Assembly (NCBI GenBank): GCA_903952205.1
Contig: CAJBEZ010000108.1
Coordinates: 1 to 64,000 of the forward strand
Reading direction: 5' to 3'
Origin: an uncultured Desulfomonile sp.
GTDB taxonomy: Bacteria; Desulfobacterota; Desulfomonilia; Desulfomonilales; Desulfomonilaceae
DNA length: 64,000 nt
The notes below the pieces were generated by a model that did no database searches, was not told where the DNA came from, and saw only the letters and a list, made by a program, of their open reading frames with translations. Shown here in pieces: positions 1 to 64,000 of the stretch. Numbering within the stretch: position 1 is the first letter of the stretch; each line of letters opens with the position of its first letter. A program made the position numbers and the translations under genes.

Positions 1-4
1 ATAG

Positions 5-1180
5 GATTCCTGGCATTACCCTCATATTGCACCTCCTGACGGTGCTTCTCACTTATCAAAATCTTGTCCCGTTGGCGCGGAAAATTTAGCCTCCCGTGAA
101 AATAATCTCTCAAGTTCATCAAAGAGTGCGGAAAGTAAGTTTGGTCTGGGCTATCGAAAGTTTATTGGAGACAATTTACTGGTTGGGGCGTACGGATTTT
201 ATGATTCCACCCGCCTTTCAGGGACGTGGCGTTCAGCGGGTAGTGTGGGGTTCCAGGCTGCGGCCAAGGGCCCAGGGGATATGGCGGTAGACCTCAACTT
301 CAATTATTACTCAGATTCTTATGTTGGTTATGACTCCCGTGGTAGCGTGTTCCCAACTTTTAACCTGTTTGGGGCTATCGCCAACGGCACAGGGAATTAC
401 GATTTCGAGGCCGGCGTTTCGCAGCCTCTGTTCAATCGGGCGTATGATCTTCGGCTTAAAGTTGCCGGCTATGAATATGACATGGGCAACTCAAAGGTGT
501 ACGGCTTACGTTCCGGCGCCGATGTAACCACAGCCGATGGAGTATTCAAGGTATCAGCGGAATTTGGAAATGATCGCCTCACAGGCCAGTATGGTCAGGT
601 GGGCGCTTATGTGAACATCGGTTTCCAGGCTGAAAACATCGTCAAAGGCGAAAGTCCATTTTCCAAGCCTGAACCTATATTTAGAAGCCCGCGCAACCTG
701 AGGCAAATGGCCTCCCAGCCTGCCAAACGTAACTGGCGAAAACCATCTGCGGTTATAGCCAACACAAAATGCCAAGGCATGCCGGATGACTCCCAGTTTC
801 AAACCCCGGAAGATAAAGCTTGCTTCTGGTCCGGGAAGACTACTATGGCCGAGTGTATTGCCAGAGGATACACAGTCCAGACTCAAACACCCGGAGGCTC
901 ATGGGTTGAGAACTACATAAACAGTTTCCCAAACTCAAGAACAAGCACGGATGACGAATACACTAGAGATTTCGAACCCATGTGGATTTGCGCTTCCGCT
1001 GCCTCTGCAAGAATGGCAATGGGAACAGTTAGGGTTTTTCTTAATAATCCCAGGGCGAATTCCGTATTTTACACAACTGAGCTTCCAACCCTTCAAAGCA
1101 ATTCAAATGTTCCTGAAGTGTGGGCCTATTATTGGAACAGTACAACCTTAACCTGGGATGGTCCAGTAAAACTTAAGTAG
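5..1180 (+). pseudogene. 5'-truncated inverse-autotransporter-like barrel gene
   Basis: The reading frame is open from base 5, just after an in-frame TAG at 2-4, to the stop at 1180. The first in-frame ATG is only at 245, inside the conserved region. From about base 137 the product closely matches the middle and C-terminal part of the intact gene at 1411-2952 (FGLGYRKFIGDNLLVGAYG and onwards, then a linker containing LRQMASQPAKRNW and a cysteine-containing tail ending near TELPTLQSNSN). The bases before 137 match neither the signal peptide nor the first barrel strands of that gene, and no start codon or ribosome site serves the frame. I therefore read it as a decayed 5'-deleted duplicate. The tail beyond about codon 190 has diverged more than the barrel. 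A sequencing error or a start outside the window are the alternatives. Confidence 0.7.
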
Positions 1181-1410
1181 CTGGGATTCGATCCATTTTG
1201 CTGTGCGAAAATTCGTCATGGCGTCTTAAGGGATCATAATATTCTTCTCATAATATTTGTTTGGAGAAGAGACAGGTCAGATCGTGTAACGTCGCTTTGA
1301 AGCCCGTCTCAGAACTATTTGTGGAATACGCTTTTTTTCGCTTGACCTTCCTATCCAAATATTATTTAAGGATATCAAACTAAAAATAATCATTCACGGG
1401 TCGAGTTAAA

Positions 1411-2952
1411 ATGAAAGTAACGCGTCGCAGATTTCATAGTCCAGTAGTTTTTTCTGGGTTGGGCCATGTGTTGTTCGCAATCCTGATGCTACTCTTGGTG
1501 GTATTTTTCAGTAATACTAGCGTGGCGCAGACGGTTCAACCCGCGTACACGCAACGGACGCCTGCGTTTCCGGTTGACCTGGCGCCATCCAGACCTTATT
1601 CGCAGCCTGGGACAGCCGGTCCACAGTACGGCGGTGGATCTGAAACTGTCCCATTTTCAAGTGACTTGCTCCGGAACTGGATGCCTACCATTCCAAACTT
1701 GCAGTTTGGATTCAACTATCTCTTTGGTAGAAACCTCACCCAAAGCTGGTGGTCCGCAGACTACGTCCTTCCGATGTCCCTGACTAGAAGTGACCTAGTG
1801 TTCGGTGAAGCTCATGTCGACTCGTCGAATTCGGCCTCGACAGGTGGTTTCCCGTTTCTGAATAACCTCTGGCAACAGGGCCCTGCGGGCCTTCAAAACA
1901 GAATTGATCTTTCATTTGGCCTGGGTTACCGAAAGTTTATTGGAGACAATTTACTGGTTGGCGCTTATGGATTTTACGATTCTACACGTTTGACAGGTTC
2001 ATGGAGATCTGCAGGAAGTGTCGGATTCCAGGTTGCAGCCAACGGACCTGGTGATTCGGCTGTAGACCTCAATTTTAACTATTACTCGGATTCTTATATT
2101 GGATATGACTCCCGTGGGAGTGTGTTTCCGACTTTTAACCTGTTTGGCGCTATCGCCAGTGGAACTGGGAACTATGATTTCGAGGCCGGGGTTTCACAGC
2201 CCTTGTTTAATAGAGCCTATGATTTACGAGTCAAAGCAGCTGGCTACAAATACGAACTGGGTAACTCAAACGTTTATGGCATTCGTTCCGGCGCCGATGT
2301 AACCACAGCCGATGGAGTATTCAAAGTATCAGCGGAATTTGGAAACGACAAGCTGGTTGGCCAGTATGGCCAGATAGGCGCTTATGTGAATATCGGTTTC
2401 CAAGCTGAAAACATCATTAAAGGCGAAAATCCTTTCACCAAACCTGAACCCATATTTAGAAGCCCACGCAACTTGAGGCAAATGGCCTCTCAGCCTGCCA
2501 AACGTAACTGGCGAAAACCATCTGCGGTAATAGCCAATGCAAAATGTGAAGGATTACCGGATAATTCCCAGTTTCAAACCCCTGAGGACACCGCTTGCTT
2601 TTATGCAGGGACTGGTGCATCGGTAAAGTGTGACTCATACCCATATATAAAAGTAGGTGGAACACCGGGAGGAACATGGGTTGACAGCTACGTAAAAAGT
2701 TTCCCAAGCTCAGGAATTTATGGCGATGCATACACCAGAGATTTCGAACCCATGTGGATTTGCGCTTCCTATGCTTTCGCAATAATGGCAACAGGAGACG
2801 CATATGTTTATCTTAGCAGTCCCAGGTCTGGGGCGGTATGGTTTACGACTGAGCTTCCCACTCTCCGAAGTAACTCAAATATTGAGCATATTTGGGCCTA
2901 CACATCAACTGACGAAGGCAAAACCTGGACTGGACCGGTAGATCTGAAATAG
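1411..2952 (+). CDS. Inverse-autotransporter beta-domain-like outer-membrane protein
   Basis: Residues 1-40 form a signal peptide: a basic start, a long hydrophobic stretch and a likely cleavage after SVAQ. Residues about 80-340 alternate polar and hydrophobic residues with many Gly, Tyr and Phe (LGYRKFIGDNLLVGAYGFY, NFNYYSDSYIGYDSRG), the pattern of the inverse autotransporter (intimin/invasin) beta-domain. Family members normally continue into Ig-like passenger repeats. Here only about 150 residues follow, with a conserved linker (RNLRQMASQPAKRNWRKPS) and cysteines in a compact tail, so any surface-exposed part is small. The gene sits behind a truncated tandem copy and 53 bases before asnS. 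The family call rests on the barrel pattern; the role of the tail is unknown. Confidence 0.75.
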   Translation: MKVTRRRFHSPVVFSGLGHVLFAILMLLLVVFFSNTSVAQTVQPAYTQRTPAFPVDLAPSRPYSQPGTAGPQYGGGSETVPFSSDLLRNWMPTIPNLQFGFNYLFGRNLTQSWWSADYVLPMSLTRSDLVFGEAHVDSSNSASTGGFPFLNNLWQQGPAGLQNRIDLSFGLGYRKFIGDNLLVGAYGFYDSTRLTGSWRSAGSVGFQVAANGPGDSAVDLNFNYYSDSYIGYDSRGSVFPTFNLFGAIASGTGNYDFEAGVSQPLFNRAYDLRVKAAGYKYELGNSNVYGIRSGADVTTADGVFKVSAEFGNDKLVGQYGQIGAYVNIGFQAENIIKGENPFTKPEPIFRSPRNLRQMASQPAKRNWRKPSAVIANAKCEGLPDNSQFQTPEDTACFYAGTGASVKCDSYPYIKVGGTPGGTWVDSYVKSFPSSGIYGDAYTRDFEPMWICASYAFAIMATGDAYVYLSSPRSGAVWFTTELPTLRSNSNIEHIWAYTSTDEGKTWTGPVDLK

Positions 2953-3005
2953 CAACTACCAGAAAGCTATAACTTTTTTCGCGAGAAACGCCTGATACAT
3001 TACAT

Positions 3006-4289
3006 ATGACAATTGGTAATATTAATCTTAACTTAGGAAATGCCATTAAAATTTTCGGTTGGGTTGCCAACAGGCGATCATCCGGCAAGATCCGATTTAT
3101 TCAGCTACGTGACGGGACTGGTGTCATCCAGTGCGTTGTAATGGCTGACAGAGTAACCCCCGAAGTATTCGAACTAGCCGATCATATTCCTTATGAGTCC
3201 TCTGTCTTCGTGACCGGACAAGTCCAAAAAGATCCGAGATCCTCTCTCGGTTTCGAGATTGCGGTCGACAACATCGAGGTGATTTCTGAGGCTCTACCCT
3301 ACCCGATCTCGAATAAAGATCATGGGGTCGCGTTCCTGATGGATCACCGACATTTATGGTTAAGATCATCAAGACAAACTGCGCTTATGAAAATAAGATC
3401 GGTTTTGACCCGGTCTGCCAGAGCCTTCTTCGATGAGTTGGGTTTTGTTTCGATAGAAGCCCCTATACTAACCCCAACCGCTTGCGAGGGAACAACGTCG
3501 TTATTCGAAGTCGCGTATTTCGATCGATCAGCTTATCTCACACAGTCCGGTCAGTTGTATGGTGAAGCGGCGGCAATGGCCCTCGGTAAAATCTACGTCT
3601 ACGGCCCCACATTCCGGGCTGAAAAATCAAAAACCAGGCGGCATCTTACCGAATTCTGGATGATTGAACCTGAAATGGCCTTCTGGGAGTTACCGGAGGC
3701 AATAGATCTCGCTGAGGGACTCATTTGCAGGATCGTGTGGGATGTTCTCAACGAATGCTCTGCGCAGTTGAAAACTCTTGAGAGAGACATCACCAAGCTT
3801 GAGCTTATCAAGGCTCCTTTCCCCCGGGTCACCTACACTGAAGCCATAGATATATTGAAACAGAAAGGTGTGGACATTGAGTGGGGGGCGGATCTTGGCG
3901 CAGATGAGGAGTCTGCTCTTTCTGAAGCCTTTGACAGACCAGTGTTTGTAACTCACTACCCTTCGGATATAAAAGCCTTTTACATGAAGAGAGACTCGTC
4001 TGATAGCAGATTGGCCCTTGCTGTAGACCTGCTTGCGCCGGAAGGGTATGGTGAAATCATTGGTGGAGGGCAACGAGAGGAATCACTTGAGGCGTTGGAA
4101 CAAAGGATCGAGAAACATGGCCTGCCTAAAGAGCCATTAGAATGGTATCTGGACCTTAGGAGGTACGGCTCTGTCCCCCATGCTGGATTTGGGATGGGAA
4201 TAGAACGCGCCCTCGCATGGATAACGGGCATTCATCATGTAAGAGAGACTATAGCCTTTCCGAGACTGCTCGACAGGCTATCTCCCTAG
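3006..4289 (+). CDS. asnS: Asparaginyl-tRNA synthetase
   Basis: This class II synthetase charges tRNA-Asn with asparagine in the cytoplasm. The 427 residues match the usual bacterial AsnRS length. An N-terminal OB-fold anticodon-binding domain (residues about 13-105, starting IFGWVANRRSSGKIRFIQLRDG) precedes the catalytic domain. IKAFYMK near residue 325 is typical of AsnRS rather than AspRS, and IGGGQREE and the motif 3 segment GFGMGIERAL are present. The ATG at 3006 gives the expected N-terminus, although the Shine-Dalgarno sequence is weak. The gene stands alone and converges on infC, with an inverted repeat between them. Having a dedicated AsnRS suggests that asparagine is charged directly rather than by tRNA-dependent amidation; asnB at 43.9 kb could supply it. 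Confidence 0.95.
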   Translation: MTIGNINLNLGNAIKIFGWVANRRSSGKIRFIQLRDGTGVIQCVVMADRVTPEVFELADHIPYESSVFVTGQVQKDPRSSLGFEIAVDNIEVISEALPYPISNKDHGVAFLMDHRHLWLRSSRQTALMKIRSVLTRSARAFFDELGFVSIEAPILTPTACEGTTSLFEVAYFDRSAYLTQSGQLYGEAAAMALGKIYVYGPTFRAEKSKTRRHLTEFWMIEPEMAFWELPEAIDLAEGLICRIVWDVLNECSAQLKTLERDITKLELIKAPFPRVTYTEAIDILKQKGVDIEWGADLGADEESALSEAFDRPVFVTHYPSDIKAFYMKRDSSDSRLALAVDLLAPEGYGEIIGGGQREESLEALEQRIEKHGLPKEPLEWYLDLRRYGSVPHAGFGMGIERALAWITGIHHVRETIAFPRLLDRLSP

Positions 4290-4330
4290 AACACACCCTT
4301 TAATTAAAAGCTTCCAGCGGATTGTGTTAC

Positions 4331-4373
4331 GCCTCCTCAGAGTTGATCTCAAAAATACCAAAACTGAGGAGGC
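4331..4373. terminator. Perfect 10-bp inverted repeat between convergent asnS and infC
   Basis: GCCTCCTCAG at 4331-4340 is the exact reverse complement of CTGAGGAGGC at 4364-4373, with a 23-base loop. The repeat lies between the 3' ends of two converging genes, so a bidirectional terminator is the simplest reading. No clear U-run follows on either strand and the loop is long, so this is not a textbook intrinsic terminator. Confidence 0.5.
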
Positions 4374-4460
4374 ATTGTTAACCTTCCACTAAGCTTGCTG
4401 GACAATCAAAGGCAGCGCAAAGCCAATCCCCATATCAGCGACTGAGAATTGGTCGGCAAG

Positions 4461-4997
4461 CTATTTAGGGCCTAGCACCATCGTCATGTTACGGCCTTCC
4501 AATTTTGGATGCTGCTCTATTTCAGCGGTATCTGCGATCATCTCTTTGAGCCGGTCCATGAGAGCGTTCGCAAGCTCAGGATGTGTAATCTCCCTGCCAC
4601 GGAACATAATTGTTACCTTGACTTTGCACGAATCCGCCAGGAATCCCGCGATCCTTTTCACTTTATGCTCAAGGTCGTGCTCTTCAGTTTTTGGCCTGAG
4701 TTTGACTTCCTTGAGAATTACAGTCGCCTGTTTTTTCTTGCGTTCGTGCTCTTTCTTGGTCTCTTCAAACCTGAATTTGCCATAATCCATGATCTTGCAT
4801 ACAGGAGGATCAACATTCGAAGCTACCTCAACAAGATCAAGCCCATGTTCTTCGGCCCTGCGTAGCGCTTCAGCGATATCCAAAATGCCAAGTTGCTCCC
4901 CGTCCTGCGATATAGCTCGGACCTGGGCAGCACGAATCTTTTGGTTAACCCTGACCTTGGGTTCCGCGACAACGGAGCCTCTTGGTCTTCCTTTCAT
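4461..4997 (-). CDS. infC: Translation initiation factor IF-3
   Basis: IF-3 binds the 30S subunit, prevents premature 50S joining and proofreads start-codon choice. The product of about 178 residues has the N-terminal domain (VRVNQKIRAAQVRAI, GEQLGILDIAEALRRAEEHG), the lysine-rich linker (ETKKEHERKKKQ) and the C-terminal domain (VKVTIMFRGREITHPELA). I place the start at the ATG ending at 4997, because AAGGGGG lies eight bases upstream. An in-frame TTG two codons earlier would sit too close to that site. The gene follows thrS by 54 bases on the same strand, as in the widespread thrS-infC order, but the usual rpmI and rplT do not follow it: the operon meets convergent asnS instead. Confidence 0.95.
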   Translation of the reverse strand: MKGRPRGSVVAEPKVRVNQKIRAAQVRAISQDGEQLGILDIAEALRRAEEHGLDLVEVASNVDPPVCKIMDYGKFRFEETKKEHERKKKQATVILKEVKLRPKTEEHDLEHKVKRIAGFLADSCKVKVTIMFRGREITHPELANALMDRLKEMIADTAEIEQHPKLEGRNMTMVLGPK

Positions 4998-5051
4998 GCG
5001 CAATGCCCCCTTGCATCTAAATAAGAAGTGATTGCCATACTCTCACCGTGT

Positions 5052-6998
5052 TTAGAAAGAGCGCGATTCAATTTCATGTCTCAATGAATCAATGAATTGC
5101 AAAACATCCATGGAAACCGTCAAATCCTGTCCACGCTTTCTAACCGCCACTAATTGATTCTCCAGTTCCTTATCACCCAGAATCACCATGTATGGGACCT
5201 TCAGATTACGAGCTTCCCGAATCTTGAACCCGATCTTTTCGTTTCTGAGATCCAATTCCACACGGACATCCTGTTCCTTCAACTTTTCTGCGATTTCGAC
5301 AGCGTAAGCGTCCGTTCTGTCGGTTATCGTCAGGACTATAACTTGAACAGGGGCCAACCACAAAGGGAAGGCGCCGGAATAATGCTCTATCAGAACGCCC
5401 AGGAAACGCTCAACGGCCCCTAATATAACCCTATGAATCATTACCGGTCTCTTGCGTGACCCGTCGGAATCCACATAAGTGAGTCCAAAACGTTCAGGTA
5501 GGGTAAAATCGCATTGAATGGTTGCGCATTGCCACGATCTTGCTAAAGCGTCTTTAAGCTTTATGTCGATCTTCGGACCATAAAAGGCGCCATCACCTTC
5601 GTTTATTTCATATTCGCAGTCGAGATCCTGAAGGGCTTTTTCGAGCGCGGTAGTAGCTCTCTGCCAGTCTTCGTCAGATCCAATAGACTTTTCCGGCCTT
5701 GTGCTCAACTCCATGGAGTATTCAAAGCCAAATATGCCCATCACATCTTTGACAAAATTGATGATTCCAAGTATCTCACTGTTTAACTGGTCTGGAGCGC
5801 ATAGTATGTGGGCGTCATCCTGAGTAAACTGTCTTACTCGTAAGAGCCCGTGAAGAACACCGCTTTTTTCGTGACGATGCACCGTTCCCAATTCAAAATA
5901 TCTTATCGGCAGGTCTCTATATGACCGGATCCGGGACTTGTAAATTATCATGTGAGAAAGACAGTTCATCGGTTTAATACCGTAATCAGTCTCATCCACT
6001 GTGGTAAAATACATGTTTTCCCTATAGTTGTCGAAGTGACCGGATTTCTCCCACAGTTCCCTCTTGAGGATTTGCGGACCGACAACCATCTGGTATCCAC
6101 GCTTGAGATGCTCTTTCCTCTCAAACTCCTCTACGAGATATCTCAACATTGCGCCCTTGGGATGCCATATTATCATTCCAGGGCCGGCTTCTTCAGATAT
6201 TGAGAATAGATCCAGCTCCTTGCCCAGCTTCCGATGATCTCGCTTCTTTGCTTCCTCCAACAATTCCAGATATCGCTTCAATTCATCCTTGGAGGCGAAT
6301 GCGGTCCCATAAATCCTCTGGAGCATCCTGTTGTGTTCATCGCCTCGCCAGTAAGCCCCTGCGACTTTGGTAAGCTTAAATGCCCTGATGGTTCCAGAGC
6401 CAGGTATATGAGGACCACGGCACAGGTCTGTAAAATTACCCTGAGAGTACATACTTACTTCTTCGTCGGCAATGCTGTCTATCAATTCGATTTTATAGTT
6501 TTCGCCCAGTTCCCGGAAAAACTGAATAGCTTCCTCCCTGGGAAGAGAAGCTTTACGAAACGGAAGCCTGCTCTTTATGATCTCCTTCATGCGGCTCTCT
6601 ATCCGCTCCAAGTCCTCAGGAGTAAAAGGTCTTGGAGAATCAAAGTCATAGTAGAAACCGTCCTCGATTGCAGGACCTATTGTAACCTTGACATCAGGAA
6701 ACAATTCCTTGACCGCCTGGGCCATAACGTGAGAGGTGGAATGCCTGAGGATTTCCAAACCCTTGGCCGAATGAACAGAGACAAAGTCCAGCTTTCCGGA
6801 TTCCGTGATAGGAGCGAACAAATCAATCGGTTTCCCGTTTAATTGAGCCGCAATGATCTCGGACGTGTTTTTGCGAGGAATTTCCTTGAGTATGTCGCCC
6901 GCGGTGATTCCTGGACGATATGTCTTCGAGGTATCTTGAATGCTGATTTCCAAAGAGGAAGTCATGCTTGGGAATGCTCTAGCGCTGTAATGGTCCAT
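5052..6998 (-). CDS. thrS: Threonyl-tRNA synthetase
   Basis: This is a full-length class II ThrRS of 648 residues. It has an N-terminal TGS domain (residues about 15-75), an editing domain with the HxxxH-type site [10 protein letters not shown] and the segment [11 protein letters not shown], a catalytic core (PMNCLSH with the zinc-binding Cys, [26 protein letters not shown]) and a C-terminal anticodon-binding domain ([12 protein letters not shown]). PMNCLSH replaces the usual PMNCPGH. The start is uncertain. The ATG at 6998 has GAGGGA only one or two bases away. A second ATG ending at 6965 (giving [10 protein letters not shown]) begins closer to the TGS domain and overlaps the stop of a possible leader ORF (6962-7021) as ATGA. 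Together with infC it forms a small translation operon. Confidence 0.95.
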
Positions 6999-7021
6999 TC
7001 CCTCGGCAGGTTTGATATCAT
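6962..7021 (-). CDS. Possible 19-codon leader ORF of thrS
   Basis: ATG (7019-7021) opens a 19-residue frame, [19 protein letters not shown], whose TGA overlaps an internal thrS ATG as ATGA. A perfect AGGAGG lies at 7034-7039, but its 12-base spacing to this ATG is longer than ideal. The frame differs from that of thrS. It contains two threonine codons, so translational coupling or an attenuation-like effect on thrS is conceivable. The strong Shine-Dalgarno sequence otherwise has no well-placed start codon. No conservation data support the peptide. Confidence 0.3.
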
Positions 7022-7063
7022 CTACTGAGATTGCCTCCTAAAATTCATCGAAATGCGCATCAT

Positions 7064-7138
7064 TGGTAGGCGCGTGGGGATTTGAACCCCAGACCCTCAC
7101 CGCGTCAAGGTGATGCTCTCCCCCTGAGCTACGCGCCT
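7064..7138 (-). tRNA. tRNA-Val(GAC)
   Basis: Read on the minus strand, the sequence folds into a complete cloverleaf. The acceptor stem AGGCGCG pairs with CGCGCCT over 7 bp. The D arm is GCTC...GAGC, and the anticodon stem TCACC/GGTGA encloses the loop TTGACGC with anticodon GAC. The T arm is TGGGG-TTCAAAT-CCCCA. The discriminator is A and the 3' CCA is encoded. GAC reads valine codons GTC and GTT. The 3' end is about 43 bases before the possible thrS leader ORF on the same strand, so co-transcription with thrS-infC is plausible. Confidence 0.97.
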
Positions 7139-7208
7139 AGATGTAACGTTTACGATTAACAAGCGAATAGCTTGTTGTCAAGACAAAACTCACGAATACC
7201 GTGGGGGA

Positions 7209-7874
7209 CTAACGCATAGAAACCTTGTTGTCGAGTCGCCCACCTGGTTGCGACATACATGTGCGACTCTCAACCATTAATTTCTGCAACAACGCCTGCG
7301 CCGGAGGGGTGTCCCATCGGGCCGGACCAACACTGTAGCCTACTGCGGCGCCCCGACAGTCCACTATATAGGTTGTGGGAAATCCGGGAACCTCAAGTAT
7401 AGCCTCCTGCTGAGGGTTGACGAGAAAGGAAGTCCTCTTTCCAGCCATTTCAACCGTTCTAAGACTAAAGCCGCGACCTCCATCAAAGAGAATCGAAAAA
7501 GGACTACGTGTGGTCGCTGCGTGCTTCTGTATGGCGGTAGGCGGATCCACAAGGTTAACACCCAGTATTTCCAGTCCTGCCCCTCCATGAGAGCGTCTGA
7601 GATTTTCAAGGAGAGGTTCTTCGATTTTGCACGCAGGACAAGTGATAGACCAGAAATGCAACAGGACTACCTTGCCTTTGTAATCATTGAGCGAGACAGT
7701 CTGCCCGGTCGGAGTTTTCAATACCAGGTCCGACACCTTATGCGGTTTAGGGTACAAATAAATGTTTGCCTGAGTAAGGGGATCGGCGGCTTTGGCTGAC
7801 TGCATTGGAGTAATTAAAGCCAATAGTATTAACGAGATAATTATCATAAGAGAGTGAGGAAGTGAACGGTTCAT
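7209..7874 (-). CDS. Secreted TlpA/ResA-like thioredoxin-fold protein
   Basis: Residues 1-30 form a signal peptide or membrane anchor (LMIIISLILLALITPMQSAKA). A TlpA/AhpC-TSA type thioredoxin fold follows, with LNDYKGKVVLLHFWSITCPAC carrying the redox pair C79-P-A-C82 and a cis-Pro segment FPTTYIVD near residue 170. Such proteins reduce disulfides in the periplasm, often during cytochrome c maturation, but no ccm or res genes lie nearby. An insert between the active site and the cis-Pro (about residues 110-160) makes it longer than minimal TlpA domains. Two further cysteines occur late in the protein (DCRG and RTCMS). It lies 70 bases upstream of the tRNA on the same strand and is divergent from hprK. 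The exact substrate is unknown. Confidence 0.8.
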   Translation of the reverse strand: MNRSLPHSLMIIISLILLALITPMQSAKAADPLTQANIYLYPKPHKVSDLVLKTPTGQTVSLNDYKGKVVLLHFWSITCPACKIEEPLLENLRRSHGGAGLEILGVNLVDPPTAIQKHAATTRSPFSILFDGGRGFSLRTVEMAGKRTSFLVNPQQEAILEVPGFPTTYIVDCRGAAVGYSVGPARWDTPPAQALLQKLMVESRTCMSQPGGRLDNKVSMR

Positions 7875-7993
7875 CGTGCCTCCGATTTATTTTAGAACAT
7901 TTGAATATTCAATTTATGATATAAGGTTGGCCGTGTCAATCTTTTTTTTGATTTCACAATAATTCCTAACTTTTTTGTCCCCAATAGCATATC

Positions 7994-8485
7994 ATGGTAT
8001 ATTTAGATATGGTCGATGAAGCTATCCATCGCGGAACCTTGGTGAATGTAATTGGAACTGGAATATTGATCCAGGGTCCATCCGGCGTTGGAAAGTCACT
8101 TGCAGCCATCAGTCTCATACGAAGCGGGCACAGGCTTGTAGCGGATGATCTGGTTGCTGTTGCCCGGCATGAATCGTTCGGTCTCGTGGGACGCGCGGTG
8201 GAAGAAAATGTTCGAATTGAAATCAGAGGACTAGGAGTCTTTTTCGCCCTGAGTCTTTTCACTGATTGCACTATGATTTCTTCACCTATCAACCTGGTTG
8301 TGGAATTGACCAAATACGTAGAGGAAAGAGACGCCGGACGTCTTGAACCATTGATCACCGAAATAAAAATGCTTGATTATCCTATCAAGAAAATTCTAGC
8401 TCCTGTAACGACGGGAACTGATCCCGGTCTGCTGGTTGAACTAGTTGCCCGAACACAGATAAATGTAAATCTGGAGAAAAAGTGA
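7994..8485 (+). CDS. hprK: Short HPr kinase/phosphorylase (catalytic domain only)
   Basis: The 163-residue protein covers only the catalytic half of HprK. The Walker A sequence GPSGVGKS is at residues 28-35, HRLVADDLV carries the catalytic acidic residues, and EIRGLGVFF is the family signature. The N-terminal domain of Firmicute HprK is absent, as in the short proteobacterial forms. The enzyme phosphorylates and dephosphorylates a serine of HPr and so ties the PTS to regulation. Its stop codon overlaps the GTG of rapZ (GTGA), and PTS EIIA, EIIB and EIIC genes follow, so a PTS-regulatory role is well supported. HPr and enzyme I are not in the window. The Shine-Dalgarno sequence is weak. Confidence 0.9.
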   Translation: MVYLDMVDEAIHRGTLVNVIGTGILIQGPSGVGKSLAAISLIRSGHRLVADDLVAVARHESFGLVGRAVEENVRIEIRGLGVFFALSLFTDCTMISSPINLVVELTKYVEERDAGRLEPLITEIKMLDYPIKKILAPVTTGTDPGLLVELVARTQINVNLEKK

Positions 8486-9396
8486 GCAGACGCAAAATAG
8501 TTATTGTGACAGGAATGTCTGGTTCTGGGAAGTCTACAGTGGCAAAAACCCTGGAGGATGCGGGATACTTCTGCGTGGACAATCTTCCGGTTGATCTGGC
8601 CCCTAAACTTATGGACCTGATGGAGGCCGGCGGAACTGAATTGCAGAAAATAGCCCTTGTCATAGATTTGCGTCAGAGAAAATTTTTCCCTCGTTATTCT
8701 GAGATTCTGAATTCCCTTCAATTGCGTGACACCACTCTGGAGATTTTGTTCCTTGACGCCAGGGACGAAGTTCTCATCCGAAGATATAGTGAAACAAGGC
8801 GGCAACACCCTCTGGCAATTGACGGCGATGTCACAGATGGGATCAACAAAGAACGGTCCGAGCTTAAAGAAATCAAGGATCGGGCGGATAGGATTATTGA
8901 TACCTCAGACATCACAGTACATCAGTTGAGAGACACCATTAAGAAAATCTACTCAGACACTGTTTCGGTAGATCTACAAATCATTATAAACGCCTTTGGC
9001 TTTGGAAAGGGGCTTCCTCTGGGGTCGGACCTGGTTTTTGATGTCCGTTTCTTACCCAACCCTTTCTTTGTAGATGATCTTTCGAAAAAAGACGGTAGAG
9101 ATCACGATGTAATTGAATGGGTCCTGTCAAAATCCGATACCAAGGTTTTTCTAGAAAAAATGTTTGATTTGTTGGATTTCCTTTTACCTCTTTACATAAA
9201 AGAAGGAAAACAGTACCTTACTCTTTCGATTGGTTGTACCGGAGGTCGCCACAGGTCAGTCGTGGTGAGTTCATTTATAGCTAGGAAGCTTGCTGATCAG
9301 GGCTATCGCCATGTCAGACTGAAATTGCGTGAACTTGGTATCGAAATTCCAGTACACAGCGTGGTTGAAAAGATTACAGAAGGTTTCGAGTCGTAG
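8482..9396 (+). CDS. rapZ: RNase adapter / nucleotide-binding protein RapZ
   Basis: This is a 304-residue P-loop protein of the RapZ (YvcJ/YhbJ) family. Walker A is GMSGSGKS at residues 11-18, the DNLP motif follows in CVDNLPVDLAP, and the C-terminal signature GCTGGRHRSV is intact. In Escherichia coli RapZ presents the sRNA GlmZ to RNase E and controls glucosamine-6-phosphate synthesis; in other phyla it binds nucleotides and its targets are less clear. The GTG start overlaps the hprK stop by three bases, so the two are translationally coupled. The hprK-rapZ-PTS order recurs in proteobacteria and suggests a carbon/nitrogen signalling module. Confidence 0.93.
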   Translation: MSRRKIVIVTGMSGSGKSTVAKTLEDAGYFCVDNLPVDLAPKLMDLMEAGGTELQKIALVIDLRQRKFFPRYSEILNSLQLRDTTLEILFLDARDEVLIRRYSETRRQHPLAIDGDVTDGINKERSELKEIKDRADRIIDTSDITVHQLRDTIKKIYSDTVSVDLQIIINAFGFGKGLPLGSDLVFDVRFLPNPFFVDDLSKKDGRDHDVIEWVLSKSDTKVFLEKMFDLLDFLLPLYIKEGKQYLTLSIGCTGGRHRSVVVSSFIARKLADQGYRHVRLKLRELGIEIPVHSVVEKITEGFES

Positions 9397-9462
9397 GCTC
9401 TATTTAACAAACGCGTTAAGCAAGAAATCTCGCGTTAGACTTTTTCTTAGAAAGATTATTAG

Positions 9463-9891
9463 ATGGTAGGAATTCTCGTGTTGACTCACGGAGAACTCGG
9501 AGTTAAATTTCTGGATACCGCTCGCCTGATTGGTTTGACGTCAGACGAAAGGGTCTTGGCTCTGTCCATTGATCCAACGGCCTCTCCTGATTCCCTTCGA
9601 GATCAGGTGGCAAAGGCAATAGCCAAGGTGAATGCCGGGTCTGGAGTGCTCATATTGACGGATCTTTTCGGAGGAACTCCGACCAATGTTTCATTGTCTT
9701 TTCTAGAAGAAGGCAAGATTGAAGTGGTTACAGGTTTGAATTTGCCCATGTTAATAAAGTCCGTCAACGCCAGGCATGGATATGACCTTAAGGGCCTGGC
9801 TCAACTGTCGGCGGATGCGGGCAAGGAGAACATTTACAGAGCTTCCGACGTCTTAAAGCAGAGGCGACCAAAGGGCGGCTCCTCTTCTTAA
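9463..9891 (+). CDS. PTS EIIA component, mannose/sorbose family
   Basis: This is a 142-residue EIIA of the mannose class. The phosphorylatable histidine is H9 in GILVLTHGELG, and the second signature LILTDLFGGTPTN is near residues 63-75. In the phosphorelay it receives phosphate from HPr and passes it to EIIB. It begins 67 bases after rapZ, and a weak inverted repeat (AACGCG at 9410-9415, CGCGTT at 9431-9436) followed by CTTTTTC lies in that gap and might attenuate transcription. Because the locus lacks an EIID gene, the protein may act in regulation rather than sugar uptake. Confidence 0.92.
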   Translation: MVGILVLTHGELGVKFLDTARLIGLTSDERVLALSIDPTASPDSLRDQVAKAIAKVNAGSGVLILTDLFGGTPTNVSLSFLEEGKIEVVTGLNLPMLIKSVNARHGYDLKGLAQLSADAGKENIYRASDVLKQRRPKGGSSS

Positions 9892-9931
9892 TGGCGGACA
9901 TCCCCAAGAAAGCGGTTGACGATAGTAATCT

Positions 9932-10435
9932 ATGCCAATAGTTCTTTTTAGAGTTGATGATCGATTTGTACATGGTCAAATCCTGCAAGGATGGCTTCCC
10001 TCCACACGCGCCCAAGAGCTTTTTATAGCAAATGACGCATTGGCTCAGGATGATGTCCAGAAAATGATCATGGAGTGCGCTATCCCTTATAACGTAAAAA
10101 TAGTTATCGATACTGTTGATGAAGTCGCCAGATTACTCAAGACTGAAGAAGTATCAGACATCAGACGCATGGTTATAGTCGACACGCCGGTTGACGCCCT
10201 GAGGCTAATAAGGGCCGGTGTGCGGTTTGGTTCACTCAACTTGGGAAACATGTCGGTCAGCGACGCCAAAAAGCCTATTACAAGATCACTTGCTTTAGGC
10301 GAAGAATCCATTGGGGCCATCAGGGAAATACTAAAGGAAGGCATTGGAATAAATGTCCAGAGTGTTCCTTTCGAGAAGCCAATTGATTTTTGTGATTTAT
10401 GCGATTCTTATATGCTGTGTTCAGCTTCTCAGTAG
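9932..10435 (+). CDS. PTS EIIB component, mannose/sorbose family
   Basis: The 167-residue protein has the EIIB-Man signature VDDRFVHGQILQGW near its N-terminus, where H14 is the expected phosphorylation site. A Rossmann-like fold of normal family length (about 160) follows, including RFGSLNLGNMS. It would accept phosphate from the EIIA encoded 40 bases upstream. The tail carries four cysteines (CDLCDSYMLC and a preceding FC), unusual for EIIB and possibly metal- or redox-active. That last point is only an observation. Confidence 0.9.
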   Translation: MPIVLFRVDDRFVHGQILQGWLPSTRAQELFIANDALAQDDVQKMIMECAIPYNVKIVIDTVDEVARLLKTEEVSDIRRMVIVDTPVDALRLIRAGVRFGSLNLGNMSVSDAKKPITRSLALGEESIGAIREILKEGIGINVQSVPFEKPIDFCDLCDSYMLCSASQ

Positions 10436-10578
10436 AGTATTTGATTCGCCGACAATTTCTCAGCTTCAGGCATAGAGTGTTTGATATCCATCTGTATCCA
10501 TCTAATTTATTGAGTGGTGAGCAGATTTTGCTAGGAAAAGCCTGTCTATTGTTTCACTCATAAGTTCACAGGTCAGGG

Positions 10579-11268
10579 ATGCTTAAAGAGGCTTTTTGGG
10601 CCGGCGCTATAGGCGGCTTATTCTGGTTGGACCGATATCAAATCGGTCAATTGATGCTGTCCAGGCCGGTTGTAGTGGGGCCTGTCATTGGATGGGCGCT
10701 AGGCAGTGTTGCGATTGGACTGGCAGTCGGTACGCTCTTCGAAGTCTTATGGCTCAGACGCCCACCGATAGGCGGATTCATAGCTCCGGAAGTAACATTT
10801 TCGGCCTCAATCGCCGCAGCTACCGCTACCATAGTTGGTAATGAGACAAATTTTGACATCATCGCTCTGGCTCTCCTTAGTTTTATGCTTTTCATGCCGC
10901 TTTCCTTCCTCGGTAGCAGACTGGACCTTGTTTTGCGAATTGGATTGGGGAAACTCGCCATTCCTGCGGAATTGGCCATTCTTGACCGCTCCAGGCCAAA
11001 GATTCTTTTTTATTTCATAGCTTCTCTGGGATTAGGGTTCACAGTCTGTTTCATAGCCCAGGTTCCAATTATCATTCTCGGGTCATTGGTCTTGGGGCCT
11101 CTAGTGTCCGCTTGGCCGGAAAATATGGTTCCGGCCCTAAAATTGGCGTATTTTTCCATCCCTGCTATAGGAGGGTTGGACATGCTGGCCGGGAATTTTG
11201 AAAGAGCGCCGCTTGCGCTCTTCCTGCTGGGCGTGACCTTTTCTCTCGGTTGTTACTTTCTCCTGTGA
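10579..11268 (+). CDS. PTS EIIC component, mannose/sorbose family
   Basis: This is a 229-residue integral membrane protein with about six to seven hydrophobic segments. It contains the EIIC-Man features VVVGPVIGWALG and an early loop GGLFWLDRYQIGQLMLSRP. EIIC together with EIID forms the sugar channel in this PTS class. No EIID gene follows here: the next gene is rimI. It lies 143 bases after EIIB, so it may have its own promoter or be weakly coupled. The substrate cannot be told from sequence. Confidence 0.85.
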   Translation: MLKEAFWAGAIGGLFWLDRYQIGQLMLSRPVVVGPVIGWALGSVAIGLAVGTLFEVLWLRRPPIGGFIAPEVTFSASIAAATATIVGNETNFDIIALALLSFMLFMPLSFLGSRLDLVLRIGLGKLAIPAELAILDRSRPKILFYFIASLGLGFTVCFIAQVPIIILGSLVLGPLVSAWPENMVPALKLAYFSIPAIGGLDMLAGNFERAPLALFLLGVTFSLGCYFLL

Positions 11269-11283
11269 CCCTTTGAACTTGGA

Positions 11284-11814
11284 TTGTCTCCATCAAACAA
11301 CTTTACCCTGATGCAGGTTGTGCTAAACAAAGTTTCACAAACTATTGACTGGTCGGACATCGTAATTGCTTCGCCGATGTCTGAAAATGATCTCTCAGAA
11401 GCCATGGAGATAGAGAGAACTACCATCTATAGTCCCTGGTCCGGAGATATGTTTCTGAACGAAATTGAGAGAGAAAATCCCGGCATGACAGTGTTCAAAG
11501 TTCAGGGCCAATTGATTGGATATTACTGTTTCTGGAAAGTCCTGGACGAGGCTCATTTGTTAAGCGTCTGTCTCCATGTTGATTTTCGAGACAAAGGTCT
11601 GGGGAAGTTTCTTATGGATTATCTCGAAAACACATGCCAAACGATGGGGCTATCCAGGATTTTGCTTGAAGTAGCCAAATCAAATCACCCTGCTATTAAG
11701 CTCTACAGGAAATGTGGTTTTGTGAAAGTGGGGCTCAGGAAGAAATTCTATCAGGAAACCGGTGATGACGCGATCCTAATGGAAAAATTCATACAGGCCG
11801 CTTCAGTTCTTTAA
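11284..11814 (+). CDS. rimI: GNAT acetyltransferase, RimI-like
   Basis: This is a GNAT-fold acetyltransferase resembling RimI, which acetylates the N-terminal alanine of ribosomal protein S18. It has an acceptor-side segment TIYSPWSGDMFLNEIE, the acetyl-CoA-binding motif A region (LHVDFRDKGLGKFLMDYL, a variant of RxxGxG/A) and the motif B segment ILLEVAKSNHPAIKLYRKCGF. The start is uncertain: TTG at 11284, ATG at 11311 and ATG at 11377 are all in frame without a convincing ribosome site. The conserved domain begins near IVIASPMSENDL. It follows EIIC by 15 bases and may be co-transcribed with it. Related GNAT families remain possible. Confidence 0.75.
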   Translation: MSPSNNFTLMQVVLNKVSQTIDWSDIVIASPMSENDLSEAMEIERTTIYSPWSGDMFLNEIERENPGMTVFKVQGQLIGYYCFWKVLDEAHLLSVCLHVDFRDKGLGKFLMDYLENTCQTMGLSRILLEVAKSNHPAIKLYRKCGFVKVGLRKKFYQETGDDAILMEKFIQAASVL

Positions 11815-12113
11815 GCATGTTACCCTAATTTTTCTGAACAAGTTCACTGTGACTATTGTTGTGCTCTCGAAGTTCAAAACTTCCAATGTTACAGCTACAA
11901 CTTCTGATTTGTTTAACGTAAAACTTCATTAAGTCAAAATGTTAGCGCCTCGTATATAATAATTATGGGTTCAATAATATCTATTACATCATAATTATAA
12001 GTTATTTTTATGTACTACATTAATAAGTATTGATGTTTCAGTTAATAATATGTATAAGCTCCGCTCTAGAAGGTTGGAGAGTTACAACCTACTGTCAAAG
12101 CGGGTGATTTATC
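11815..12113 (+). other. AT-rich intergenic region with a structured leader at its end
   Basis: About 300 bases between rimI and the small lipoprotein gene. The centre (11930-12055) is very AT-rich (runs such as ATAATTATAAGTTATTTTTATG) and I see no open reading frame or repeat there. It probably holds the promoter of the lipoprotein gene. The last 50 bases fold into the nested hairpin listed separately. Confidence 0.5.
12061..12103 (+). promoter_or_regulatory. Nested hairpin in the 5' leader of the small lipoprotein gene
   Basis: An outer stem CCGCT (12061-12065) pairs with AGCGG (12099-12103). An inner stem AGGTTG (12071-12076) pairs with CAACCT (12085-12090) around the loop GAGAGTTA. The 3' arm of the outer stem runs into GCGGGTG, the only ribosome-site-like sequence before the ATG at 12114, so the fold could hide it. 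I could not match it to a known riboswitch class. Confidence 0.4.
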
Positions 12114-12371
12114 ATGATACAAAAATTAGTCTTTTTTTTGGCCGTAATCCTATACGCATTCCTGGTATCCTCCTGCTCATCAATGCAAACCGCAGGATCT
12201 ATCGTAAAACCAGCCGGTTATGAAACTGAAAAGACCGGTTGGCTCCAAAAGAACCTGCCGAGTCTGGAGAAACTGTCAAACCTTATTCCACCACCGACCG
12301 ACGCTCGCATGAAATGGGATGAAACGCAAAAAAGACAAAAAGATGGATACCGAGCTGAAGAGAGTTTCTGA
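12114..12371 (+). CDS. Small lipoprotein of unknown function
   Basis: The 85-residue product begins with a lipoprotein signal peptide (LVFFLAVILYAFLVSSC) ending in the lipobox LVSSC. The residues after the cysteine are Ser-Ser, which by the E. coli +2 rule would send it to the outer membrane. The mature part is about 64 residues, Lys/Glu-rich, with a proline cluster (NLIPPPTDARMKW). No domain is recognisable. It sits alone between rimI and the convergent menA-like gene, behind a structured leader and before a terminator-like hairpin, so it is probably a separate transcription unit. Confidence 0.7.
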   Translation: MIQKLVFFLAVILYAFLVSSCSSMQTAGSIVKPAGYETEKTGWLQKNLPSLEKLSNLIPPPTDARMKWDETQKRQKDGYRAEESF

Positions 12372-12384
12372 AGACCCTTTGGAT

Positions 12385-12407
12385 GTGGGACCGGGACAAG
12401 TCCCCAC
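12385..12407 (+). terminator. Terminator-like hairpin after the small lipoprotein gene
   Basis: GTGGGAC (12385-12391) pairs with GTCCCCAC (12400-12407) around a short loop, with one bulged base. It lies 13 bases after the lipoprotein stop. Only TTAATC follows, not a long U-run, so termination is likely but not certain. Confidence 0.5.
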
Positions 12408-12485
12408 TTAATCAATTGATCCGAATACTTTCAAACGAAAATTGGTCGGCTTTTTATACTCAATTCCTACTCCGATCGGTAGCGC

Positions 12486-13373
12486 TCAAAAAACCCCTAT
12501 AATCACTATGATTCCGTTCGCGAGATAGAAAAGCCTAACTGCCGAACCTTTATCATGTAGCTGTTTCCAGTCTGCGGTTAAGTTTATCATTCTATCAATC
12601 CTTAAAGCCTGAATAATCGTGAGCAGTGAGATATAGCTGATCGGTTTTAGGATCCCGTACCCAACTAGAGCGACAATCGACATCACTGAAGCGGCCATGA
12701 AGAAACGAACGCCCCAGATTGCTCCAGGCTTTCCGAACCTCACCGCCAGTGTAATTTTACCAACAGCCCTATCGTCATCTATGTCGGACAGAGATTGATA
12801 ATACAGAATCATAGCGACCATGAGGGCTATCGGGATAGAAACCCAAAAAGCCTCGAATGTGAACCGGCCTGCTAAAGCGGCATTGGAGCCCACAACCATT
12901 ACCGGCCCCATGTTGATTCCAACAAATATCTCGCCCAGGCCATAGTAACCGTATCTTATGGGGGGAGCCGTATAAAACAGGCTTGAGCCAAAAGCAAAAA
13001 CCATTAATAACGCAAGCCCCCACAACCGGGAAAGATAGAGAATCCACATACCACAACAGAGAGCCAATATGTACAAGACTACGATGGCAGTCCCTATCCG
13101 GCTCGGGCTAATTTTTCCTTCCTGAATTACGCGACTTCCACCTATTGAATCACCATCGTCAACCCCTTCGAAATATTCAAAATAATCGTTGGCAAGATTT
13201 GTCGCAAGGTGTACCAGGAAAGACCCCGTCAGCACTATCATCCATCGGCCAAGACTCCATACGCCCATGCGCCAAGACAAAGCGCCCCCTAAACCCAAGG
13301 GAATCAAGGTCGCCACAAAAAAAGGCGCTCGACTGGCCTGAATCCAGGCTTTCATGGATGATCCCGGGTTCAT
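12486..13373 (-). CDS. menA: UbiA-family prenyltransferase, MenA-like
   Basis: This integral membrane protein of 295 residues and about eight hydrophobic helices has the two aspartate-rich motifs of the UbiA superfamily. The first is NLANDYFEYFEGVDDGD near residue 60 and the second is YYQSLSDIDDDRAVGK near residue 190. SIGGSRVIQEGKIS after the first motif matches the MenA branch, which prenylates dihydroxynaphthoate in menaquinone synthesis. If the organism uses the futalosine route, the substrate would be 1,4-dihydroxy-6-naphthoate and the enzyme an MqnP equivalent. The ATG overlaps the ubiE stop (ATGA), with AGGG about eight bases upstream. It is the last gene of a six-gene minus-strand operon. 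Confidence 0.85.
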   Translation of the reverse strand: MNPGSSMKAWIQASRAPFFVATLIPLGLGGALSWRMGVWSLGRWMIVLTGSFLVHLATNLANDYFEYFEGVDDGDSIGGSRVIQEGKISPSRIGTAIVVLYILALCCGMWILYLSRLWGLALLMVFAFGSSLFYTAPPIRYGYYGLGEIFVGINMGPVMVVGSNAALAGRFTFEAFWVSIPIALMVAMILYYQSLSDIDDDRAVGKITLAVRFGKPGAIWGVRFFMAASVMSIVALVGYGILKPISYISLLTIIQALRIDRMINLTADWKQLHDKGSAVRLFYLANGIIVIIGVF

Positions 13374-14098
13374 TCGGCTATCCCTTCATGTAGATAGGTC
13401 AATCCAAAGGTCAAAGGAAACTTGTTGATCGCTTTAAAACCGGCAAGATCGAACAAATCTCCCAACTGGTCAGGCGTCAGGAAATCCTGGATCGAGTCGG
13501 GAAGATAGGTATAAGCTTCCCTGTTTCCTGAAATCATTCCGCCTACAATTGGAATCATGTGGTTAAGATACCATCTGAAAAAATTTCTTAGTCTTAGGTT
13601 CCTAGGAAAAGTCATCTCTAGCGTAATAACTTTCCCGCCCGGCTTTACAACTCTCTTCATCTCTCTTAGAGCGGCCAGGCGATCAGGAATGTTTCGTAAA
13701 CCAAAAGCGATGGTTACAGCATCAAACTCGGAATCTCCGAAAGGGAGGCTTGTCGCGTCAGCGGCTACAAATTCAATTCTGGCGCCAAGACCCTTCGCCT
13801 GAGTCTTGGTCTCGGCCAATCTCATCATCTTCTCAACAAAATCGGCTCCCGTGACTTGCGCTCTTGGAAACTGTTCCGCGATAGCGATTGCAAGGTCTCC
13901 TGTTCCAGTGGCAAGGTCCAAAATGTTGTTCACATCAGAAGGCAGTCGTCTTGCAGCAAATTTTCTCCAGGCGACATCGCGCCTACCCGACATAATTCTG
14001 TTTAGCAAATCGTAATGAGGTGTAATCGTATTGAAGATTCCTTTGACGGCCGATATCCGCTCGTCCGGCGTCCAGTTTTTGAGAGGCTTGGACTTCAT
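13370..14098 (-). CDS. ubiE: Demethylmenaquinone/ubiquinone methyltransferase
   Basis: This SAM-dependent methyltransferase of about 242 residues carries out the last C-methylation of menaquinone. Motif I is LDLATGTGDLAIAI. The family segments AVKGIFNTITPHYDLLNRIMS, TIAFGLRNIPDR and KPGGKVITLEM are all present. I prefer the ATG ending at 14098, because it overlaps the permease stop as ATGA and has GGAG six bases upstream. An in-frame ATG four codons earlier (14110) also exists. Together with the next gene it gives the last two steps of menaquinone synthesis. Its coupling to an ABC importer and a TetR regulator is unusual. Confidence 0.92.
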   Translation of the reverse strand: MKSKPLKNWTPDERISAVKGIFNTITPHYDLLNRIMSGRRDVAWRKFAARRLPSDVNNILDLATGTGDLAIAIAEQFPRAQVTGADFVEKMMRLAETKTQAKGLGARIEFVAADATSLPFGDSEFDAVTIAFGLRNIPDRLAALREMKRVVKPGGKVITLEMTFPRNLRLRNFFRWYLNHMIPIVGGMISGNREAYTYLPDSIQDFLTPDQLGDLFDLAGFKAINKFPLTFGLTYLHEGIAE

Positions 14099-14835
14099 AA
14101 TTGACTCCATCTACAGTAAATCTTTTCAAGAATATCGAACGTCTCATACAGAATTACGCCCATCACGGCCAACACCAGAATTCCAACGAAAATCTGCGGG
14201 ATATCAGCCCTACCCCATGCGTCAAGTATGTAAAAACCCATACCAAACCGAGTCCCAAGAGACTCCACAAAAAAAAGAACGGCTACCACAGTTCCAGTCG
14301 CAATTCTCAAGGCTGTAAATATCGCGGGCAATGTCGCCGGCCATATAACGTGAATAAAAAGGTCAAGACGATTTCCTCCAAGGCTCAAAAGAGAATGCTT
14401 CGCTGACCTGCTTACACCCCTGGCGGCGTCTCTAGTCGTAATAAGTAATTGAAAAAACAATATCAAAGCCAGCATCATGATTTTACTCAGGTCACCAAGT
14501 CCGAAAATCAGAAGCGCTAAAGGAAGGAACACTATCTTCGGCACTGGATAAGTGAGATAGATCAGTGGCCTCGCAATTCTGTCCGCCCTCCTGCTGGACC
14601 CCAAGAATAATCCAAGGGGCACGGCGACTACGAAAGATATGCATAACGCTGCCATTATCCTAAATGAAGAGGCCCCAACGTTTCTCCAGAATCTGGCGGT
14701 GTCCGCCTCCCGAAAAAGAGTGGCCAGGGTTGAGTAGGGACTTGCAATCGCATTGGGTCCCCCTAGCCATGAACCAACCTGCCACAATCCAATAAGAACC
14801 AATATACCCCAAAGGTAATCCAGTCGACGATTCAA
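14095..14835 (-). CDS. ABC transporter permease, SsuC/TauC family
   Basis: The 246-residue permease has about six transmembrane helices. It resembles the permeases of nitrate/sulfonate/taurine and thiamine-precursor importers. The EAA-like loop that docks the ATPase reads SLGGNRLDLFIHVIWPATLPAIFTALRIATG, spanning about residues 155-185. The start is a TTG overlapping the ATPase stop. With the upstream ATPase and binding protein it makes a complete importer. The substrate is unknown; the downstream quinone genes hint at a quinone precursor or an aromatic compound, which is only inference. Confidence 0.85.
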   Translation of the reverse strand: MNRRLDYLWGILVLIGLWQVGSWLGGPNAIASPYSTLATLFREADTARFWRNVGASSFRIMAALCISFVVAVPLGLFLGSSRRADRIARPLIYLTYPVPKIVFLPLALLIFGLGDLSKIMMLALILFFQLLITTRDAARGVSRSAKHSLLSLGGNRLDLFIHVIWPATLPAIFTALRIATGTVVAVLFFVESLGTRFGMGFYILDAWGRADIPQIFVGILVLAVMGVILYETFDILEKIYCRWSQL

Positions 14836-15593
14836 GTGACTTGCTCCAGTTCTCTTCTAATGGACTGACACAATTCGTAGAAATCTTCAGATTCTTCACG
14901 ATCCGGCTCGCATGCCTTTGGATTGAATATGATTTTACTGATTCTTCCCGGCGCCCCACTCATGATTACTATTCGTTTACCAAGCCTGGCCGCCTCCTCT
15001 ATGTTGTGAGTTACCAGGGCCATCGCAAACCGTCTTTTCCTCCATGCGTTAGACAGTAGTTCCTGCAATCTTTCTCTGGTCAATGTGTCCAGAGCGGCAA
15101 ATGGCTCATCCAGCAACAGCAGGGCCGGATCAAGTATCAAAGCCCTGGCGAGAGCTACTCGCTGTTTCTGGCCACCCGAAAGTTGCTGAGGATAATCATC
15201 CACTTTCGAGGCTATATCAAGTTCAGCCAGTAACGGATCGAGTCGACTCCCATTGACGGATTCGCCCCTGATTTTAATTCCAAGTTCGACATTTTGTCTG
15301 ACAGTTTTCCATGGAAACAATCCATAATCTTGAAGAACTAATGCAGCCTCTCTAGGGGGTTTCTCCAAATTGCTTCCTTTGAATTTGACCGAACCTGAAG
15401 TCGGTTTCTCAAGGCCCGCCAGAACCAGAAGCAACGTCGATTTACCGCAGCCGGATGGCCCTACTATCGCTACAGTTTCCGATGTTCCGAGTCGAAGACT
15501 GATGTCCGATAGCGCTTCAGTCGAACCTGTGTCAGTACCGTATTTTTTGCTCACCTTATCAAGAATAACTACATCAGGGCAGGAGTTGTTCAT
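14832..15593 (-). CDS. ABC transporter ATPase, SsuB/TauB family
   Basis: This 253-residue ATPase has Walker A GPSGCGKST near residue 40, the Q-loop LVLQDYGLFPW, the signature LSGGQKQRVALARAL, Walker B LLLLDEPFAALD and a switch histidine in LVTHNIEEA. QDYGLFPW is typical of the nitrate/sulfonate/taurine subfamily. It energises the permease encoded next. Its start overlaps the end of the binding-protein gene by 20 bases, which suggests tight coupling. Confidence 0.92.
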   Translation of the reverse strand: MNNSCPDVVILDKVSKKYGTDTGSTEALSDISLRLGTSETVAIVGPSGCGKSTLLLVLAGLEKPTSGSVKFKGSNLEKPPREAALVLQDYGLFPWKTVRQNVELGIKIRGESVNGSRLDPLLAELDIASKVDDYPQQLSGGQKQRVALARALILDPALLLLDEPFAALDTLTRERLQELLSNAWRKRRFAMALVTHNIEEAARLGKRIVIMSGAPGRISKIIFNPKACEPDREESEDFYELCQSIRRELEQVT

Positions 15594-16527
15594 TTACCGC
15601 CTGCTCATATTCAATCTCTGAATGAATGACTTTCCTTTGCTTGAGCCATGACAACACGCTGTTCAGAGCGTCTCGATCAGGAGGCGCCAACCGAGGAAAC
15701 TTCGGCACGGGATATTGTGATTTGAGTGATTCCGGCAAACGCACTTGCTCCACCATGATATCTCTTACAGAATCGGGATTTTCATTGATCAGGTTATTGG
15801 CTTCCTCAACCGCAGCCAGAAACCGTCGTGACAGCTCCTCGTTATTCTTAATAAATTCTCGCGTGAAGACCAATACGGTTTGACTTTCCCCCAGACCGGA
15901 ATCATCGCCCAAGAGGCGCGCCCCTTTTGAAATTGCTACGGTCACTAGTGGTTCCGGCAGAGCGGCGGCTTCAATCTGCCCGGTCATAAGCATCTGAAAA
16001 CGAAGCCCTATGTTCTTCGACTCAATTGTGTTTATTGTGTCTTTTGAAACACCATCGTTAACATGAAGCTTTTCGTTGACCAGGTCCACTACTGAGTTTG
16101 AGGATATGGCCACCGGTTTACCGTCCAGTTCCTTGAAAGACCTTGTTTCAGACCCAGGTTTGGCAAGTACCGCAAACATCCTGCGATCAAATCTGGTATC
16201 GTATGTTTTTGCCACAACAACTATGTCTCGACCGTTTCCTCTTAGAATCATGGGCGTCACTAAATCCGCAAAACATCCCTGAAGACTTCCTGAAACCAAT
16301 GCTATATCCTTTTCAGCGGTGGTATTGAATAATATTAGTTCAACGTCCACCCCATGCTTTGAGAAAAGTCCCCTGGATTCGGCGACAAATAGAGGCAATG
16401 CCTGTAGAGCAGGTAAGACTCCGAATTTTATTGCGATATTGTCCTTAGCCATAGCCACTGAATAAGTAACTACTGACAACAAGCATGCAATCAGAAGACT
16501 TTTCGTAACCGTGGGCCTAGTTTTCAT
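15574..16527 (-). CDS. ABC substrate-binding protein, SsuA/NMT1 family
   Basis: The periplasmic binding protein of the importer has about 317 residues. A signal peptide (residues 1-27, TKSLLIACLLSVVTYSVAMA) is followed by a two-lobed NMT1/THI5-like fold (IKFGVLPALQALPLFVAESRG, then GSLQGCFADLVTPMILRGNG). The chosen ATG ends at 16527: it overlaps the tetR stop, has GGAG eight bases upstream and puts the signal peptide at the N-terminus. A longer frame from 16566 adds 13 residues without a better ribosome site. The ligand cannot be read from sequence. Members of this family bind sulfonates, thiamine precursors, riboflavin or aromatics. Confidence 0.85.
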   Translation of the reverse strand: MKTRPTVTKSLLIACLLSVVTYSVAMAKDNIAIKFGVLPALQALPLFVAESRGLFSKHGVDVELILFNTTAEKDIALVSGSLQGCFADLVTPMILRGNGRDIVVVAKTYDTRFDRRMFAVLAKPGSETRSFKELDGKPVAISSNSVVDLVNEKLHVNDGVSKDTINTIESKNIGLRFQMLMTGQIEAAALPEPLVTVAISKGARLLGDDSGLGESQTVLVFTREFIKNNEELSRRFLAAVEEANNLINENPDSVRDIMVEQVRLPESLKSQYPVPKFPRLAPPDRDALNSVLSWLKQRKVIHSEIEYEQAVNEQLLP

Positions 16528-17212
16528 TCTCTGCGCTCCGAGTTTCGCCGTGAATTGAAATCCCATCTCTCAGAAAATCAATCACAGTCTTCACCCAAGT
16601 ATTCAAACCTTCCTGGCTTGCCCTGTAGATACCGGAAGATTCTCCTATAAAATCTGAATAATAGGCTCTAAGCAGTGAATCAAGAAGACTGTATAGAATG
16701 AAGGATATCTTGTCCGTATTTAAGTCGCTCCTCAACTCCCCTTTTGATTTTGCTTCCATAATCAACTCCCCCAGGAAACGCTCAGCGTTTTTCCGGAGTT
16801 CCATCACTTGTTCGGAACCAAACGGAGCTTCTCCTGATTGAAGGAGTTGAAAATATATCCTAGCCATTTGCGGATGCTTGTCTATAAACCGGAATCCGGA
16901 AAGTATGAGTTTTTCTATACGATGAAAGAAATTCTCTCCCGATGTCTCATCTCTGACATTTTTCAAATAGTCCTTGACCAACGCGGAAGAAGCGTCAACC
17001 GTGCAAGTAAATAGCTTTCTCTTTGAGGAGAAGTACTGAAACAAGCTTCCTTTACTTATTTCCGCAGTTCTGACAATGTTATTGACGGAGGCTTTTCTGT
17101 AACCATTTTCAGCAAACTCAGAAATAGCGGAAAGCAAGACCTTTTGTCTTTTAATCGGGGTAAGTTTACGAAATATTTCAGTGCCGATGTCGAACATGTA
17201 ATCCATGGACAT
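16517..17212 (-). CDS. TetR-family transcriptional regulator
   Basis: The N-terminal helix-turn-helix (residues about 20-65: RQKVLLSAISEFAENGYRK, SVNNIVRTAEISKGSLFQYF) is typical of TetR repressors. About 165 residues of helical ligand-binding domain follow. The ATG at 17212 has GAGG six bases upstream. As first gene of the importer-ubiE-menA operon it probably represses its own operon. A perfect 6-2-6 palindrome, TGACCAGATGGTCA, lies 39 bases upstream of the start codon and is the natural operator candidate. Its ligand may be the imported compound. Confidence 0.88.
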   Translation of the reverse strand: MSMDYMFDIGTEIFRKLTPIKRQKVLLSAISEFAENGYRKASVNNIVRTAEISKGSLFQYFSSKRKLFTCTVDASSALVKDYLKNVRDETSGENFFHRIEKLILSGFRFIDKHPQMARIYFQLLQSGEAPFGSEQVMELRKNAERFLGELIMEAKSKGELRSDLNTDKISFILYSLLDSLLRAYYSDFIGESSGIYRASQEGLNTWVKTVIDFLRDGISIHGETRSAENEN

Positions 17213-17250
17213 TCCCTACCTCGTTGAACAAGCCCACGCCTAAAATACTG

Positions 17251-17264
17251 TGACCAGATGGTCA
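17251..17264. promoter_or_regulatory. Candidate TetR operator
   Basis: TGACCA-GA-TGGTCA is a perfect inverted repeat with 6-base arms. It lies in the gap between the divergent tetR operon and glgP, 39 bases before the tetR start. Size and symmetry suit a TetR-family dimer site. No footprint or conservation is available. Confidence 0.5.
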
Positions 17265-17413
17265 TTCTACCTCTTAAATACTAGGTCTGCAACTATTTTG
17301 GATTGTTCCAATCAACTTGACACATTGAAACTCTTCCTGATAGAAATTTGAGACAATGTTACATGGACTCACTTCTCAAGTAGTTTTTCTCCCATTTGCA
17401 AAGAGGTAAAATA

Positions 17414-19975
17414 ATGAAACTCCGTCACTTGGTCGTTCGTCCAGATCTGCCTGATGAACTTCAACCTCTCAGAATCATAGCCATGAACATGTGGTTTACT
17501 TGGAACCCGGAAGCAAACAGACTTTTTCAGGCGCTCGACCCAAACCTTTGGGAGGATACGAATCACAATCCTGTAATGCTACTTTCGAGGCTGCAACCGG
17601 ACAGAATCCGTGAAATCATGGAGGACAATGCGCTAATTGGGAGAGTCCGGCAAATCGAAAGATTATTCGACAATTATGTGAGCAACATCGAGAATTACTC
17701 TTTCAATCTGGAAAGACCCATAGACTACCGAATCGCCTATTTCAGCATGGAATATGGAATAGCCGAATGTCTCCCGATTTACTCCGGAGGGCTTGGCGTT
17801 TTAGCTGGTGATCACCTAAAGAGCGCTTCCAACCTCTGTTTTCCACTTATTGGATTGGGTCTACTCTATCAAAAGGGCTATTTTAGACAATATCTGAACA
17901 TAGATGGATGGCAGCAGGAATCATATCCTGACAATGATTTCTACAACATTCCAATTACCCCAGTTGGGGATGGGTCTGGCGGACAGTTGTCCTTCGATAT
18001 CGAATTGGCCGATGTCCCGGTTAAAATTCTAATATGGAAAGTCCAGGTAGGCCGAATACCTCTTTACCTTCTTGATTCCTCACACCCATCAAACCCCGAA
18101 TCCGCTAGGCGCATAACTGCCGAACTTTATGGCGGAGATCTGGAAATGAGAATTCAGCAGGAAATAGTTCTAGGAATTGGTGGGGCACGAGCCCTCTATC
18201 TCCTGGGACTGTGGCCATTCGTTTATCATCTGAATGAAGGCCACGCGGCTTTCGCTGCTTTCGAGCGTATCCGCCAGACCATGACCATCTATAAGACGTC
18301 GTTCGAAGTAGCAATGGAGGCCGTAACAGCGTCTACTGTTTTCACTACCCACACCCCTGTTCCTGCCGGTATAGATCTATTTCCTCAGGAGCTTGTTGAG
18401 AAATATTTCAAAAAATATATGGAATCTCTCGGGATGACCGTCAAAGATCTTCTTGAACTCGGCTGCGCGAGTCCTGAAGATAAAACGTCCCCCTTTTCCA
18501 TGGCGGTTCTTGCATTAAGATTGTCCAGAGGGGTCAACGCAGTAAGTAAACTTCATTGCAACGTGTCAAAAAAAATGTGGCGCTCCTTATGGCCCTCAAT
18601 TGACGATGATGACATACCAATTGGCTTCGTCACAAATGGGGTCCATATTCCGTCGTACCTTTCCAAAGAAATGTCTGACCTGTTTGACAGGTACCTTGGT
18701 GAAGGTTGGATAGAAGAACCCGACAACACAAAAGTCTGGTCCAGGGTTTATACCATACCTCACGACCAGTTGTGGACAGCGCATGAAACACGAAGGGAAC
18801 GGCTCGTAAATTTCTGTCGCCGTCGACTCATCAAACAAATGGTTTCGGGCGGGGGGTCCACTATAGACAGAAGACGCGTCAGGGAATATTTGAACCCGGA
18901 AGCGATGACCATAGGTTTTGCAAGAAGATTCGCACCGTACAAAAGAGCAGGGCTGATCTTTTCAGACCTGGACAGACTTCTCCGGATAATGTCGGACAAA
19001 AGAAGACCGGTGCAGTTCATCTTCGCCGGTAAAGCTCACCCAAAAGACCTGGTGGGCAAAGAAATCATCAAGAAGGTGGTTCACCAGTCCAGATCTGAGG
19101 GATTTCACAGAAATATCGTATTCATAGCGGATTACGACATAAATGTCGCTCGCTACCTTGTTCAGGGGTGTGACCTTTGGTTGAACACCCCTAAAAGGCC
19201 GAAAGAGGCATGCGGGACCTCGGGAATGAAAGCCGCAGCCAATGGTGTGCTGAATCTCAGCGTACTCGATGGATGGTGGCCTGAAGCCTATGATGGCACA
19301 AACGGTTGGTCGATAGGAGGAAACGAAGGTTATTCGGATTCAGACGATGAGGACATTGTTGACGCGGAACAAATATACGACATGCTGGAATATGAGATAA
19401 TTCCTCTTTTCTTTGATCGCGGTCCAGACGGGTTGCCACACGGTTGGATCGAGAAAATGAAAAACAGTATGGCCAAGATTTCCGGACAGTTCAATTCACA
19501 CCGAATGATAGAACAGTACATGGAAGAATATTATCTTCAGGCGGGATTGGCTCACCAAATTCTGGGTGAGAATAAGTTGACTCGAGCCGCCGAACTCAGC
19601 GAATGGAAACGCAAGATACGTTCGTTCTGGAAGGAAGTTAACGTCCTGGAAGTTACCGTTCCATCAGGCGATAGGGTTTCATTGGGACAAACACTTCAGG
19701 TTACGGCTTCAATTCAACTCGGAAAGCTTAGAGATGAAGAAGTTGTCGTTGATCTATGCCACGGGGTATTAGGACAAGACGGAGACTCGGAGAAACTTTT
19801 TAACAGGAACATAACAGCAATGGTGGGAGAAGAACAAATCTCCGACGGGGTATGGCGTTTCAAGGGAGACATTCAGTGCGAAGAAACGGGCGTATACGCT
19901 TATAATATCCGGGTGCTCCCTTTCCATCCATATCTGTTCAATCCCCTATCCATGAATTTAGTGGCGTGGGGCTAA
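17414..19975 (+). CDS. glgP: Alpha-glucan phosphorylase (GT35)
   Basis: This enzyme releases glucose-1-phosphate from glycogen or other alpha-glucans. The 853-residue protein belongs to the divergent bacterial/archaeal branch of GT35. It has an N-terminal DUF3417-type segment (AMNMWFTWNPEANRLFQALD), the active-site regions YFSMEYGIAE and HLNEGHAAF, and the pyridoxal-phosphate site near residue 600, KEACGTSGMKAAANG, with its lysine. A C-terminal beta-rich extension follows. I start at the ATG 17414, because AAGAGG lies seven bases upstream; an in-frame TTG at 17396 has no such site. It is a single gene transcribed away from tetR. Confidence 0.93.
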   Translation: MKLRHLVVRPDLPDELQPLRIIAMNMWFTWNPEANRLFQALDPNLWEDTNHNPVMLLSRLQPDRIREIMEDNALIGRVRQIERLFDNYVSNIENYSFNLERPIDYRIAYFSMEYGIAECLPIYSGGLGVLAGDHLKSASNLCFPLIGLGLLYQKGYFRQYLNIDGWQQESYPDNDFYNIPITPVGDGSGGQLSFDIELADVPVKILIWKVQVGRIPLYLLDSSHPSNPESARRITAELYGGDLEMRIQQEIVLGIGGARALYLLGLWPFVYHLNEGHAAFAAFERIRQTMTIYKTSFEVAMEAVTASTVFTTHTPVPAGIDLFPQELVEKYFKKYMESLGMTVKDLLELGCASPEDKTSPFSMAVLALRLSRGVNAVSKLHCNVSKKMWRSLWPSIDDDDIPIGFVTNGVHIPSYLSKEMSDLFDRYLGEGWIEEPDNTKVWSRVYTIPHDQLWTAHETRRERLVNFCRRRLIKQMVSGGGSTIDRRRVREYLNPEAMTIGFARRFAPYKRAGLIFSDLDRLLRIMSDKRRPVQFIFAGKAHPKDLVGKEIIKKVVHQSRSEGFHRNIVFIADYDINVARYLVQGCDLWLNTPKRPKEACGTSGMKAAANGVLNLSVLDGWWPEAYDGTNGWSIGGNEGYSDSDDEDIVDAEQIYDMLEYEIIPLFFDRGPDGLPHGWIEKMKNSMAKISGQFNSHRMIEQYMEEYYLQAGLAHQILGENKLTRAAELSEWKRKIRSFWKEVNVLEVTVPSGDRVSLGQTLQVTASIQLGKLRDEEVVVDLCHGVLGQDGDSEKLFNRNITAMVGEEQISDGVWRFKGDIQCEETGVYAYNIRVLPFHPYLFNPLSMNLVAWG

Positions 19976-20115
19976 CAGCGAGAACTATAGCGATAAATCT
20001 CACATACTATAAACCTTAACAAAGTCATTTGAATGAAATGAATGGCGCCGTTTATTAATAGTTGTTTTCAACAGCATGTTCAAAGAATAAAGAAAGATTT
20101 GCGGAGACGCATCAA

Positions 20116-21267
20116 ATGAGCGCTCTTGACGGATTGAAAGTCGTTGATCTGAGCAGACTACTCCCTGGCCCTTTTTGTTCTACTTTGTTGGGCGATCACG
20201 GAGCTGATGTTACAGTTGTGGAAGCTCCACGGTTTAAAGACAGTGATGTCCTTGGGGTTGTTCCGATGGTCCGACGAAATAAGCGTCACATGGCGTTGGA
20301 CCTTTCGGGAAAATCAGGTAGAGAGATATTTTTTGAACTCGTTCAGAAAAGCGACGTTTTAATTGAAGGATTCAGGCCTGGGGTTGTTGCCAGACTCGGG
20401 GTTGATTATGAATCCGTAAGAAAAGTTAACGATCGCATTGTTTATTGTTCTTTGACCGGATATGGTCAGGATGGCCCCTTGAAAGACAAGGCGGGTCATG
20501 ATCTCAACTACATGGCCCTGGCTGGAATGCTTGATCTCATGAGGGACAGAAACGGAAAACTGACCCAGCCCAACTTTCAGATGGCCGATCTTTCGGGTAG
20601 TTTATACGCGGCGCTGGGTATACTCCTGGCCCTTCAATCCAGAACCGCAAGCGGGAAGGGTCAATACGTGGACGTGTCCATGACGGACGGATTGATTTCA
20701 TTGCTGGCGGTTCCACTGTCATTCACATTTACGGGAGCTCAGTTTCCGGGTCGCCCGGATAAAAATGAGCCGCAATCATATCCCTGCTATCGTCTTTACA
20801 AAACAAAGGATGGGGGACACATCTCCATAGGCCCTCTGGAAGAACACCTTTGGAAAAAACTTTGCGAGAAACTCGGTAAACCAGAGTACTCGGACAGGCA
20901 GTACGATAAATCATCCATTTCAGAAATAACTTTGGGACTGGAGGAAACCTTCTCGACTAGAGATCTGAAGGACTGGCTTAAGTTTCTTGAGGGCCCTGAC
21001 TACTGCGTCTCGCCTGTCAACCGCATGGAAGACCTGCCTCACGAGCCTCAATTAATCCATCGCCGGATGATATTGAAAAACTCACAGGGTATACCCATGC
21101 CTGGTTTAACTCCGCGCCTGTCGGAAACACCAGCGTCTATAAGGAAAGAATCTTACACATTCGGTGGAGATACCCGAAAAATATTAATGGAACTGGGCCA
21201 CTCCAAAGATGAAATAACTTCGTTCGAAAGGAAGGGAGTCACATGGGCGCCGGATGAATCATTTTAA
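20116..21267 (+). CDS. Class III CoA-transferase (CaiB/BaiF family)
   Basis: The 383-residue protein is a family III CoA-transferase or racemase. It starts with the canonical LKVVDLSRLLPGPFCSTLLGDHGADV and contains LIEGFRPGVVARLGVDYE, SLTGYGQDGP and HDLNYMALAG, with the expected catalytic aspartate in the last. The ATG at 20116 has GGAG eight bases upstream. A longer TTG-initiated frame is unlikely. Members move CoA between acids or racemise 2-methylacyl-CoAs, and the HDLNY motif leans towards the latter group. There are no degradation genes nearby to fix the substrate. Its last nine bases overlap the 3' end of the convergent nuclease-like gene. Confidence 0.9.
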   Translation: MSALDGLKVVDLSRLLPGPFCSTLLGDHGADVTVVEAPRFKDSDVLGVVPMVRRNKRHMALDLSGKSGREIFFELVQKSDVLIEGFRPGVVARLGVDYESVRKVNDRIVYCSLTGYGQDGPLKDKAGHDLNYMALAGMLDLMRDRNGKLTQPNFQMADLSGSLYAALGILLALQSRTASGKGQYVDVSMTDGLISLLAVPLSFTFTGAQFPGRPDKNEPQSYPCYRLYKTKDGGHISIGPLEEHLWKKLCEKLGKPEYSDRQYDKSSISEITLGLEETFSTRDLKDWLKFLEGPDYCVSPVNRMEDLPHEPQLIHRRMILKNSQGIPMPGLTPRLSETPASIRKESYTFGGDTRKILMELGHSKDEITSFERKGVTWAPDESF

Positions 21268-21813
21268 GCTCCATATCCCAGCCTTCTGGGATCTGGCCTC
21301 ATTCTCAATCGCTTCGAGTTCTGATTGCGCCGGAGCGCGATTCCTGTCCCAATAAGAAAGTCCGCGCCTGATAAGCTCTTTGTTCAGATTAGTTTTGCCC
21401 TCCCAAACCCATGCCCATTCCTGGCCATAACGGTCAAATATAATTGGCTCGAAGTTAATCGATTTGTCCAGAACCATATCTGAAATGAACTTGATCGCTT
21501 CCGGAAAAAAAGATGAATTGCGCTCAGGGCTTTTTGTTCCATACAGACCAATCTTTGTCTTGATCCCCCTGTATTCGACCTCGATGTTTTGAGGGTCCAA
21601 CACTTTGACCACTTTGGCGGTCCGTTTGAAGGGATGAGCCGAAACACATAAACAATTGCTTAACTGACCATCGTTACATCTAAAATAGCCTGATTTTTCG
21701 TCGCAATGGTCAATGCCGCCGTGACGGGAACAACAGGGTGTGGCTGAAAAAGAATAACTCGTGACCAACAAACACATCAAGCCCGTAAAACATATTGGCC
21801 TGAGACTTTTCAT
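21259..21813 (-). CDS. Secreted SNase-fold protein, probably catalytically degenerate
   Basis: The last gene of the polyamide-type operon encodes about 184 residues with a signal peptide (SLRPICFTGLMCLLVTSYSFSA). A cysteine-rich segment follows, with seven cysteines between CCSRHGG and LSNCLC. The C-terminal thermonuclease-like OB-fold runs from about residue 70. The usual DGDT and RLIGIDAPE motifs read DPQN and GLYGTKSPE, so the calcium-binding aspartates and one catalytic arginine are missing. FDRYGQ keeps the other arginine. The enzyme is probably inactive as a nuclease and may serve a binding or structural role. I start at the ATG ending at 21813, which has a GGTGGG site and opens on the signal peptide. 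Confidence 0.7.
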   Translation of the reverse strand: MKSLRPICFTGLMCLLVTSYSFSATPCCSRHGGIDHCDEKSGYFRCNDGQLSNCLCVSAHPFKRTAKVVKVLDPQNIEVEYRGIKTKIGLYGTKSPERNSSFFPEAIKFISDMVLDKSINFEPIIFDRYGQEWAWVWEGKTNLNKELIRRGLSYWDRNRAPAQSELEAIENEARSQKAGIWSLK

Positions 21814-21857
21814 ATCAAAAAACCCACCTTCAATAACGCTCTTTTCGGTCCGACTGG

Positions 21858-24800
21858 TTAAGAATTGCGAGAGTTTTCCTTTGCGAGTAACCAACCGCCG
21901 GTCTGGCTACGGTTTAGTTTTTTAAGCTCTAGCGCAGCGCGGTCGTGACTTATTCTCTCATTAATAAGATCTTTGTAGATTCTTCGGGAAGTACGACGAC
22001 GTTTTATCGCTGCGCTAACATCAAAAAGCGCTTCAAGGGCGTCTACCAACCGCGTCAACAATCCTTTCTTGGCCGACACTCCGAGATGATCTCTTATGCT
22101 GGTCAATGCAGAGTTCATGGCCGATTCTATCATCAAAAGTGACGCATGAACTCTCTCCTTTTGAGCAGCGGGTAATGATTTAACTATTTCTAAAGTTTCC
22201 TTAACCGTGAGTTCGCACAAGAGGCTATAATCCTGGAATGTCGCCAACTCGTTCAAACTTTGCTCAAAGGGCGCCTCTCCCCTTCTGTCAATAAGCTTCC
22301 GGCACGCAGCGTGACAAATTTCCCATGATTGCCACTTGTAAACAAAATCCAGCCCAGTACCCTTAATATTTTGCAGTCCCATGATCCGATTGAGAAGACC
22401 GGGCGGTGTATGAGCGCATATCGTATCTATGATGCGATTCCCAGACGCATGATAGTCTTCGATAATAATAAATTTGTCCATGAACCATTTTGTGGTTATT
22501 TTCTTAAATTTATTGATCAGTTCACCCTTATCGGCTGTCGCCTTTGTTATTTCATTATGAATCTCCCGGAACTCCGACATCAAGTCCTTTTGTTTCTCAA
22601 CATATCTCCAAATGTCGTCAGCATACGTTTTGGTTTCAGAATTACCTATTAGCTCCCTTAACTCCGGGCTATCCAAGGCCACATCTAAGGCAATCTCCAT
22701 ACTTTCAGCGCCGTTTAGCCCTGAGAGAATGGCGTTCAGTCTGATCAAGACATCCCTTTCGCTGGTTGGAATCCGAAGTCGTTTCGCCAGACCAACCAGG
22801 GAAGATTCAGAAATGGACAAATTTTCTGTCACGGATGATACGGACACAACGCTGTTAATGAAGATTTCCCATTCGTCCAAGATAAACTGTTTTAATCCCG
22901 TGAGGTTCGATCCAATCAGAAAATGGTAGTCTGCGCTCAAATCGTTAACTAGTATCGATGCAAACATCCGTGATCTCGACAACCGGTCGGCACGGTTGTT
23001 TACAACGGTACTGATTATGACATCAGGATTTCTTTGGATGTCAATATCGTCAAAGCCCATCCTAACCCAGTTGCTCAAGGTGGCGTACCGCTCATTTGCG
23101 GACATTCCGTTCACAAACTGAAGGCGGCGGCCAGAAACTTTTGCCGTCGGAAAAACCTTTAGAACCCCGATATCCGGCACGACACGGTCCGCCATTTCCT
23201 TCAGGGCAAAGTTCGGGTCGATACCCAGTTCCTGAACTAGGGTGAGGACTAGCGAGATGTTGTTAGGGTGCTCCTCGTAGGGAAACCTCTCGAGGACATC
23301 TCTGGTTAACATTCCAGATTCCTTCCAATCCGCGGGAACAAACCTTGTATGTAGTTTGCTCGCCGCAGATCTCAGAATTGGTTTCATTTCTTTTTCAGAG
23401 GTTAAAAGAACGCTCTTAGTGGGGATAAAGGACTCCATAGCCTGGGGAATATTTATGCCAGCCGGTCCCTGTATATCTTCATGGTCCGGGTATGCGTTTG
23501 TTATTGTGGAATAGTCATCTACGGACCATTGTCTTTGAAGGATTCTCAAAAACGAAGGGTTCAAACCCATACATTCCCACAAAAAGATCTTACTTTTAAG
23601 CTTGTTTCCCAAAAGCATCATGTCATGATGTTCCCAAATTGTAGCCTTGTCGTAGGGCCTAAAAATGAACATCTCTCGAGTCTTGCCGAAAGGATACGCA
23701 TGAAGGAACATGGCTTCGCAACCCGTAGTCTTCGCCATCAGGCCATAGCCCAGAGACTCAAACAAGGCCGTCTTTAATCGCTCGACCCCGGATTTACCTC
23801 TGGTTCCCCAACCTCCTATGCAAAGCGCAAAACTTTTTCTCGCTTTTTTGATTGACCACCTTACATAGAGGAGCCTGCTTACGAAAAATCCGAGTAGAAC
23901 CGCGCTTAAAATTCCCAATTGGTACAGTGAATTTTCATACGCCGAAAAGAAGTAATCTCTAAACCTGGGCCACAAAAGAGAAAGATCTATTCCGAGGAGA
24001 CTCGGAAAAAATCGCAGCACAGCGCCATCATTCAACGGTTCTCTTTGATCCTTTCTGTGGCTGGTGAACCGGCAATCGACGCCTATAGCCGCCAACGCTT
24101 CCACATAAGACCCCGGTTTTGCGCCCCCGGCTTCGTTCCAATTTCGCAGGTGGGCGTAATGAGAAAAACCAAAGGTCAACCTGAAGAAAGCAATAAGTCG
24201 TTTTATCAAAGATTTGGGAGGAGTAACTTCGGTAACTCCTTCCGCCGTATACAATTTCAGATGCCGGGGAGCCAGGGGTCTTTTGCAAAGACTCGCAACG
24301 TGATCCACCAGGGGAAGATATGGACGCCAGCCTGATTCTGACTCCATGTAAAGAGGTTCACCGGGTACCCTTGTCTCTGTGAGTTCACAACATATGTGCG
24401 ATGGAGCCCTGAGACTGGCCCTCGAAGTCCTTCCTGTGGTATGACTGAACCCCTGCCGTTTGTCAGGCATGGGATTGCGTAATTCATGGATAAATCGCCA
24501 CAGTCTAAAACCGAAGACATCCCCCCTTGTTATTCTGAGACCTCGGGAAGATGATGCTACATTAAGATCTAAATCGTCCTGGCTCATCACTGACAGAACT
24601 CTTCCAAGGAGTTCTTCATTCGCCCCCAGAAGTTCGGATCGACGAATAGACACTGATTGTCCCATACTGATATTTTCGATCCGTTTAATAAGAATACCCT
24701 TGAGTGCCCGAGCTTTCGTGTCGGTAGTAACAAACATGACTTCTCGAGCCATCGCTGCACGTCTTCTCACAGACAGATCCGGACAGTTTCTGTGCAGGTC

Positions 24801-26057
24801 CTCGATGGCGTCAAGGACTGAAGAGTATAATGAATCGGATTCAGAATTGGCGCCCTCCTCTGATAGGCGCTCCACTGTCCGGGAGACCGTTTCGAGTCCA
24901 ACGAGTAGAACAAATGAATCTTTTTCTCCTGTGAAATGATCAATGAAGAAATCTGACACCGGCTTTATGCAGTCTGTTAGAGAAGTCAGAAAACCAATTG
25001 CATTTACAGTCCAGCTCCTGACCTCGGGAACCGCATCTTTTTTCGCGAAGGTTGTCAACTTGTCCAGAAGTCTCAGTCTATGATCTTGAACCTTAGAGCT
25101 GTTGAATTTCTGTGCCAATAATGAGACCAACCCCTGTCGAACATAGGGACTGGGATCGTTAGCAGCGATCCCAATTAGGCCCACCGATTCCTCTACCGTA
25201 TCTTCCGTCTCAGCCTCAAGGGAGAGAACCGCCCTGCGGAGAAATATCCCCTCTCCTCCAACAGGCTGTTCAAATATCCGCTTCACGGCGGTTTTGTAAC
25301 CATTAGAATCGATCAGCCGTAAGGTCTTCAGCGCTTCAACCTTGACCCATATATTTTCTGAAGTCTCGAGGGATGACCTGTAAATGAACCTCAGAGATTT
25401 GGGAGCTAGCCCATCTGACTCGGTAAGGGATGACGTGACAGCGACGATCGAATAAAGACATCTGTAGGCGCCAATCCTGACCCTCAAATCACCCTTGTAA
25501 GCCATTAAGAGGCTGAAAGTCTCTTCAAATCCCGGCTTACGCCAAAATGCCCCTCGTAAGGCGCCTTCATTTTCCACGGCCATTGTTGTTGAAACGATAT
25601 GCCCGATTCTCCCCAATACAAAGCAAATCTGGTATTCAAAGTCGCAGATTTGTTTCGCGAGACGTTCCAGAACCGCGTCGTAAGCAAACCATCTTCGAAG
25701 AGCCTTCCTGTCCCTGACCAAATTCCGTCCTGATGACCCAAGTAATTTGGCCAGACTCATAACGTGTTCGGTTTTCTGGTGTTCAGTTGAGGCTCTTGAA
25801 AGCCTGACATCGAATTCAGATCGCAAGGTTTCAAGATAAGCTATTTTTTCCAGTCTTTTTTTGACTTCCCAACCCAGAAAGTCAATAAGGGTCTCCCCTG
25901 CCCATCGATCGTCAACAGTTGACCTCGAGATTTCGCCCGGCAAGTTCCGGGACTCGAAGTCACGGGAGATTTCATCAATGAGGTCGGAATAAAGATCCTT
26001 TTGCCAGTCCCTTAGACCGGAGAGCAAGAGTCCATTTATTGTCCCGGTAATGTTCAT
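21858..26057 (-). CDS. PgsB/CapB-like polyamide synthase with N-terminal helical repeats
   Basis: A 1,399-residue protein. Residues about 100-500 are HEAT-like helical repeats. One transmembrane segment (QLGILSAVLLGFFVSRLLYV) lies near residue 720. A Mur-ligase-type domain follows with the marks of the poly-gamma-glutamate synthase PgsB/CapB: P-loop GGWGTRGKSGVERL near residue 750, KTTGCEA, WECMGLNP, NAYPDHEDIQGP. PgsB uses ATP to join gamma-linked glutamates. Bacillus PgsB has only about 390 residues, so the helical N-terminus and a helical tail of about 300 residues are additions. The ATG ends at 26057, 56 bases after the barrel gene. A PgsC-like protein in the same operon is the expected partner. 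The polymer's monomer is not known. Confidence 0.8.
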   Translation of the reverse strand: MNITGTINGLLLSGLRDWQKDLYSDLIDEISRDFESRNLPGEISRSTVDDRWAGETLIDFLGWEVKKRLEKIAYLETLRSEFDVRLSRASTEHQKTEHVMSLAKLLGSSGRNLVRDRKALRRWFAYDAVLERLAKQICDFEYQICFVLGRIGHIVSTTMAVENEGALRGAFWRKPGFEETFSLLMAYKGDLRVRIGAYRCLYSIVAVTSSLTESDGLAPKSLRFIYRSSLETSENIWVKVEALKTLRLIDSNGYKTAVKRIFEQPVGGEGIFLRRAVLSLEAETEDTVEESVGLIGIAANDPSPYVRQGLVSLLAQKFNSSKVQDHRLRLLDKLTTFAKKDAVPEVRSWTVNAIGFLTSLTDCIKPVSDFFIDHFTGEKDSFVLLVGLETVSRTVERLSEEGANSESDSLYSSVLDAIEDLHRNCPDLSVRRRAAMAREVMFVTTDTKARALKGILIKRIENISMGQSVSIRRSELLGANEELLGRVLSVMSQDDLDLNVASSSRGLRITRGDVFGFRLWRFIHELRNPMPDKRQGFSHTTGRTSRASLRAPSHICCELTETRVPGEPLYMESESGWRPYLPLVDHVASLCKRPLAPRHLKLYTAEGVTEVTPPKSLIKRLIAFFRLTFGFSHYAHLRNWNEAGGAKPGSYVEALAAIGVDCRFTSHRKDQREPLNDGAVLRFFPSLLGIDLSLLWPRFRDYFFSAYENSLYQLGILSAVLLGFFVSRLLYVRWSIKKARKSFALCIGGWGTRGKSGVERLKTALFESLGYGLMAKTTGCEAMFLHAYPFGKTREMFIFRPYDKATIWEHHDMMLLGNKLKSKIFLWECMGLNPSFLRILQRQWSVDDYSTITNAYPDHEDIQGPAGINIPQAMESFIPTKSVLLTSEKEMKPILRSAASKLHTRFVPADWKESGMLTRDVLERFPYEEHPNNISLVLTLVQELGIDPNFALKEMADRVVPDIGVLKVFPTAKVSGRRLQFVNGMSANERYATLSNWVRMGFDDIDIQRNPDVIISTVVNNRADRLSRSRMFASILVNDLSADYHFLIGSNLTGLKQFILDEWEIFINSVVSVSSVTENLSISESSLVGLAKRLRIPTSERDVLIRLNAILSGLNGAESMEIALDVALDSPELRELIGNSETKTYADDIWRYVEKQKDLMSEFREIHNEITKATADKGELINKFKKITTKWFMDKFIIIEDYHASGNRIIDTICAHTPPGLLNRIMGLQNIKGTGLDFVYKWQSWEICHAACRKLIDRRGEAPFEQSLNELATFQDYSLLCELTVKETLEIVKSLPAAQKERVHASLLMIESAMNSALTSIRDHLGVSAKKGLLTRLVDALEALFDVSAAIKRRRTSRRIYKDLINERISHDRAALELKKLNRSQTGGWLLAKENSRNS

Positions 26058-26113
26058 CCGCAACAACCATAAGTTTTTGGATCATAAATTTTCAAAGAAA
26101 CCGTCCGTTCATC

Positions 26114-29100
26114 TCATGAACCGTTGTGACCAAGGGTTATCGGAGTAAAAAAGCTTTCTGGACCGGGGCTTATATGATTATTCCTGATTTGTGGGACCCG
26201 GCGTTTCCTGATATCTACAAAATCCGCCTCACTGGGACGAAAATCCCTAAGCCCCCTACCATCGCCAAAGAAATAAGACAGGGATATGTAGCCTGACACG
26301 TCCATCTTGTCAAAATCAAAATCTGTCTTACAGAGCAATTGTAACCTTCTTTGAGATATCATCCACCTGTCGCAGGCCAGTTCTACGGCAAGGATGTGAC
26401 GATCACTCGACTTGGTTCGATTGGCGCCGGCAAAGTAAAAGGAGTATTTGTAAACTACGTCCATTTGAAACCGGCCAAGCAGTTGTTTCCAGCCTGCATC
26501 GACCTTTACGTTGTCATAGTTGATAGGACTCAGATTTTGATTTGTCTGCGCGGAGATTCTGGAAAACCATATTGTGTCAAGCCATGGCTTATATTCAAAA
26601 TATTCGCCAAATTTTAGACCAGCTTTGTGCTCAGCCTTGTATTTGGTAAATACATCGTCGTCCACCCACCAGGATGGGAACTGAGTATTGGTTTCCATGC
26701 TTAGAACTCTTCCAAAAACCGAAATTGAGGGCAGGTGAAAGAATTTGGGGGTAATTTCACAGACCTGAGTTACGCTGCCTTCTAGAGTTCCGCAGTATTC
26801 TGCGCTACCTCCGCCAAAGAAACCAAAAGTCTCAGCTCCGGGTTTCTGTATATATAGGCTGGTGGCCAGTCCCACATTCCACGGAAAATTCGTGGGATAA
26901 TAGACAGCGTCTCCAAGAAAACCGATGGTCGGGCCACCGGTTTCCCGAACTCGGGATAGAAAAGTCCCCTTGCAATAACCCGGAAGATATTGTTCGAAAT
27001 ATCGATATGTCGCTGCCACCTCGACGAATTTTGCCTCATCAGGTTTCGAACTTGGAGACGCCTGAGGCGAATTGCTCACCTGAATTGGTTCGTCGACATC
27101 CCTGGGTTTACGATAGGTCCCGCTCAGTGACCAGGTTCCATCCTGCTGTTTGCCAAGCCGATATTCATCGTCGAGGACTACCAGGCGGGGTTCCGCCGCT
27201 GATCCTACCGAAAAAACCGGGCCGGGAACCGCCGCAAAATAAAATTCAATTGGACGTGGAATGGTAAGGTCCTGTTCTGCGGGCGCAATTATTTTCCGTT
27301 GAATTCTAAAAAGAGCCTCCTTCTCACCCTTTCCCGGAGTGAGATTCAATTCGTGCCATCCATGTTCGAAGAACCTGTAGGAAACTACCTGATCTCCATC
27401 CCTCAATTCATCTATTCTAACCCAGGATGGACCCTCTATTTCCGCCCTGACCGGTCTTTGATGCGTGGCAACGTAATAAAGCCGTTCATCCGGTTTCGTC
27501 ATTACTAAATCCAGACATCTCCCGTCGGAAGTTTTTTCACAAAAGTTCACTTTCAGGAATTGGTTCGCATATTTTGTTCTTATCCACACAGATACTCTGT
27601 GTCGTCCGGTGGGTACAGCCAGACGTAGCGCACTTGAAGGATTTTGCCCCGAAAGTGTGAATTCATGAGGTTTTTCATCGTCGAGTTGACAGGTCAGTTT
27701 CATGGCCGCTGGTGGAAGAAATCGCAAGTCCATGAGTGAGAGTTTGATCTCAAGATCGGATGGTTTAAGATTTTCCATTACGAGGATGGTTTTGTCTCGA
27801 CCGGCGACAACACGCTCTCCTGGAGCGACCGGTTCAATAAGAGCTTTTCTAACCCTCAAAGAATCGCCTTCGGGTTCCCATCCTGTCAACCTGACAAATT
27901 TAAGGCCTGCTGTGGCCTGAATAAGACTCAAAGACTCCCAGGCGGTTTTATCGGACAGTCTGGGTAGCAGGCTGCGAATTTCGGGGACGGCTGGATGGCC
28001 CTCGCAAAGCCTCTGCGCTCTAGCCTCAGCTTCGGAGAGTCTAGCTGGCTGGGTCTCACCCCAGTATACCAGCAAATCCATTGCATCCATGACACCCTTG
28101 GAATCATTTTCATCCAACTGTCGTAAAGCCGAAAGAATGTCTCCTCTGCCAAGATCAAGCGCTCGGCGGCGCCCGCCTGGATTCGGATCTCTGATTCTAC
28201 CACGTACAAGGCTTCTCATGCCGGCTAGCAATTTCCAGTGAGAGTTGTCCAAGGCTGGAAGTTCGCGAGGCCTCCATGTCGATCGGATCACCATCTTGTC
28301 GCAGATATAAATCGGACGGGACTCATTTGGAAAAGGTAAAATCGTCAAACAGGTCCTTCCCAAACAGGAAATTCGATCGGTAAACCCCGTTGGTTCCGGT
28401 CTCACAGGACCTCTTAGAGCAGCGTCAACTGTGTCCGGTGTGAGCTGAGGCAAAAGCCCCAGGCTCATTTCAGGGCGCTGTGATTCAAGATTTACGATTA
28501 TGGGGATATCTCCACCATGGACCTCTATATCATGAGGACCTGGACCTAGAGTCAAAATCTTCTGTATCAACTGTCCAGTTTGATGTCTGGAGTCACCGAC
28601 TATGGTCAGTCCTTCGCTTGGCGTGTTGTTGTTAATAGGAGCTATGTATTTCTCATCTCCAGTTTTGATTTGCACCCAACCATTAAGGGGCTGAGTGGAT
28701 CGCTTTACGTGCAAGGGCCTGGCCGTTATTCTAACAGCGACAGGGCCGTATATATTGGCTCTCACTGGCCGCGATGAGCCGGCTTTGAAGCCCCGGAAAT
28801 AGAGGTCCCTTGGAATGCTGTAAAGCGTGACGCCCCCACTATAATCGCTAATGGCGTCAGGTTCTTCAGCCCACCTGTGAGGACCCGGATGATTTGCCTG
28901 CCATATCTCCCATTCTGTGACTGCCTTGACCCGATCATTAATTGAGCAGGATTTCAATTGATCCTGGATTGTCAGGCCGGACCTGATGGTGTCGGCGTAT
29001 CTTTTTCCCAATTCACCAGAATTCCCTAATAATTTGAGAGTCGCTACGTAGGCGCCGCCTTCTACACTCTTGAATGCCGACCAATAATTGCGTTCAGCCT

Positions 29101-31729
29101 GATCGCCCAACTGGGGAATGAGGTCACTGTAAACGTGAAACCAGCCAACATATCTACTTGCCCTAAGTAAATCCCTAACGGGTCTTTCGGGCCTTGGCAG
29201 GGCCATGCCAGCCATTAGAGCCATCTCGTAATGGCCTGCCAGGATGAGTGTGGAACAAAGGTCCCGGATTGTCTGAGGCTCCGGACGCATCAGAACTTCC
29301 GTAGCATACAGGGAAAGGAGATTCTGAGGATCATCGGTTTGATCAAAATTCGCCTTATACATCTTCAGAAGTTGGTTGAAAGCTGCTTTAGAGAGTTCAG
29401 CGTCTTTATGTCCGTCGGGCTGAATATAAAGATAGCGGAGAAACATCTCGGCAAGAAACATTTCCCCTAGATTCCGCAGGGACTTGGTCATCATTAGAGC
29501 GGCTTCAGATTTCTTTGATCCAGTAGTCCTGTGGTAAATTTCTCCCCATTCCTCAAGTGATATCAGCCACTGTCCCCCTTTCTCGGCCCTCTGGGCCTTA
29601 CTTGTCAAGTCACTTAACTGGGTGGCGCTCAGTCGATCTTGTCGTCCCCCCGATCCTGGCAAATTCTTGATGGATTCTTTCACTGGCCCCTCAAATGTTG
29701 TCTTATTGGATTTCAAAAGGTATACAAGGGGTAACCAGAAGCTTTTCAAGTCCTTCTTGGCCAAGGCGAAGAGATTGAGGAACCCGTGCCCCAACTCGTT
29801 TTGGTTCGATAACGACACTGTAGGAGAAGTAAGGGCCCTGACAAATTCTCTAAAACAAGCGCCATCGCCACCGAGAAGATTTTCGGCCTCTATGTAGTCC
29901 CTCTCCGACATCCTGAAGGGGTTTGACTCTCTATACTGAAGCGACAGCCTTATTGGACAGGAGCTTGGTCCGTAGGCCCACGCGAAAACCTCTGAAACGT
30001 TTGGCGGCAGATTCAATTCGAAAGTGGCGGTTTCCTTTAGTGGGGCTGGATTGTGGCGTAAACTGAATGGTCCGCCAAGAGTGGTTGCGTCCTGCCCGGG
30101 TCTGTTGATCCGTAATAGCTCCAGTCCGGCTTCGCCTTGAGAAATCTTGTAAGTGGAAATGGGCGCTTCAGATCCTGGAACGAGTGCAAACGCTATTGTG
30201 TCCCCTCCAACCATTTTAATTACCAAATTCTGTACACTGTGACTTTTTTCTACGGCGACCCTGAGTCGAGTCGGAGCGAATCTCTTTGGTATCCAGTAAT
30301 GGAGGGGGCCACCCGGCCGCCCAGATCCTACGGGCTCACCGGGTGAAGTCAAATTTGAGACCGGAAGAGTAACAAAAAAGCCTGACGCCAGTCTGTCCAA
30401 GTAGGAATTCATGTGCCGCGCAGCGACAACTAGGTCAGGTTCATCAAATCGCTTGAGATTGCGATCTACGAACCAGCCGAACTGCTGCCTGTCACTCGAG
30501 ATTTTATTTGAAGGAATAAGACTTCGGAAACCGGTATTGAAACCTTGAAACTCCTGGGCCTTGTTTCTTACCTCAGGGGCGTCGGGCCTCTGGCGACCTG
30601 AAGATTCGAGGATCGATGTTCCTACAAGAGCCCCCTCTCTTCTGCTGTTATCGAGCCTGAGGCGGTCTGCGACCTTTTCCAGCTCAGGGGCTGCGCCTTG
30701 TGGGGTTGCGACGATAACCTCCATGTCTCTGTCGTCCAATCCCCACGACGGGATTCTCGATATTACAGGATTGATGAAGCCTCTGACTTCACCGGCCGTG
30801 ATCTTGGGCTGATTGAGAGTTGGAAAAAGGTAATCCGGATTTGACTGCAAGAGAGTTCTAGCGATAACATCGGCAGTAGGCGTTAGGGTGAGACGATGAC
30901 TTCCACATGGTATTTCAACGAATCCTCGCCTAAGCCGACCTAGGACCTGTGAACATCCCTTGACATATAGCGTTTTGGTGTTTTCCGGGGCGGTTTCCGC
31001 GTCCAATATCGACAGTTCCACTCCATCAAGCCGGCATTGAAATCGATAATTCTGTAACAGCGTGTCCTCTGTAGGACATACGATCCTACTTTCAACCGCC
31101 AGACGGCAAGGACCCTTTACGTCCACATCCACAGGACAATTGGCGGTTAATCGAAAGAATTTCTCGGAGCCGCATTTGTCGCTACGTTTCAGTTTGATCG
31201 GACATCCAGGCAGACACAACTGGCGCCTGTATGGGGCAATTTCGTCAAGGGTGTCTCTCCTTGAAACAAATATCGCCACAGTTAATCCACAGATTGAAGC
31301 CATCGGTAACGATACCCTGCACATCAGAGGATCAGGCCCATTTGGAGCCAGAAGAAGAGATCTGCCGTCAGTGGTAGCCTGTAGACCGAGATACGCTTGC
31401 AATCCAGTTCCCTGAGATGCGGACACTTCAACAGAACCCGGAGGCAGCGCTCCATCAGGGTTCATAATCCGTAATATTTCGTACGCCGGGAGCATAACGT
31501 TTACGCATGAACCGGGCTTGAGCGTGATTGTGCTCATGCGGTGCTTAACACTGTAGGAAGGCGCCATGCCGGACACCCATAATGGGGACTTGTCCACGTT
31601 ATCCCAACGAAGGGGCAATTCGTACTGCTGAAGAAGTCTAAGCTGAGCGTCATCGAGTTCTGACGAACTCGTTCCAGGCATTCCGATGATCAGCAGTGTC
31701 AGGCATACAAATGAAAATGCGCTTTTCAT
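26114..31729 (-). CDS. Giant periplasmic/outer-membrane protein with C-terminal beta-barrel, candidate polymer exporter
   Basis: A 1,871-residue protein with a signal peptide (SAFSFVCLTLLIIGMPGTSS). The N-terminal half holds beta-rich domains, one with about ten cysteines. A related motif recurs at least three times: FFRLTANCPVDVDVKGP, the segment with PVRANIYGPVAVRI, and LYYVATHQRPVRAEIEGP. Residues about 690-960 are TPR-like helices. The last 330 or so residues alternate like a transmembrane barrel (VGLATSLYIQK, VSGYISLSYFFGDG). Helical scaffold plus C-terminal porin recalls the exporters PgaA and BcsC, which carry polysaccharides through the outer membrane, but I see no detailed sequence match. 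The ATG overlaps the upstream stop (ATGA). In this operon it is the best candidate for the export pore. Confidence 0.65.
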   Translation of the reverse strand: MKSAFSFVCLTLLIIGMPGTSSSELDDAQLRLLQQYELPLRWDNVDKSPLWVSGMAPSYSVKHRMSTITLKPGSCVNVMLPAYEILRIMNPDGALPPGSVEVSASQGTGLQAYLGLQATTDGRSLLLAPNGPDPLMCRVSLPMASICGLTVAIFVSRRDTLDEIAPYRRQLCLPGCPIKLKRSDKCGSEKFFRLTANCPVDVDVKGPCRLAVESRIVCPTEDTLLQNYRFQCRLDGVELSILDAETAPENTKTLYVKGCSQVLGRLRRGFVEIPCGSHRLTLTPTADVIARTLLQSNPDYLFPTLNQPKITAGEVRGFINPVISRIPSWGLDDRDMEVIVATPQGAAPELEKVADRLRLDNSRREGALVGTSILESSGRQRPDAPEVRNKAQEFQGFNTGFRSLIPSNKISSDRQQFGWFVDRNLKRFDEPDLVVAARHMNSYLDRLASGFFVTLPVSNLTSPGEPVGSGRPGGPLHYWIPKRFAPTRLRVAVEKSHSVQNLVIKMVGGDTIAFALVPGSEAPISTYKISQGEAGLELLRINRPGQDATTLGGPFSLRHNPAPLKETATFELNLPPNVSEVFAWAYGPSSCPIRLSLQYRESNPFRMSERDYIEAENLLGGDGACFREFVRALTSPTVSLSNQNELGHGFLNLFALAKKDLKSFWLPLVYLLKSNKTTFEGPVKESIKNLPGSGGRQDRLSATQLSDLTSKAQRAEKGGQWLISLEEWGEIYHRTTGSKKSEAALMMTKSLRNLGEMFLAEMFLRYLYIQPDGHKDAELSKAAFNQLLKMYKANFDQTDDPQNLLSLYATEVLMRPEPQTIRDLCSTLILAGHYEMALMAGMALPRPERPVRDLLRASRYVGWFHVYSDLIPQLGDQAERNYWSAFKSVEGGAYVATLKLLGNSGELGKRYADTIRSGLTIQDQLKSCSINDRVKAVTEWEIWQANHPGPHRWAEEPDAISDYSGGVTLYSIPRDLYFRGFKAGSSRPVRANIYGPVAVRITARPLHVKRSTQPLNGWVQIKTGDEKYIAPINNNTPSEGLTIVGDSRHQTGQLIQKILTLGPGPHDIEVHGGDIPIIVNLESQRPEMSLGLLPQLTPDTVDAALRGPVRPEPTGFTDRISCLGRTCLTILPFPNESRPIYICDKMVIRSTWRPRELPALDNSHWKLLAGMRSLVRGRIRDPNPGGRRRALDLGRGDILSALRQLDENDSKGVMDAMDLLVYWGETQPARLSEAEARAQRLCEGHPAVPEIRSLLPRLSDKTAWESLSLIQATAGLKFVRLTGWEPEGDSLRVRKALIEPVAPGERVVAGRDKTILVMENLKPSDLEIKLSLMDLRFLPPAAMKLTCQLDDEKPHEFTLSGQNPSSALRLAVPTGRHRVSVWIRTKYANQFLKVNFCEKTSDGRCLDLVMTKPDERLYYVATHQRPVRAEIEGPSWVRIDELRDGDQVVSYRFFEHGWHELNLTPGKGEKEALFRIQRKIIAPAEQDLTIPRPIEFYFAAVPGPVFSVGSAAEPRLVVLDDEYRLGKQQDGTWSLSGTYRKPRDVDEPIQVSNSPQASPSSKPDEAKFVEVAATYRYFEQYLPGYCKGTFLSRVRETGGPTIGFLGDAVYYPTNFPWNVGLATSLYIQKPGAETFGFFGGGSAEYCGTLEGSVTQVCEITPKFFHLPSISVFGRVLSMETNTQFPSWWVDDDVFTKYKAEHKAGLKFGEYFEYKPWLDTIWFSRISAQTNQNLSPINYDNVKVDAGWKQLLGRFQMDVVYKYSFYFAGANRTKSSDRHILAVELACDRWMISQRRLQLLCKTDFDFDKMDVSGYISLSYFFGDGRGLRDFRPSEADFVDIRKRRVPQIRNNHISPGPESFFTPITLGHNGS

Positions 31730-32631
31730 CGGAGTGTTCCGTCCAGACATTTCATGAAAATTTTGCGCAGATTCTGGTTGACCTTGAACTGCTGACGGAG
31801 TTCATGGCTGATCTCAATGTGAACGAATGTTTTCCTTCCTATATTCCTAAGCAGTTGTCCGCTAATGTTCTCAGTGGCGCCCAGTTCGTTGATGTCAACA
31901 GGATAAACTCTAACTTTTCCAAAGTGGCCATCGGTTAGGCATTTCCGAAGTTCAAGCAACTCCGAGCGAGGTTTGTCGTCCCCTGCGCTTATAATTATAT
32001 CCGCAGATTCCCCCGCCTGCGATCTACGCTTACCGGTCTGAAATCCGTGTATCTGGATTTGATATGCGTCTGGTAGAGTTTCCGCCAAGGCCTTAGTGAA
32101 AGCGGTCAAGTAAGTCCTGGGCAATCTGGCCAAGTCGCAAGTCATGTTTGTCGGTTCGCCTTTTGGATATCTCCTGGCCGTATTCCATGCGGCGGCTGGG
32201 AATTTGCCTTCCAGAAACATGTTGAGACCGATTTTTCCTGTCGCCTCGTCGGTGAATCTGTGAGGCATGATGAGACATCTCTTTTTTTCAGTTATGTCTC
32301 TAAAGAGATAGAAACCTCTTCCCCGTTTTTCATTTTTCTTTTCCATCAGGACAAGAAAGTTGGAATCATCGCTGTGAGCGTGTATCAGGTTGAAACCCAA
32401 GGCTGACCAAGCTGACACAATCTCGGTTCCTGTTTCGCCCCTGAGAGTCCTGGCGAAAAGCTCCTGCGCCTTTTCGAATTCACCTTCCTTAAGTTCAGCG
32501 CAGTCTCCTCCCGCCGACATGTTGTATAGGGACTCAACTTCGGGCCTTTCCGGTATTTTCATATCTGAGCCTAGCGCTATAGTGTTCAGGAACAATGCTG
32601 CCACAAGGCTAAAAAACAGGGTTAACGTCAT
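31726..32631 (-). CDS. Secreted hydrolase-like protein related to the PgsC-tail repeats
   Basis: The 301-residue protein has a signal peptide (TLTLFFSLVAALFLNTIALG). Candidate metal/catalytic residues lie in three blocks: MPHRFTDEATG (H124, D128/E129), IQIHGFQTGKR (H195) and FVHIEISHELR (H271, E273, H276). Their order recalls zinc carboxypeptidase-type folds, including phage poly-gamma-glutamate hydrolases, but I cannot assign a family with certainty. The same blocks occur twice, with the histidines replaced, in the PgsC-like protein of this operon. It overlaps the lipoprotein gene by 23 bases and its stop overlaps the barrel gene's ATG. A role in trimming or releasing the polymer is the simplest inference. 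Confidence 0.55.
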   Translation of the reverse strand: MTLTLFFSLVAALFLNTIALGSDMKIPERPEVESLYNMSAGGDCAELKEGEFEKAQELFARTLRGETGTEIVSAWSALGFNLIHAHSDDSNFLVLMEKKNEKRGRGFYLFRDITEKKRCLIMPHRFTDEATGKIGLNMFLEGKFPAAAWNTARRYPKGEPTNMTCDLARLPRTYLTAFTKALAETLPDAYQIQIHGFQTGKRRSQAGESADIIISAGDDKPRSELLELRKCLTDGHFGKVRVYPVDINELGATENISGQLLRNIGRKTFVHIEISHELRQQFKVNQNLRKIFMKCLDGTLR

Positions 32632-35197
32632 CGAGGATCACCTCTTCACGAAATTCTCTTTGCTCGAAAGTTCCCGGAAGAACGCGGGTCAATTCAAGAT
32701 AATTGGCCAATCCATCCTCAAGCTCCACTCGAATGTGATAGCTACCTGGGGGAATGTCTCCGTGGACTGGGAAGAACATTCTCTGCCCAGCTTCGAGATC
32801 ACCTTCCGGGTCGTTTATTATCGGACATGGACCCTCTGAGGAGGGAATCACGTTAAAGCGTCTGTCCAAAATAGTGAGCCCATCTAATGGGCCTTCTGAT
32901 TCGTTTGGCGGAGCGCACAGACGGACTCTAATTGTGGAGCGCTCTTTCCGGCCATACGGCGCATACAGCGTCAAAGAGAGTATTTCGTCCTCTGCCGAGC
33001 GTTTGAGATATTCGACATCCATTTTCCCATCCGAAAATAGGTTTGCGAAACGCACCTGGTTGTTAACCTCAGAGGACTCAAGGTGATTCATAAAAAAGGA
33101 AATGTCTTTTTCCGTAGAATCTATTGTCAGATGGTGTATGCCCGAATACATCGGAGGCAATCGGAACATCCCTCTTCGCCCCATTAGTTTCGCATCCAAG
33201 AACGGCGAACCATCAGCGGAAACATTAAATCTGAACGGCTCCAGATCATCTTTCCTCAGGAAAATGATCGTAGGCGTAACAACATTCAGCCCAACGTCCG
33301 AGCGCAAATTGATCTCGACTTCCCTTCCTACCGGAATCTTGGAAAATCCTGAAACCAGGGATTGCTCCCTTTTATAGGGCAAAGTTTTATCCTGAGGTGC
33401 AAGGAGGTACTGACCACTCCACGCCCCTGTCGGTCGAAATTGCTCCCACCAAAATCGGCCGGCAAGGATATCCGGATCATCCTCTGGAGGCCGCAACTGT
33501 ATTTTTGTCAAAACTGAACGCTGCTCTTTAATCAGGCTTTCATAATTCAATGGGCGGACCAGAAACCAGTCGGGTTCTCTGGCATTCAAAAGGACACTTT
33601 CCTCAAAATAGTCTTGCGGAACATTTGTCTCTTTCGTTAGATCAGCCGGTCGTGTGTATGCGTTTGCGACAAGAGGATTTTCGGACGACAACTTTATGTA
33701 AGGGCTATCAGACGGCAATCTGAAATAGAACGATTGTGGATCAGACACGACGGCCTGGTAATCCCCTATCAAACCTAAATCGTAGGACGAGGGAATCGAG
33801 GGGAAATCGAGTTTCCCTTCTCTTACAGTTTCCCCTTTCAAGCCTAGCAGAGCGTATTTTACCGTGTGATTCATTGCGAGCGCCGCTTCAAATAGAGACC
33901 TGAAATCTATTCTCAGGGGTGTTTTGGCCCCATCTGAATGGGCAACTTTGAAGACAACGCTCTTGTCATTTTCTATCCTGAAAGTCCTGACGTAAAGCTG
34001 CTCAGGAATGGCTGGTTGAGCGCCTTTTGGGGAAACCCACGAGGGTTTCACCACGAGAGGGGTTTCAGACAGGAATTCAAGGATACCTCCCTTGAAAGAC
34101 CCCTCCCATGTCATAGGTACGCCATCCCAGGGAATGCTCACACTGCTTCGTTCAGTTATATCCAGGCCATACCAATTGATTTTTATAGTTGCGTCTTTAC
34201 TAACAACAGACGGACCGACATGAGAGAATTCGAACTTTACATTCCGGCCATCTTCCGGTACGGGTAGCGTTCCTCTCAGGCTTGCGTTAACTAAAATACC
34301 CTCAGGTATGATTGGATCTTCAACCGGAGCCCCCTCGATATCCCTGATTACATAAATTTTCCGGGCTAAGAAGTCATGTCCTTCTATCCCTTCCGGACTG
34401 ATAGGAGCCCAGAGTTGACGAAGGAGGTTCTGTCTTTCAATTTCTGTCAAAAGTTCCGATGGATAAACGTTTCCCTGAGACAAAATGTCTTTCTGTCTCT
34501 TGGTGATACGCATCCATGAAAAATCCAGCCTTCGTTCGGATGTAGGTTCCTGATTGTAAGTCCTGAGAAGAACGCTGGATATTTCAGGATCTGAAGCAGC
34601 AAGACGAAACCGCAGTATTACCGGTTTCCCCGTAAGGGATAGTTCCTTGGTGTTTATGACTAATACCCGCCCATCCGCCGGCATATCAGAGGAGTCCAGA
34701 TAAAATGCCGCTGTATAGGGTTGCTCCATGTCCTCGGTTGCAAAACGGGTTAACCCTGTCTCGTAGTTATACTGACCGGACTTAACAATCCTGCTTGTGT
34801 CCTTGTCCACGATCTGCCAGTCAATTGCGTATCGCCATTTGGCGCCTGGATCGTTTCCGCTTCCGACGACAAGATTAGCGTTGGTGACTATCTTTATGGT
34901 GTCCGCAGCCACCGGAACCAGGAATGTGATCCACTTGTCCATATTCAGTTCGTATCCCCAACTGATCTGTGAAAAGGGAACCAGGGACTGTAATGGCGAA
35001 GAAAGACCACTCGAGCCGCGAACAAAGTTGAAAAGGAAATTCCCGAGGGTCTTCGACGAGTTAACGATTTTGGATCCGCCTTGCTCTTTTGAATTTGGGC
35101 CCGGCCCCACCTTTAGGTCGCAGCCCGTAAGCAAATGAACAAAAATGGCCATAGCAGCCAATAGCAAAGATCTTGAAAGTGATTTTTTCATTTTCAT
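32609..35197 (-). CDS. Large beta-rich lipoprotein, probably inner-membrane anchored
   Basis: From the ATG ending at 35197 the product has 862 residues. The signal SLLLAAMAIFVHLLTGCD ends in lipobox LLTGC with Cys26 followed by Asp. In E. coli, Asp at +2 keeps a lipoprotein in the inner membrane. The rest looks beta-rich (many short alternating stretches such as GKPVILRFRLAA and REVEINLRSDVGLN) and no known domain is recognised. The ATG overlaps the PgsC-like stop (ATGA), with AAGG six bases upstream; a longer frame would run 43 codons into that gene. Position and predicted anchoring suggest a periplasmic adaptor between the synthase and the exporter. Confidence 0.7.
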   Translation of the reverse strand: MKMKKSLSRSLLLAAMAIFVHLLTGCDLKVGPGPNSKEQGGSKIVNSSKTLGNFLFNFVRGSSGLSSPLQSLVPFSQISWGYELNMDKWITFLVPVAADTIKIVTNANLVVGSGNDPGAKWRYAIDWQIVDKDTSRIVKSGQYNYETGLTRFATEDMEQPYTAAFYLDSSDMPADGRVLVINTKELSLTGKPVILRFRLAASDPEISSVLLRTYNQEPTSERRLDFSWMRITKRQKDILSQGNVYPSELLTEIERQNLLRQLWAPISPEGIEGHDFLARKIYVIRDIEGAPVEDPIIPEGILVNASLRGTLPVPEDGRNVKFEFSHVGPSVVSKDATIKINWYGLDITERSSVSIPWDGVPMTWEGSFKGGILEFLSETPLVVKPSWVSPKGAQPAIPEQLYVRTFRIENDKSVVFKVAHSDGAKTPLRIDFRSLFEAALAMNHTVKYALLGLKGETVREGKLDFPSIPSSYDLGLIGDYQAVVSDPQSFYFRLPSDSPYIKLSSENPLVANAYTRPADLTKETNVPQDYFEESVLLNAREPDWFLVRPLNYESLIKEQRSVLTKIQLRPPEDDPDILAGRFWWEQFRPTGAWSGQYLLAPQDKTLPYKREQSLVSGFSKIPVGREVEINLRSDVGLNVVTPTIIFLRKDDLEPFRFNVSADGSPFLDAKLMGRRGMFRLPPMYSGIHHLTIDSTEKDISFFMNHLESSEVNNQVRFANLFSDGKMDVEYLKRSAEDEILSLTLYAPYGRKERSTIRVRLCAPPNESEGPLDGLTILDRRFNVIPSSEGPCPIINDPEGDLEAGQRMFFPVHGDIPPGSYHIRVELEDGLANYLELTRVLPGTFEQREFREEVILDDVNPVF

Positions 35198-38100
35198 TGC
35201 AGCCTTAACCACGCACAACGGGAATTGACAAACTCTTCGACGATTTCTCTGTTTAGCGTTTTTCGATTGGCGTCCAACCCAGTTGATGAATCGAGAGGCA
35301 GGAGATTTGCTACGGCTATAAGGCAACCATCTCTTGCGCTTACCAGCATGAAGCTTTGCTTTGAACTGACGTCTAAAAGCCTTTCGAACCTATATTTCCC
35401 AAATTCTTTGAGAAGCCTGTTCAAGCTGACAACATCTCCCGTTTCCATGTAATCAGCCATTGTGGTGATCAATTCGGAGGGAAGTGGGCTTTCAGTTAAA
35501 CACTTTTTTTCATTGTGAATCGTTTCAAACAGATCGGCCTGGATCATCGGAATGTCCAATGCCTCAAACTGTTGCTCCTGGACTCTATTCTCCGATTGTT
35601 GCTGGTAATATTTTCGTGTCGTGGGCGCTATCCAGACCACTACAAATTCTTTGTTTCTCGATTGATCCAGGTATAATGATTGAGTTATTCCGCCGACCTC
35701 ATACCCCATCACGCTCGGTGATCCATCTGTAAAGCCTACCGCAGAGCGATCTCTCTCCAGGATGTTCATGAGCCGAACCATCAAAGGATCCATCGCTGCA
35801 GTTGTGGTGGCCCCGGACTTGAGAGACAGAATTTTGTCCAGATCGGTTGGCGGCCGGTCCGGTCGATATCCGAACGCCCGACATTGAATCACAAGCATAT
35901 TCTGATGGTGCGATTCGCGAACAATTGCCTGATTTACAAGATTGAAAAGATTGACCTTGTTTTCGATACGGATGATGTCGGAACTACCGTCTACGTTTGC
36001 CAGAGGATGTGATCCGCCAATTAGCAGGGCCTTCGCCTGCAATTGCTCAAAGAGACTTACGCCAAATTCGAAAACATTTAATTCTGTTATCGGTCTTGGA
36101 ACCTGAATCACGTATCCCTCTGATTTCCCCATTCGGATTACGTATGTGCCCCAATACTTCCTTCTCGAAAGGTCTTTGCGTTCTGAGAGGATGACGTAAT
36201 CTTGACCGCTGTTCTTATCCCTGTATCTTATGAATTCATATCCGACAGAAGCGGCGAGATATGAGAGAGCGTTAAGGTTGTTAATGCCCAGGTTAGTCCA
36301 GCCATGTTCGTCATAGAATTCCGAAGATAATTCCAGGAACGGGGCCAGAACCTCTCTGTCAAAATATAGCAAGTCGTCCAAAGTGGCTTTTACGTATAGG
36401 TTGGATCCGCGTTCGGGGAATTCTTCTTTTTGGGCCAATATCCAGTCCTGCAAATAACCTACGATGCTCTGATTCCGATTTTCCTGCTGAACCTCGAAGT
36501 CTTTCTGATCTGGGCCCGCCATGATCCTAAGTAGACTGGTCCGGTCTAGCAGCAATTCCGCAAAACCCGTCGGGACAATATCCCTAAGGATATTCAGAAA
36601 AGGAGGGCTCCCCCATTCCACCTGGAAAGGCCCTATGATGTTTTTGAGGTTAATCAAATTTAACCCCTCAGGAGTCTCTTTTCTTACCCACAGTGTGGAT
36701 TGCGCAATTCGCGGGGGTCTATCTTTCGATTCGCCGACTTCGTTTTTGGAGATTCCCTTGACTTCTTCAGCGAATCCTCTTACTTGAAGAATCCCCCTTG
36801 ATCCCATTACCTTGTGGAAAATCCCAAACATAGTGGACTGATTTGCAAGCGCGTCTGAAGACCCATCGGGAGAGGTAGTTCTGGCGCTACCTGCAACGGC
36901 CATGGCCCTCGCGCCCAAGCCAGTGAAGAGCGTGACACCTGCGTCGCAAATTCCCCATTCTTCAACTGGCGCAGGAATTTCAATCAACAGGTCGGATTTA
37001 GCCGATGGGTTTATAACGTAGATCCCCCATCCGTGTCGACGCTCTCTCTCATTGATCATGAGATAGCCCTCCGGTAGGAGATTGATGTTGAAATTTATCA
37101 GGTAGAGGAGTTTCGCAGCGTTGTTCAATGCCTCGGTTTCGCCTGTCTTTAGGTATTCCGAAAGGTAATCAAGAGCCTGAACGAAGATGTCACTTTCGTT
37201 AGGCATGGGGGATTTGTATGAATTGGGTAATAGGGAGCCAGTTATTCCAGACTTCTGTTTCCGTATTATTTCAAGGAGATTCTGCCCCACTGGCTTTATC
37301 AGGTCCCCTGGAATCTCTGGACTTGACAGTGCCCTCAGGTTAAAGAAATTGGGGACCTGTTTAAGCCCGAAGCCTATGACCGTAGCGACCAATACCGCCA
37401 CCAAAGAGGTCTGAAGTGTAGCAAGCGTCACTCTCGCCATTATGTCTTTGTCGTACATGCGGATGGCTAGAAGAGTTGTAAGTAGATAACCGAAGCCGAA
37501 ATAGTCTGTGACTCTATGTTCCGGGAAATATGCCACTATGATATGGGCCAGGGTAAGGTGATAGATAAATCCAACGTTAAAGAAAAACAGGATTTTCCTT
37601 CCACCTTCTATATTTGCGTTTTTGAAGATCGGAATTCTAAGTAACAGGGACGACAGGCCAAGAATCAGGAACGATTCAATAAAACTCCACAGGATCTTTT
37701 CCGGCTGATACCACTGCAGAGCGAGCAGGGATGGTACTAGAATCCCTCCAAACTCCCATCCGTAGTCCAAATTCACGCGTGAGGCTACGAATGCCGTGAT
37801 CAGAAGTATGATGTAAGATTTTGGACTCGCCAGCATGGACTTGGCGACATCCATGTAGATGTAATTCAGGTTACCTATGTTGTAGTTGGTAAACTCCATC
37901 AGACCATAACGGACAAAGAGGTAGGTAACAATTATGGTGATGGAGCTTTGAAAAAGGCCTTTTCTCAATCCGGGTTTCCAGAATTGGTTCGCTAACAGAG
38001 CTACTACTACAAGTCCAAAACTGTGGAGATTGTTCCTGTAATCGAAGCCAGGGATCCAGGTGTCAGAGAGATACTCCCCAACCGGCGGTAGAATGAAAGT

Positions 38101-38436
38101 CTCGAGTATGATGCGTACGACCACGCTAACGCAAAAAATGGCAAAAAATCTGTCCCTACCGAAAAGTCCGTTACCTATTCCGAACTTGGGGAAATATTCC
38201 GACCACATCAAAACAATAATGTATGTGAGTATCGCCTCAACAAATACGATAGCGGCCGCCCAAGGCTTTAGAATAAGCAGCGGCACGAGGTAGCCCGGGA
38301 CAACCAACCCACTGAGGACCCATCCGAACCTGAGATTCATGAAGCAACTGACACATACCCCCACCCAGACACTTGTTGTTACAGCGCCAGCAGCAGTTCC
38401 GAGCGGAAATAATGGGAACCACGACACATGTTCCAT
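35194..38436 (-). CDS. PgsC/CapC-like membrane protein: tandem PgsC domains plus a repeated pseudo-hydrolase tail
   Basis: A 1,080-residue protein, first in the operon. Residues about 15-190 match PgsC/CapC (SGLVVPGYL, LTYIIVLM, GRDRFFAI, HSFGLVVVALLANQ). Residues about 215-360 look like a second PgsC unit (GGILVPSLLALQW, EGGRKILFFFNVGF). PgsC is the small membrane partner of PgsB and normally has only about 150 residues. The soluble rest has two long repeats (about 415-640 and 680-945) and a truncated third (about 985-1050). The repeats share GWGIYVI/YWGTYVIR and IPAP...GVTLF / VPRP...GVSLF with the hydrolase-like protein of the operon, but its histidines are Ala489/Arg553 and Arg781/Arg853. 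I infer an inactive binding or scaffold domain. Confidence 0.8.
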   Translation of the reverse strand: MEHVSWFPLFPLGTAAGAVTTSVWVGVCVSCFMNLRFGWVLSGLVVPGYLVPLLILKPWAAAIVFVEAILTYIIVLMWSEYFPKFGIGNGLFGRDRFFAIFCVSVVVRIILETFILPPVGEYLSDTWIPGFDYRNNLHSFGLVVVALLANQFWKPGLRKGLFQSSITIIVTYLFVRYGLMEFTNYNIGNLNYIYMDVAKSMLASPKSYIILLITAFVASRVNLDYGWEFGGILVPSLLALQWYQPEKILWSFIESFLILGLSSLLLRIPIFKNANIEGGRKILFFFNVGFIYHLTLAHIIVAYFPEHRVTDYFGFGYLLTTLLAIRMYDKDIMARVTLATLQTSLVAVLVATVIGFGLKQVPNFFNLRALSSPEIPGDLIKPVGQNLLEIIRKQKSGITGSLLPNSYKSPMPNESDIFVQALDYLSEYLKTGETEALNNAAKLLYLINFNINLLPEGYLMINERERRHGWGIYVINPSAKSDLLIEIPAPVEEWGICDAGVTLFTGLGARAMAVAGSARTTSPDGSSDALANQSTMFGIFHKVMGSRGILQVRGFAEEVKGISKNEVGESKDRPPRIAQSTLWVRKETPEGLNLINLKNIIGPFQVEWGSPPFLNILRDIVPTGFAELLLDRTSLLRIMAGPDQKDFEVQQENRNQSIVGYLQDWILAQKEEFPERGSNLYVKATLDDLLYFDREVLAPFLELSSEFYDEHGWTNLGINNLNALSYLAASVGYEFIRYRDKNSGQDYVILSERKDLSRRKYWGTYVIRMGKSEGYVIQVPRPITELNVFEFGVSLFEQLQAKALLIGGSHPLANVDGSSDIIRIENKVNLFNLVNQAIVRESHHQNMLVIQCRAFGYRPDRPPTDLDKILSLKSGATTTAAMDPLMVRLMNILERDRSAVGFTDGSPSVMGYEVGGITQSLYLDQSRNKEFVVVWIAPTTRKYYQQQSENRVQEQQFEALDIPMIQADLFETIHNEKKCLTESPLPSELITTMADYMETGDVVSLNRLLKEFGKYRFERLLDVSSKQSFMLVSARDGCLIAVANLLPLDSSTGLDANRKTLNREIVEEFVNSRCAWLRLQ

Positions 38437-38735
38437 GAGAATGTAGTCGCCTTCTGTTGGAAAACTAGGTTAAAAAATATTATATCATGTTAAGTCTATT
38501 TATAACAATAATATAATGCTAAAATGTAAATTTAAATATTATTATATTTGATGTTGGTTTAGAAAAAGGTACGGGATTCAAGCTAATATTAAATTCAAAA
38601 ATAGGTATTTATGTAATTAAAATGATGTATTTATACTATAGTAAACGATATATCATATAAACTTTTACTAAAGCTAATTAATATTAGTAGTTTTATGGTG
38701 TATTAATTTTGTTAATATAATGTGGTTAATACTTT
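38437..38735 (-). other. Very AT-rich 300-base regulatory gap upstream of the polyamide-type operon
   Basis: The gap separates the CHASE2 gene and the operon, both on the minus strand. It is strikingly AT-rich (long runs such as TTATTATATTTG and AATTAATATTAG), more than any other gap in the window. No open reading frame or tRNA is visible. It holds at least one good sigma-70-like promoter (listed separately). The composition suits an intrinsically curved DNA segment or an H-NS-like silencer target. Confidence 0.6.
38479..38508 (-). promoter_or_regulatory. Candidate sigma-70 promoter of the polyamide-type operon
   Basis: On the minus strand TTGTTA (38503-38508) is followed after 18 bases by a perfect TATAAT (38479-38484), giving a predicted start near 38472, about 35 bases before the PgsC-like ATG. 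Many near-consensus -10 elements occur by chance in such AT-rich DNA, so this is the best candidate rather than a proven site. Confidence 0.45.
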
Positions 38736-41504
38736 TTATGGTGAGATTATTGACTTTGTGAGGCTAATTGTGAATGATATTCCATCGCCTATTTTGCTCT
38801 GATATTCTAGGGCACCGTGAGACTCTTCCAATACTGTTTTTAGGAAGCGCAGTCTATCGTATTCCATTGGGGAATCCTGGAAACCCTGTTCGAAATACGC
38901 ATTCAAATCCTCCTCCCTCATACCATATCCGGAGTTCCGCAAACTATATGACATACGGGCATCGTCTTCTGAAATCTTTATCGAGAGGGTAGTGCCTTCA
39001 ATGGCGTCACCAATGAGAATGGAGAGAATGATCGAAAAGATTTCACCGAGTTCCTTTGGCGGGGCAAAGACAAGCGATGAAGCCGCTGACTCTTCGATTT
39101 GGAATGTCAGATGTTTTTCCTCCGCTTTATTTGTCAGAGAAAACCTTGCCATGTCGAATAACCGCTGTACATCTGTAGGTAAATATTTGATACTTTCAGC
39201 CGAGGTGTTAAAGCCGATGAACGATTGCAGTTCTTCGAGCGAAGCCTCAAGAGCCGCTTTTCTGTTAACGAGATCATCCAATATTTGATTTCTGTCTCCA
39301 GTGATTTCAAGAGGATGATCAATCTTAGAACAGACGATGATCAGTGAATCCAATCGTTTACTGATGTGGGACATTCCCTGCTCTATGAACCGCTCCTTTA
39401 TGCTCATTAAATCTACAGGATCGGACACGTCACGCAATTGAACTAATAGTCCGTAGAGGCTGAATGGCAATCCAGATTCGACAAGTAGACCCTTGTCGAT
39501 ACTACTGATCGACTTGACGGACAAGACATAAAACCTGTCCAGCGTATCCACAGAGATGGTCACAGGAAATTCGACTACTTCTTCATAAAGAATTACTCTG
39601 GTCAGGGACATTCTTATTTCATTTGGATCTCGGGTGGAGAAACGAGCCACAATATCGAGGGCTGTCATTTGATAGGGGTCAATTTTTACATACTTTCCCA
39701 ATTCAGACATTGGATTGTTGATGAGCAGCACTCTTCCAAAAATGTCCGCCAGCAGCGCTGGTGATCTTAACGAATCGAATGTTGACTCAAGAAGCGACAA
39801 CCTCAAATCTTGCAAATCAATAAGATCAGCTAACTGCTTACTTTGACGGCGACCAGCGCTAAAACTCAAAAATTGTGTCAGGGGGCGCCTCCGCATATTC
39901 TCGATTTCCTGCCAGGTTTTACGCCTGTAAAGCATTTCGCCGATGTGGAGCGCAAACTTCTCCGCCGCTTCTAGTAAAACTGATTCCTTAGTGTCAGGAT
40001 TTCTTTGAATTGTAAATGCCCAAAACCCCTGAACCATCCCAGAAAAGGTCAGTGGCGCCATGAACTGGTCTTCATCTTCGGGAGCTGAACTAAAGAATTG
40101 ACTCACCTTAATCGGTCGCCGTTGGGTGAGAGCTGTAGCATAGGGATCGCGCGAAAAGTCCCTCCTTCGTTCTTCTATGTCCGCAAGCGAAGTATTTAGA
40201 GATACTATCTCTTTTACCCGATTTTGCCCCTCTATCTTTTCCAAGAAAATGGATCTCTTGATGTTTAGGGTCTGGTCAACCATGTTGGTAATTTGCATCC
40301 AGTGCTCATCGCTCCTGAAAAAGCTTTCGGGAATTAGGCCGGACTGTGACCGTCCAGACTTTTCCAGAAGCATTCTAAACTCTTCGAGATACTCGTAGCG
40401 TCCACGAATCACTTCAGCGGCAAGCAGAGAAAAAAACCCGGCGGTCATGACTTCTGACAAGGGAATCCATATCATGAGGAATTTTAACAGCAACCATGAG
40501 GCCATCACGGTAACCGCCGCCATGATCGCTGCAAACGCTAGAGACGCTAACGGGTTCAGTAATTGATACGCCACAAAGCTGACAAAAATGGCAAGGACAA
40601 GGAGGGCCAACGTGCCCCATGTTCCAACCCATTTTATGTCTTTATTCGCGACCAGGGTGTCGAAGGCGTACGCATAAAATTGGCTAGGGCTCATCCCTGG
40701 GCGTCCAGGCGTCAAAGGCGTCTTGAGATCCGAAAAGTACGGAGGGACTTTAAATCCCACGAGGATTGTCTTGTCTCTGACCATTTCATTTATTACATCC
40801 CCGGATAACAGGCTTTTGAGATCAACGGATGGAATTCCGGTGGCCCCTTGCATAAAATTCACCAAGATGAACTGCCCCACGGTTCCTTTCAACGTCGTTA
40901 TATCCTGGGCGGCCTTTAAAATCACGTGATCATGTCTCTGACCGGAAAACTCCCAATAGGTCTGCATAAATCTGTGGATTCCAAATGATCCCGGAGGGAT
41001 GTCCTGAAGACCTATTTTCAATGATTTACTTCGAGCCTGGGCGGGAACCGACTCAAACGCCAGCTTTTCTTGAATGGCCTCACTCCGAACTCTTTGTCTT
41101 CCGAAATAGACACCCTCAATTTGTTCAGCTCTTTTATAGAATTCAGGCGAAACTCCCGACGGCATAAAGATGAAAACTATCTGCCTTGCCCCCATTGCGT
41201 TTAGGCGGTTCAGGGCCTCAAGCCAAACATTGTCACCAGCATCCGCCTCTAAATAGTCCGCTCCTACCAATAGGCAGGTACTCCTATATGGTGAGGTAGA
41301 GCCACTGATTCGAGTAAGAATATCATACGCTTGAAAATTGGATGGGCCGAAGACAAAATTCGTTGCGCTGACGCCCCAGATGAGAGCCGCCAGGATCAGT
41401 CCTACATATATCGCCGTAAACTTTGATTCACGCACTTGACGCCCCATCGTATAAGTTTGGAATCTTCCAAGTCGACGACCAATTAAATTCCGATTAATTT
41501 TCAC
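38736..41504 (-). CDS. CHASE2 membrane receptor with PAS-like and degenerate kinase domains
   Basis: The 922-residue protein has a transmembrane helix at about 30-50, an extracytoplasmic CHASE2 domain (to about residue 290) and three further helices (about 295-375), the usual CHASE2 topology. GAF- and PAS-like regions follow (RSPALLADIFGRVLLINNPM). The C-terminus resembles a histidine kinase ATPase domain (RNSGYGMREEDL, GDGISFTISL), but the N-box asparagines are lost (SIILSILIGDAIEG). The only H-box candidate is MSHISKRLDSL near residue 715. It may sense without phosphotransfer. The start is GTG at 41504; an in-frame ATG lies 19 codons later. It is transcribed towards the polyamide-type operon, so regulation of that operon is plausible. 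Confidence 0.75.
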   Translation of the reverse strand: MKINRNLIGRRLGRFQTYTMGRQVRESKFTAIYVGLILAALIWGVSATNFVFGPSNFQAYDILTRISGSTSPYRSTCLLVGADYLEADAGDNVWLEALNRLNAMGARQIVFIFMPSGVSPEFYKRAEQIEGVYFGRQRVRSEAIQEKLAFESVPAQARSKSLKIGLQDIPPGSFGIHRFMQTYWEFSGQRHDHVILKAAQDITTLKGTVGQFILVNFMQGATGIPSVDLKSLLSGDVINEMVRDKTILVGFKVPPYFSDLKTPLTPGRPGMSPSQFYAYAFDTLVANKDIKWVGTWGTLALLVLAIFVSFVAYQLLNPLASLAFAAIMAAVTVMASWLLLKFLMIWIPLSEVMTAGFFSLLAAEVIRGRYEYLEEFRMLLEKSGRSQSGLIPESFFRSDEHWMQITNMVDQTLNIKRSIFLEKIEGQNRVKEIVSLNTSLADIEERRRDFSRDPYATALTQRRPIKVSQFFSSAPEDEDQFMAPLTFSGMVQGFWAFTIQRNPDTKESVLLEAAEKFALHIGEMLYRRKTWQEIENMRRRPLTQFLSFSAGRRQSKQLADLIDLQDLRLSLLESTFDSLRSPALLADIFGRVLLINNPMSELGKYVKIDPYQMTALDIVARFSTRDPNEIRMSLTRVILYEEVVEFPVTISVDTLDRFYVLSVKSISSIDKGLLVESGLPFSLYGLLVQLRDVSDPVDLMSIKERFIEQGMSHISKRLDSLIIVCSKIDHPLEITGDRNQILDDLVNRKAALEASLEELQSFIGFNTSAESIKYLPTDVQRLFDMARFSLTNKAEEKHLTFQIEESAASSLVFAPPKELGEIFSIILSILIGDAIEGTTLSIKISEDDARMSYSLRNSGYGMREEDLNAYFEQGFQDSPMEYDRLRFLKTVLEESHGALEYQSKIGDGISFTISLTKSIISP

Positions 41505-41671
41505 GAATTTCTAGAGGTCAATCCAATGATATAATAGGCTAGTTGTGTTGTAAACATTATACGAAGGGAATTCCTGGATATGGTTCAGGAAACCGGCGTC
41601 CAAACTCTCGGAAGAAAAAACAGCTTTGTTTTAGGCCAAGCGAATCTTTATCTCAACTCGCCGCTGAAAAG

Positions 41672-43765
41672 CTAGTTGTTCGGAGCAATATGCTCGGTAA
41701 ATCCTCCTACAAGGATTTCATTGCCTTGAGTTATCACCCAGTCGAATATTTCGGCCTCGCTTATCCTGATTTTGGTTCCTTTGCAAAGATCTTTTCGTAA
41801 CAAGGGAGCGTTTTCAAGGGAACCTTCGATGGACTTGCCCTTCCATGCGTCTAGAGATACCCACATCCATTCGTATTGCCCACCCTGCGCTGGAAAGCCT
41901 ACCTTAACCGCATGGGTTTGATTCATGGACAAGCCTGAATCCTGAAAACTTTTTCTGAAGGTGTCCAGGTTGCTGCGCGCTTTTCTATGCGCTTCCAGGA
42001 TTCTATATCTTAAGTCTATTAAATCTTGACTGAGGCATCCTACGTAAGTCTTGCTGTTATCGGAATCCAAACTGATCTTTTCTCTAGGGTGAGCAAATTG
42101 ATCGGAAGATCTGTTAAACTCTTTTAAAGAATCAATCAATGCTGACTCACTTGCCGGTTCGGTTCCCTGTGTATATGGAAATATTCTGAAGCTTCCGGTA
42201 GGAAAGTGGCCTTCCGGGTCTGATTTTCTGAATTCAAAAGAGCACGACACAGAAGAATCACGCAATCTAAGGGGCTGTGATATCAGGGATGACTCGATTC
42301 TCATCCCCACCAAAGTCTCGCAAGCGGTCAAAATGAGTCTTACCGCTGACGAGCCATATTCTCTGGGAACACATTCGATCTCAACATCAGGAAGGCCAAA
42401 CTTCTGCATCCCATGACTGTGGGCCCAGATGACACCCTCTTCGTCTAATAACTCCACCAGGATGTTGGACCTGATCAGTTGATTGCTGTCCTCGTAAAGG
42501 TGCCTTTCCCAGGCCTTCCGGCCCCATAGAGCATGCGAAACCGCATCCTGTATCACGCCCCCCGAGACATCTCTTACCGCTTCAACAAATCTCGCAATAA
42601 AACCGATGTTTTCTTTGGCAAGCTCAGCAATATCCGAGAACCTAACGCGAATTATCATTTGGGCATTCTTCAGAATTCCATAGTCCGTAGCGTCCAATTC
42701 CCTGGCGTTGGATTCCATCATTTCCAAAGGATACTCAAACAACTCACCAGCCTCTTCTCGGAGTATATAGTCGATAGTCAATTTCTGCTTGGCAATGAGA
42801 TTCTCCAGATTTTCAAGCTCACGAGGCCTGTTCTGCCTGTTTACCGGTTGCTGTAGAAAACTCCTCTTTAGCAGTTCCCAGCTTGGGATGCTGGAGGTTG
42901 GAGAATAAACCCAATACTCACAATTACTGATCCATAGTGTCGACTCGAGGTTTATGCTGGAGGCGTGACTTAAGTCCCGCGAATCCGGGTGAGCTTGGGC
43001 GCCCTCCTGCGTAGAGTTCGGGCGATTTGTTCCAGCCGAGGAAACCAGTGATCTGGCCCGATTACTAATAGCCTTTAGACTATCTCGGCCTGACATTGAA
43101 AAAAGCTTGTTAAAGGGAACTTTACCAGTGAGTATTGCTCCAAAATTCAAAGAGGGCCCTCCGGTAAGCTCCTTTCGCGCCTTTCGAATGATTCGATTTT
43201 TGTTGTTTACACATGATTTTGAATCTAATAGTCGGGTCGCTTCTTCCTTCCTCTCTACCCTAATCAAAGCTAAACTGAGTCTGCCGATATCATCGTCCTC
43301 AGGATCGAATGCCTGGGAGAGGCGTAAACCCGCCTGCACGGCTTCCTCATATTTTTCCTGAATTAAGAGTGACTTCAGGAGAGCTTGAAGGACTTCCTTG
43401 TCATTATCATCCTGACCTAGAGCCTGTTCCAGAAACTCCTCCGCCTTCTTGGCTTCACCAACTGAGGCGTAGCCCAAGCCCAAGGCCCTAACGCTATTCT
43501 CCGGCGCTCCATATTTTCTTACAAGTGTCTCCAAAGCGCACACTACATCTCTGTTGATCTCCCCACCATTGAGGATTCGACTTGAGAAGGCTAGGATCTT
43601 GTGTCTCACTTCTTCCGGAATCGACTCAACTTCCACAGGCGCCCATGTTTTTGGAATTCTGGCATGGCAGTGTGGACAATTGAGAAAGTCTTCGGCTATG
43701 TTTAAGAATCTTTCTTCAGAAAGGCTTTGGAGATAACCACAGTCGGGGCAACGGACCTGGACCAT
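41672..43765 (-). CDS. Zinc-ribbon/TPR protein with C-terminal DUF2314 domain
   Basis: Starting at the ATG ending at 43765 (GAGGAG eight bases upstream), the protein has 697 residues. An N-terminal zinc ribbon (VRCPDCGYLQS ... NCPHCHARIP) has two CxxC pairs. TPR-like repeats follow (GLGYASVGEAKKAEEFLEQALG and so on). The middle is globular and unassigned, with CEYWVYSPTSSIPSWELLKR. The C-terminal 110 residues fit DUF2314 (AVKVGFPAQGGQYEWMWVSL, EIFDWV). A cytoplasmic location is expected since no signal is seen. It is divergent from asnB and lies upstream of the CHASE2 gene on the same strand. Function unknown; protein binding is likely. Confidence 0.7.
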   Translation of the reverse strand: MVQVRCPDCGYLQSLSEERFLNIAEDFLNCPHCHARIPKTWAPVEVESIPEEVRHKILAFSSRILNGGEINRDVVCALETLVRKYGAPENSVRALGLGYASVGEAKKAEEFLEQALGQDDNDKEVLQALLKSLLIQEKYEEAVQAGLRLSQAFDPEDDDIGRLSLALIRVERKEEATRLLDSKSCVNNKNRIIRKARKELTGGPSLNFGAILTGKVPFNKLFSMSGRDSLKAISNRARSLVSSAGTNRPNSTQEGAQAHPDSRDLSHASSINLESTLWISNCEYWVYSPTSSIPSWELLKRSFLQQPVNRQNRPRELENLENLIAKQKLTIDYILREEAGELFEYPLEMMESNARELDATDYGILKNAQMIIRVRFSDIAELAKENIGFIARFVEAVRDVSGGVIQDAVSHALWGRKAWERHLYEDSNQLIRSNILVELLDEEGVIWAHSHGMQKFGLPDVEIECVPREYGSSAVRLILTACETLVGMRIESSLISQPLRLRDSSVSCSFEFRKSDPEGHFPTGSFRIFPYTQGTEPASESALIDSLKEFNRSSDQFAHPREKISLDSDNSKTYVGCLSQDLIDLRYRILEAHRKARSNLDTFRKSFQDSGLSMNQTHAVKVGFPAQGGQYEWMWVSLDAWKGKSIEGSLENAPLLRKDLCKGTKIRISEAEIFDWVITQGNEILVGGFTEHIAPNN

Positions 43766-43931
43766 ATCATAACTCCTCAATAAAATGGCGCATGAAGGAT
43801 GTGAGCCACAAGCGGCCAAAAGCAAAGTTGAACGAAAACTTTCATAATTTAATGCAAATGTCAAATTATTATATAGTAATTAATTATATAGTAGCTAAAT
43901 AGGATTGCGATAAATCTAAAGAGGCCAATAA

Positions 43932-45800
43932 ATGTGTGGCATTACAGGCATTGTTGACTATGTTAACGGTCCCAATGAATACGTGTTGAAAAACATGACA
44001 GACGCGCTCGCTCATAGAGGACCAGACGCTGGAGGATGTTGTAAATTCAAGGATTGCGCACTGGGACACAGGAGATTGTCCATAATCGATCTTAGCGAAT
44101 CCGCCAATCAACCAATGCTTTCCGACGATGGGCAGACGGCAATAGTCTTTAACGGTGAAATTTATAATTTTAAGATCCTGCGCCAATTACTTGAATCGAA
44201 AGGTCAGATATTTCGAACGAAATCTGATACTGAAGTCCTACTTAAATTGTACATTGACCAAAAATTCACAATGCTTACACAGCTTAATGGAATGTTCAGT
44301 TTCGCAATTTGGGACGAAAGGGAGAAGTTACTTTTCTTGGCTAGGGACCGAATGGGGAAGAAGCCTCTTTACTATTCGCACTGGGGCAAACGCATATCTT
44401 TTGCTTCCGAGATTGGTTCTTTAATGAATGACCCGGAAATATCTCGTTCGATTGATCCACAGGCTATGTCAGAGTATTTCTTGTATGATTTTATTCCAGC
44501 CCCTCATACAATATTCTCGCAGGTAAAGAAGTTGCCTGCAGCGCACATGGCAGTTGTAGACCCATCAGGAGTCAAGATATCACGTTACTGGACCCCACCG
44601 GAACCTGATCCTGTTTCTAACTACGAGAAATCCAAATACTCTTTGCTGGAAATTCTTACCGATTCGACGAACAAGAGACTGGTGGCCGATGTTCCGTTGG
44701 GAGCGTTTTTAAGTGGCGGCATAGACTCGACCATAGTAACGGCGCTGATGTCAAAATCAGCCTCGGAGACAGTCCGGAGCTTCAGCGTTTCGTTTCCAGG
44801 CACCACTCATGACGAAGCTGGATGGTCAAGACTGGCCGCCAAATCATTGGGTTCAGACCATGAGGAACACAGGGTCGATTTCAAGATAGAAGAATTGTTT
44901 CCAAAGCTTGTTCATAACTTTGGGGAACCTTTCGGGGATTCATCAGCGATCCCTACATGGAGACTTTGCCAGGAAACAAAAAAAAGTGTCACAGTGGCTC
45001 TTTCCGGTGATGGTGGCGACGAACTCTTTGGCGGTTATGAGCGATATGTCGCTCGTCGACTGCAGAATCTTTATGACTGCCTGCCAACAATTTTGAGAAA
45101 AAAAATAATTGAGCCTTTGATCTTGAACACCAGGGCCAGCACTGACTATTACGGCTTCAGCATGACAAAGAAATTGAAATTATTTATTGAAGCTGCCGAT
45201 CGAATAAGAACGGACGGTTTGGCTTTGACACCTCAAACATTCACACGTCAACAAGTTAACAGACTAACCGGCCTTAATTATGACCCGGGTCTGGATCCAG
45301 CTATAGATCATGCGGAAAGATGGATGAATGTTGATCCCGTGAGCAGAATGATGTTTACGGATTTGCAGACTTATCTATCGGAAGACATACTGACAAAGGT
45401 TGATCGAACAAGTATGGCTCATGCTCTGGAAGTCAGGAGCCCTTTCCTGGATTATCGTCTGGTAGAATTTGCTTGCAGGCTTCCTCTTCGCTTCAAAATT
45501 CATGGTCGAACGACAAAAAGGATACTTCGTGACGCCACAAGAGATTTGGTACCTTCGGCCATAGTGAAACGATCCAAGCAGGGTTTTCAGGTACCTCTCG
45601 GCAAATGGTTTAAGGAATCATTGAAGCATTGGGCTGAACAACGTTTGTTTGAAAGCTCAGATGGACTGCTCGACAGAGAGGTTGTCGGGCAATTGTGGAG
45701 AGATCACCAGGAAAACAGAGCTGACAACGCGTCAAAGATATGGCTCATTCTGTTTTTTAATGAATGGAATGATCAGTTTGGTTGCGCAACATCCAGATAA
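43932..45800 (+). CDS. asnB: Asparagine synthase (glutamine-hydrolysing)
   Basis: The 622-residue two-domain enzyme has an N-terminal class II glutaminase with the nucleophile Cys2 (MCGITGIVDY) and LAHRGPDAGG. The C-terminal ATP-pyrophosphatase carries the P-loop LSGGIDSTIV near residue 260 and SGDGGDELFGGYERY. It makes asparagine from aspartate and glutamine, although some family members amidate cell-surface sugars or peptides. AAAGAGG precedes the ATG at the right distance. Since the window also encodes AsnRS, an ordinary biosynthetic role is the default. Its position next to the polyamide-type locus leaves a surface-polymer amidation role open. Confidence 0.92.
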   Translation: MCGITGIVDYVNGPNEYVLKNMTDALAHRGPDAGGCCKFKDCALGHRRLSIIDLSESANQPMLSDDGQTAIVFNGEIYNFKILRQLLESKGQIFRTKSDTEVLLKLYIDQKFTMLTQLNGMFSFAIWDEREKLLFLARDRMGKKPLYYSHWGKRISFASEIGSLMNDPEISRSIDPQAMSEYFLYDFIPAPHTIFSQVKKLPAAHMAVVDPSGVKISRYWTPPEPDPVSNYEKSKYSLLEILTDSTNKRLVADVPLGAFLSGGIDSTIVTALMSKSASETVRSFSVSFPGTTHDEAGWSRLAAKSLGSDHEEHRVDFKIEELFPKLVHNFGEPFGDSSAIPTWRLCQETKKSVTVALSGDGGDELFGGYERYVARRLQNLYDCLPTILRKKIIEPLILNTRASTDYYGFSMTKKLKLFIEAADRIRTDGLALTPQTFTRQQVNRLTGLNYDPGLDPAIDHAERWMNVDPVSRMMFTDLQTYLSEDILTKVDRTSMAHALEVRSPFLDYRLVEFACRLPLRFKIHGRTTKRILRDATRDLVPSAIVKRSKQGFQVPLGKWFKESLKHWAEQRLFESSDGLLDREVVGQLWRDHQENRADNASKIWLILFFNEWNDQFGCATSR

Positions 45801-45915
45801 AATTAAATCGGGCCTATTTTCCCTCCAAGTTTTTTTCTAATCCGTTATCTGGATTGACTTCGAGGGAGGTTGCTATTATACCGTTGCAAACTGCTGGTTA
45901 ACCGAGGTGATCAAC

Positions 45916-46275
45916 GTGAAAAAGACGGAAAATGAACAGGGTCGGCAAAAAGGACGCTCCAATATTTCATACGCCATCATGTCCCTAGTTTTTCCAGGAA
46001 TGGGACAAATAGTGAGAGGAAGGATTCTAGCGGGCCTGCTTTTTCTGATGAATGTAATTTTGTACCTGGCTCCACTGGCTTTCGTACCTCAAAACACTGA
46101 ATATGATATCAAGACACCATCTTTGTTGATCGCTCTGATTATATGGGCAGGCTCGTCCCTGGACGCGTTCATTTATCGCAGTTCGTTTCTCATCATGGCT
46201 CTCCTGGTTTCTCTCCTGAGCTTCGGGGCCGGCTTCTTTGGTTCTTTTCTAGTTCTTCCCAATTTAGACATATAG
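45916..46275 (+). CDS. Small TM2-like membrane protein
   Basis: A short basic N-terminus is followed by about four hydrophobic segments. The first, SYAIMSLVFPGMGQIVRGRI, resembles the first half of TM2/DUF5683-type domains (PGxGQ, then GR near the next helix). I start at the GTG at 45916, since GAGGTGATC lies just upstream; a GTG three codons earlier would lie within that site. About 119 residues. Function unknown. It is 47 bases before the oligopeptide-type ATPase gene and could share its transcript. Confidence 0.6.
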   Translation: MKKTENEQGRQKGRSNISYAIMSLVFPGMGQIVRGRILAGLLFLMNVILYLAPLAFVPQNTEYDIKTPSLLIALIIWAGSSLDAFIYRSSFLIMALLVSLLSFGAGFFGSFLVLPNLDI

Positions 46276-46322
46276 ACACATAATGTTATGGTTCGTAACT
46301 TAGAGGATCTATCTAGACTTAA

Positions 46323-47312
46323 ATGGCCCAAAGATCTATGGACAACTTGCTGCTTGAAATCAGACATTTGAAGGTCCTTTTCAATTCTGATCGAGGACTG
46401 GCTGTAGCGGTCAATGACGTAAACCTCAATCTGAATAGGGGGCAAACCCTGGGGGTGGTTGGGGAATCCGGCTGTGGAAAGAGTGTTACAGCTTTATCCA
46501 TAATGCGTCTGATAGTTTCTCCGCCGGGAATGATCGCAGAAGGAGAAATATTATTCGAAGGCAGAGATTTGCTGAGACTTTCATCTGCTGAGATGCGTTC
46601 AGTACGAGGCAATGACATCTCAATGGTTTTTCAGGAGCCCATGACAAGCCTGAATCCTGTGTTCAGAGTCGGCGATCAGATTTCGGAAGTGTATAGAACT
46701 CATAGAAAAATGGGAAAGAAGCAGGCTTTTGAAGCCGCAATCGAGATGCTTAGACTGGTAGGTATTCCCTCGCCTGACAACAGGGCGCGCGATTATCCTC
46801 ACCAGATGAGTGGGGGTATGCGTCAGAGGGTAATGATAGCAATGGCGCTTGCTTGTGATCCTAAACTAATGATAGCCGATGAACCCTCAACAGCGCTTGA
46901 TGTGACAATCCAGGCCCAGATTCTTGATTTGATGAACAAAATAAAAAAAGAGAAGGACACCGGAATAATTCTCATCACTCATGATTTGGGCGTAGTGGCC
47001 GAAATGGCGGACACGGTTGCGGTTATGTACGCTGGACTTATCGTTGAGGAGGCCGACGTAAGAACTCTCTTTTCTGCGCCCCTTCATCCATATACCATAG
47101 GCCTGCTGAAATCAGTGCCGAGAATTAACGCTGAGACCGAATCCAGATCTTCCAGACTTTACATGATCCCCGGAATGGTGCCGGACCTTATCAATCTTCC
47201 GCAGGGATGTGTATTCAGAGACAGATGCACTGAATCATCCGACTTATGTCTCGCTCCTCCCAAATTGGAAAAGAAAAGCTCCGGCTCACTAGTCAGATGC
47301 TGGATGAGATAA
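46323..47312 (+). CDS. Oligopeptide-type ABC transporter ATPase, DppD/OppD family
   Basis: This 329-residue ATPase has Walker [10 protein letters not shown] near residue 50, the Q-loop [13 protein letters not shown], the signature [15 protein letters not shown], Walker B DEPSTALD and the OppD/DppD C-terminal extension with a CVFRDRC-type cysteine motif (also SDLCLAPP and RCW), which in this family can bind an iron-sulfur cluster. Dpp/Opp systems normally come as five genes. Here no permease, binding protein or OppF partner lies next to it, so the partner genes must be elsewhere or lost. The start may be ATG 46323 or ATG 46335. Confidence 0.88.
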
Positions 47313-47351
47313 TAATATTTTTTTAGGCAAATCGTTCAAAGGAGTTTTTTA

Positions 47352-47918
47352 ATGACAGACATGAAAGATCTTGGGGTCTTTAATATCTTGGATTCAGGGT
47401 CCTATGTTAAAATCAGATACAAGGTCAAGATAGTCGGAGGTCCTATTCTAAAGGGCGCTGAAGAGCTTGAAATAATGGATTTTGTGACCGGGTACAAGCA
47501 AGTGATTCCGGGCTTGGAAAACAGGCTTCTAGGGCATGTTAAGGGTGACAAGCTATCTTTCGAAGTACACGCTGATGAGGCTTTTGGTTTGCGGAATGAG
47601 GATTTGGTCTTCGTCAAAAAGAAAGAGGAATTTCATTTTCCTCCAGGTTTTGTTCCGCATCCAGGTATGGAAATTTCGGTCATATGTGATGCCGACTCTG
47701 GACCAGACACAGTTACTATCAAGGATGTCCGTGATGATGGAATTGTCATAGATTTCAATCATGCGCTCGCGGGACATGCGCTGGCTTATGAAATTGAGAT
47801 TGTGGAGGCCAGGCCGTCGCGCTCGACCGATGTGTGCGCTGAATGGGACAAGGATCCAGCAAGTCAAACATCCTGCGGTTCTGTTCCTCACGAGATTATT
47901 CTTGGTAGAGAAGACTAG
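47352..47918 (+). CDS. slyD: FKBP-type peptidyl-prolyl isomerase, SlyD-like
   Basis: The 188-residue protein begins with an FKBP strand (YVKIRYKVKIVGG), has the inserted chaperone flap domain characteristic of SlyD (residues about 75-130: DEAFGLRNEDLVFVKKKEEF...) and closes with VIDFNHALAGHALAYEIEIV, the SlyD signature. It catalyses proline isomerisation and acts as a folding helper. The metal-binding histidine-rich tail of E. coli SlyD is absent; instead a short tail with two cysteines (DVCAEW and TSCGSV) is present. AAAGGAG sits in good position before the ATG. Confidence 0.9.
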   Translation: MTDMKDLGVFNILDSGSYVKIRYKVKIVGGPILKGAEELEIMDFVTGYKQVIPGLENRLLGHVKGDKLSFEVHADEAFGLRNEDLVFVKKKEEFHFPPGFVPHPGMEISVICDADSGPDTVTIKDVRDDGIVIDFNHALAGHALAYEIEIVEARPSRSTDVCAEWDKDPASQTSCGSVPHEIILGRED

Positions 47919-48030
47919 GTTGGTCCCCGTTTGTTTTCAGGAACGTTCCGACGGAACGTTAATCACAGCAGGCGCTTGGAGTTCATAGAATCAGGCCTGC
48001 GCTAATCCAGATTTCAGCGGAGACAAAGAG

Positions 48031-48318
48031 GTGAAGGTTTTCATTACCGGTGGCAATGGATTCGTGGGAACCGCTCTCACCCGGTTCCCTCTGGGTGAGA
48101 AACATGAAGCTGTTAGGGAAGTCATTACCAGATTTGGAGTGGTTTTGGGGCGCCCTTCATTTCTTCGCGCCCCAAGATTCATGATTAAGTTGGTTCTGGG
48201 AGAATTGGGATCGGTTATTCTTGAGGGGCAAAAGGTTGTCCCGGGAAAATTACTTGAGACAGGGTTTTCGTTCAGATTTCCAAATCTCAGGCCAGCTCTA
48301 GAGAGTCTCGTGAAATAA
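48031..48318 (+). pseudogene. Internally deleted YfcH/SDR39U1-type epimerase-like gene
   Basis: The 95-codon frame keeps the Rossmann start KVFITGGNGFVGTALTR, then jumps to TRFGVVLG, normally near residue 145 in this family. It jumps again to the C-terminal DUF1731-like part (LRAPRFMIKLVLGELGSVILEGQKVVPGKLL, GFSFRFPNLRPALESLV). Full-length members have about 300 residues, so roughly two thirds are missing while the frame stays open. The active-site Tyr-Lys region is gone, so no enzyme activity is expected. The start is a GTG with GGAG eight bases upstream. Either it is a decaying gene caught after two in-frame deletions or, less likely, a small protein retained for another role. Confidence 0.75.
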
Positions 48319-48368
48319 ATCCGGAAGTCGATTTCAGATCCTTTAACCCTAGTTTTTTGGGGGGAAAA

Positions 48369-50027
48369 TCATGAAGACTCGTCAAATGGCGCCAAAGGCG
48401 ACTGAAAAAGACAAAAGTCTTTGCGTATCCTGGAGGTTTCCTTTATAGGAAGCCATATCGTAAAAGTGGTGCCTTCCTCGTCCGACTTGACTGAAATTGA
48501 TCCTTGATGGTCTTCTACTATCTTCTTGCTGACAGCTAAACCAAGGCCTGTGCCGTGTTCTTTAGTTGTAAAAAAGGGATTGAAGACATTTTGTATGACT
48601 TCTGGAGGAATGATGGAACCATTATTACGAATTTTCATCTCAAAAAAAGTTTCTGAAGCGAGGGACCCTGTTTTTAGGGCCTTGTCGCTCGGAATTGAAG
48701 CCCCTGTCTCCAAATCTATGGCTCCTCCATTTGGGGTCGCATCGATAGCGTTTGACAGCAAATTCAAAACGAGTTGTTGAAAGCGTCCTGGATCAAGGGG
48801 AATCTCACCAATCTCCGGCCCAAGATTGATGTTCAAAAGAATTTTCTTTTCCAGGACTCTGCCTTCAGTTATGGCGACAATATATTCTATCAAGTCGTTG
48901 GGATTAATTTTCTGGACTTTTATACTGTCTCTTTTGGTAAACTCTATCAGCCTGTCGAGTATTTTTTCCAACCGCTTAATTTCAGATATGATTATGCTTA
49001 TGTATTGTCTTTGCTTATCCAGATCAATGCAGTCCTTTAAATCCAGGGCTTTGGACAATCTGCGTGCAAATCCACCTATAATTGCTAAGGGTTGCCTGAG
49101 TTCGTGGGCTACCTCAGCCGTATGATCCTCTATGGCCTTGCATTTACCAGACTCTACTATGTGCTCGTAAAGTTCGTCGATGATTTTGATTTTTTCAACG
49201 AGAGCGGCTTTCGAGGCTCTTAATTCCTCTTCCAGCTGTCGGCGAACGGTCCTGTCTCTCATCACGCCGTCTAAGCCTAATGTTTTTTCAGCCTCATTGT
49301 ATGAAGCTTTCATCCTAATTCTCGCGTATTTTCGTCCCCCGTTGGCGTCTACGACAGCGACTTCTTCATCCCAAATAGATTCAGGATCGAGCTTGGAAAT
49401 ATTTTCGAGCCTCCACCTGTCTTCTGGAGCGATATAATCTTCCAGGGGGGTTTCCAGGACCTTGAGAACGGGGAACCCCAAGAATTTCTCCACTTGAGTA
49501 TTGACAAAAATGAACTTCCCCATAGCGTCTAGAGAGAAGATAACGTCCGGCGACTGTTCGACGAGATTTCTGTATAACCTCTCCGAGTCTCTCAGCCATG
49601 CCAGGTCCTTTTTCTTCTGCGTGATGTCGATGGAGAGCTGACGTGCCCCTATTATTTCTCCGTCCTCGCCTATTATAGGCGTGACCGTGTCTTCTACCCA
49701 TATGGCAATATCGTCCTTGTCGAGCCTTAAGTGCTCCCCAATGGCCCTATTGTCTCCCTTTAGGACTTTATCAACTTCGCATTCCCCGCATTGTGCCGAT
49801 CCCTTACATATACATTCTTTGCATTTCCTGCCCGTAGGGTCTCCAAAGACCTCTTTCATCAACGAGTTGGCATAAACCACTGTAAATTGCCTGTCGATTT
49901 CCCAGTACATCTGACCGGCGCTAGCCAGCAAAGCTCCGATCCCTTCTTTAATGGAACTATTCGACACGCCCGCCTCCGTGTCCATCACCTTTGATTTATT
50001 TTCAACTAATGAATTAGTTCTGCACAT
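48369..50027 (-). CDS. PAS-domain sensor histidine kinase
   Basis: A soluble 552-residue kinase. The first PAS domain (residues about 30-135) contains a cysteine cluster (KCKECICKGSAQCGEC). The second PAS domain covers about 145-265 (SPDVIFSLDAMGKFIFVN). A coiled linker leads to the dimerisation domain with the H-box VAHELRQPLAIIGG near residue 310. A complete ATPase domain follows, with N-box LLSNAID, RNNGSIIPPEVI and GTGLGLAV. No response regulator lies next to it, so it is an orphan kinase. The cysteine cluster might bind a metal or an iron-sulfur centre, an inference from spacing only. The ATG at 50027 lacks a good ribosome site; an ATG at 49985 is an alternative. Confidence 0.88.
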   Translation of the reverse strand: MCRTNSLVENKSKVMDTEAGVSNSSIKEGIGALLASAGQMYWEIDRQFTVVYANSLMKEVFGDPTGRKCKECICKGSAQCGECEVDKVLKGDNRAIGEHLRLDKDDIAIWVEDTVTPIIGEDGEIIGARQLSIDITQKKKDLAWLRDSERLYRNLVEQSPDVIFSLDAMGKFIFVNTQVEKFLGFPVLKVLETPLEDYIAPEDRWRLENISKLDPESIWDEEVAVVDANGGRKYARIRMKASYNEAEKTLGLDGVMRDRTVRRQLEEELRASKAALVEKIKIIDELYEHIVESGKCKAIEDHTAEVAHELRQPLAIIGGFARRLSKALDLKDCIDLDKQRQYISIIISEIKRLEKILDRLIEFTKRDSIKVQKINPNDLIEYIVAITEGRVLEKKILLNINLGPEIGEIPLDPGRFQQLVLNLLSNAIDATPNGGAIDLETGASIPSDKALKTGSLASETFFEMKIRNNGSIIPPEVIQNVFNPFFTTKEHGTGLGLAVSKKIVEDHQGSISVKSDEEGTTFTIWLPIKETSRIRKDFCLFQSPLAPFDESS

Positions 50028-50054
50028 TGTATAGTTGTCTAGATTTAAGTTTTA

Positions 50055-50936
50055 TCAGGGAGTAGCGACCATCGAAATGGAATCCTTCTCCCTTTTTCCT
50101 GATCCGAAACGGTTTAGCATCTTTTGTACTCTCTTGTCACCCTGTAGAGTGTAAAAGAGGTTTTCCTCGTTCCGCATGTCCTTACTAAGTTTTGCGACAA
50201 ACCTTACCGGGTCTGCCTTTAGAGCCTTCTCAATATTCTCGTAAATTTTGTTTTCTTCATTCAGTCCTGTAAAAATCTCGGCCAGCAAATAGTAGTCAAG
50301 TCCAACGTCCTCTTTCACTTTGTGTTCCCGAACTGATCCGGCAGATTTCTCCTCCACTTTTGAGACAACTTTCCTGGCCCTTTCGTAGTCCCCCAACATA
50401 ACGAAAGTCCTAGCTATGAAAATCAGGTACAGAGGATTCTGTTCGAACTCAGCGGCCGCTTCCTTGTAGAATCCTAGCGCAGCCTGATATTTACCCGAAG
50501 CATAGTATAGGTTTCCTATATTGGATAGTATTTTGGAACGTTCTTCCGGTTGTTTCGCCAGATTCAAGGCTTTTTCGAAACTATTCATAGCCGGAGAAAA
50601 GTCTCCAACGCTCTTGTAACTAATCCCCAGCGCATTATGTGCGGTAGAATCGGATGAATTTTTTTGCGTATGTTGTCTAAGAGCTTCGATGGCTTTCTCA
50701 AAATTTTTTTCTCGCGCCAGTCCAATCCCTTTTTCCTTCAAGTTTTCGTTTGATTCCGCAGATTTCTCAAGAGATAGAGTATCAAGGCCAAACACAGTCC
50801 CATTTCGGACCACTTTTTTTGAACAACCGAAAGCAAGCGGCAGAACGCAGCACAAGACGCAGACCCCCAGCAATGTCCTGAGCCCGTTTGACCTGGATCC
50901 TCTGGTCATCATTAATTGCAGAGCCTCGCCTTTCAT
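50055..50936 (-). CDS. TPR-repeat lipoprotein
   Basis: The 293-residue product has a lipoprotein signal with lipobox LAFGC followed by Ser, consistent with the outer membrane. About four TPR units follow (GLAREKNFEKAIEALRQH, AHNALGISYKSVGDFSPAMNSF, SNIGNLYYASGKYQAALGFY, and a unit around GDYERARKV). A Lys/Arg-rich tail ends the protein. Such proteins scaffold envelope complexes. It lies just upstream of the histidine kinase gene on the same strand with a 27-base gap, so they may be co-transcribed. Two ATGs further in (codons 9 and 10) are alternative starts. Confidence 0.8.
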   Translation of the reverse strand: MKGEALQLMMTRGSRSNGLRTLLGVCVLCCVLPLAFGCSKKVVRNGTVFGLDTLSLEKSAESNENLKEKGIGLAREKNFEKAIEALRQHTQKNSSDSTAHNALGISYKSVGDFSPAMNSFEKALNLAKQPEERSKILSNIGNLYYASGKYQAALGFYKEAAAEFEQNPLYLIFIARTFVMLGDYERARKVVSKVEEKSAGSVREHKVKEDVGLDYYLLAEIFTGLNEENKIYENIEKALKADPVRFVAKLSKDMRNEENLFYTLQGDKRVQKMLNRFGSGKREKDSISMVATP

Positions 50937-51171
50937 GCCTACCGATAGAAACTATAACTCAGGTCGCTACGATACCTGATGATTTAGATGGTTTCAATAT
51001 ACTGAAATCGATAATAAAAATAAGATAATTCATTGTACATCGTTTATGATGAATGAGAAGATATGCTAATCATTTCAATTTACAATCTATATATCCTATT
51101 TCCGCTTTTTTTTTGTATAGCGTCTATATGTTGTGGTAATTTGCTGAGCACGTAGTTCATGGGAGTTCTAA

Positions 51172-52119
51172 ATGACTCGACATCTAACTCTTTATCTGAT
51201 CATCGATTATTTTGTCTACCTACTTGTTAAAGCGATAGAAACCACCCTAAATATTATTCCTGAATCCTGGGCTCGAGCTTTTGGAAGGTTTTTGGGAAGG
51301 CTTGCATGGATCATTTCAAAGGATCGTCGCGAAGCAGTGATAGAAAACCTGACAATCGCCTTTGGCAAGGAAAAATCTCCCCAATGGATCCGACTAACCG
51401 CATTGAGAAGTTTCGAACATGTTGGTTTACTGATAGTGGAGTTCTTCCTCATAAGACGTTGGAGTCACAAAGAAATAGCTGAAAGGATCATAATTCAGGG
51501 AAAATCTGATTATGATCTTGCCATGATGCCGGGAAATCACGGAATTTGTCTGCTAACGTCTCATTTTGGGTGCTTTGAAGTCAGCGCGGCCACGACCAAG
51601 TTCTTGGGTTTTCGAACAAACCTATTCGCCACAGGACTAAAGAACCCTTTTCTTAACACGTATGTTTTTAGTAGAGCGGGCAAAGAGGCTGAGATCAGAA
51701 CGTTCCCACACAAAGGTGTGGTCAAGGATCTTATACAACTCCTCCAAAACGGAGAGTTGCTTGCGATCTTGGCCGATCAGAGAGGAGACCCCGAAAGAGG
51801 CGTAATAGTGGATTTTTTCGGAACTCAAGCACCGGCGAATGAAGTTTTCGCGAAACTCACAATCGAAGGAAGAGCTAGGATACTTCCTATTTGTACTTAT
51901 CGTCTGGACAACGGGAAATATCTTTCCACATTAGGGCCTGACATTGAATTTGAACCAACAGGGGATCGAAAGGCTGATTTAACAGCCTTGAGCCAGAAAT
52001 TCCATGATCTGTTTGAGACCTGGCTCAGGACAAATCCTGAGCAAGGTTTCTGGTTGCAGCGGAAATGGCGCCGAAAACCATCTTCCAAGCGAAGAAAAAA
52101 GCAAAAGAAACTTGAATAG
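51172..52119 (+). CDS. Lipid A-type acyltransferase (LpxL/HtrB family)
   Basis: The 315-residue inner-membrane protein has an N-terminal hydrophobic anchor and the acyltransferase motif HxxxxE in LLTSHFGCFE near residue 130. The segments ILADQRGDPERGVIVDFFG and GFWLQRKWRR are typical of LpxL/LpxM enzymes. These add a secondary fatty acid to lipid A precursors. A strongly basic C-terminal tail (SKRRKKQKK) is extra. GGGAG six bases before the ATG supports the start. It stands alone between two AT-rich gaps. Its presence supports a Gram-negative envelope with lipopolysaccharide. Confidence 0.88.
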   Translation: MTRHLTLYLIIDYFVYLLVKAIETTLNIIPESWARAFGRFLGRLAWIISKDRREAVIENLTIAFGKEKSPQWIRLTALRSFEHVGLLIVEFFLIRRWSHKEIAERIIIQGKSDYDLAMMPGNHGICLLTSHFGCFEVSAATTKFLGFRTNLFATGLKNPFLNTYVFSRAGKEAEIRTFPHKGVVKDLIQLLQNGELLAILADQRGDPERGVIVDFFGTQAPANEVFAKLTIEGRARILPICTYRLDNGKYLSTLGPDIEFEPTGDRKADLTALSQKFHDLFETWLRTNPEQGFWLQRKWRRKPSSKRRKKQKKLE

Positions 52120-52138
52120 GCCATCCAAGAGATGAATA

Positions 52139-52612
52139 TTACAGTGCTTTCAGGGGGGCTTTTATTCTTTTCTTGGGTTTGGCGTTTTTCGTATCCGTCG
52201 GTTTACTCTTCTTCAGGTTAGCTTTAGCGCTCTTGGGCAAAGGTTTCTTCAGTTTTTTATCAGGTTTTTTGGATTTTTCCTTGACTAGAGGTAGAGGCTC
52301 GTCTTTGAGTTCCTTTATATCATCAGCCTTGGTAGAAGAAACACTGGCAATGTCGGTTGACGGTGGCTGCCCAAATTGGCCGATAAATGCCTTTGCTTCA
52401 ATAGTAAGCTTATCAATAGCCCATGAAATCTGAGGTATTAATAGAGCTTCGGTAAGTTTGTTCCAAGTATCTGGAATGATTCCGCGTTGAACAAGAGGCG
52501 AACAATCATATTTTTCCTGTCCTGGAGTGTAAACTCCTACGGCCCAACTACTTGAACAAAATGCGAACAATGCTGCTACGGCTAGTAGCGACATCAATAA
52601 ATATCGCATCAT
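52139..52612 (-). CDS. Secreted protein with lysine/proline-rich tail
   Basis: A signal peptide (LLMSLLAVAALFAFCSSSWA) leads to a short conserved-looking domain (YDCSPLVQRGIIPDTWNKL, FIGQFGQPPSTD). From about residue 105 a low-complexity tail of repeated Lys-Lys-Pro and Lys-Ser-Lys units makes up a third of the protein. The mature protein is strongly basic there, which suggests binding to a polyanion such as nucleic acid, lipopolysaccharide or an acidic polymer. CAGGAG precedes the ATG pair. Convergent with the acyltransferase gene. No family recognised. Confidence 0.65.
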   Translation of the reverse strand: MMRYLLMSLLAVAALFAFCSSSWAVGVYTPGQEKYDCSPLVQRGIIPDTWNKLTEALLIPQISWAIDKLTIEAKAFIGQFGQPPSTDIASVSSTKADDIKELKDEPLPLVKEKSKKPDKKLKKPLPKSAKANLKKSKPTDTKNAKPKKRIKAPLKAL

Positions 52613-52780
52613 AATTCTCCTGATTACATGGATTTGATCATATTATATCAAAATAGTATAAAAAAATCAACGGCTTCTTTGGACCGTTGAACGACGGGAC
52701 TATTGCCCATAGGGGCCCTTCGTGGTATTCTGATGAATTATTGAATTAAAATGCCAACTTCTATCTTTCAGGAGTCCTAT

Positions 52781-55450
52781 ATGTCCCAGGATTTGCTGCC
52801 TAAAACTTATGATCCTGTTGAAATTGAATCCAAGTGGTATGACATCTGGATCAAAACCAATTGCTTCAAAGCTGACGAGAATAAAAAAAACCGTGAATAC
52901 TCCATAGTGATCCCGCCTCCTAATGTGACAGGCTCATTGCATATGGGTCACGCTCTCAACAATACTCTCCAGGATATACTGATCCGATACCACAGAATGA
53001 GAGGATATAACACTCTCTGGATGCCGGGAATGGATCATGCCGGTATTGCCACTCAAAATGTTGTTGAAAGACAGCTTGCGGCTGAAGGGTTGACCCGCCA
53101 GGACCTGGGTAGAGAAAAATTTATTGAGCGGGTTTGGGAATGGAAACAACATTCCGGTGGAGTAATTATAAACCAGTTGAAGAGGCTTGGATGTTCCTGT
53201 GACTGGGATAGGGAACGCTTTACTATGGATGAAGGGCTCTCTAACGCTGTTCGAGAGGTTTTTGTAAAACTCTTTGAGGAAGGGCTAATTTATAAAGGCG
53301 ATTACATAGTAAATTGGTGCCCCAGATGCCACACAGCCCTATCTGACCTTGAAGTGGAGCACGAAGAAACCCAGGGCTCACTCTGGCACATTAGATATCC
53401 TATTGAGAATTCAGAAGAATATCTCGTAGTTGCTACCACTAGACCTGAAACCATGTTAGGGGATACAGCTCTGGCCGTCAATCCAGCGGACCCGAGATAC
53501 GCCTCCTTCGTAGGGAAACATGCCATACTGCCCTTAGTCGGGAGAAGACTCAAAATCATAGCTGATCCAATAGTTGCGATGGATTTTGGCACGGGAGCCC
53601 TGAAAGTTACGCCATCCCATGACCTTACAGACTTCGAGCTTTCAATCAGGCATGACCTGGACCGTGTAACCATAATGGATTCGAACGCAAAGATTAACGA
53701 TAGGGGCATTCACTTTTCCGGACTCGGCCGTTACGAATGCAGGGAAAGGATCGTATCAGAACTTCAGGAAAAAGGCTTTCTTGAGAAGGTAACACCTTAC
53801 GTCGTGGGTCTGGGGAAATGCTATCGCTGCAAGGACATCGTGGAACCCCTCATATCCAAACAGTGGTTCGTTCGGGTAGCCCCGTTGGCGCAGGAAGCGC
53901 TAAAGGCCGTCCAGGAAGGACAGACTCGCATTATTCCAGAGCACTGGGTGAAGACGTATTACGATTGGATGAACAATATTCGAGACTGGTGCATATCAAG
54001 GCAAATATGGTGGGGCCACAGGATTCCCGCTTGGACCTGCCAGGAATGTGGACGGCTTGTTGTCGCCGCAAGCGCTCCCAGCGAGTGTCCGTACTGCGAA
54101 AGTTCCAGCTTGCTTCAGGAGACGGACGTACTTGATACCTGGTTTTCGTCTGCGCTCTGGCCTTTCTCTACCATGGGCTGGCCCGAGAAAACTCCTCTTC
54201 TGGAAACATTTTATCCAACATCATGTCTGGTCACAGGTTTTGACATTTTATTCTTTTGGGTTGCCAGAATGATGATGATGGGAATCAAGTTCATGGGAAA
54301 TGTCCCATTTAGGGATGTCTATATCCATGCGCTGGTTAGGGATGAGCATGGGAAAAAGATGAGCAAATCTTTAGGAAATGTGATTGATCCTCTCATGGTT
54401 ATGGACAAATATGGCACTGACGCGTTCAGATTTACTTTGGCCGCACTGGCAGCCCAGGGAAGAGATATTCGACTCTCGGAGAACCGGATTGAGGGCTATC
54501 GTAACTTCATGAACAAGCTATGGAACGCGGCCAGATTCACCTTACCTTATTGTGAAAAGATCGATTCAAATCTTGATTTCAGAAGTATTTCCAATTTTTC
54601 CTTGCCGGAAAGATGGATACTTTCCAGACTCAACAGAACAATTGCCACCGTTAGCAAAGCACTGGAGAATTATTCGTTCAATGACGCGGCTCAATCATTG
54701 TACGAATTCTCTTGGCATGAATTCTGTGATTGGTGTCTGGAGATATCTAAAATTCAACTTGCTGATGAGGACCCGGTTGTGTCATCACGAGCTGCAGCGG
54801 TTCTGAATCACACATTAGATTCCTTGTTGAGGCTACTACATCCTTTCATCCCTTTCATAACCGAGGAAATATCCTCAAAACTTAATTCTGGTTCCGCCCC
54901 AATCCTGAGAGGCGAATACCCTACGCAGAATGACTCACTTATTGATGAGAAAGCTGAAAGAGACATGAATTTCCTCATGTCGGTAATCTCCGCTGTTCGT
55001 AATTTGCGCGCCGAGATGAATGTCGCTCCGGGAAAAACTCTCGCTGTAACGCTTGCTTGTGTCTCTGAGGACCAGGCCGATCTTGTTCGAACAAATGCGG
55101 AGATGGTCACAAATCTGGCAAAAATTTCAAATCTGGATTTGTGTCAGCTTACACCGCTTTTTTCACCTCCTCAGGACAGCGTCACGGCAGTAGTTTCGGG
55201 AGCCAGGATTTACATATCTCTGCGAGGAATTGTAGATCCATCCGTAGAAATAACGAGACTCGAGAAAGAAATAGCTAAGGTTTCTGCAGATTATGAATCA
55301 GTGGAAAAGAAGCTTACCAATCAGAGCTTTATTTCCAAAGCCAAGCCAGAGGCAATTCAAAAGCAGAGAGATCGGAAGCAGGAACTCACCACAAAAATGG
55401 AAGGACTTCGTGACGCCCTCAATAAGATGCTCAGCATGCAATCCGGTTAA
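52781..55450 (+). CDS. valS: Valyl-tRNA synthetase
   Basis: This class I synthetase of 889 residues charges tRNA-Val. PPPNVTGSLHMGHAL holds the HIGH site and KMSKSLGNVIDPL the KMSKS site near residue 525. An editing domain (TTRPETMLGDTALAVNP), zinc-type cysteine pairs (CYRCKD and CQECG...CPYC) and a C-terminal coiled coil (from about residue 825) complete the usual ValRS architecture. GGAG six bases upstream supports the ATG at 52781; an upstream ATG at 52751 is less likely. It begins a run with birA, two DUF genes and queA. Confidence 0.96.
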   Translation: MSQDLLPKTYDPVEIESKWYDIWIKTNCFKADENKKNREYSIVIPPPNVTGSLHMGHALNNTLQDILIRYHRMRGYNTLWMPGMDHAGIATQNVVERQLAAEGLTRQDLGREKFIERVWEWKQHSGGVIINQLKRLGCSCDWDRERFTMDEGLSNAVREVFVKLFEEGLIYKGDYIVNWCPRCHTALSDLEVEHEETQGSLWHIRYPIENSEEYLVVATTRPETMLGDTALAVNPADPRYASFVGKHAILPLVGRRLKIIADPIVAMDFGTGALKVTPSHDLTDFELSIRHDLDRVTIMDSNAKINDRGIHFSGLGRYECRERIVSELQEKGFLEKVTPYVVGLGKCYRCKDIVEPLISKQWFVRVAPLAQEALKAVQEGQTRIIPEHWVKTYYDWMNNIRDWCISRQIWWGHRIPAWTCQECGRLVVAASAPSECPYCESSSLLQETDVLDTWFSSALWPFSTMGWPEKTPLLETFYPTSCLVTGFDILFFWVARMMMMGIKFMGNVPFRDVYIHALVRDEHGKKMSKSLGNVIDPLMVMDKYGTDAFRFTLAALAAQGRDIRLSENRIEGYRNFMNKLWNAARFTLPYCEKIDSNLDFRSISNFSLPERWILSRLNRTIATVSKALENYSFNDAAQSLYEFSWHEFCDWCLEISKIQLADEDPVVSSRAAAVLNHTLDSLLRLLHPFIPFITEEISSKLNSGSAPILRGEYPTQNDSLIDEKAERDMNFLMSVISAVRNLRAEMNVAPGKTLAVTLACVSEDQADLVRTNAEMVTNLAKISNLDLCQLTPLFSPPQDSVTAVVSGARIYISLRGIVDPSVEITRLEKEIAKVSADYESVEKKLTNQSFISKAKPEAIQKQRDRKQELTTKMEGLRDALNKMLSMQSG

Positions 55451-55500
55451 TTTTATACTGAAAAAAGTTTGAACCAACTGCGCGTATTATTCGGAGTAAC

Positions 55501-56289
55501 ATGTTCGATCCCATCCTTAAGATTATTGAAATTGCTGAATCAACTCAGGATGAAGCGAGAAAGTTGGCGTTATCAGGGTCCCCGGCTGGGACATCCATCG
55601 TGGCTATTGTTCAGACTGAAGGAAGAGGAAGGTGTGGATCAAAATGGTTTTCGCCGCCGGGTAAAAATCTCGCGATGTCTGTGATTCTGAGGCCCAAACT
55701 GGAACCTCGGGACGCTCCAATGTTGGGAATGTTATTTTCAATTGCTGTTGCAGACATCTTGGACAAGTTATGTCACCCTTTTCGGACCTCTGTGAAATGG
55801 CCGAATGATGTTCTGGTTCAAGACAAAAAGATTGCGGGTATTTTATCTGAAGGACAGATAACCAACGGATGTGTGGATTTCGTGGTCCTGGGCTTAGGGC
55901 TGAACCTTAATTCATTGGAGGAGGATTTTCCGTTGAATCTGACTGAATCCCTAACTTCTTGTTCGATCTTGACTGGACTAACATTCAACCTAAGGGAAGT
56001 CGGCATGTCTATATTGATTAGATTGAGAGAGTTAACAGGAAGATTCGAAATCGAGGGCGCTGGTTTTGTGCCTCGCCTGTGGCAGAGGAGATGGCTACAT
56101 AAGGATCAAAGGATTTGTCGTGATGGGGTCGAAGGAACCGCTATCGGTATTGATGACGATGGAGCGCTTCTTGTGGAAACCCCTGATGGTAGTTGGGTTA
56201 AAATAAGTTCTGGAGAAGTATGCTTACAAAGACCCTGCCCAGCGAAAAAGGTATTTAACAGGGATCTCCCGTGCATCGAAAAATCTTAA
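55501..56289 (+). CDS. birA: Biotin-protein ligase
   Basis: The 262-residue enzyme activates biotin to biotinyl-AMP and attaches it to carboxylase carrier domains. The signature GRGRCGSKWFSPPGKN near residue 40 is the biotin/AMP loop, with Cys in place of the usual Arg/Gln after GRGR. VKWPNDVLVQDKKIAGIL is the second conserved block, and the C-terminal SH3-like domain follows (GTAIGIDDDGALLVETPDG). There is no N-terminal DNA-binding domain, so it should not act as the biotin repressor. GGAG precedes the ATG. It follows valS by 50 bases. Confidence 0.92.
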   Translation: MFDPILKIIEIAESTQDEARKLALSGSPAGTSIVAIVQTEGRGRCGSKWFSPPGKNLAMSVILRPKLEPRDAPMLGMLFSIAVADILDKLCHPFRTSVKWPNDVLVQDKKIAGILSEGQITNGCVDFVVLGLGLNLNSLEEDFPLNLTESLTSCSILTGLTFNLREVGMSILIRLRELTGRFEIEGAGFVPRLWQRRWLHKDQRICRDGVEGTAIGIDDDGALLVETPDGSWVKISSGEVCLQRPCPAKKVFNRDLPCIEKS

Positions 56290-56301
56290 TGTGAGGAATA
56301 G

Positions 56302-57099
56302 ATGAGTTTGAACCGAGACATGGCATCGGGGTTAAATGGTTGGTTGTGGCAACTAGCTTGCTCTTTTTCTTACAGAACCACCGCATTTATTCTGTTGTTC
56401 TGCTCTATTTCAACCGCGGCCGTCTTTTTGCTTACAACAGGACTAGAAATTGTGGATCTGCTCGAAAAATCAGCTTTAAAGTTTGATTTGTATAGCCCGG
56501 AAATTACGATACTTGATGGAAAAGCTTCGATAAAAGAAAAACAACCCTACTTGATTGAAATTCCAGACGATCCCAATATGTTAATAGTCATTGACACACG
56601 AGAAACACCCGACCCAAAGCCATTTTCTCATCTAAAAGACAAATCTGCAGGGATTGTTTTGTCTCGAGATTCCTTGCTCATCAAGAATAATGATCAGTTA
56701 ACATCCATGAAGCTCACCAACTTTCCTGACTTCGTTCTCAATTCGCAATCGCTGATTGAGAATCTGACATATTACAGAAATACCATCTTCATGATTTTGA
56801 TTGGAGCCGTTCTAATATACTACTTTCTCAGCAAAAGCATACAAACCCTAATTTCAGCTCTTGCCATCTTTGTTGTAATCCGCCGTTTTTCGTTTCCTTT
56901 GAGCTTTGGTCAGGGGTTCAAGATGGCGACATTGATCATCGTACCTCCTACTCTGGTGGACTTGGTATTTAAGATACTGGGCATTTTCCCGGAATCGCAA
57001 TCAATCATCTATTTGAGCTTTTACGCTGGTACAATCTTCTGGGTCGTAAAAGATCTGCTCAGAGGTAATTCACAAAATATCATGGCTCAGCGTCACTAA
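56302..57099 (+). CDS. DUF1189-type membrane protein
   Basis: The 265-residue protein has an N-terminal transmembrane helix (TAFILLFCSISTAAVFLLTTG), a loop of about 115 residues that reads as extracytoplasmic (YSPEITILDGKASIKEKQPY) and three or four C-terminal helices (MILIGAVLIYYFLSKSIQTL and onward). This layout and the SPEITILDGK-type segment match DUF1189, a family of unknown function. GAGGAATAG is well placed before the ATG. It begins 12 bases after birA and is followed by the DUF2065 gene, so these are co-transcribed. Confidence 0.7.
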   Translation: MSLNRDMASGLNGWLWQLACSFSYRTTAFILLFCSISTAAVFLLTTGLEIVDLLEKSALKFDLYSPEITILDGKASIKEKQPYLIEIPDDPNMLIVIDTRETPDPKPFSHLKDKSAGIVLSRDSLLIKNNDQLTSMKLTNFPDFVLNSQSLIENLTYYRNTIFMILIGAVLIYYFLSKSIQTLISALAIFVVIRRFSFPLSFGQGFKMATLIIVPPTLVDLVFKILGIFPESQSIIYLSFYAGTIFWVVKDLLRGNSQNIMAQRH

Positions 57100-57120
57100 C
57101 CGTCTATGGAAAGGCTTCTC

Positions 57121-57321
57121 ATGGATTTTCTATTGTGCATAATCGGAATGGTAATGGTCATAGAAGGCATCCCATACTTTGCCTTTCCAGAAAAGATGAA
57201 GGCCGTATTCCGGATCGCCATAGAGCAACCTGACAACGCTCTCAGAATATTTGGGGCTATCCTAATGGTAACGGGTCTCACGATAGTGTTTCTTGTTAAA
57301 AGAAGACCCTCCTTCTGGTAA
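57121..57321 (+). CDS. DUF2065 small membrane protein
   Basis: About 66 residues with two hydrophobic helices and the family pattern MVIEGIPYFAFPEKMKAV, which fits DUF2065. Family members are about 60 residues and are often encoded near hflC or purA; their role is unknown. I use the ATG at 57121, which has AAAGG six bases upstream, rather than the ATG at 57106. It lies between the DUF1189 gene and queA and overlaps the longest possible queA frame. Confidence 0.75.
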   Translation: MDFLLCIIGMVMVIEGIPYFAFPEKMKAVFRIAIEQPDNALRIFGAILMVTGLTIVFLVKRRPSFW

Positions 57322-57346
57322 TTTTATTTATGAAAGCCAACCCACT

Positions 57347-58474
57347 GTGAACAAAGGCAGGCAATTTGACCATGGCGACATCAAGTTTTGTGGCGACGTG
57401 GAGATTCCCCAAGAATTTCGTCTGTCAACCTATTCATATTCTCTGCCCCCTGAACTGATTGCCCATCAGCCAGTCTCCTGTCGGGATCATTCGAGACTTC
57501 TCATCATTGACAGAAACACAGGAAGATTGCGACATGACAATTTTTTTGAACTACCTAATATTTTGCATGAATCAGATGTTTTAGTCATCAACGACACTCA
57601 GGTAATTCCCGCTGCACTACACGGCAATAAACCAACAGGGGGAAAAGTTCAACTGTTGGTCCTGGATCCTGCCACCAAAGAAAAAGGAATAGGAGAGTCA
57701 ATCTACACGCAAAAGATTTGCCTATTTAGATGCAGCGGCAGACTCAAAACAGGAAGCGTGATCCTCTTGCCGGACGGAGTCGAGTTGCTGGTTTTGGAAC
57801 TGATATCGCCTGGCAGGGCTCTTATCCGGTTCCCTGTCGCAAGCTTTGAATTTACGGAATTTCTCAAGAGGGTTGGATCAACTCCACTCCCTCCCTACAT
57901 AAGGCAAGACAAGGATGACCGGTTCAAGAATAGCGAACGATATCAAACTATTTATTCTGAAGTCCCTGGTTCGATAGCTGCCCCCACCGCCGGCTTGCAC
58001 TTTTCATCCCAGATATTAGAAAAACTCAAAAGAAAAGGAATCGACGTAGTCAAAATAACACTTCACGTGGGCCCTGGGACTTTCATGCCAATTAGAAGCG
58101 CTGACATCCGCTTACACAAGATGGAACCTGAGTCATATTCCGTACCCGAACCTGTGGGGATATTCCTTCAAGAATGCATGAGATCTAGAAGGAAGATTAT
58201 AGCCGTTGGATCAACATCCGTAAGAACTCTTGAGGCGTCTTACACTGAAAGTGGTTTCAAAAAAGCAACTGGCTATTCCGATTTGTTTATAATCCCTGGT
58301 TATCAATTCAAGGTGGTTCAGGGGATGATCACGAACTTTCATCTTCCAGAGTCAACATTGCTCGCCCTTGTTTGCGCATTCGCCGGAATTGACACCGTGA
58401 TTCAAGCCTACAAGGCGGCCGTTTCTGACAATTATAGATTTTATAGTTACGGTGACGCGTGTCTCGTTGTTTGA
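57347..58474 (+). CDS. queA: S-adenosylmethionine:tRNA ribosyltransferase-isomerase
   Basis: QueA transfers the ribosyl group of SAM to preQ1 in tRNA and forms epoxyqueuosine. The core is complete: YSLPPELIAHQP, VINDTQVIPAALHGNK, TPLPPYIRQ, YQTIYSEVPGSIAAPTAGLHFS, HVGPGTFMPI and TNFHLPESTLLALV. The start is uncertain. The frame is open from a TTG at 57293 (overlapping DUF2065); GTG at 57347 and GTG at 57398 are alternatives, and none has a good ribosome site. The first residues homologous to other QueA proteins are near FRLSTYSYSL, so the shortest start may be right. The tgt gene is not in the window. Confidence 0.9.
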   Translation: MNKGRQFDHGDIKFCGDVEIPQEFRLSTYSYSLPPELIAHQPVSCRDHSRLLIIDRNTGRLRHDNFFELPNILHESDVLVINDTQVIPAALHGNKPTGGKVQLLVLDPATKEKGIGESIYTQKICLFRCSGRLKTGSVILLPDGVELLVLELISPGRALIRFPVASFEFTEFLKRVGSTPLPPYIRQDKDDRFKNSERYQTIYSEVPGSIAAPTAGLHFSSQILEKLKRKGIDVVKITLHVGPGTFMPIRSADIRLHKMEPESYSVPEPVGIFLQECMRSRRKIIAVGSTSVRTLEASYTESGFKKATGYSDLFIIPGYQFKVVQGMITNFHLPESTLLALVCAFAGIDTVIQAYKAAVSDNYRFYSYGDACLVV

Positions 58475-59000
58475 AATAACTAATATTTCCTGTGGCGAAA
58501 AAAGGCGGGACCCCCTCTGGGGCAACGGGAAGGACGCGTGGCAAGTGTCTGTGGAAGGTATATATGGTAGGACTGATGCAGGTGCGCAACTTCTAGTAAG
58601 ATATGAATTATTTGTCAAGCTATTTTTATAAAATATATTCATCTTATTGTTAAGACAACGAATAAGTAGTATATAAATTATGGTTAACGTATTTCAATCT
58701 GCTATAATTGTTTATAAATACCATATATTTGCGATCACCAGACAATGATCTCAACAACTAGAGTAGCTTACTATCAGATTACCGTTTAGGTTGATAAATC
58801 ATTATATGAATATTGTTAGATCTTATACGTATCTATAGGATGCACAAACTGGATGCTGTTCTGTTTTTCATTGGAGATAAACTTCAGCGGAATACAGAAA
58901 CTGATGCGGTTGCATCACTCTTTGTCCTATTGGACCAATTTTGCGATGAAGACGGACCAAATTTATTCATATATGGAACTTGTCTGGAATTCACACCGAC
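58475..59000. other. AT-rich intergenic region after queA
   Basis: About 530 bases. Just after queA, CCCC-CTCT-GGGG-type pairing (around 58508-58521) could form a hairpin and may end the valS-queA transcript. From 58600 to 58830 the DNA is very AT-rich with no repeat I can define. A plus-strand frame from about 58840 (starting MHKLDAVLFFIGDKLQ) runs into the end of the convergent ATP-grasp gene. It lacks a ribosome site and I do not call it. Confidence 0.5.
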
Positions 59001-59672
59001 TCAGTTGATGACTATGAGGGCGTCCACCGCAACTGGCATGTCTTCACAAATTATAAGAGGATTTAGGTCTACCTCCTGAATGCGATCATTCTCGAGCCCT
59101 AATCGGCCTAGATTGAGCAGAATATCTTCCAAACTGGTCAGATTTACCGGCGGCATCCCCCTGTAGGGTCCCAGTAGTTTGTTGCCCCTTATTTCATGTA
59201 TCATTTCAGACGCGTCTGATCTCTCGAGTGGAGCGACTCTGAATGAAACATCGTCTAACGCTTCTGTTAGAATCCCTCCTATGCCAAACATTACACACGG
59301 CCCGAATTGTTGATCACGAGTCATGCCAGCCATGAATTCCCGTTTGCCTTTCGCCATCCTCTGAACCAGCACGCCAGCGTCCTGGAATGCGCCTATGCGT
59401 TCCATTATCCAATAAAAAACCGTCTTGGCTTCCTGTTCGGTTCGTATGTCAAGTTTTATCAAATCAAGATCTGTCTTGTGAGCGATTTCAGGCGCGCAGG
59501 CTTTAATTGCCAAAGGAAAACCAATGCTCTTAACAGCTGACAAGAAATCTGGTTCATTCTGAGCCAATTTCTCTTCAACAACAGGTATTCCATAATCGGA
59601 GAGAATCAACTTGGATTCATATTCCGAAAGCGATTTCCTCCCTTGGGAAACTGCTATTTCGATAAGTCCCAT
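59001..59672 (-). CDS. ATP-grasp subunit of an ADP-forming acyl-CoA synthetase
   Basis: The 223-residue protein matches the ATP-grasp (beta) half of ADP-forming acetate/acyl-CoA synthetases: LSEYESKLILSDYGIPV, FPLAIKACAPEIAHKTDLD, GVLVQRMAKGKREFMAGMTRDQQFGPCVMFGIGG and the closing EVDLNPLIICED. These enzymes interconvert acyl-CoA, ADP and phosphate with acid, CoA and ATP, often conserving energy in anaerobes. The alpha (CoA-binding) subunit is not next to it, so it must be elsewhere in the genome. AAGAGGTGACAA precedes the ATG in good position. Confidence 0.88.
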   Translation of the reverse strand: MGLIEIAVSQGRKSLSEYESKLILSDYGIPVVEEKLAQNEPDFLSAVKSIGFPLAIKACAPEIAHKTDLDLIKLDIRTEQEAKTVFYWIMERIGAFQDAGVLVQRMAKGKREFMAGMTRDQQFGPCVMFGIGGILTEALDDVSFRVAPLERSDASEMIHEIRGNKLLGPYRGMPPVNLTSLEDILLNLGRLGLENDRIQEVDLNPLIICEDMPVAVDALIVIN

Positions 59673-60114
59673 TTGTCACCTCTTCTTATGAGGTCCAATA
59701 TATTTCGATTAATCTGAGTATTCAACCACAATGAATTCAAAAAACTCTTGATTCCTGTGAATTAAACATTTAGACGTAGAATGAAGCGAAAGCGAAAAGG
59801 GGAGTAGGTCGATCAATATTCCTTGTAATTCCATAAATCGTTGTTTAGAATCAGTTTTATTCTCGAACTCTTGAAGAACAATTATCCTTGGCATAGCTGT
59901 AATTGACTGGGCGGCGCGTTCACAATACTCGGTAAACGCCCTTGCTTTGCAATTAGTGACACGCAAGCAGTACAACCGGACCGATCTATTTCGTCACAGT
60001 CCTTTTCATGGCGTGCTGTCAAGATGAATCTTCTGGATTTAGACTCGTGTTTTTTGGGGTTAAGGCTTTAACCACGAATGAAATAAAACGCTAGGCAGGC
60101 GTGAGGAGAGAAAT
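59673..60114. other. Intergenic region with a short doubtful frame and a small hairpin
   Basis: About 440 bases between divergent genes. On the minus strand 59709-59894 could encode a 61-residue peptide starting MPRIIVLQEFENKT, but I see no ribosome site or family. A perfect hairpin GGTTAA-GGCT-TTAACC lies at 60058-60073, 42 bases before the next gene, and may sit in its leader. The rest shows nothing I can name. Confidence 0.4.
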
Positions 60115-60855
60115 ATGCCCAAGAAACCTCCTAGAAGGGATCCAATCATAGTATACAAAAGAGAAGAAAAGGGACTAAAACCCTTTTTACAGGGCACCAG
60201 AGGCCTTAGGTTTGGACCAGCTCCTCAAAAAAACAGAAGGATCAAGGAACCCAAAGCTGTAGTACCTGAAAAGGTTCGTCAGCATCTTGCCAACCTTGAG
60301 GAAATCAACTCATTTTCCTCTCCTGAACAGGAAATAGCAAAGGCCTGCTATTACATGTGTTTTTTGGTTCATGAAACAAAAACATCTACTGAGTTGTTCC
60401 CATTAAAACACAATGTGCTCGAAAAGATTTTTAAAAGTGGGCACAATTGCCTAACGGTGAATTACGTACGCAGGGGAGACAGAGAAGTTTATACTTTGTC
60501 TCCCGACGCCAGAAAAAAATGGGAAACTGAAACAGGCGGCAATAAGCACCACGTTAGAATGTACCTTACCCCAAAATGCAAGATAGACTATGAAGAAGGT
60601 TATTTTGACCTCTATCATTTTCATATTGTAATAGAATCTTTCAGATTTTCATTTTACTTGCCAATCCATCAGGCTCCTTGGATGGACAAAAGAAGAATTT
60701 CCAAAAGAAAGTTTTTTTATCCACAGACAGTTGAGTATGGACTGTTCCGAGGCAAAGTAATTACTACTTCCAGGAAGGCTACCATGGCGCCGCTTGATGA
60801 AATTAGATCTGAGTTCCAGAAACTTCTAGATGTGGAAATCGTCAAGAAAAAATAA
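60115..60855 (+). CDS. Conserved-looking basic protein of unknown function
   Basis: The 246-residue protein is strongly basic at its N-terminus (MPKKPPRRDPIIVYKREEKG), with no signal peptide or membrane segment. The middle has alpha/beta character (PEQEIAKACYYMCFLVHET), followed by an aromatic stretch (YFDLYHFHIVIESFRFSFYL) and a basic, proline-containing region. GAGGAG well placed before the ATG makes it a real gene. I do not recognise a family. The positive charge and lack of targeting suggest a cytoplasmic, possibly nucleic-acid-binding protein. It stands alone between two long gaps. Confidence 0.6.
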   Translation: MPKKPPRRDPIIVYKREEKGLKPFLQGTRGLRFGPAPQKNRRIKEPKAVVPEKVRQHLANLEEINSFSSPEQEIAKACYYMCFLVHETKTSTELFPLKHNVLEKIFKSGHNCLTVNYVRRGDREVYTLSPDARKKWETETGGNKHHVRMYLTPKCKIDYEEGYFDLYHFHIVIESFRFSFYLPIHQAPWMDKRRISKRKFFYPQTVEYGLFRGKVITTSRKATMAPLDEIRSEFQKLLDVEIVKKK

Positions 60856-61112
60856 GTTCTCACTCAAAGTTATTTCTTCTTACACTTTTGTTTGGGGATC
60901 GTTTGCTGAGGTCTTGAGCCTGCGGTCTTATACTTCTCTGAACGGCTAGGAAAGATTCAAGGGATCACTATTCTACTGGCATGTTTGCCGGGCGCCATTC
61001 TGATATCCTACCGATACTACGATTTATTTGATGATTTTGTCTCAACGTCGCGGCTTCTTGATCATGCAAAAAACTAAGACCACCGGTTGAGAATCTTGAG
61101 GAAGGGGTGACA

Positions 61113-61142
61113 GGAGACTCCGGCGCGCGCATCGGAATCTCC
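61113..61142 (+). promoter_or_regulatory. GC-rich hairpin, possible RNA leader element
   Basis: GGAGACTCCG (61113-61122) pairs with CGGAATCTCC (61133-61142), ten positions with one wobble in the RNA, around GCGCGCGCAT. The next bases contain the perfect palindrome CTCCTAGGAG and then two purine-rich ribosome-like sites. It is far more GC-rich than its surroundings. It could be an mRNA leader, a small RNA or a protein-binding site. Confidence 0.4.
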
Positions 61143-61170
61143 TAGGAGGGTTATATAGGAGATAGTTTTA

Positions 61171-61323
61171 GTGACAACCATTTCTAGCGCCGGTTCCCAA
61201 ATCGGATTGGGCCTCATCGCTTGGGTCCGGTTACATTGGTGTGCGCTGGTTCAGTATTGGATTGAAACTGTTAGAATTTGTAATCAGGATATCAGCAGGG
61301 CATACGTCATAACTTTGGAATAA
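61171..61323 (+). CDS. Possible 50-residue micro-ORF
   Basis: A GTG with AGGAG nine bases upstream opens a 50-codon frame reading TTISSAGSQIGLGLIAWVRL and onward, ending LE-stop at 61321-61323. It is Trp- and Ile-rich (GLIAWVRLHWCALVQYWIE) and could be a small amphipathic or membrane peptide. It lies just behind the GC-rich hairpin. No homologue is known to me; chance is a real alternative. Confidence 0.3.
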   Translation: MTTISSAGSQIGLGLIAWVRLHWCALVQYWIETVRICNQDISRAYVITLE

Positions 61324-61498
61324 AATATTATTTGATTGATCCAACGTTTCTGCTCTTTCTAATTTATTATGGACGCACAGTAGCTAGTTCTGGAAATAAG
61401 TGCTATCAGAATAAAATATTGACTCAAAAGACCCATTTCAGGTTCATGAATGACAGGGAAAAGTTTCAGCCTCTTCTAAAACATCAAAGGGTGTGTTG

Positions 61499-62380
61499 GT
61501 GTTGATGAAAAACCGCAATTACAATAAAACAATTTGGACAGTCAAAGAGGTTCTGAAATGGACGACGGACTACCTGAAAGACAAGGGATGCCAGAGTCCG
61601 CGCTTGGACGCCGAATTACTTCTGGCACATGCCTTGAAGACCAACAGGCTGGGTTTGTATCTTATTTTTGACCAGCCTCTCAGTGATAGGGAACGAATGA
61701 TTTATAGGGAACTGGTCCGTCGAAGAGCTTCCAGGGAACCAGTGGCCTTTTTGGTGGGCAAAAAGGAATTTTGGTCTTTGGATATCATGGTGCGCCCTGG
61801 GGTATTGGTTCCTCGTCCGGAAACAGAAATCCTTCTGGAAGTCGTCCTGGAAGAATGTAAGAAATCTCCGGGTTGCACTCTTCTTGAAGTTGGTTGTGGC
61901 TCTGGCGCCGTGATTTGCGCACTGTTTAGCGAAGTCCCAGACATTGATGCGTATGCTTGCGATATCAGTATGGACGCATTGCAAAATACAGGCGCCAATC
62001 TGGCCCTTTTGAATGGTCTTGAGTCACCTTCTATTTTTGCGTCTGATCTTTTTGAATCAGTCCGTAATGGTCCTATCTTTGACATTATTGTCTCTAATCC
62101 TCCGTATATCCCGTCTAATTTTATTCACCAACTCGAGCCGGAAGTTCGCGTTTTCGAACCTAAGCGCGCTCTTGATGGTGGACCGGAGGGGTTGGACATA
62201 ATCAGGAGATTGGCGCAAACATCGCGTAATTTCTTGAAACCGGAAGGAAAACTAATTATCGAGATAGGCGACGAGCAGTCGGAAGAAGTCTCTGACTTAT
62301 TCACAACTAATGGATTCGTGGCGGTTAAACAGTATAACGACCTTAACCAAAAAACTCGAGTATTGAAGGGAATTATTTAA
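61499..62380 (+). CDS. prmC: Release factor glutamine methyltransferase
   Basis: PrmC (HemK) methylates the glutamine of the GGQ motif in peptide release factors. The product of about 293 residues has the helical N-terminal domain (SPRLDAELLLAHAL, REPVAFLVGKKEFWSLD), SAM-binding motif LLEVGCGSGAVICAL and the catalytic SNPPYIPS near residue 200. The start is one of several in-frame codons between 61493 and 61505. GTG 61499 has the best spacing (eight bases) to AAAGG; ATG 61505 is the alternative. The usual upstream prfA is absent here. The next gene begins one base after the stop. Confidence 0.92.
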   Translation: MLMKNRNYNKTIWTVKEVLKWTTDYLKDKGCQSPRLDAELLLAHALKTNRLGLYLIFDQPLSDRERMIYRELVRRRASREPVAFLVGKKEFWSLDIMVRPGVLVPRPETEILLEVVLEECKKSPGCTLLEVGCGSGAVICALFSEVPDIDAYACDISMDALQNTGANLALLNGLESPSIFASDLFESVRNGPIFDIIVSNPPYIPSNFIHQLEPEVRVFEPKRALDGGPEGLDIIRRLAQTSRNFLKPEGKLIIEIGDEQSEEVSDLFTTNGFVAVKQYNDLNQKTRVLKGII

Positions 62381-63040
62381 TTGCGGTTCATTCTGGTTGG
62401 CTTTGGAAGCTTTGGCAAGATTGCTTATGAAAGGCTCAAGATCAATTTCAAATCGTCAGATTTCACGATATTGGACCCTGATCTCAATGTTGGTCCAGGG
62501 TTGGAGGGGACCCAATTGATCAGAGAGGACGGGGTAAAATTTCTTGCTAGCTCTGGCCAGGTAGACGACTCAGATATTGTAATTCCATTGGCTCCACTGA
62601 ACGTGGCCGCTGAATATCTGTTACTTTCTCTCAAAAGCGCTATTCCAACGGAATTGCCTCTTGAACTCAGGAAGTTTTTTCGAGTTTCCTCATTAATCGA
62701 CAAATTCACATTTTGTGTCAGCTACGCGGACTTTCTTTGCCCTGACGACTGTGAAGAAGGTGAAGCTTGCACAATGACAGGTGAACAAAGGGCGCCCATG
62801 TATGAGAAGTTACGACAACTTGTTGTGCCGGGTTTTCAAATTTTTGTGGTTAGAAGTCACCAGCTTCTTCCCGGTGTAGGAGGATTCAAATTTAAAGAGT
62901 TGACAAAACTCAGAGATTCAATAAATCCAGATAGCAAGAATATAGTAGGCGCTTCGTGTAAATGTCATGCCATAATTTCAGGAATTAAAATAATGTCTTC
63001 GGTCTATGATAAGACCTCGCGCTCCATCTTGACTATTTAA
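62381..63040 (+). CDS. Rossmann-like protein with a cysteine cluster, unknown function
   Basis: The 219-residue product begins FILVGFGSFGKIAYERLK, a GxGxxG nucleotide-binding start like TrkA-N domains. DSDIVIPLAPLNVAAEYLLL follows. The centre has an acidic cysteine cluster (FLCPDDCEEGEACTMTGE), and near the C-terminus ASCKCHAIISG adds two more cysteines. These five cysteines could ligate a metal or iron-sulfur cluster. The TTG start directly abuts the prmC stop, so the two are translationally coupled. I do not recognise a named family. Confidence 0.6.
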   Translation: MRFILVGFGSFGKIAYERLKINFKSSDFTILDPDLNVGPGLEGTQLIREDGVKFLASSGQVDDSDIVIPLAPLNVAAEYLLLSLKSAIPTELPLELRKFFRVSSLIDKFTFCVSYADFLCPDDCEEGEACTMTGEQRAPMYEKLRQLVVPGFQIFVVRSHQLLPGVGGFKFKELTKLRDSINPDSKNIVGASCKCHAIISGIKIMSSVYDKTSRSILTI

Positions 63041-63099
63041 ACTTCAAAGTTTAGTTTTGTCATGACGATTGAAATATTGAGTCCTCATAAGGTGATACA

Positions 63100-63741
63100 A
63101 TGAACGTCGAATCAGATGAACAAAACCTAGAAAACCCGGCAAATCATGATGATACGATAGAAGATCTAGAAAGAAAATTGGCTGATAATCCAGATTCCGC
63201 CAACCTTCATTACAACTTGGGACTTGCGTTTGCTCGCGTTAAAGAGTGGGAAAAAAGCATGGCTGAGTTTCGAGTAGCTTTGAAACTCAAACCGGGCCTT
63301 CTGGAGGCTCGGGTAAACATGGCGGGTATAATGTTACAAAGTGGGGATTATGACGGATGCATAAACGAAAGTCTTAAAGCGCTTGAATTTAGACCCGATA
63401 TCTCAGAGGCTTGCGTTAACATAGGAATCGCTTTTGTGCACAAAGGGATGCTAGATCAAGCGGAGAAGAGCTTTTTGGAGGGTCTCACAATAGAACCAAA
63501 TTTAGTGACTGCCCACATAAACCTTGGGAATATATATCTTACCATGGGCAACATAGATAAGGCCATACATCACAATTCCCAGGCTGTAAGACTGAAACCG
63601 GAATTTGGTTTGGCTCATAATAATCTTGCGGTGGCTTATTTTCAGAATCAGGAGTTGGGAAAAGCCTCAATTCACGCTCAAGAGGCTCTCACACTGGGAT
63701 ATCAGGTACATCCTGAATTTCTTAAACAGCTTAATCAATAA
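63100..63741 (+). CDS. TPR-repeat protein
   Basis: The 213-residue cytoplasmic protein carries about five consecutive TPR units (SANLHYNLGLAFARVKEWEK, ARVNMAGIMLQSGDYDG, ACVNIGIAFVHKGMLDQAEK, AHINLGNIYLTMGNIDKA, AHNNLAVAYFQNQELGKA). An acidic N-terminus precedes them and no signal peptide is present. AAGGTGA sits four bases before the ATG. TPR proteins act as scaffolds for protein partners, which cannot be inferred here. It follows the cysteine-cluster gene by 59 bases and may share its transcript. Confidence 0.85.
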   Translation: MNVESDEQNLENPANHDDTIEDLERKLADNPDSANLHYNLGLAFARVKEWEKSMAEFRVALKLKPGLLEARVNMAGIMLQSGDYDGCINESLKALEFRPDISEACVNIGIAFVHKGMLDQAEKSFLEGLTIEPNLVTAHINLGNIYLTMGNIDKAIHHNSQAVRLKPEFGLAHNNLAVAYFQNQELGKASIHAQEALTLGYQVHPEFLKQLNQ

Positions 63742-63777
63742 CCATGGAATTGTCTCGGTAGGAGTTGTGGCTCTTCA

Positions 63778-64000
63778 TTATTTTGGCGCTCCACCCAATT
63801 TCAAAAAGTGTCGTATGGCAGCTTGCTTTTTGGTCGTGGGTAGACTGTCAAAGAAGTTGGAAATATCCTTCTCTGTAAGCTGCAGTTGAAATTCATCGTT
63901 TTCAACTGCTACCACTGTCGGTCGGGCTGTCCCTGAAGCCAACTCGAGAAAGCGACCAATCTCACGTGTTGAGATTGATCTGACTTCACGCTTCACGAAA
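63778..64000 (-). CDS. Partial gene at the window edge, unknown product
   Basis: A minus-strand frame ends at 63778 and stays open to the end of the window. The visible part reads REIGRFLELASGTARPTVVAV, then a QLQLTEKDISNFFDSLPTTK segment, and ends LKLGGAPK. A GTG at 63996 could be its start, but the true start may lie outside. The helical, charged composition looks coding. The gene converges on the TPR gene. No family recognised. Confidence 0.45.
   Translation of the reverse strand, partial: FVKREVRSISTREIGRFLELASGTARPTVVAVENDEFQLQLTEKDISNFFDSLPTTKKQAAIRHFLKLGGAPK

Follow-up and report, generated by a model that had tools for sequence, protein, structure and literature searches.

A candidate menaquinone-precursor importer encoded with late menaquinone genes in Desulfomonile

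Gene content of the operon

The window (the whole 64,000-nucleotide stretch of an uncultured Desulfomonile genome analysed here) carries on its minus strand, from 17212 to 12486, six overlapping genes that form one operon: tetR, the gene of a periplasmic binding protein (SBP), the genes of an ATPase and a permease, ubiE and a menA-like gene. With ATG 16527 taken as the SBP start, which preserves a signal peptide, the tetR and SBP genes overlap by 11 bases; the SBP and ATPase genes overlap by 20 bases, and 4 bases are shared at each of the ATPase/permease (permease start TTG 14835), permease/UbiE (given the UbiE start ATG 14098) and UbiE/MenA junctions. The earlier note, which had described a single operon from tetR to the prenyltransferase with overlaps of 11, 20, 4, 4 and 4 bases, is thus confirmed with the starts that it had chosen.

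The Pfam and NCBIfam assignments of the operon are concordant. The regulator (16517..17212, minus strand) belongs to the TetR family (TetR_N, PF00440, 45.4 bits against a cut-off of 24). The SBP (15574..16527, minus) is an NMT1/SsuA-like protein with a signal peptide, the latter judged by eye without a prediction program; it exceeds the NMT1/THI5 cut-off (NMT1, 66.4 against 20.5 bits), stays below that of SsuA_fam (TIGR01728, 114.4 against 163.5 bits) and does not qualify as a member of the aliphatic-sulfonate SBP family SsuA. The ATPase (14832..15593, minus; ABC_tran, 119.5 bits) is matched best by NCBIfam models of importer ATPases of the PhnT2, TauB and SsuB type, and the permease (14095..14835, minus; BPD_transp_1, 73.8 bits) by SaoP, SsuC and TauC, all of them below cut-off. 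An SBP with a signal peptide and with its own ATPase and permease makes this an SBP-dependent ABC importer.

The fifth gene (13370..14098, minus) encodes a UbiE/MenG methyltransferase, the enzyme of the last menaquinone step, and its family membership is secured by curated cut-offs (TIGR01934, 239.7 against 158.35 bits; NF001244, 230.8 against 216). The sixth (12486..13373, minus; UbiA, 96.7 against 34.2 bits) encodes a prenyltransferase for which the top NCBIfam models are all MenA, none reaching its cut-off (145.6 against 264; TIGR00751, 87.3 against 102.15). Because every MenA score is below cut-off we call it MenA-like rather than MenA, a label that the earlier note had also used. Both aspartate-rich motifs of the UbiA superfamily are retained with minor variants in 15 aligned type-M sequences (NDYF..G.D.G; D...D...GK.T.AV). 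Prenylation of 1,4-dihydroxy-2-naphthoate (DHNA) by this enzyme is inferred, without an enzyme assay.

The structure model of the SBP (pLDDT 93.6) resembles most closely SsuA, TauA and CmpA, which bind sulfonate, taurine and bicarbonate, and fits them better than PqqT. With the SsuABC and TauABC systems the importer shares fold and domain types (SsuA 2x26, Z 29.2), whereas none of its components reaches the curated SsuA, SsuB, SsuC or Tau cut-offs and its neighbours are quinone genes. PqqT is an SBP of the same class (profile E 9e-9, Z about 25), is 16-17% identical to the window SBP where the two align, and has a quinone, PQQ, as its ligand; PQQ is a finished cofactor, however, whereas the window SBP is proposed to take a precursor. 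The fold is also that of MqnD (2czl, Z 22.4) and MqnA (6o9a, Z 16.6).

The TetR subfamily and its palindrome

The TetR subfamily of the operon is accompanied by the palindrome TGACCNNNNGGTCA. In the window the palindrome TGACCAGATGGTCA, the proposed TetR operator, lies at 17251..17264, 38 bases upstream of the tetR start, and is the sole match. A TAGAAT hexamer (17264..17269, minus strand), read by eye as the putative -10 box and recurring upstream in most relatives, shares its own last base with the palindrome; the promoter scan does not list the hexamer because the possible -35 element (TTGCAG, 17287-17292) is poor. Taken alone, the palindrome of the window is not significant, 1.73 matches with at most one mismatch being expected. 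Across 56 stretches, however, there are 31 exact matches against 0-2 in shuffles, and the palindrome is present in 18 of the 19 stretches that have this TetR subfamily and in 4 of the 37 that lack it; importer clusters without this TetR are mostly without the palindrome too. A pattern scan flags 17251-17264 as terminator-like, and by the same scan terminators and promoters are no commoner than in shuffles. We take the element for an operator and not a terminator because 17 other stretches with this TetR have it too, although binding of TetR to it at its own promoter is inferred without binding data.

Within the 18 genomes of the family the TetR subfamily is confined to menaquinone loci. All 12 strong matches lie at such loci, two of them mqn loci, and orthologs are found at 10 of the 11 operon-bearing genomes, that of the window included. 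The palindrome also stands upstream of mqnE or the de novo mqn operon in two relatives, G012 and G013; in G013 the TetR stretch lacks an exact copy, of which there are two at the genome's other mqn locus (L066). Both this TetR and an exact palindrome are absent from the mqn stretches of G003, G005, G006 and G008, and the shared switch is therefore not general even within the genus. Three further exact palindromes (L125:15310, L154:5730 and L057:9080) are probably due to chance.

Menaquinone genes in the window genome and its relatives

The window genome is rated 99.99% complete. A whole-genome search with PF02621, the SBP gene included, gave no match to MqnA or MqnD, and no protein scored above cut-off for MenB or MenD. 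MenC, MenE, MenF, MqnC and MqnE were outside this search. A full separate menaquinone pathway, which according to the earlier note would have made the link to the importer redundant, is ruled out for the markers searched (MqnA/D, MenB and MenD), and with UbiE and a MenA-like protein present the genome has a partial pathway in this sense. The genome has partial duplicates of its terminal steps: contig C8 encodes a second UbiE above cut-off, and contig C36 a distant MenA-like protein that is below every cut-off. MenB- and MenD-like proteins scoring below cut-off do exist, and such MenD matches are also seen in genomes that bear MqnA/D.

The operon is not unique to the window genome, and the neighbourhood survey set beforehand thus did not meet the condition under which the earlier note would have been refuted. 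An SBP ortholog is present in 11 of the 18 family genomes, the gene order recurs in the family, the phylum and other phyla, and between the window and a member of the genus (G007) the SBP, ATPase, permease, UbiE and MenA genes show a nonsynonymous difference of 0.09-0.16 against a synonymous one of 0.75-0.82. Recurrence and this excess of synonymous change show that the gene order is beyond chance. The partners of the importer vary and are always last-step genes, either UbiE/MenA or the final futalosine-pathway genes mqnP and mqnL (14 loci), and in nearly all other complete loci the SBP has its own ATPase and permease; a Syntrophus locus has the SBP beside mqnL-mqnP, and ATPase and permease genes were not found in that stretch.

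Operon and MqnA/D are almost mutually exclusive in the family: ten genomes have the operon only, six MqnA/D only, one both and one neither (Fisher p=0.0025). Among the eight genomes at least 90% complete p is 0.14. Outside the family, neither MqnA/D nor MenD above cut-off is found in any of seven SBP-bearing genomes. In the phylum sample, where exclusion was judged by MqnA/D and neither MenD nor MenB was part of the search, MqnA/D occurs in 1 of 18 genomes with the importer adjoining late genes against 21 of 52 SBP-negative ones (p=0.007). If all 28 SBP matches in the phylum are counted, exclusion is not significant (6/28 against 21/52, p=0.14); around seven of these SBPs there is no strong late-gene match, and four of those seven genomes have MqnA/D. 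The Fisher tests take no account of kinship. Importer and MqnA/D occur together in G016, G225 and G278, and in G239 MqnE and MqnC above cut-off lie inside the same operon with no MqnA/D found.

Several scoring decisions enter these counts. An apparent MqnA/D of G007 (28 bits, 1.8e-6) was rejected and the genome scored as lacking MqnA/D because at the place of the match (L067) an NMT1-like gene precedes permease- and ATPase-like ones. SBP matches in G003, G006 and G008 (26-31% identity, E 1e-11 to 1e-15) were scored as absent. The outside and phylum sets share at least one genome, L080 and G107 being one contig as judged by their equal length (11,755). The MqnA- and MqnD-like proteins of Mqn-positive genomes were identified by PF02621 only, and the four of them that were scanned against NCBIfam at 1e-20 gave no match; MqnB and nucleosidase/deaminase names in relatives were assigned by position and eye. 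The scan of named genomes used short peptide patterns and is not exhaustive, and D. tiedjei is not among its results.

Desulfomonile tiedjei itself (G010), with a genome in two contigs, has the operon and lacks MqnA/D. The organism's medium was supplemented with 1,4-naphthoquinone "to provide optimal growth conditions" (PMC7773648), and DeWeerd et al. (1990) reportedly found a strict requirement for it. A medium supplement is not necessarily the natural substrate.

A proposed salvage route and its alternatives

The operon is likely to encode a regulated import system for a naphthoate or naphthoquinone precursor together with the enzymes that finish it, i.e., a salvage route to menaquinone. The SBP would capture a soluble naphthoate-type compound in the periplasm, most likely DHNA, or else 1,4-naphthoquinone or its quinol, and the permease and ATPase would import it; the MenA-like enzyme would then attach the polyprenyl tail, decarboxylating the substrate in the case of DHNA, and UbiE/MenG would methylate the ring to give menaquinone. 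TetR may repress the operon from the palindrome until released by a compound of the quinone pathway. Such a route would stand in for the early Mqn or Men steps, not found in the window genome by the markers searched (MqnA/D, MenB, MenD). The ligand, the direction of transport, the prenyl acceptor and the ligand of the repressor are all inferred. The earlier note's suggestion that a naphthoate or some other aromatic precursor is taken up is now the best-backed reading, with indirect evidence only and no ligand measured; its other suggestion, that quinone synthesis is adjusted to some unrelated compound brought in by the importer, accounts poorly for the near-exclusion of MqnA/D.

It is conceivable that the cargo has nothing to do with the quinone ring (a sulfonate, a thiamine precursor or another nutrient), the ring coming from an unknown third early pathway and the operon merely grouping co-regulated genes. 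The nearest solved folds do bind sulfonate, taurine and bicarbonate, and a third pathway can be imagined because no early Men or Mqn genes were found (MqnA/D, MenB and MenD being searched). Nevertheless, we consider this unlikely: the importer keeps last-step quinone genes across a change of chemistry, from UbiE/MenA to MqnP/MqnL, MqnA/D is absent from 17 of the 18 genomes in which it adjoins late genes, and D. tiedjei is supplied with naphthoquinone. Still less likely is a set of ordinary menaquinone genes beside an importer by chance, with early genes missed through assembly or divergence. The genomes are drafts and MenB- and MenD-like proteins below cut-off exist, but the two-contig D. tiedjei genome shows the same lack, the cluster recurs in other phyla, and the weak MenD matches appear in MqnA/D-bearing genomes as well.

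We also rejected as the main reading, and regard as very improbable, that the SBP is an enzyme replacing MqnA or MqnD rather than part of a transporter. The common fold, the absence of the MqnA/D family where the SBP is present and the Syntrophus locus speak for it; against it stand the signal peptide (by eye) and the dedicated ATPase and permease of nearly all other complete loci. The substrates of MqnA and MqnD are, moreover, cytoplasmic. A variant that we count within the best explanation keeps the salvage route and makes its natural substrate a non-carboxylated naphthoquinone or naphthoquinol, prenylated without decarboxylation. The sub-cut-off MenA scores and the Desulfomonile supplement (PMC7773648) favour it, whereas a bacterium that has menA and ubiE alone is documented to use DHNA as its growth factor (PMC9704088) and both MenA motifs are retained; on balance DHNA seems to us the likelier substrate.

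If the salvage reading holds, the cell may depend on a vitamin-like building block from its neighbours, as the apparent replacement of the early steps by the operon suggests. A bolder reading, which we hold to be more likely than not, sees here a first family of importers dedicated to menaquinone precursors to be recognised. Its branches would suit either MenA plus UbiE or MqnP plus MqnL, and part of it would be under one TetR/operator pair that also governs the de novo futalosine genes, lineages having traded synthesis for uptake while keeping the switch. The quinone ring would then be a vitamin common to anaerobes, and the naphthoquinone supplement of D. tiedjei would be explained. The operon offers a concrete, testable importer candidate with its own regulator, tied to a cultured organism given 1,4-naphthoquinone, and the SBP family with the palindrome may serve as a genome marker of quinone-precursor dependence that would aid the culturing of anaerobes and the mapping of who feeds whom.

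The mostly open-access literature that we searched contains no description of a menaquinone-precursor importer or of this operon, and transporters of such precursors have been named as still to be annotated, i.e., predicted and then tested (PMC4746308). Futalosine operons with mqnL-mqnP are related to the window operon through the TetR subfamily and palindrome, which relatives have at de novo mqn genes (G012, G013) and at mqnL-mqnP-importer clusters; the window operon differs in its UbiE/MenA-type finishing genes and in a genome without an MqnA/D match. In some bacteria nothing but the last menaquinone genes is retained, and the ring is assumed to come from neighbours. Porphyromonas pasteri, the bacterium for which DHNA is the growth factor (PMC9704088), and gut bacteria with only menA and menG (PMC4746308) resemble the window in having just the last two genes, menA and ubiE/menG, with the ring expected from neighbours. 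In those bacteria, however, menA and ubiE stand singly at scattered sites and no importer is known, whereas in the window importer, enzymes and regulator are joined in one operon.

An importer operon ending in late menaquinone genes

The window's minus strand carries six successive overlapping genes from 17212 to 12486. In order, they encode a TetR regulator, a periplasmic binding protein (SBP), the ATPase and the permease of an ABC system, a UbiE/MenG methyltransferase and a MenA-like prenyltransferase. The UbiE scores above its curated NCBIfam cut-offs. The top NCBIfam matches of the MenA-like protein are MenA models, but all MenA cut-offs are missed, and for this reason the prenyl acceptor is left undecided. 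The SBP is NMT1/SsuA-like, carries a signal peptide and scores below the SsuA cut-off. Its structure model is good (pLDDT 93.6, pTM 0.89) and is closest to the solved folds of SsuA (Z 29.2), TauA, CmpA and their relatives; also close are PqqT with the quinone PQQ bound (profile E 9e-9, Z about 25) and the MqnD fold (Z 22.4). The fold by itself cannot pick the ligand, which the earlier note had suggested to be a naphthoate or another aromatic precursor.

A clear SBP ortholog is present in 11 of the 18 Desulfomonilaceae genomes (E 1e-80 or better, 48–84% identity). UbiE adjoins the permease in 8 of these 11, and a MenA-like gene is present in 8; contig ends explain the missing UbiE/MenA in G004, G015 and (MenA) G011, and UbiE is absent in G016. 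TetR precedes the SBP in 10 of the 11 family operons, the G007 tetR being reduced to a 46-residue remnant with a stop. A pattern scan of a named genome collection, built on the SBP alignment, gave 17 loci, 10 of them in family genomes already known (two from one genome) and 7 elsewhere. The latter comprise a complete six-gene set in Zixiibacteriota (L077), SBP-ATPase-permease-UbiE-MenA in UBA1386 (L082), SBP-ATPase-permease-MenA in Planctomycetales (L079) and UBP7 (L084), two loci that end in the permease (L080 and L081, Syntrophorhabdus) and a Syntrophus locus (L083) with mqnL-mqnP followed by a lone SBP.

Several other features of the window were seen by eye. Beside the operon, at 7994-11268, HPr-kinase-like, RapZ-like and mannose-type PTS EIIA, EIIB and EIIC-like genes stand in a row, an order also found in G007 and G001. 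Two adjacent, very similar large outer-membrane-like proteins (245-1180 and 1411-2952) apparently reflect a tandem duplication. A series of very large minus-strand genes occupies 21858-38436, with likeness to poly-gamma-glutamate synthesis proteins at 21858-26066 and 35194-38436, noted without library comparison.

Importer linkage and the early menaquinone pathway

The window genome, rated 99.99% complete, gave no match to MqnA/MqnD, the early futalosine-pathway markers, and neither MenB nor MenD of the early Men pathway was found above cut-off. MenD was above cut-off in none of the 18 family genomes, and MqnA/D occurred in seven (G003, G005, G006, G008, G012, G013 and G016), with two matches each. 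Ten family genomes have the operon only, six MqnA/D only, one both (G016) and one, 82% complete, neither (G002). This near-exclusion is significant without correction for kinship (Fisher p=0.0025), but not when only the 8 family genomes with a completeness of 90% or more are counted (p=0.14). The window's own genus includes both states. In the seven SBP-bearing genomes outside the family, for which no completeness figures were given, MqnA/D and above-cut-off MenD were each found in 0/7.

The cultured example is Desulfomonile tiedjei DSM 6799 (G010; its second contig has 26,923 bases, and the 20,000 of them that were compared are 100% identical to NC_018026.1). Its two-contig assembly contains TetR-SBP-ATPase-permease-UbiE-MenA, and in it MqnA/D was not found and no MenD was above cut-off. 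Following DeWeerd et al. 1990, cultures of D. tiedjei and of an enrichment of Desulfomonile received hemin and 1,4-naphthoquinone so that growth would be optimal (PMC7773648). DeWeerd et al. reportedly found D. tiedjei to require 1,4-naphthoquinone strictly.

An SBP profile search of 297 phylum genomes (E 1e-40) found matches in 29, or 28 excluding the window's. UbiE and MenA adjoin the permease at 4 of these 28 loci, and UbiE without MenA at one (G225); two are cut by a contig edge (G188, G107), 14 have mqnP and mqnL, late futalosine-pathway steps, within the cluster, and 7 show no strong late-gene match, with weak MenA-like matches in two (G127 and G137). MqnA/D is present in 1/18 fully linked SBP genomes and 6/28 of all SBP genomes versus 21/52 SBP-negative genomes. 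Since only the former difference is significant (p=0.007 versus p=0.14), absence of the early pathway goes with the late-gene-linked importers specifically. In a tree of 45 SBPs of this wider importer family and 3 outgroup paralogs, the 22 MenA-type SBPs cluster (2 changes versus a shuffled mean of 16.0), and the mqnP/mqnL-linked ones are scattered over several branches. In NCBIfam, the MqnL of L143 and the MqnE and MqnC of G239 are above cut-off; the MqnP proteins are above the UbiA-like subfamily cut-off but below the narrow MqnP models. G239 (L140, L152) carries a single operon of TetR, mqnE, mqnC, two more futalosine-type genes (by eye), mqnL, mqnP, SBP, ATPase and permease.

The import reading and its complications

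The most likely interpretation is that the operon would import a naphthoate or naphthoquinone, which would then be finished to menaquinone in place of the early pathway. The naphthoate of the earlier note thus stays within the preferred reading as an inference. Genomes with menA and menG only have been proposed to use outside precursors, with importers still to be annotated (PMC4746308); dependence on 1,4-dihydroxy-2-naphthoate has been shown for a bacterium with menA and ubiE only (PMC9704088), and Lactiplantibacillus plantarum takes up quinones via routes yet to be identified (PMC10746273). No description of such an operon or importer was found in the literature searched.

Besides the missed MenA cut-offs, several observations count against this reading or complicate it. 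The importer occurs together with MqnA/D in G016, G225 and G278, and four unlinked SBPs belong to MqnA/D-bearing genomes (G186, G211, G235 and G112). G239 has MqnE and MqnC, yet no MqnA/D at E 1e-15, which may represent an intermediate state or MqnA/D too divergent to be matched. The window genome itself encodes a second UbiE above cut-off in glutamate-synthase-like surroundings (contig C8, L037:7975-8718) and a distant MenA-like protein below every cut-off (contig C36, L063:6190-7146).

The TetR regulator and a recurrent palindrome

Among the 18 family genomes the TetR search gave 12 strong matches, the next-best TetR reaching 57.2 bits. Ten are operon TetRs; the other two, in the MqnA/D-bearing G012 and G013 (160.7 and 153.1 bits), precede an mqnD-containing gene group. 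Upstream of the window tetR, at 17251-17264, lies the palindrome TGACCAGATGGTCA, read on the minus strand directly behind TAGAAT, the last base of which is common to both. A single match in the window alone is no more than chance expectation, so the case for the palindrome depends on its recurrence. The 56 stretches, 783,502 bases in all, hold 31 copies of TGACCNNNNGGTCA, versus 0-2 per shuffle (20 dinucleotide shuffles); copies are present in 18/19 stretches with a TetR of this type versus 4/37 without. The stretches were selected for quinone genes, so absence elsewhere in the genomes is not shown. Among the four TetR-less stretches, that of G013, whose TetR is at the other mqn locus, has two sites before mqnE; one site precedes the second SBP of G014, and the remaining two stretches probably hold chance matches.

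In G012, two sites stand immediately before mqnE, with which the de novo operon begins; sites lie ahead of both tetR and mqnL in G164, G031 and G069, one lies between tetR and mqnE in G239, and one about 400 bases ahead of tetR in D. tiedjei. The second SBP of G014 (L034:81-1078) is a lone gene, 48% identical to the window SBP, near rpsA- and cmk-like genes; its palindrome is exact and 44 bases upstream, and the contig ends directly behind the gene.

What the first reader, a model, noticed from the sequence alone, without database searches (positions are those of the whole stretch)
21259..38436. Gram-negative PgsBC-type polymer synthesis and export operon with greatly enlarged subunits
Six minus-strand genes are joined by ATGA or longer overlaps or gaps under 60 bases: PgsC-like (1,080 aa), Asp+2 lipoprotein (862), hydrolase-like (301), TPR plus beta-barrel protein (1,871), PgsB-like (1,399), degenerate SNase-fold protein (about 184). 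PgsB and PgsC motifs are clear (GGWGTRGKSGVERL, ECMGLNP; SGLVVPGYL, HSFGLVVVALLANQ). Classical systems have small PgsB, PgsC, PgsA and PgsE and no outer-membrane part; here PgsA/CapA is absent and an inner-membrane lipoprotein, a periplasmic hydrolase-like protein and an exporter-like barrel are present. I infer a complete trans-envelope machine for poly-gamma-glutamate or a related polyamide.
Basis: partly seen in the sequence, partly recalled or inferred. Interest (0 to 1): 0.9.

Follow-up and report, generated by a model that had tools for sequence, protein, structure and literature searches.

The report
Gram-negative polyglutamate synthesis-and-export operon
A conserved gene set, found patchily across at least seven groups of double-membraned bacteria, appears to make a polyglutamate-like polymer at the inner membrane and pass it out through a dedicated outer-membrane pore, a route that the literature and family libraries I could search do not describe.

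Summary
In detail: the six minus-strand genes are present as described. PgsC and PgsB are true homologues (PF14102 E=1.4e-42; TIGR04012 E=2.1e-55), but both score below NCBI's equivalog cut-offs. A survey of 80 loci shows that PgsC, an inner-membrane-anchored periplasmic protein, a hydrolase-like protein, a TPR/beta-barrel protein and a roughly 1,400-residue PgsB form one syntenic system in many Gram-negative phyla.

The SNase gene is not part of the system. A CHASE2/HATPase-like gene just upstream (38736-41504) is part of it. The "lipoprotein" is a lipoprotein only here; relatives use a transmembrane anchor.

New anatomy. PgsC is a tandem double CapC in all 23 genomes checked. In most it also carries two hydrolase-like domains whose metal histidines have mostly become arginines. 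The stand-alone hydrolase keeps an invariant zinc-site pattern; its model matches N-formylglutamate amidohydrolases and poly-gamma-glutamate hydrolases (Z 12-14.5). The barrel model matches OmpG/CymA and the polysaccharide exporters PelB and BcsC (Z 14.5-18.9).

Best reading: synthesis and trans-envelope export of poly-gamma-glutamate, an amide-polymer counterpart of BcsC/PelB-type secretion. The polymer's chemistry is inferred. New variant of a known kind.

The parts
38736..41504 (-).
   Evidence: PF05226 CHASE2 1.4e-9 and weak HATPase_c 0.0018; homologues of about 900 aa immediately upstream of pgsC in most proteobacterial relatives, often with a receiver-domain protein between
35194..38436 (-). 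PgsC-like membrane protein, 1,080 aa: two CapC repeats (37960-38364 and 37432-37797) and two degenerate hydrolase-like domains (about 36763-37197 and 35881-36252)
   Evidence: PF14102 two stretches, 1.4e-42, places; hydrolase-profile matches 1.1e-8 and 2.7e-6; tandem CapC in 23 of 23 relatives; Arg853 in 32 of 32
32609..35197 (-). Inner-membrane-anchored periplasmic protein (862 aa; lipobox LTGC|D here, transmembrane anchor in relatives); shares modules with the N-terminal half of the barrel protein
   Evidence: sequence, N-termini of relatives, hhalign to the barrel protein 94% probability, E 1.2e-7; no Pfam family
31726..32631 (-). Secreted FGase/poly-gamma-glutamate-hydrolase-fold enzyme (301 aa) with invariant H124, D128, R154, H195, E273, R279
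   Evidence: alignment A2; AlphaFold model pLDDT 92.4; Z 14.5 to 2odf, 13.0 to 2q7s, 12.0 to YndL, 11.9 to PghP
26114..31750 (-). Exporter-like protein (1,871-1,878 aa): periplasmic helical/TPR and beta-sandwich modules, then a C-terminal outer-membrane beta-barrel (residues about 1536-1832, bases 26255-27145)
   Evidence: AlphaFold model of the last 1,000 residues, pLDDT 84.7; barrel Z 18.9 CymA, 18.4 OmpG, 14.9 PelB, 14.5 BcsC; conserved beside PgsB
21858..26066 (-). Long PgsB amide ligase (1,399-1,402 aa): HEAT-like N-terminal half, one TM at about 716-740, catalytic part at bases 22881-23900, then an insertion before the GNIxGxG-type motif
   Evidence: TIGR04012 2.1e-55; invariant GxRGKS, ECM, NxxxDH and NxRxDRxxR motifs shared with classical PgsB; HEAT_2 6.1e-5
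38437..38735 (-). 79% A+T gap between the CHASE2 gene and pgsC, where relatives often carry a receiver-domain gene; possible promoter
   Evidence: (promoter-like sites no more than shuffles give)
21259..21894 (-). SNase-fold secreted protein (about 184 aa from ATG 21813): adjacent, NOT part of the conserved system
   Evidence: PF00565 2e-12; no homologue in any relative locus

Best explanation
This is the operon of a trans-envelope, synthase-dependent export system for poly-gamma-glutamate or a very similar gamma-linked amino-acid polymer in Gram-negative bacteria. Proposed working: (1) PgsB, a membrane-anchored Mur-ligase/FPGS-type enzyme, activates glutamate carboxylates with ATP and lengthens the chain on the inner face of the inner membrane. 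(2) The double-CapC PgsC forms the membrane part of the synthase and passes the chain through the bilayer; its two degenerate hydrolase-like domains, in which the metal-binding histidines have mostly become arginines, hold the polyanion without cutting it. (3) The inner-membrane-anchored periplasmic protein and the matching beta-sandwich and helical repeat modules of the barrel protein bridge the periplasm. (4) The chain leaves through the C-terminal, roughly 14-strand outer-membrane barrel, much as cellulose leaves through BcsC or Pel through PelB. (5) The secreted hydrolase with an intact zinc-site pattern trims, releases or clears the polymer in the periplasm. (6) The CHASE2/HATPase-like membrane protein, with a receiver-domain partner in many relatives, senses an outside cue and regulates the system. 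Shown by computation: homology of PgsB and PgsC, conserved synteny, tandem CapC, the hydrolase fold and conserved site, loss of that site in PgsC, the barrel fold, inner-membrane anchoring signals. Inferred: the monomer, the direction of transport, the routes in steps 2 to 4, and all of step 6.
For: Profile matches of PgsC and PgsB; classical catalytic motifs including the C-terminal NxRxDRxxR kept. Synteny over distant phyla: barrel gene in 48 of 54 loci with enough upstream sequence, anchored protein 40 of 42, PgsC 26 of 28, hydrolase 39 of 46. Tandem CapC in one long PgsC in 23 of 23 genomes. The closest folds to the hydrolase are N-formylglutamate amidohydrolase and three poly-gamma-glutamate hydrolase structures, with H124, D128, H195 and E273 invariant in 31 sequences. 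His to Arg replacement in PgsC, R853 in 32 of 32. Barrel matches PelB and BcsC among others. Signal anchors in relatives and lipobox with Asp+2 here. Upstream CHASE2 and receiver genes. PgsB and PgsC alone make PGA in B. subtilis, so absence of PgsA is no obstacle (PMC6029982); the only PF09587 match in this genome is below cut-off.
Against: No chemistry. Both PgsB and PgsC score under the NCBIfam equivalog cut-offs, so the monomer may differ. Barrel Z scores are highest for general small porins (CymA, OmpG), not only for polymer exporters. Six of 54 loci lack the barrel upstream of PgsB; three of these look truly without it nearby (L046, L048, L062), so export may not always need it. PgsB has one predicted TM segment with the long N-terminal half on its other side and no signal peptide, which this model does not explain. 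The side of the membrane on which the PgsC C-terminus lies could not be settled. The PgsC hydrolase-like domains are too diverged to be aligned with confidence in some lineages (L046, L048, L121, L129).
Confidence: 0.62

Rival explanations
1. Same machine, different polymer: the system makes and exports another amino-acid polyamide (another amino acid, mixed residues, or a capped/modified gamma-glutamyl chain).
For: PgsB and PgsC are below the equivalog cut-offs; the long PgsB clade has its own fixed motifs (GGWGTRGKSGVERL, LWECMGL, PDHEDxQGP, SANER) and a large insertion in its C-terminal domain, where Mur-type ligases bind the incoming amino acid (general knowledge).
Against: The NxRxDRxxR and other C-terminal motifs are shared with Fusobacteriota, Actinomycetota and cyanobacterial PgsB; the partner hydrolase has the fold of gamma-glutamyl-specific enzymes.
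Confidence: 0.2
2. Not secretion of a free polymer but attachment: PgsB and PgsC make short gamma-glutamyl chains that are fixed to an envelope component, and the barrel protein is an anchor or assembly factor.
For: Large periplasmic module content of the barrel and anchored proteins; some loci lack the barrel; a hydrolase of this fold could act as a transferase (inference).
Against: The barrel model is a closed pore-like fold whose matches include exporters; transpeptidase-type CapD was not looked for, and no such gene was noticed in the operon.
Confidence: 0.1
3. Salvage: the barrel and hydrolase take up and degrade environmental polyglutamate, and PgsB/PgsC are repurposed.
For: Best barrel matches CymA and OmpG are uptake porins; the hydrolase looks catalytically intact.
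Against: The ligase keeps its ATP-binding P-loop and catalytic motifs; no importer for oligomers was seen in the conserved set.
Confidence: 0.05

Closest known systems
Poly-gamma-glutamate synthase PgsBCA(E)/CapBCA(E) of Bacillus and Fusobacterium (TIGR04012, TIGR04011/PF14102)
   Same: PgsB catalytic motifs and CapC domain; adjacent genes; PgsA dispensable for synthesis in B. subtilis (PMC6029982)
   Different: PgsB 1,400 rather than about 400 aa; CapC doubled and fused to hydrolase-like domains; no PgsA; added anchored protein, hydrolase, outer-membrane barrel and CHASE2 protein
Synthase-dependent polysaccharide exporters BcsC (cellulose) and PelB (Pel)
   Same: TPR-type helical repeats plus a C-terminal outer-membrane barrel serving an inner-membrane polymerase; barrel fold matches Z 14.5 and 14.9
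   Different: No detectable sequence relation; the periplasmic part also has beta-sandwich modules; the synthase is an ATP-dependent amide ligase, not a glycosyltransferase
gamma-PGA hydrolases PghP/YndL (PF05908) and N-formylglutamate amidohydrolase
   Same: fold and order of metal-site residues of the 301-aa protein
   Different: no Pfam match to either family; encoded inside the synthesis operon and duplicated in inactive-looking form inside PgsC
PgsB-PgsC-Hyd set of Chroococcidiopsis plasmid pCHRO.01 (L021) and the PgsB-PgsC-PgsW-barrel set of a Kordia bin (L103)
   Same: double CapC and hydrolase homologue (L021), or a separate periplasmic module and a barrel-like protein beside PgsBC (L103)
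   Different: short PgsB, no fusions; look like simpler or intermediate forms

Membership tests
Caps_synth_CapC / PgsC | Match above Pfam PF14102 gathering score | tested here: met
   145.3 bits against 27, two stretches
PgsC equivalog (TIGR04011) | Score above NCBIfam equivalog cut-off 96.45 | tested here: not met
   58.8 bits
PgsB equivalog (TIGR04012) | Score above NCBIfam equivalog cut-off 222.7 | tested here: not met
   188 bits; three relatives 186.5-215.5
PgsB/CapB amide ligases in general | P-loop GxRGKS, ECM, NxxxDH, NxRxDRxxR motifs, TM segment just before the P-loop | tested here: met
PGA capsule system (CapsuleFinder rule) | CapB and CapC mandatory, CapA and CapE accessory (PMC5542703) | tested here: met
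   CapB- and CapC-type proteins both present; no CapA over cut-off; CapE not looked for
gamma-PGA hydrolase / FGase fold | fold and metal-site residues | tested here: met
   Z 11.9-14.5; H124, D128, H195, E273 invariant
gamma-PGA hydrolase (PF05908) sequence family | profile match | tested here: not met
   no PF05908 match for any of 31 members
Outer-membrane polymer exporter (BcsC/PelB type) | helical repeats followed by a C-terminal closed beta-barrel | tested here: met
   model m46f5f496c900, Z 14.5-14.9 to BcsC and PelB
Outer-membrane polymer exporter (BcsC/PelB type) | demonstrated polymer export | not testable with these tools
   needs experiment
Poly-gamma-glutamate producers | gamma-linked glutamate polymer at the surface or in the medium | not testable with these tools
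   needs chemistry

The most novel reading that the evidence does not exclude
A previously undescribed class of trans-envelope secretion system dedicated to an amide polymer: a synthase with an arginine-lined pseudo-hydrolase chain holder feeding a PelB/BcsC-like outer-membrane exporter, spread patchily across at least seven bacterial phyla and common in part of the Myxococcota, so that these bacteria have an unrecognised polyglutamate capsule or matrix.
Probability: 0.45. Interest if true: 0.85.

Novelty: new variant of a known kind. Interest (0 to 1): 0.74.

Why it matters
Polyglutamate synthesis is studied almost only in Gram-positive bacteria. How a Gram-negative cell could get such a chain through two membranes is open, because the classical genes include no outer-membrane part. 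This gene set offers a concrete, testable answer with a candidate pore, a periplasmic bridge and a built-in hydrolase. Three of its protein families (anchored protein, hydrolase, exporter) have no Pfam or NCBIfam model, so the system is easy to miss in annotation. It also suggests that cultured carriers such as Halomonas, Marinobacter and Corallococcus have an unrecognised surface polymer.

Tried and rejected
A single-protein scan of viral contigs used low-degeneracy stretches and found nothing. Plasmid searches gave only short, distant PgsB, no exporter homologue, and matches to the PgsC C-terminal domain only in Streptomyces clavuligerus. Sequence searches of PDB with PgsB, PgsC and the hydrolase and barrel profiles gave nothing useful; weak S-layer (Sap) hits of the anchored protein (E 0.03) were not taken as homology. 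MtrB/PioB similarity of the barrel protein (Pfam E 0.027, under cut-off) was not followed, the fold search being clearer. Recent foreign origin by composition: GC of the operon equals its surroundings, so not claimed. SNase as a system component: rejected. Receiver-domain protein in the window's 299-base gap: no such ORF. Topology of PgsC by charge bias: undecided. Literature: ten searches of the open-access library found no description of this gene set; subscription papers and preprints are not held.
Full report
WHAT IS THERE. The window lies in contig C108 of a 4.78 Mb, 120-contig genome. When the phylum of Desulfocicer vacuolatum was sampled, the list of genome sizes was the same, in the same order, as that of the window's own phylum (compare), so I infer that the genome belongs to the Desulfobacterota. 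PgsC has two PF14102 stretches (E=1.4e-42). PgsB matches TIGR04012 at 2.1e-55. The SNase gene matches PF00565. The other three proteins match no Pfam or NCBIfam model above cut-off. In the same genome the only CapA-type match is below cut-off.

IS IT A SYSTEM. Long PgsB was not found in 17 genomes of the same genus and family or elsewhere in a 395-genome sample of the phylum. Profiles made from the window proteins find the same neighbours in the same order: PgsC, anchored protein, hydrolase, exporter, PgsB. Counting only loci with enough upstream sequence, the exporter is present in 48 of 54, the anchored protein in 40 of 42, PgsC in 26 of 28 and the hydrolase in 39 of 46. A few lineages carry the same genes in another order (L050, L051, L060, L064), and three lack an exporter nearby (L046, L048, L062). 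The SNase gene occurs in none of them.

UPSTREAM GENE. Taking longer stretches from carrier genomes showed that the roughly 900-residue CHASE2 protein just upstream of pgsC (window 38736-41504) is conserved beside pgsC in most proteobacterial relatives. In several lineages a single receiver-domain protein of about 125 residues lies between them. In the window the receiver gene is absent and the 299-base gap is 79% A+T. The C-terminal part of the CHASE2 protein resembles a histidine-kinase ATPase domain only weakly (PF02518 0.0018). In an alignment of 32 proteins no histidine is among the conserved positions, so it may be a pseudokinase sensor. That is an inference.

PGSC. In 23 of 23 carrier genomes PgsC has two CapC repeats in one ORF of about 820-1,110 residues. 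The C-terminal half contains two domains that match the profile of the stand-alone hydrolase (1.1e-8 and 2.7e-6). In the hydrolase the motif positions P123-H124-xxx-D128 and Q193-x-H195-G196 are invariant or nearly so. In the PgsC domains the first histidine is replaced in most (by arginine in most second domains) and the second is arginine in nearly all aligned sequences; Arg853 is the same in 32 of 32. Loss of metal ligands with gain of fixed arginines is what one expects of a domain that has changed from cutting to holding an anionic chain. This is inference.

HYDROLASE. The AlphaFold model has mean pLDDT 92.4. The closest solved structures are N-formylglutamate-amidohydrolase-like proteins (2odf Z 14.5, 184 residues, 3.1 A; 2q7s Z 13.0) and three poly-gamma-glutamate hydrolases (YndL with bound PGA, Z 12.0; phage PM1 enzyme, 11.9; PghP, 11.9). 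The order of H124 and D128 (after a strand, before a helix), H195 (near the end of a strand) and E273 (in a late strand) follows the M14-type plan known for this superfamily. Homologues also sit beside short PgsB genes in Streptomyces clavuligerus plasmid pSCL4 (L020) and Chroococcidiopsis plasmid pCHRO.01 (L021), so the link between this enzyme family and PgsB is wider than this operon type.

EXPORTER. The model of the last 1,000 residues (pLDDT 84.7) shows helical repeats, beta-sandwich modules and a C-terminal barrel of about 14 strands. The barrel aligns with CymA (Z 18.9), OmpG (18.4), PelB (14.9) and BcsC (14.5). PelB and BcsC share the overall plan of helical repeats plus barrel and export polymers made by an inner-membrane synthase. 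Highest similarity to general porins means that fold alone does not prove export. The anchored protein shares modules with the N-terminal half of the exporter (hhalign 94%, E 1.2e-7), and a Kordia bin with classical short PgsB, PgsC and PgsW carries one such module as a separate protein followed by a separate barrel-like protein.

ANCHOR. In the window the 862-residue protein has a lipobox with Asp at +2, the known inner-membrane retention signal in enterobacteria (general knowledge). Nearly all relatives instead have a single N-terminal signal anchor. Two different means of staying in the inner membrane agree on location.

PGSB. The catalytic core keeps the classical motifs. The N-terminal half (about 700 residues) has weak HEAT similarity and conserved stretches around residues 523-570. 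There is one conserved TM segment about 15-20 residues before the P-loop, as in classical PgsB. The location of the N-terminal half is unexplained.

SPREAD. The exporter profile was found in 7 of 398 Pseudomonadota genomes, 25 of 193 Myxococcota, 1 of 121 from the family of Halomonas daqiaonensis and 1 of 147 from the phylum of Desulfocicer, each figure including the centre genome. The PgsB tree places the window with Desulfobacteraceae sequences (SH-aLRT 97), while Marinobacter daqiaonensis falls inside Halomonas-type sequences, away from other Marinobacter, which suggests transfer. Composition gives no sign of recent arrival in the window.

WHAT IS KNOWN. CapsuleFinder counts CapB plus CapC as a PGA capsule and reports such systems in most phyla (PMC5542703), so presence of PgsBC genes in Gram-negatives is not new; PGA has been shown in Fusobacterium nucleatum (cited in PMC3815933). 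I found no description of an outer-membrane part, of the tandem PgsC, or of this operon in the open-access library, which lacks many subscription papers and preprints. Hence: new variant of a known kind, with a mechanism that can be tested.

Noticed in passing
L103:10013-15088: Kordia (Bacteroidota) bin: short PgsB, PgsC, PgsW, then a 311-aa periplasmic protein homologous to a module of the exporter, then a 385-aa barrel-like protein; a possible split form of the same export route.
   Followed up: partly
L021:10004-13380: Chroococcidiopsis plasmid pCHRO.01: short PgsB, 333-aa double-CapC PgsC and a hydrolase homologue followed by a HlyD-type protein; looks like an intermediate form.
   Followed up: partly
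L020:11668-12660: Streptomyces clavuligerus pSCL4: unannotated secreted homologue of the 301-aa hydrolase beside a pgs cluster and a PGA_cap-like gene.
   Followed up: partly
window 21259-21894: Degenerate SNase-fold secreted protein 44 bases downstream of pgsB, found in no relative; probably an unrelated passenger.
   Followed up: yes
window 38437-38735: 299-base gap with 79% A+T between the CHASE2 gene and pgsC, where relatives often have a receiver-domain gene.
   Followed up: partly
L112 and L118 (one genome), L123 and L131 (one genome): Vreelandella massiliensis and Sulfidibacter corallicola each carry two separate copies of the long-PgsC locus.
   Followed up: no
window 12486-17212: Minus-strand run of TetR regulator, NMT1/THI5-like binding protein, ABC ATPase, permease, UbiE-type methyltransferase and UbiA prenyltransferase: an importer next to quinone-type biosynthesis genes.
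   Followed up: no
window 7994-11268: HPr kinase C-terminal domain protein, RapZ, and sorbose-type PTS EIIB and EIIC genes in a row.
   Followed up: no
window 41672-43864: 730-aa protein with a DUF2314 C-terminus upstream of the CHASE2 gene on the same strand; whether it belongs to the operon was not tested.
   Followed up: no
L024:7974-10795: A short PgsB-PgsC pair, followed by a third membrane protein, in a distant genome of the same phylum (G169); the ordinary form also occurs in Desulfobacterota.
   Followed up: partly

Follow-up and report, generated by a model that had tools for sequence, protein, structure and literature searches.

Inactive copies of a predicted gamma-glutamyl hydrolase domain fused to a PgsC-like synthase subunit in a Gram-negative operon

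The closest described counterparts of the locus analyzed here are the PgsBCA/CapBCA systems of Bacillus, in which, as in this case, a PgsB-like ligase and a CapC-like membrane subunit are encoded in one operon. To our knowledge, how poly-gamma-glutamate exits the cell is unclear even in Bacillus. Operons for exopolysaccharide synthesis and export include periplasmic degrading enzymes, such as AlgL, BcsZ, and PelA, and thus also combine a hydrolase with a synthesis and export apparatus, but these systems differ from the present one in both the polymer and the enzyme class, and we know of none in which dead copies of the hydrolase are fused to a membrane subunit of the synthase. Poly-gamma-glutamate hydrolases of the PghP/PghL (YndL) type (PF05908) are phage-encoded. 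In PghL, zinc is bound by His41, Glu46, and His102, and the active site also includes Glu165 and Arg171, the latter anchoring a glutamate carboxylate of the polymer; the Arg171Ser substitution abolishes cleavage (PMC6506827).

Here, we report a computational analysis of a locus within a 64,000-nucleotide stretch of DNA from an uncultured Desulfomonile sp. (hereafter, the window), which encodes relatives of both the synthase and the hydrolase. Its features are the following.

38436 to 21858, minus strand: five tightly packed, partly overlapping genes.
35194..38436, minus strand: PgsC-like protein (hereafter, PgsC), 1080 aa, with two CapC membrane units in tandem and a C-terminal region.
37363..38376, minus strand: membrane part of PgsC, residues about 21-358, with the two CapC units (from PF14102 matches, hydropathy, and charge).
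36508..37224, minus strand: repeat A, a dead hydrolase copy, residues about 405-643 of PgsC (from hhalign alignment to HYD and residue counts).
35587..36402, minus strand: repeat B, a dead copy, residues about 679-950 of PgsC (from hhalign, residue counts, and carboxypeptidase-like matches of the model).
35197..35484, minus strand: probable truncated third repeat, the domain start only, residues about 985-1080 of PgsC (from weak hhalign similarity and secondary structure order).
32609..35326, minus strand: lipoprotein with the lipobox LTGC (from the sequence; relatives adjoin HYD in 26 + 5 loci).
31726..32631, minus strand: HYD, a secreted 301-aa protein, predicted to be a zinc-dependent gamma-glutamyl (poly-gamma-glutamate-type) hydrolase.
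26114..31750, minus strand: 1878-aa exported protein with a probable C-terminal outer-membrane barrel (from a weak MtrB/PioB match; a conserved neighbor).
21858..26066, minus strand: PgsB-like ligase of 1402 aa, with a HEAT-like N-terminal part ahead of the core (residues 723-1062).

The assignment of PgsC rests on two stretches that match PF14102 (37960-38364 and 37432-37797; E 1.4e-42), with a domain score of 145.3 bits against a Pfam cut-off of 27, whereas the score against the poly-gamma-glutamate PgsC equivalog TIGR04011, 58.8 bits, lies below its threshold of 96.45. The match of the ligase to TIGR04012 (E 2.1e-55) likewise falls short of the curated cut-off, and the core of the ligase is preceded by approximately 700 extra residues (1-720) with HEAT-like repeats (HEAT_2, E 6e-5). 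Compared with the Bacillus systems, the locus has a duplicated CapC whose fusion partner is a stretch of about 700 residues made up of pseudo-hydrolase repeats; no PgsA was recognized, and there are three additional components, namely, a lipoprotein, a secreted hydrolase, and an outer-membrane protein. The lipoprotein probably starts at an ATG near 35200, so that its gene would overlap the end of pgsC, and HYD carries a signal peptide. The outer-membrane protein, in which the MtrB/PioB match is confined to residues 1699-1772 (E 0.027), is a candidate export partner. Directly upstream of pgsC, the gene at 38736-41504 encodes a CHASE2 sensor with a weak match to histidine kinase-type ATPases, a possible regulator of the operon. 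Searches of Pfam, NCBIfam, and PHROGs with HYD, the C-terminal region of PgsC, and stand-alone relatives of HYD assigned none of these to a family, and a sequence search of the PDB returned no match.

Relatives were collected by a scan of one-per-species genomes anchored on a PgsB motif, with a seed alignment of three rows, two of which served only as a search device and carry no claim; of the 330 related places detected, the best 80 were kept, and tblastn subsequently confirmed each locus. These best 80 of the 330 places come from Gammaproteobacteria, Betaproteobacteria, Desulfobacterota, Zetaproteobacteria, Planctomycetota, Nitrospirae, Verrucomicrobia, Myxococcota, and others. Of 50 of these genomes, 47 encode a PgsC relative, mostly full length (1036-1172 aa) and mostly 36-48% identical, and 45 of these 47 also encode HYD. 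The order lipoprotein-HYD-outer-membrane protein-PgsB is preserved in 26 loci and in five more where the outer-membrane protein gene is in two frames. Searches of genomes from the window's own phylum were almost empty, nearly all of them lacking the locus; no relatives were found by a genome scan with exact HYD peptides, and no HYD was detected in the plasmids searched. Because the gene order is conserved across several phyla but is nearly absent from the phylum of the window, the five-gene operon (PgsC-lipoprotein-HYD-outer-membrane protein-PgsB) has probably spread by horizontal transfer. In one locus from Planctomycetota (L164:1760-6001), the lipoprotein and HYD form a single 1414-aa frame, which supports a joint function of the two proteins; similar apparent fusions in L131 and L163 proved to be overlapping open frames in different reading frames, leaving L164 as the only real case. 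Another genome from the family of the window carries a fragment of HYD (L003:1-327, 63% identical) at the end of a contig, with no outer-membrane protein gene behind it.

The structural model of HYD (AF2; pLDDT 94.4) points to a zinc hydrolase. The top Foldseek match is YndL/PghL with bound poly-gamma-glutamate (5onj, E 2.9e-5), followed by an aspartoacylase-family protein, N-formylglutamate amidohydrolase-like proteins, and carboxypeptidases. Upon VIA-align superposition, the highest Z-scores were obtained for the N-formylglutamate amidohydrolase (PF05013)/zinc carboxypeptidase fold (2odf, Z 14.5, 3.1 A over 183 residues; 2q7s, Z 13.1), and these were followed by 5onj (Z 12.5, 3.5 A over 168 residues), the phage PM1 hydrolase 21dc (Z 11.8), and PghP (3a9l, Z 11.6). 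At the sequence level, none of 35 HYD proteins matches Pfam PF05908 or PF05013, and the hhalign comparison with PF05013 is similarly unproductive (P 0.047). A PF05908 profile built from 19 proteins of other genomes, in contrast, aligns with HYD at a modest score of 30.3 (controls, at most 18.9), and in this alignment H124, D128, T131, H195-G, N255, E273, and R279 of HYD fall on H, E, T, H-G, N, E, and R, positions that are invariant in both families. The motif order is thus common to the two, H-x3-D-x2-T, HG, N, E-x5-R in HYD against H-x4-E-x2-T, HG, N, E-x5-R in PF05908. Placed in register with the active-site residues of PghL, HYD retains the complete set in 36 of 36 proteins, with H124, D128, and H195 as predicted zinc ligands, E273 as the putative distal glutamate, and R279 as the likely substrate-anchoring arginine. 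The earlier note, made from the DNA of the window alone, had proposed the two histidines as metal ligands; both are invariant, and D128, E273, and R279 join the set. HYD differs from the PF05908 enzymes in its H-x3-D spacing, in additional N-terminal helices and a hairpin, in being secreted and encoded together with a synthase, and apparently in the specificity loop, where the His77-x-Thr79-Ser80 residues of PghL have no clear counterpart visible in a poorly aligned region. HYD possesses invariant or nearly invariant residues of its own, namely, N150, R154, and D166. On balance, the motif and the model make HYD quite probably an active hydrolase of gamma-glutamyl chains.

The earlier note had also discerned, by eye, a common order of sequence blocks in this 301-residue protein and the C-terminal region of PgsC. 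Comparison of the single sequences from the window yields no signal (shuffle Z of 0.2 and -0.9; BLASTP E 0.11), so that a family was needed to prove the reading. When profiles built from relatives were compared using hhalign (PgsC residues 400-655 for repeat A and 672-965 for repeat B; HYD residues 40-301), repeat A aligned with HYD over 225 columns (score 103.9, P 7e-15) and repeat B over 234 columns (score 101.7, P 3e-14), and the two repeats aligned with each other at a score of 181.7 (P 2.4e-26). By comparison, 17 unrelated control profiles from the same operon scored at most 27.6, and reversed profiles, at most 17.2. The top control for all three profiles, the start of the outer-membrane protein, was considered as an extra copy of the domain but rejected, the match being short and motif-less (P 0.0035). 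Cross HMM searches among HYD and the repeats gave hits down to 7e-14. In a blind search of the genome from which the window comes, the HYD profile retrieves HYD (3.6e-98), then repeat A of PgsC (1.6e-4), and then noise; in blind six-frame searches of 50 other genomes, apart from HYD and two stand-alone relatives, all matches at E <= 0.01 (30/30) fall in PgsC. The two stand-alone secreted proteins (L165:2132-3184 and L166:111-1244), whose genomes also encode the operon, contain the complete motif set (PHxxxD, LHGF, and HIEQSYxxR or HLEQSYxxR) and give scores with HYD as well as with the repeats, thereby bridging the two. Furthermore, E97, G106, P123, D166, and Q193 (HYD numbering) are largely kept in the repeats of 44 PgsC proteins. 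Chance, or a merely general resemblance among alpha/beta proteins, could appeal to the silent single-sequence comparison but is refuted by the profile comparison across the entire domain and by the blind genome searches, and is further at odds with the shared residues.

Repeat A of the window is, on average, 34% identical to repeat A of other species and repeat B is 40% identical to its counterparts, compared to 29% between the two repeats of the window; neither shows alignable similarity to HYD, and by the profile scores, too, the repeats resemble each other more than they resemble HYD. Given that each repeat is closer to its counterparts in other species than to the other repeat or to HYD, the split is ancient. 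The intact and dead copies do reside in one locus, as the earlier note had it, but this is not a local oddity, with full-length PgsC relatives conserved in dozens of species. The span of 35194-36900 assigned there to the copies begins within repeat A (residue 513); on the minus strand, the repeats extend from about 37224 to 35194.

At the catalytic positions, the repeats have diverged in a consistent manner. In the window, the positions of H124, D128, H195, and E273 are occupied by A489, E493, R553, and L629 in repeat A and by R781, E785, R853, and W935 in repeat B, and the equivalences of the two histidines are identical to those originally drawn by eye. Across 44 PgsC proteins, the H124 position is mostly alanine in repeat A (29/44), with 36 arginines and 6 histidines in repeat B; the H195 position is arginine in 39/44 and 42/44, respectively; and the E273 position is hydrophobic in repeat A and tryptophan in 40/44 copies of repeat B. 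The D128 position remains acidic (E/D in 38/44 and 43/44), and the position of the substrate-anchoring R279 is arginine in 37/44 copies of repeat B (R941). Other conserved polar residues near the former site are D528/D820 and Q551. With both histidines and the distal glutamate gone, catalysis by the known route is not expected in the repeats, and the strong conservation of the replacements across phyla indicates that these domains are under selection. Homology of HYD with both repeats, together with the loss of catalysis in the latter, is nearly certain from these comparisons, and the repeats are best described as old, selected pseudo-enzyme domains rather than decaying local copies. Fold prediction is in agreement as far as it goes: in a model of PgsC residues 385-1080 from three sequences, the order of helices and strands closely tracks that of HYD in both repeats, at the low confidence of pLDDT 53, and repeat B, the best modeled, shows weak zinc carboxypeptidase-like matches that call for caution (best Z 8.2).

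The pattern of lysine and arginine versus aspartate and glutamate in the loops of PgsC, computed with family-averaged hydropathy, suggests that the C-terminal region faces the periplasm, where HYD, with its signal peptide, and the lipoprotein are also located. We infer that the locus encodes a Gram-negative version of a Pgs/Cap synthase of a polyamide, probably poly-gamma-glutamate, in which PgsB would synthesize the chain, to be passed or supported by the membrane part of PgsC with its two CapC units. The periplasmic repeats would then bind, but not cut, the nascent polymer as it exits and pass it on to the lipoprotein and the outer-membrane protein, and HYD, encoded two genes downstream, would trim, release, or clear periplasmic polymer, in a role resembling that of the periplasmic hydrolases of exopolysaccharide export systems. 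We assign this explanation as a whole (a synthase, chain-holding dead repeats, and a trimming hydrolase) a probability of roughly 0.6. For the predicted polymer binding by the repeats, taken by itself, the odds appear even; and the broader proposal, that the hydrolase of the polymer itself supplied dead copies that the membrane synthase subunit recruited as a periplasmic chain-holding module in a widespread, apparently undescribed Gram-negative polyamide system, is more tentative, at somewhat under even odds.

The alternatives concern what the repeats do and what the polymer is. The repeats could instead be a protein-protein scaffold on which the lipoprotein, the outer-membrane protein, or HYD docks, or could pair with HYD and regulate it, in either case without contacting the polymer. 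Pseudo-enzymes frequently regulate their active relatives, the operon is tightly packed with one lipoprotein-HYD fusion, and a conserved hydrophobic residue, W935, fills the former active site of repeat B. Charge is also relevant: the repeats of the window carry net charges of -6 and -6 (family means +1.9 for A and -3.6 for B, compared to +6.2 for HYD), and, not being net basic, do not favor binding of a polyanion. A pure scaffold, however, would have no need for R941, which corresponds to the anchoring Arg171 of PghL, or for the acidic residue kept at the third ligand position. Because this arginine is retained in repeat B and the repeats descend from a hydrolase, we favor chain holding and consider the scaffold a serious but rather doubtful alternative. 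Retained enzymatic activity of the repeats, through an altered site that needs no metal, is very improbable: although the polar residues at the old site (E493/E785, R553/R853, D528/D820, and Q551) are strongly conserved, both histidines and the distal glutamate are missing in nearly all members, and the arginine, tryptophan, or hydrophobic replacements correspond to no known catalytic set.

As for the polymer, the relationship to PgsB and PgsC, below the equivalog level, and the hydrolase fold are the grounds for inferring poly-gamma-glutamate. Since both synthase proteins fall short of the curated equivalog cut-offs, the chain may differ, and HYD and the repeats would then act on or bind another amide-linked polymer; the apparent lack of the PghL His/Thr/Ser specificity residues in HYD and its distinct N150, R154, and D166 point in the same direction. 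Nevertheless, the nearest folds (YndL, PghP, and N-formylglutamate amidohydrolase) cut or bind glutamyl compounds and the E-x5-R anchor motif is retained, so we regard another polymer as unlikely.

The locus combines components of known kinds, a Pgs/Cap synthase and the zinc gamma-glutamyl hydrolase fold. A literature search that covered few subscription papers and no bioRxiv preprints found no description of the fusion of CapC with dead hydrolase copies, of the domain family, which is uncatalogued, or of the five-gene operon of Gram-negative bacteria; the same search returned no Gram-negative export route for poly-gamma-glutamate with outer-membrane parts. The analysis provides a defined parts list for the locus, a likely function for a domain that lacks any Pfam model, and a testable connection of the hydrolase with the synthase; should the dead repeats indeed hold the chain, PgsC would be the point of handover from synthesis to export.

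The count of two and a half copies given in the earlier note holds for the two full repeats and is less firm for the remainder. From residue 985 on, PgsC aligns with the N-terminal slice of repeat B at a score of 22.3 (P 8e-4; controls, at most 15.1) and with repeat A at P 0.004-0.017, with nothing detected against HYD; the low-confidence model contains a helix-helix-strand-strand-strand succession, as at the start of the domain. Residues 985-1080 thus probably represent a truncated third repeat, a weakly supported assignment.

Several PgsC relatives depart from the common form. One (L106:1321-4719) contains a single in-frame TGA, reflecting either an assembly error or a broken gene. In Gammaproteobacteria bin397 (L128:1911-4262), PgsC is shorter (784 aa), repeat B being reduced to a remnant, and HYD is not detectable in the genome, suggesting that the repeats and the enzyme may have been lost together. 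A divergent PgsC (L131:1474-4566) has retained PHGFHD as the metal-site motif of repeat B and appears to represent an intermediate step toward loss of the site.
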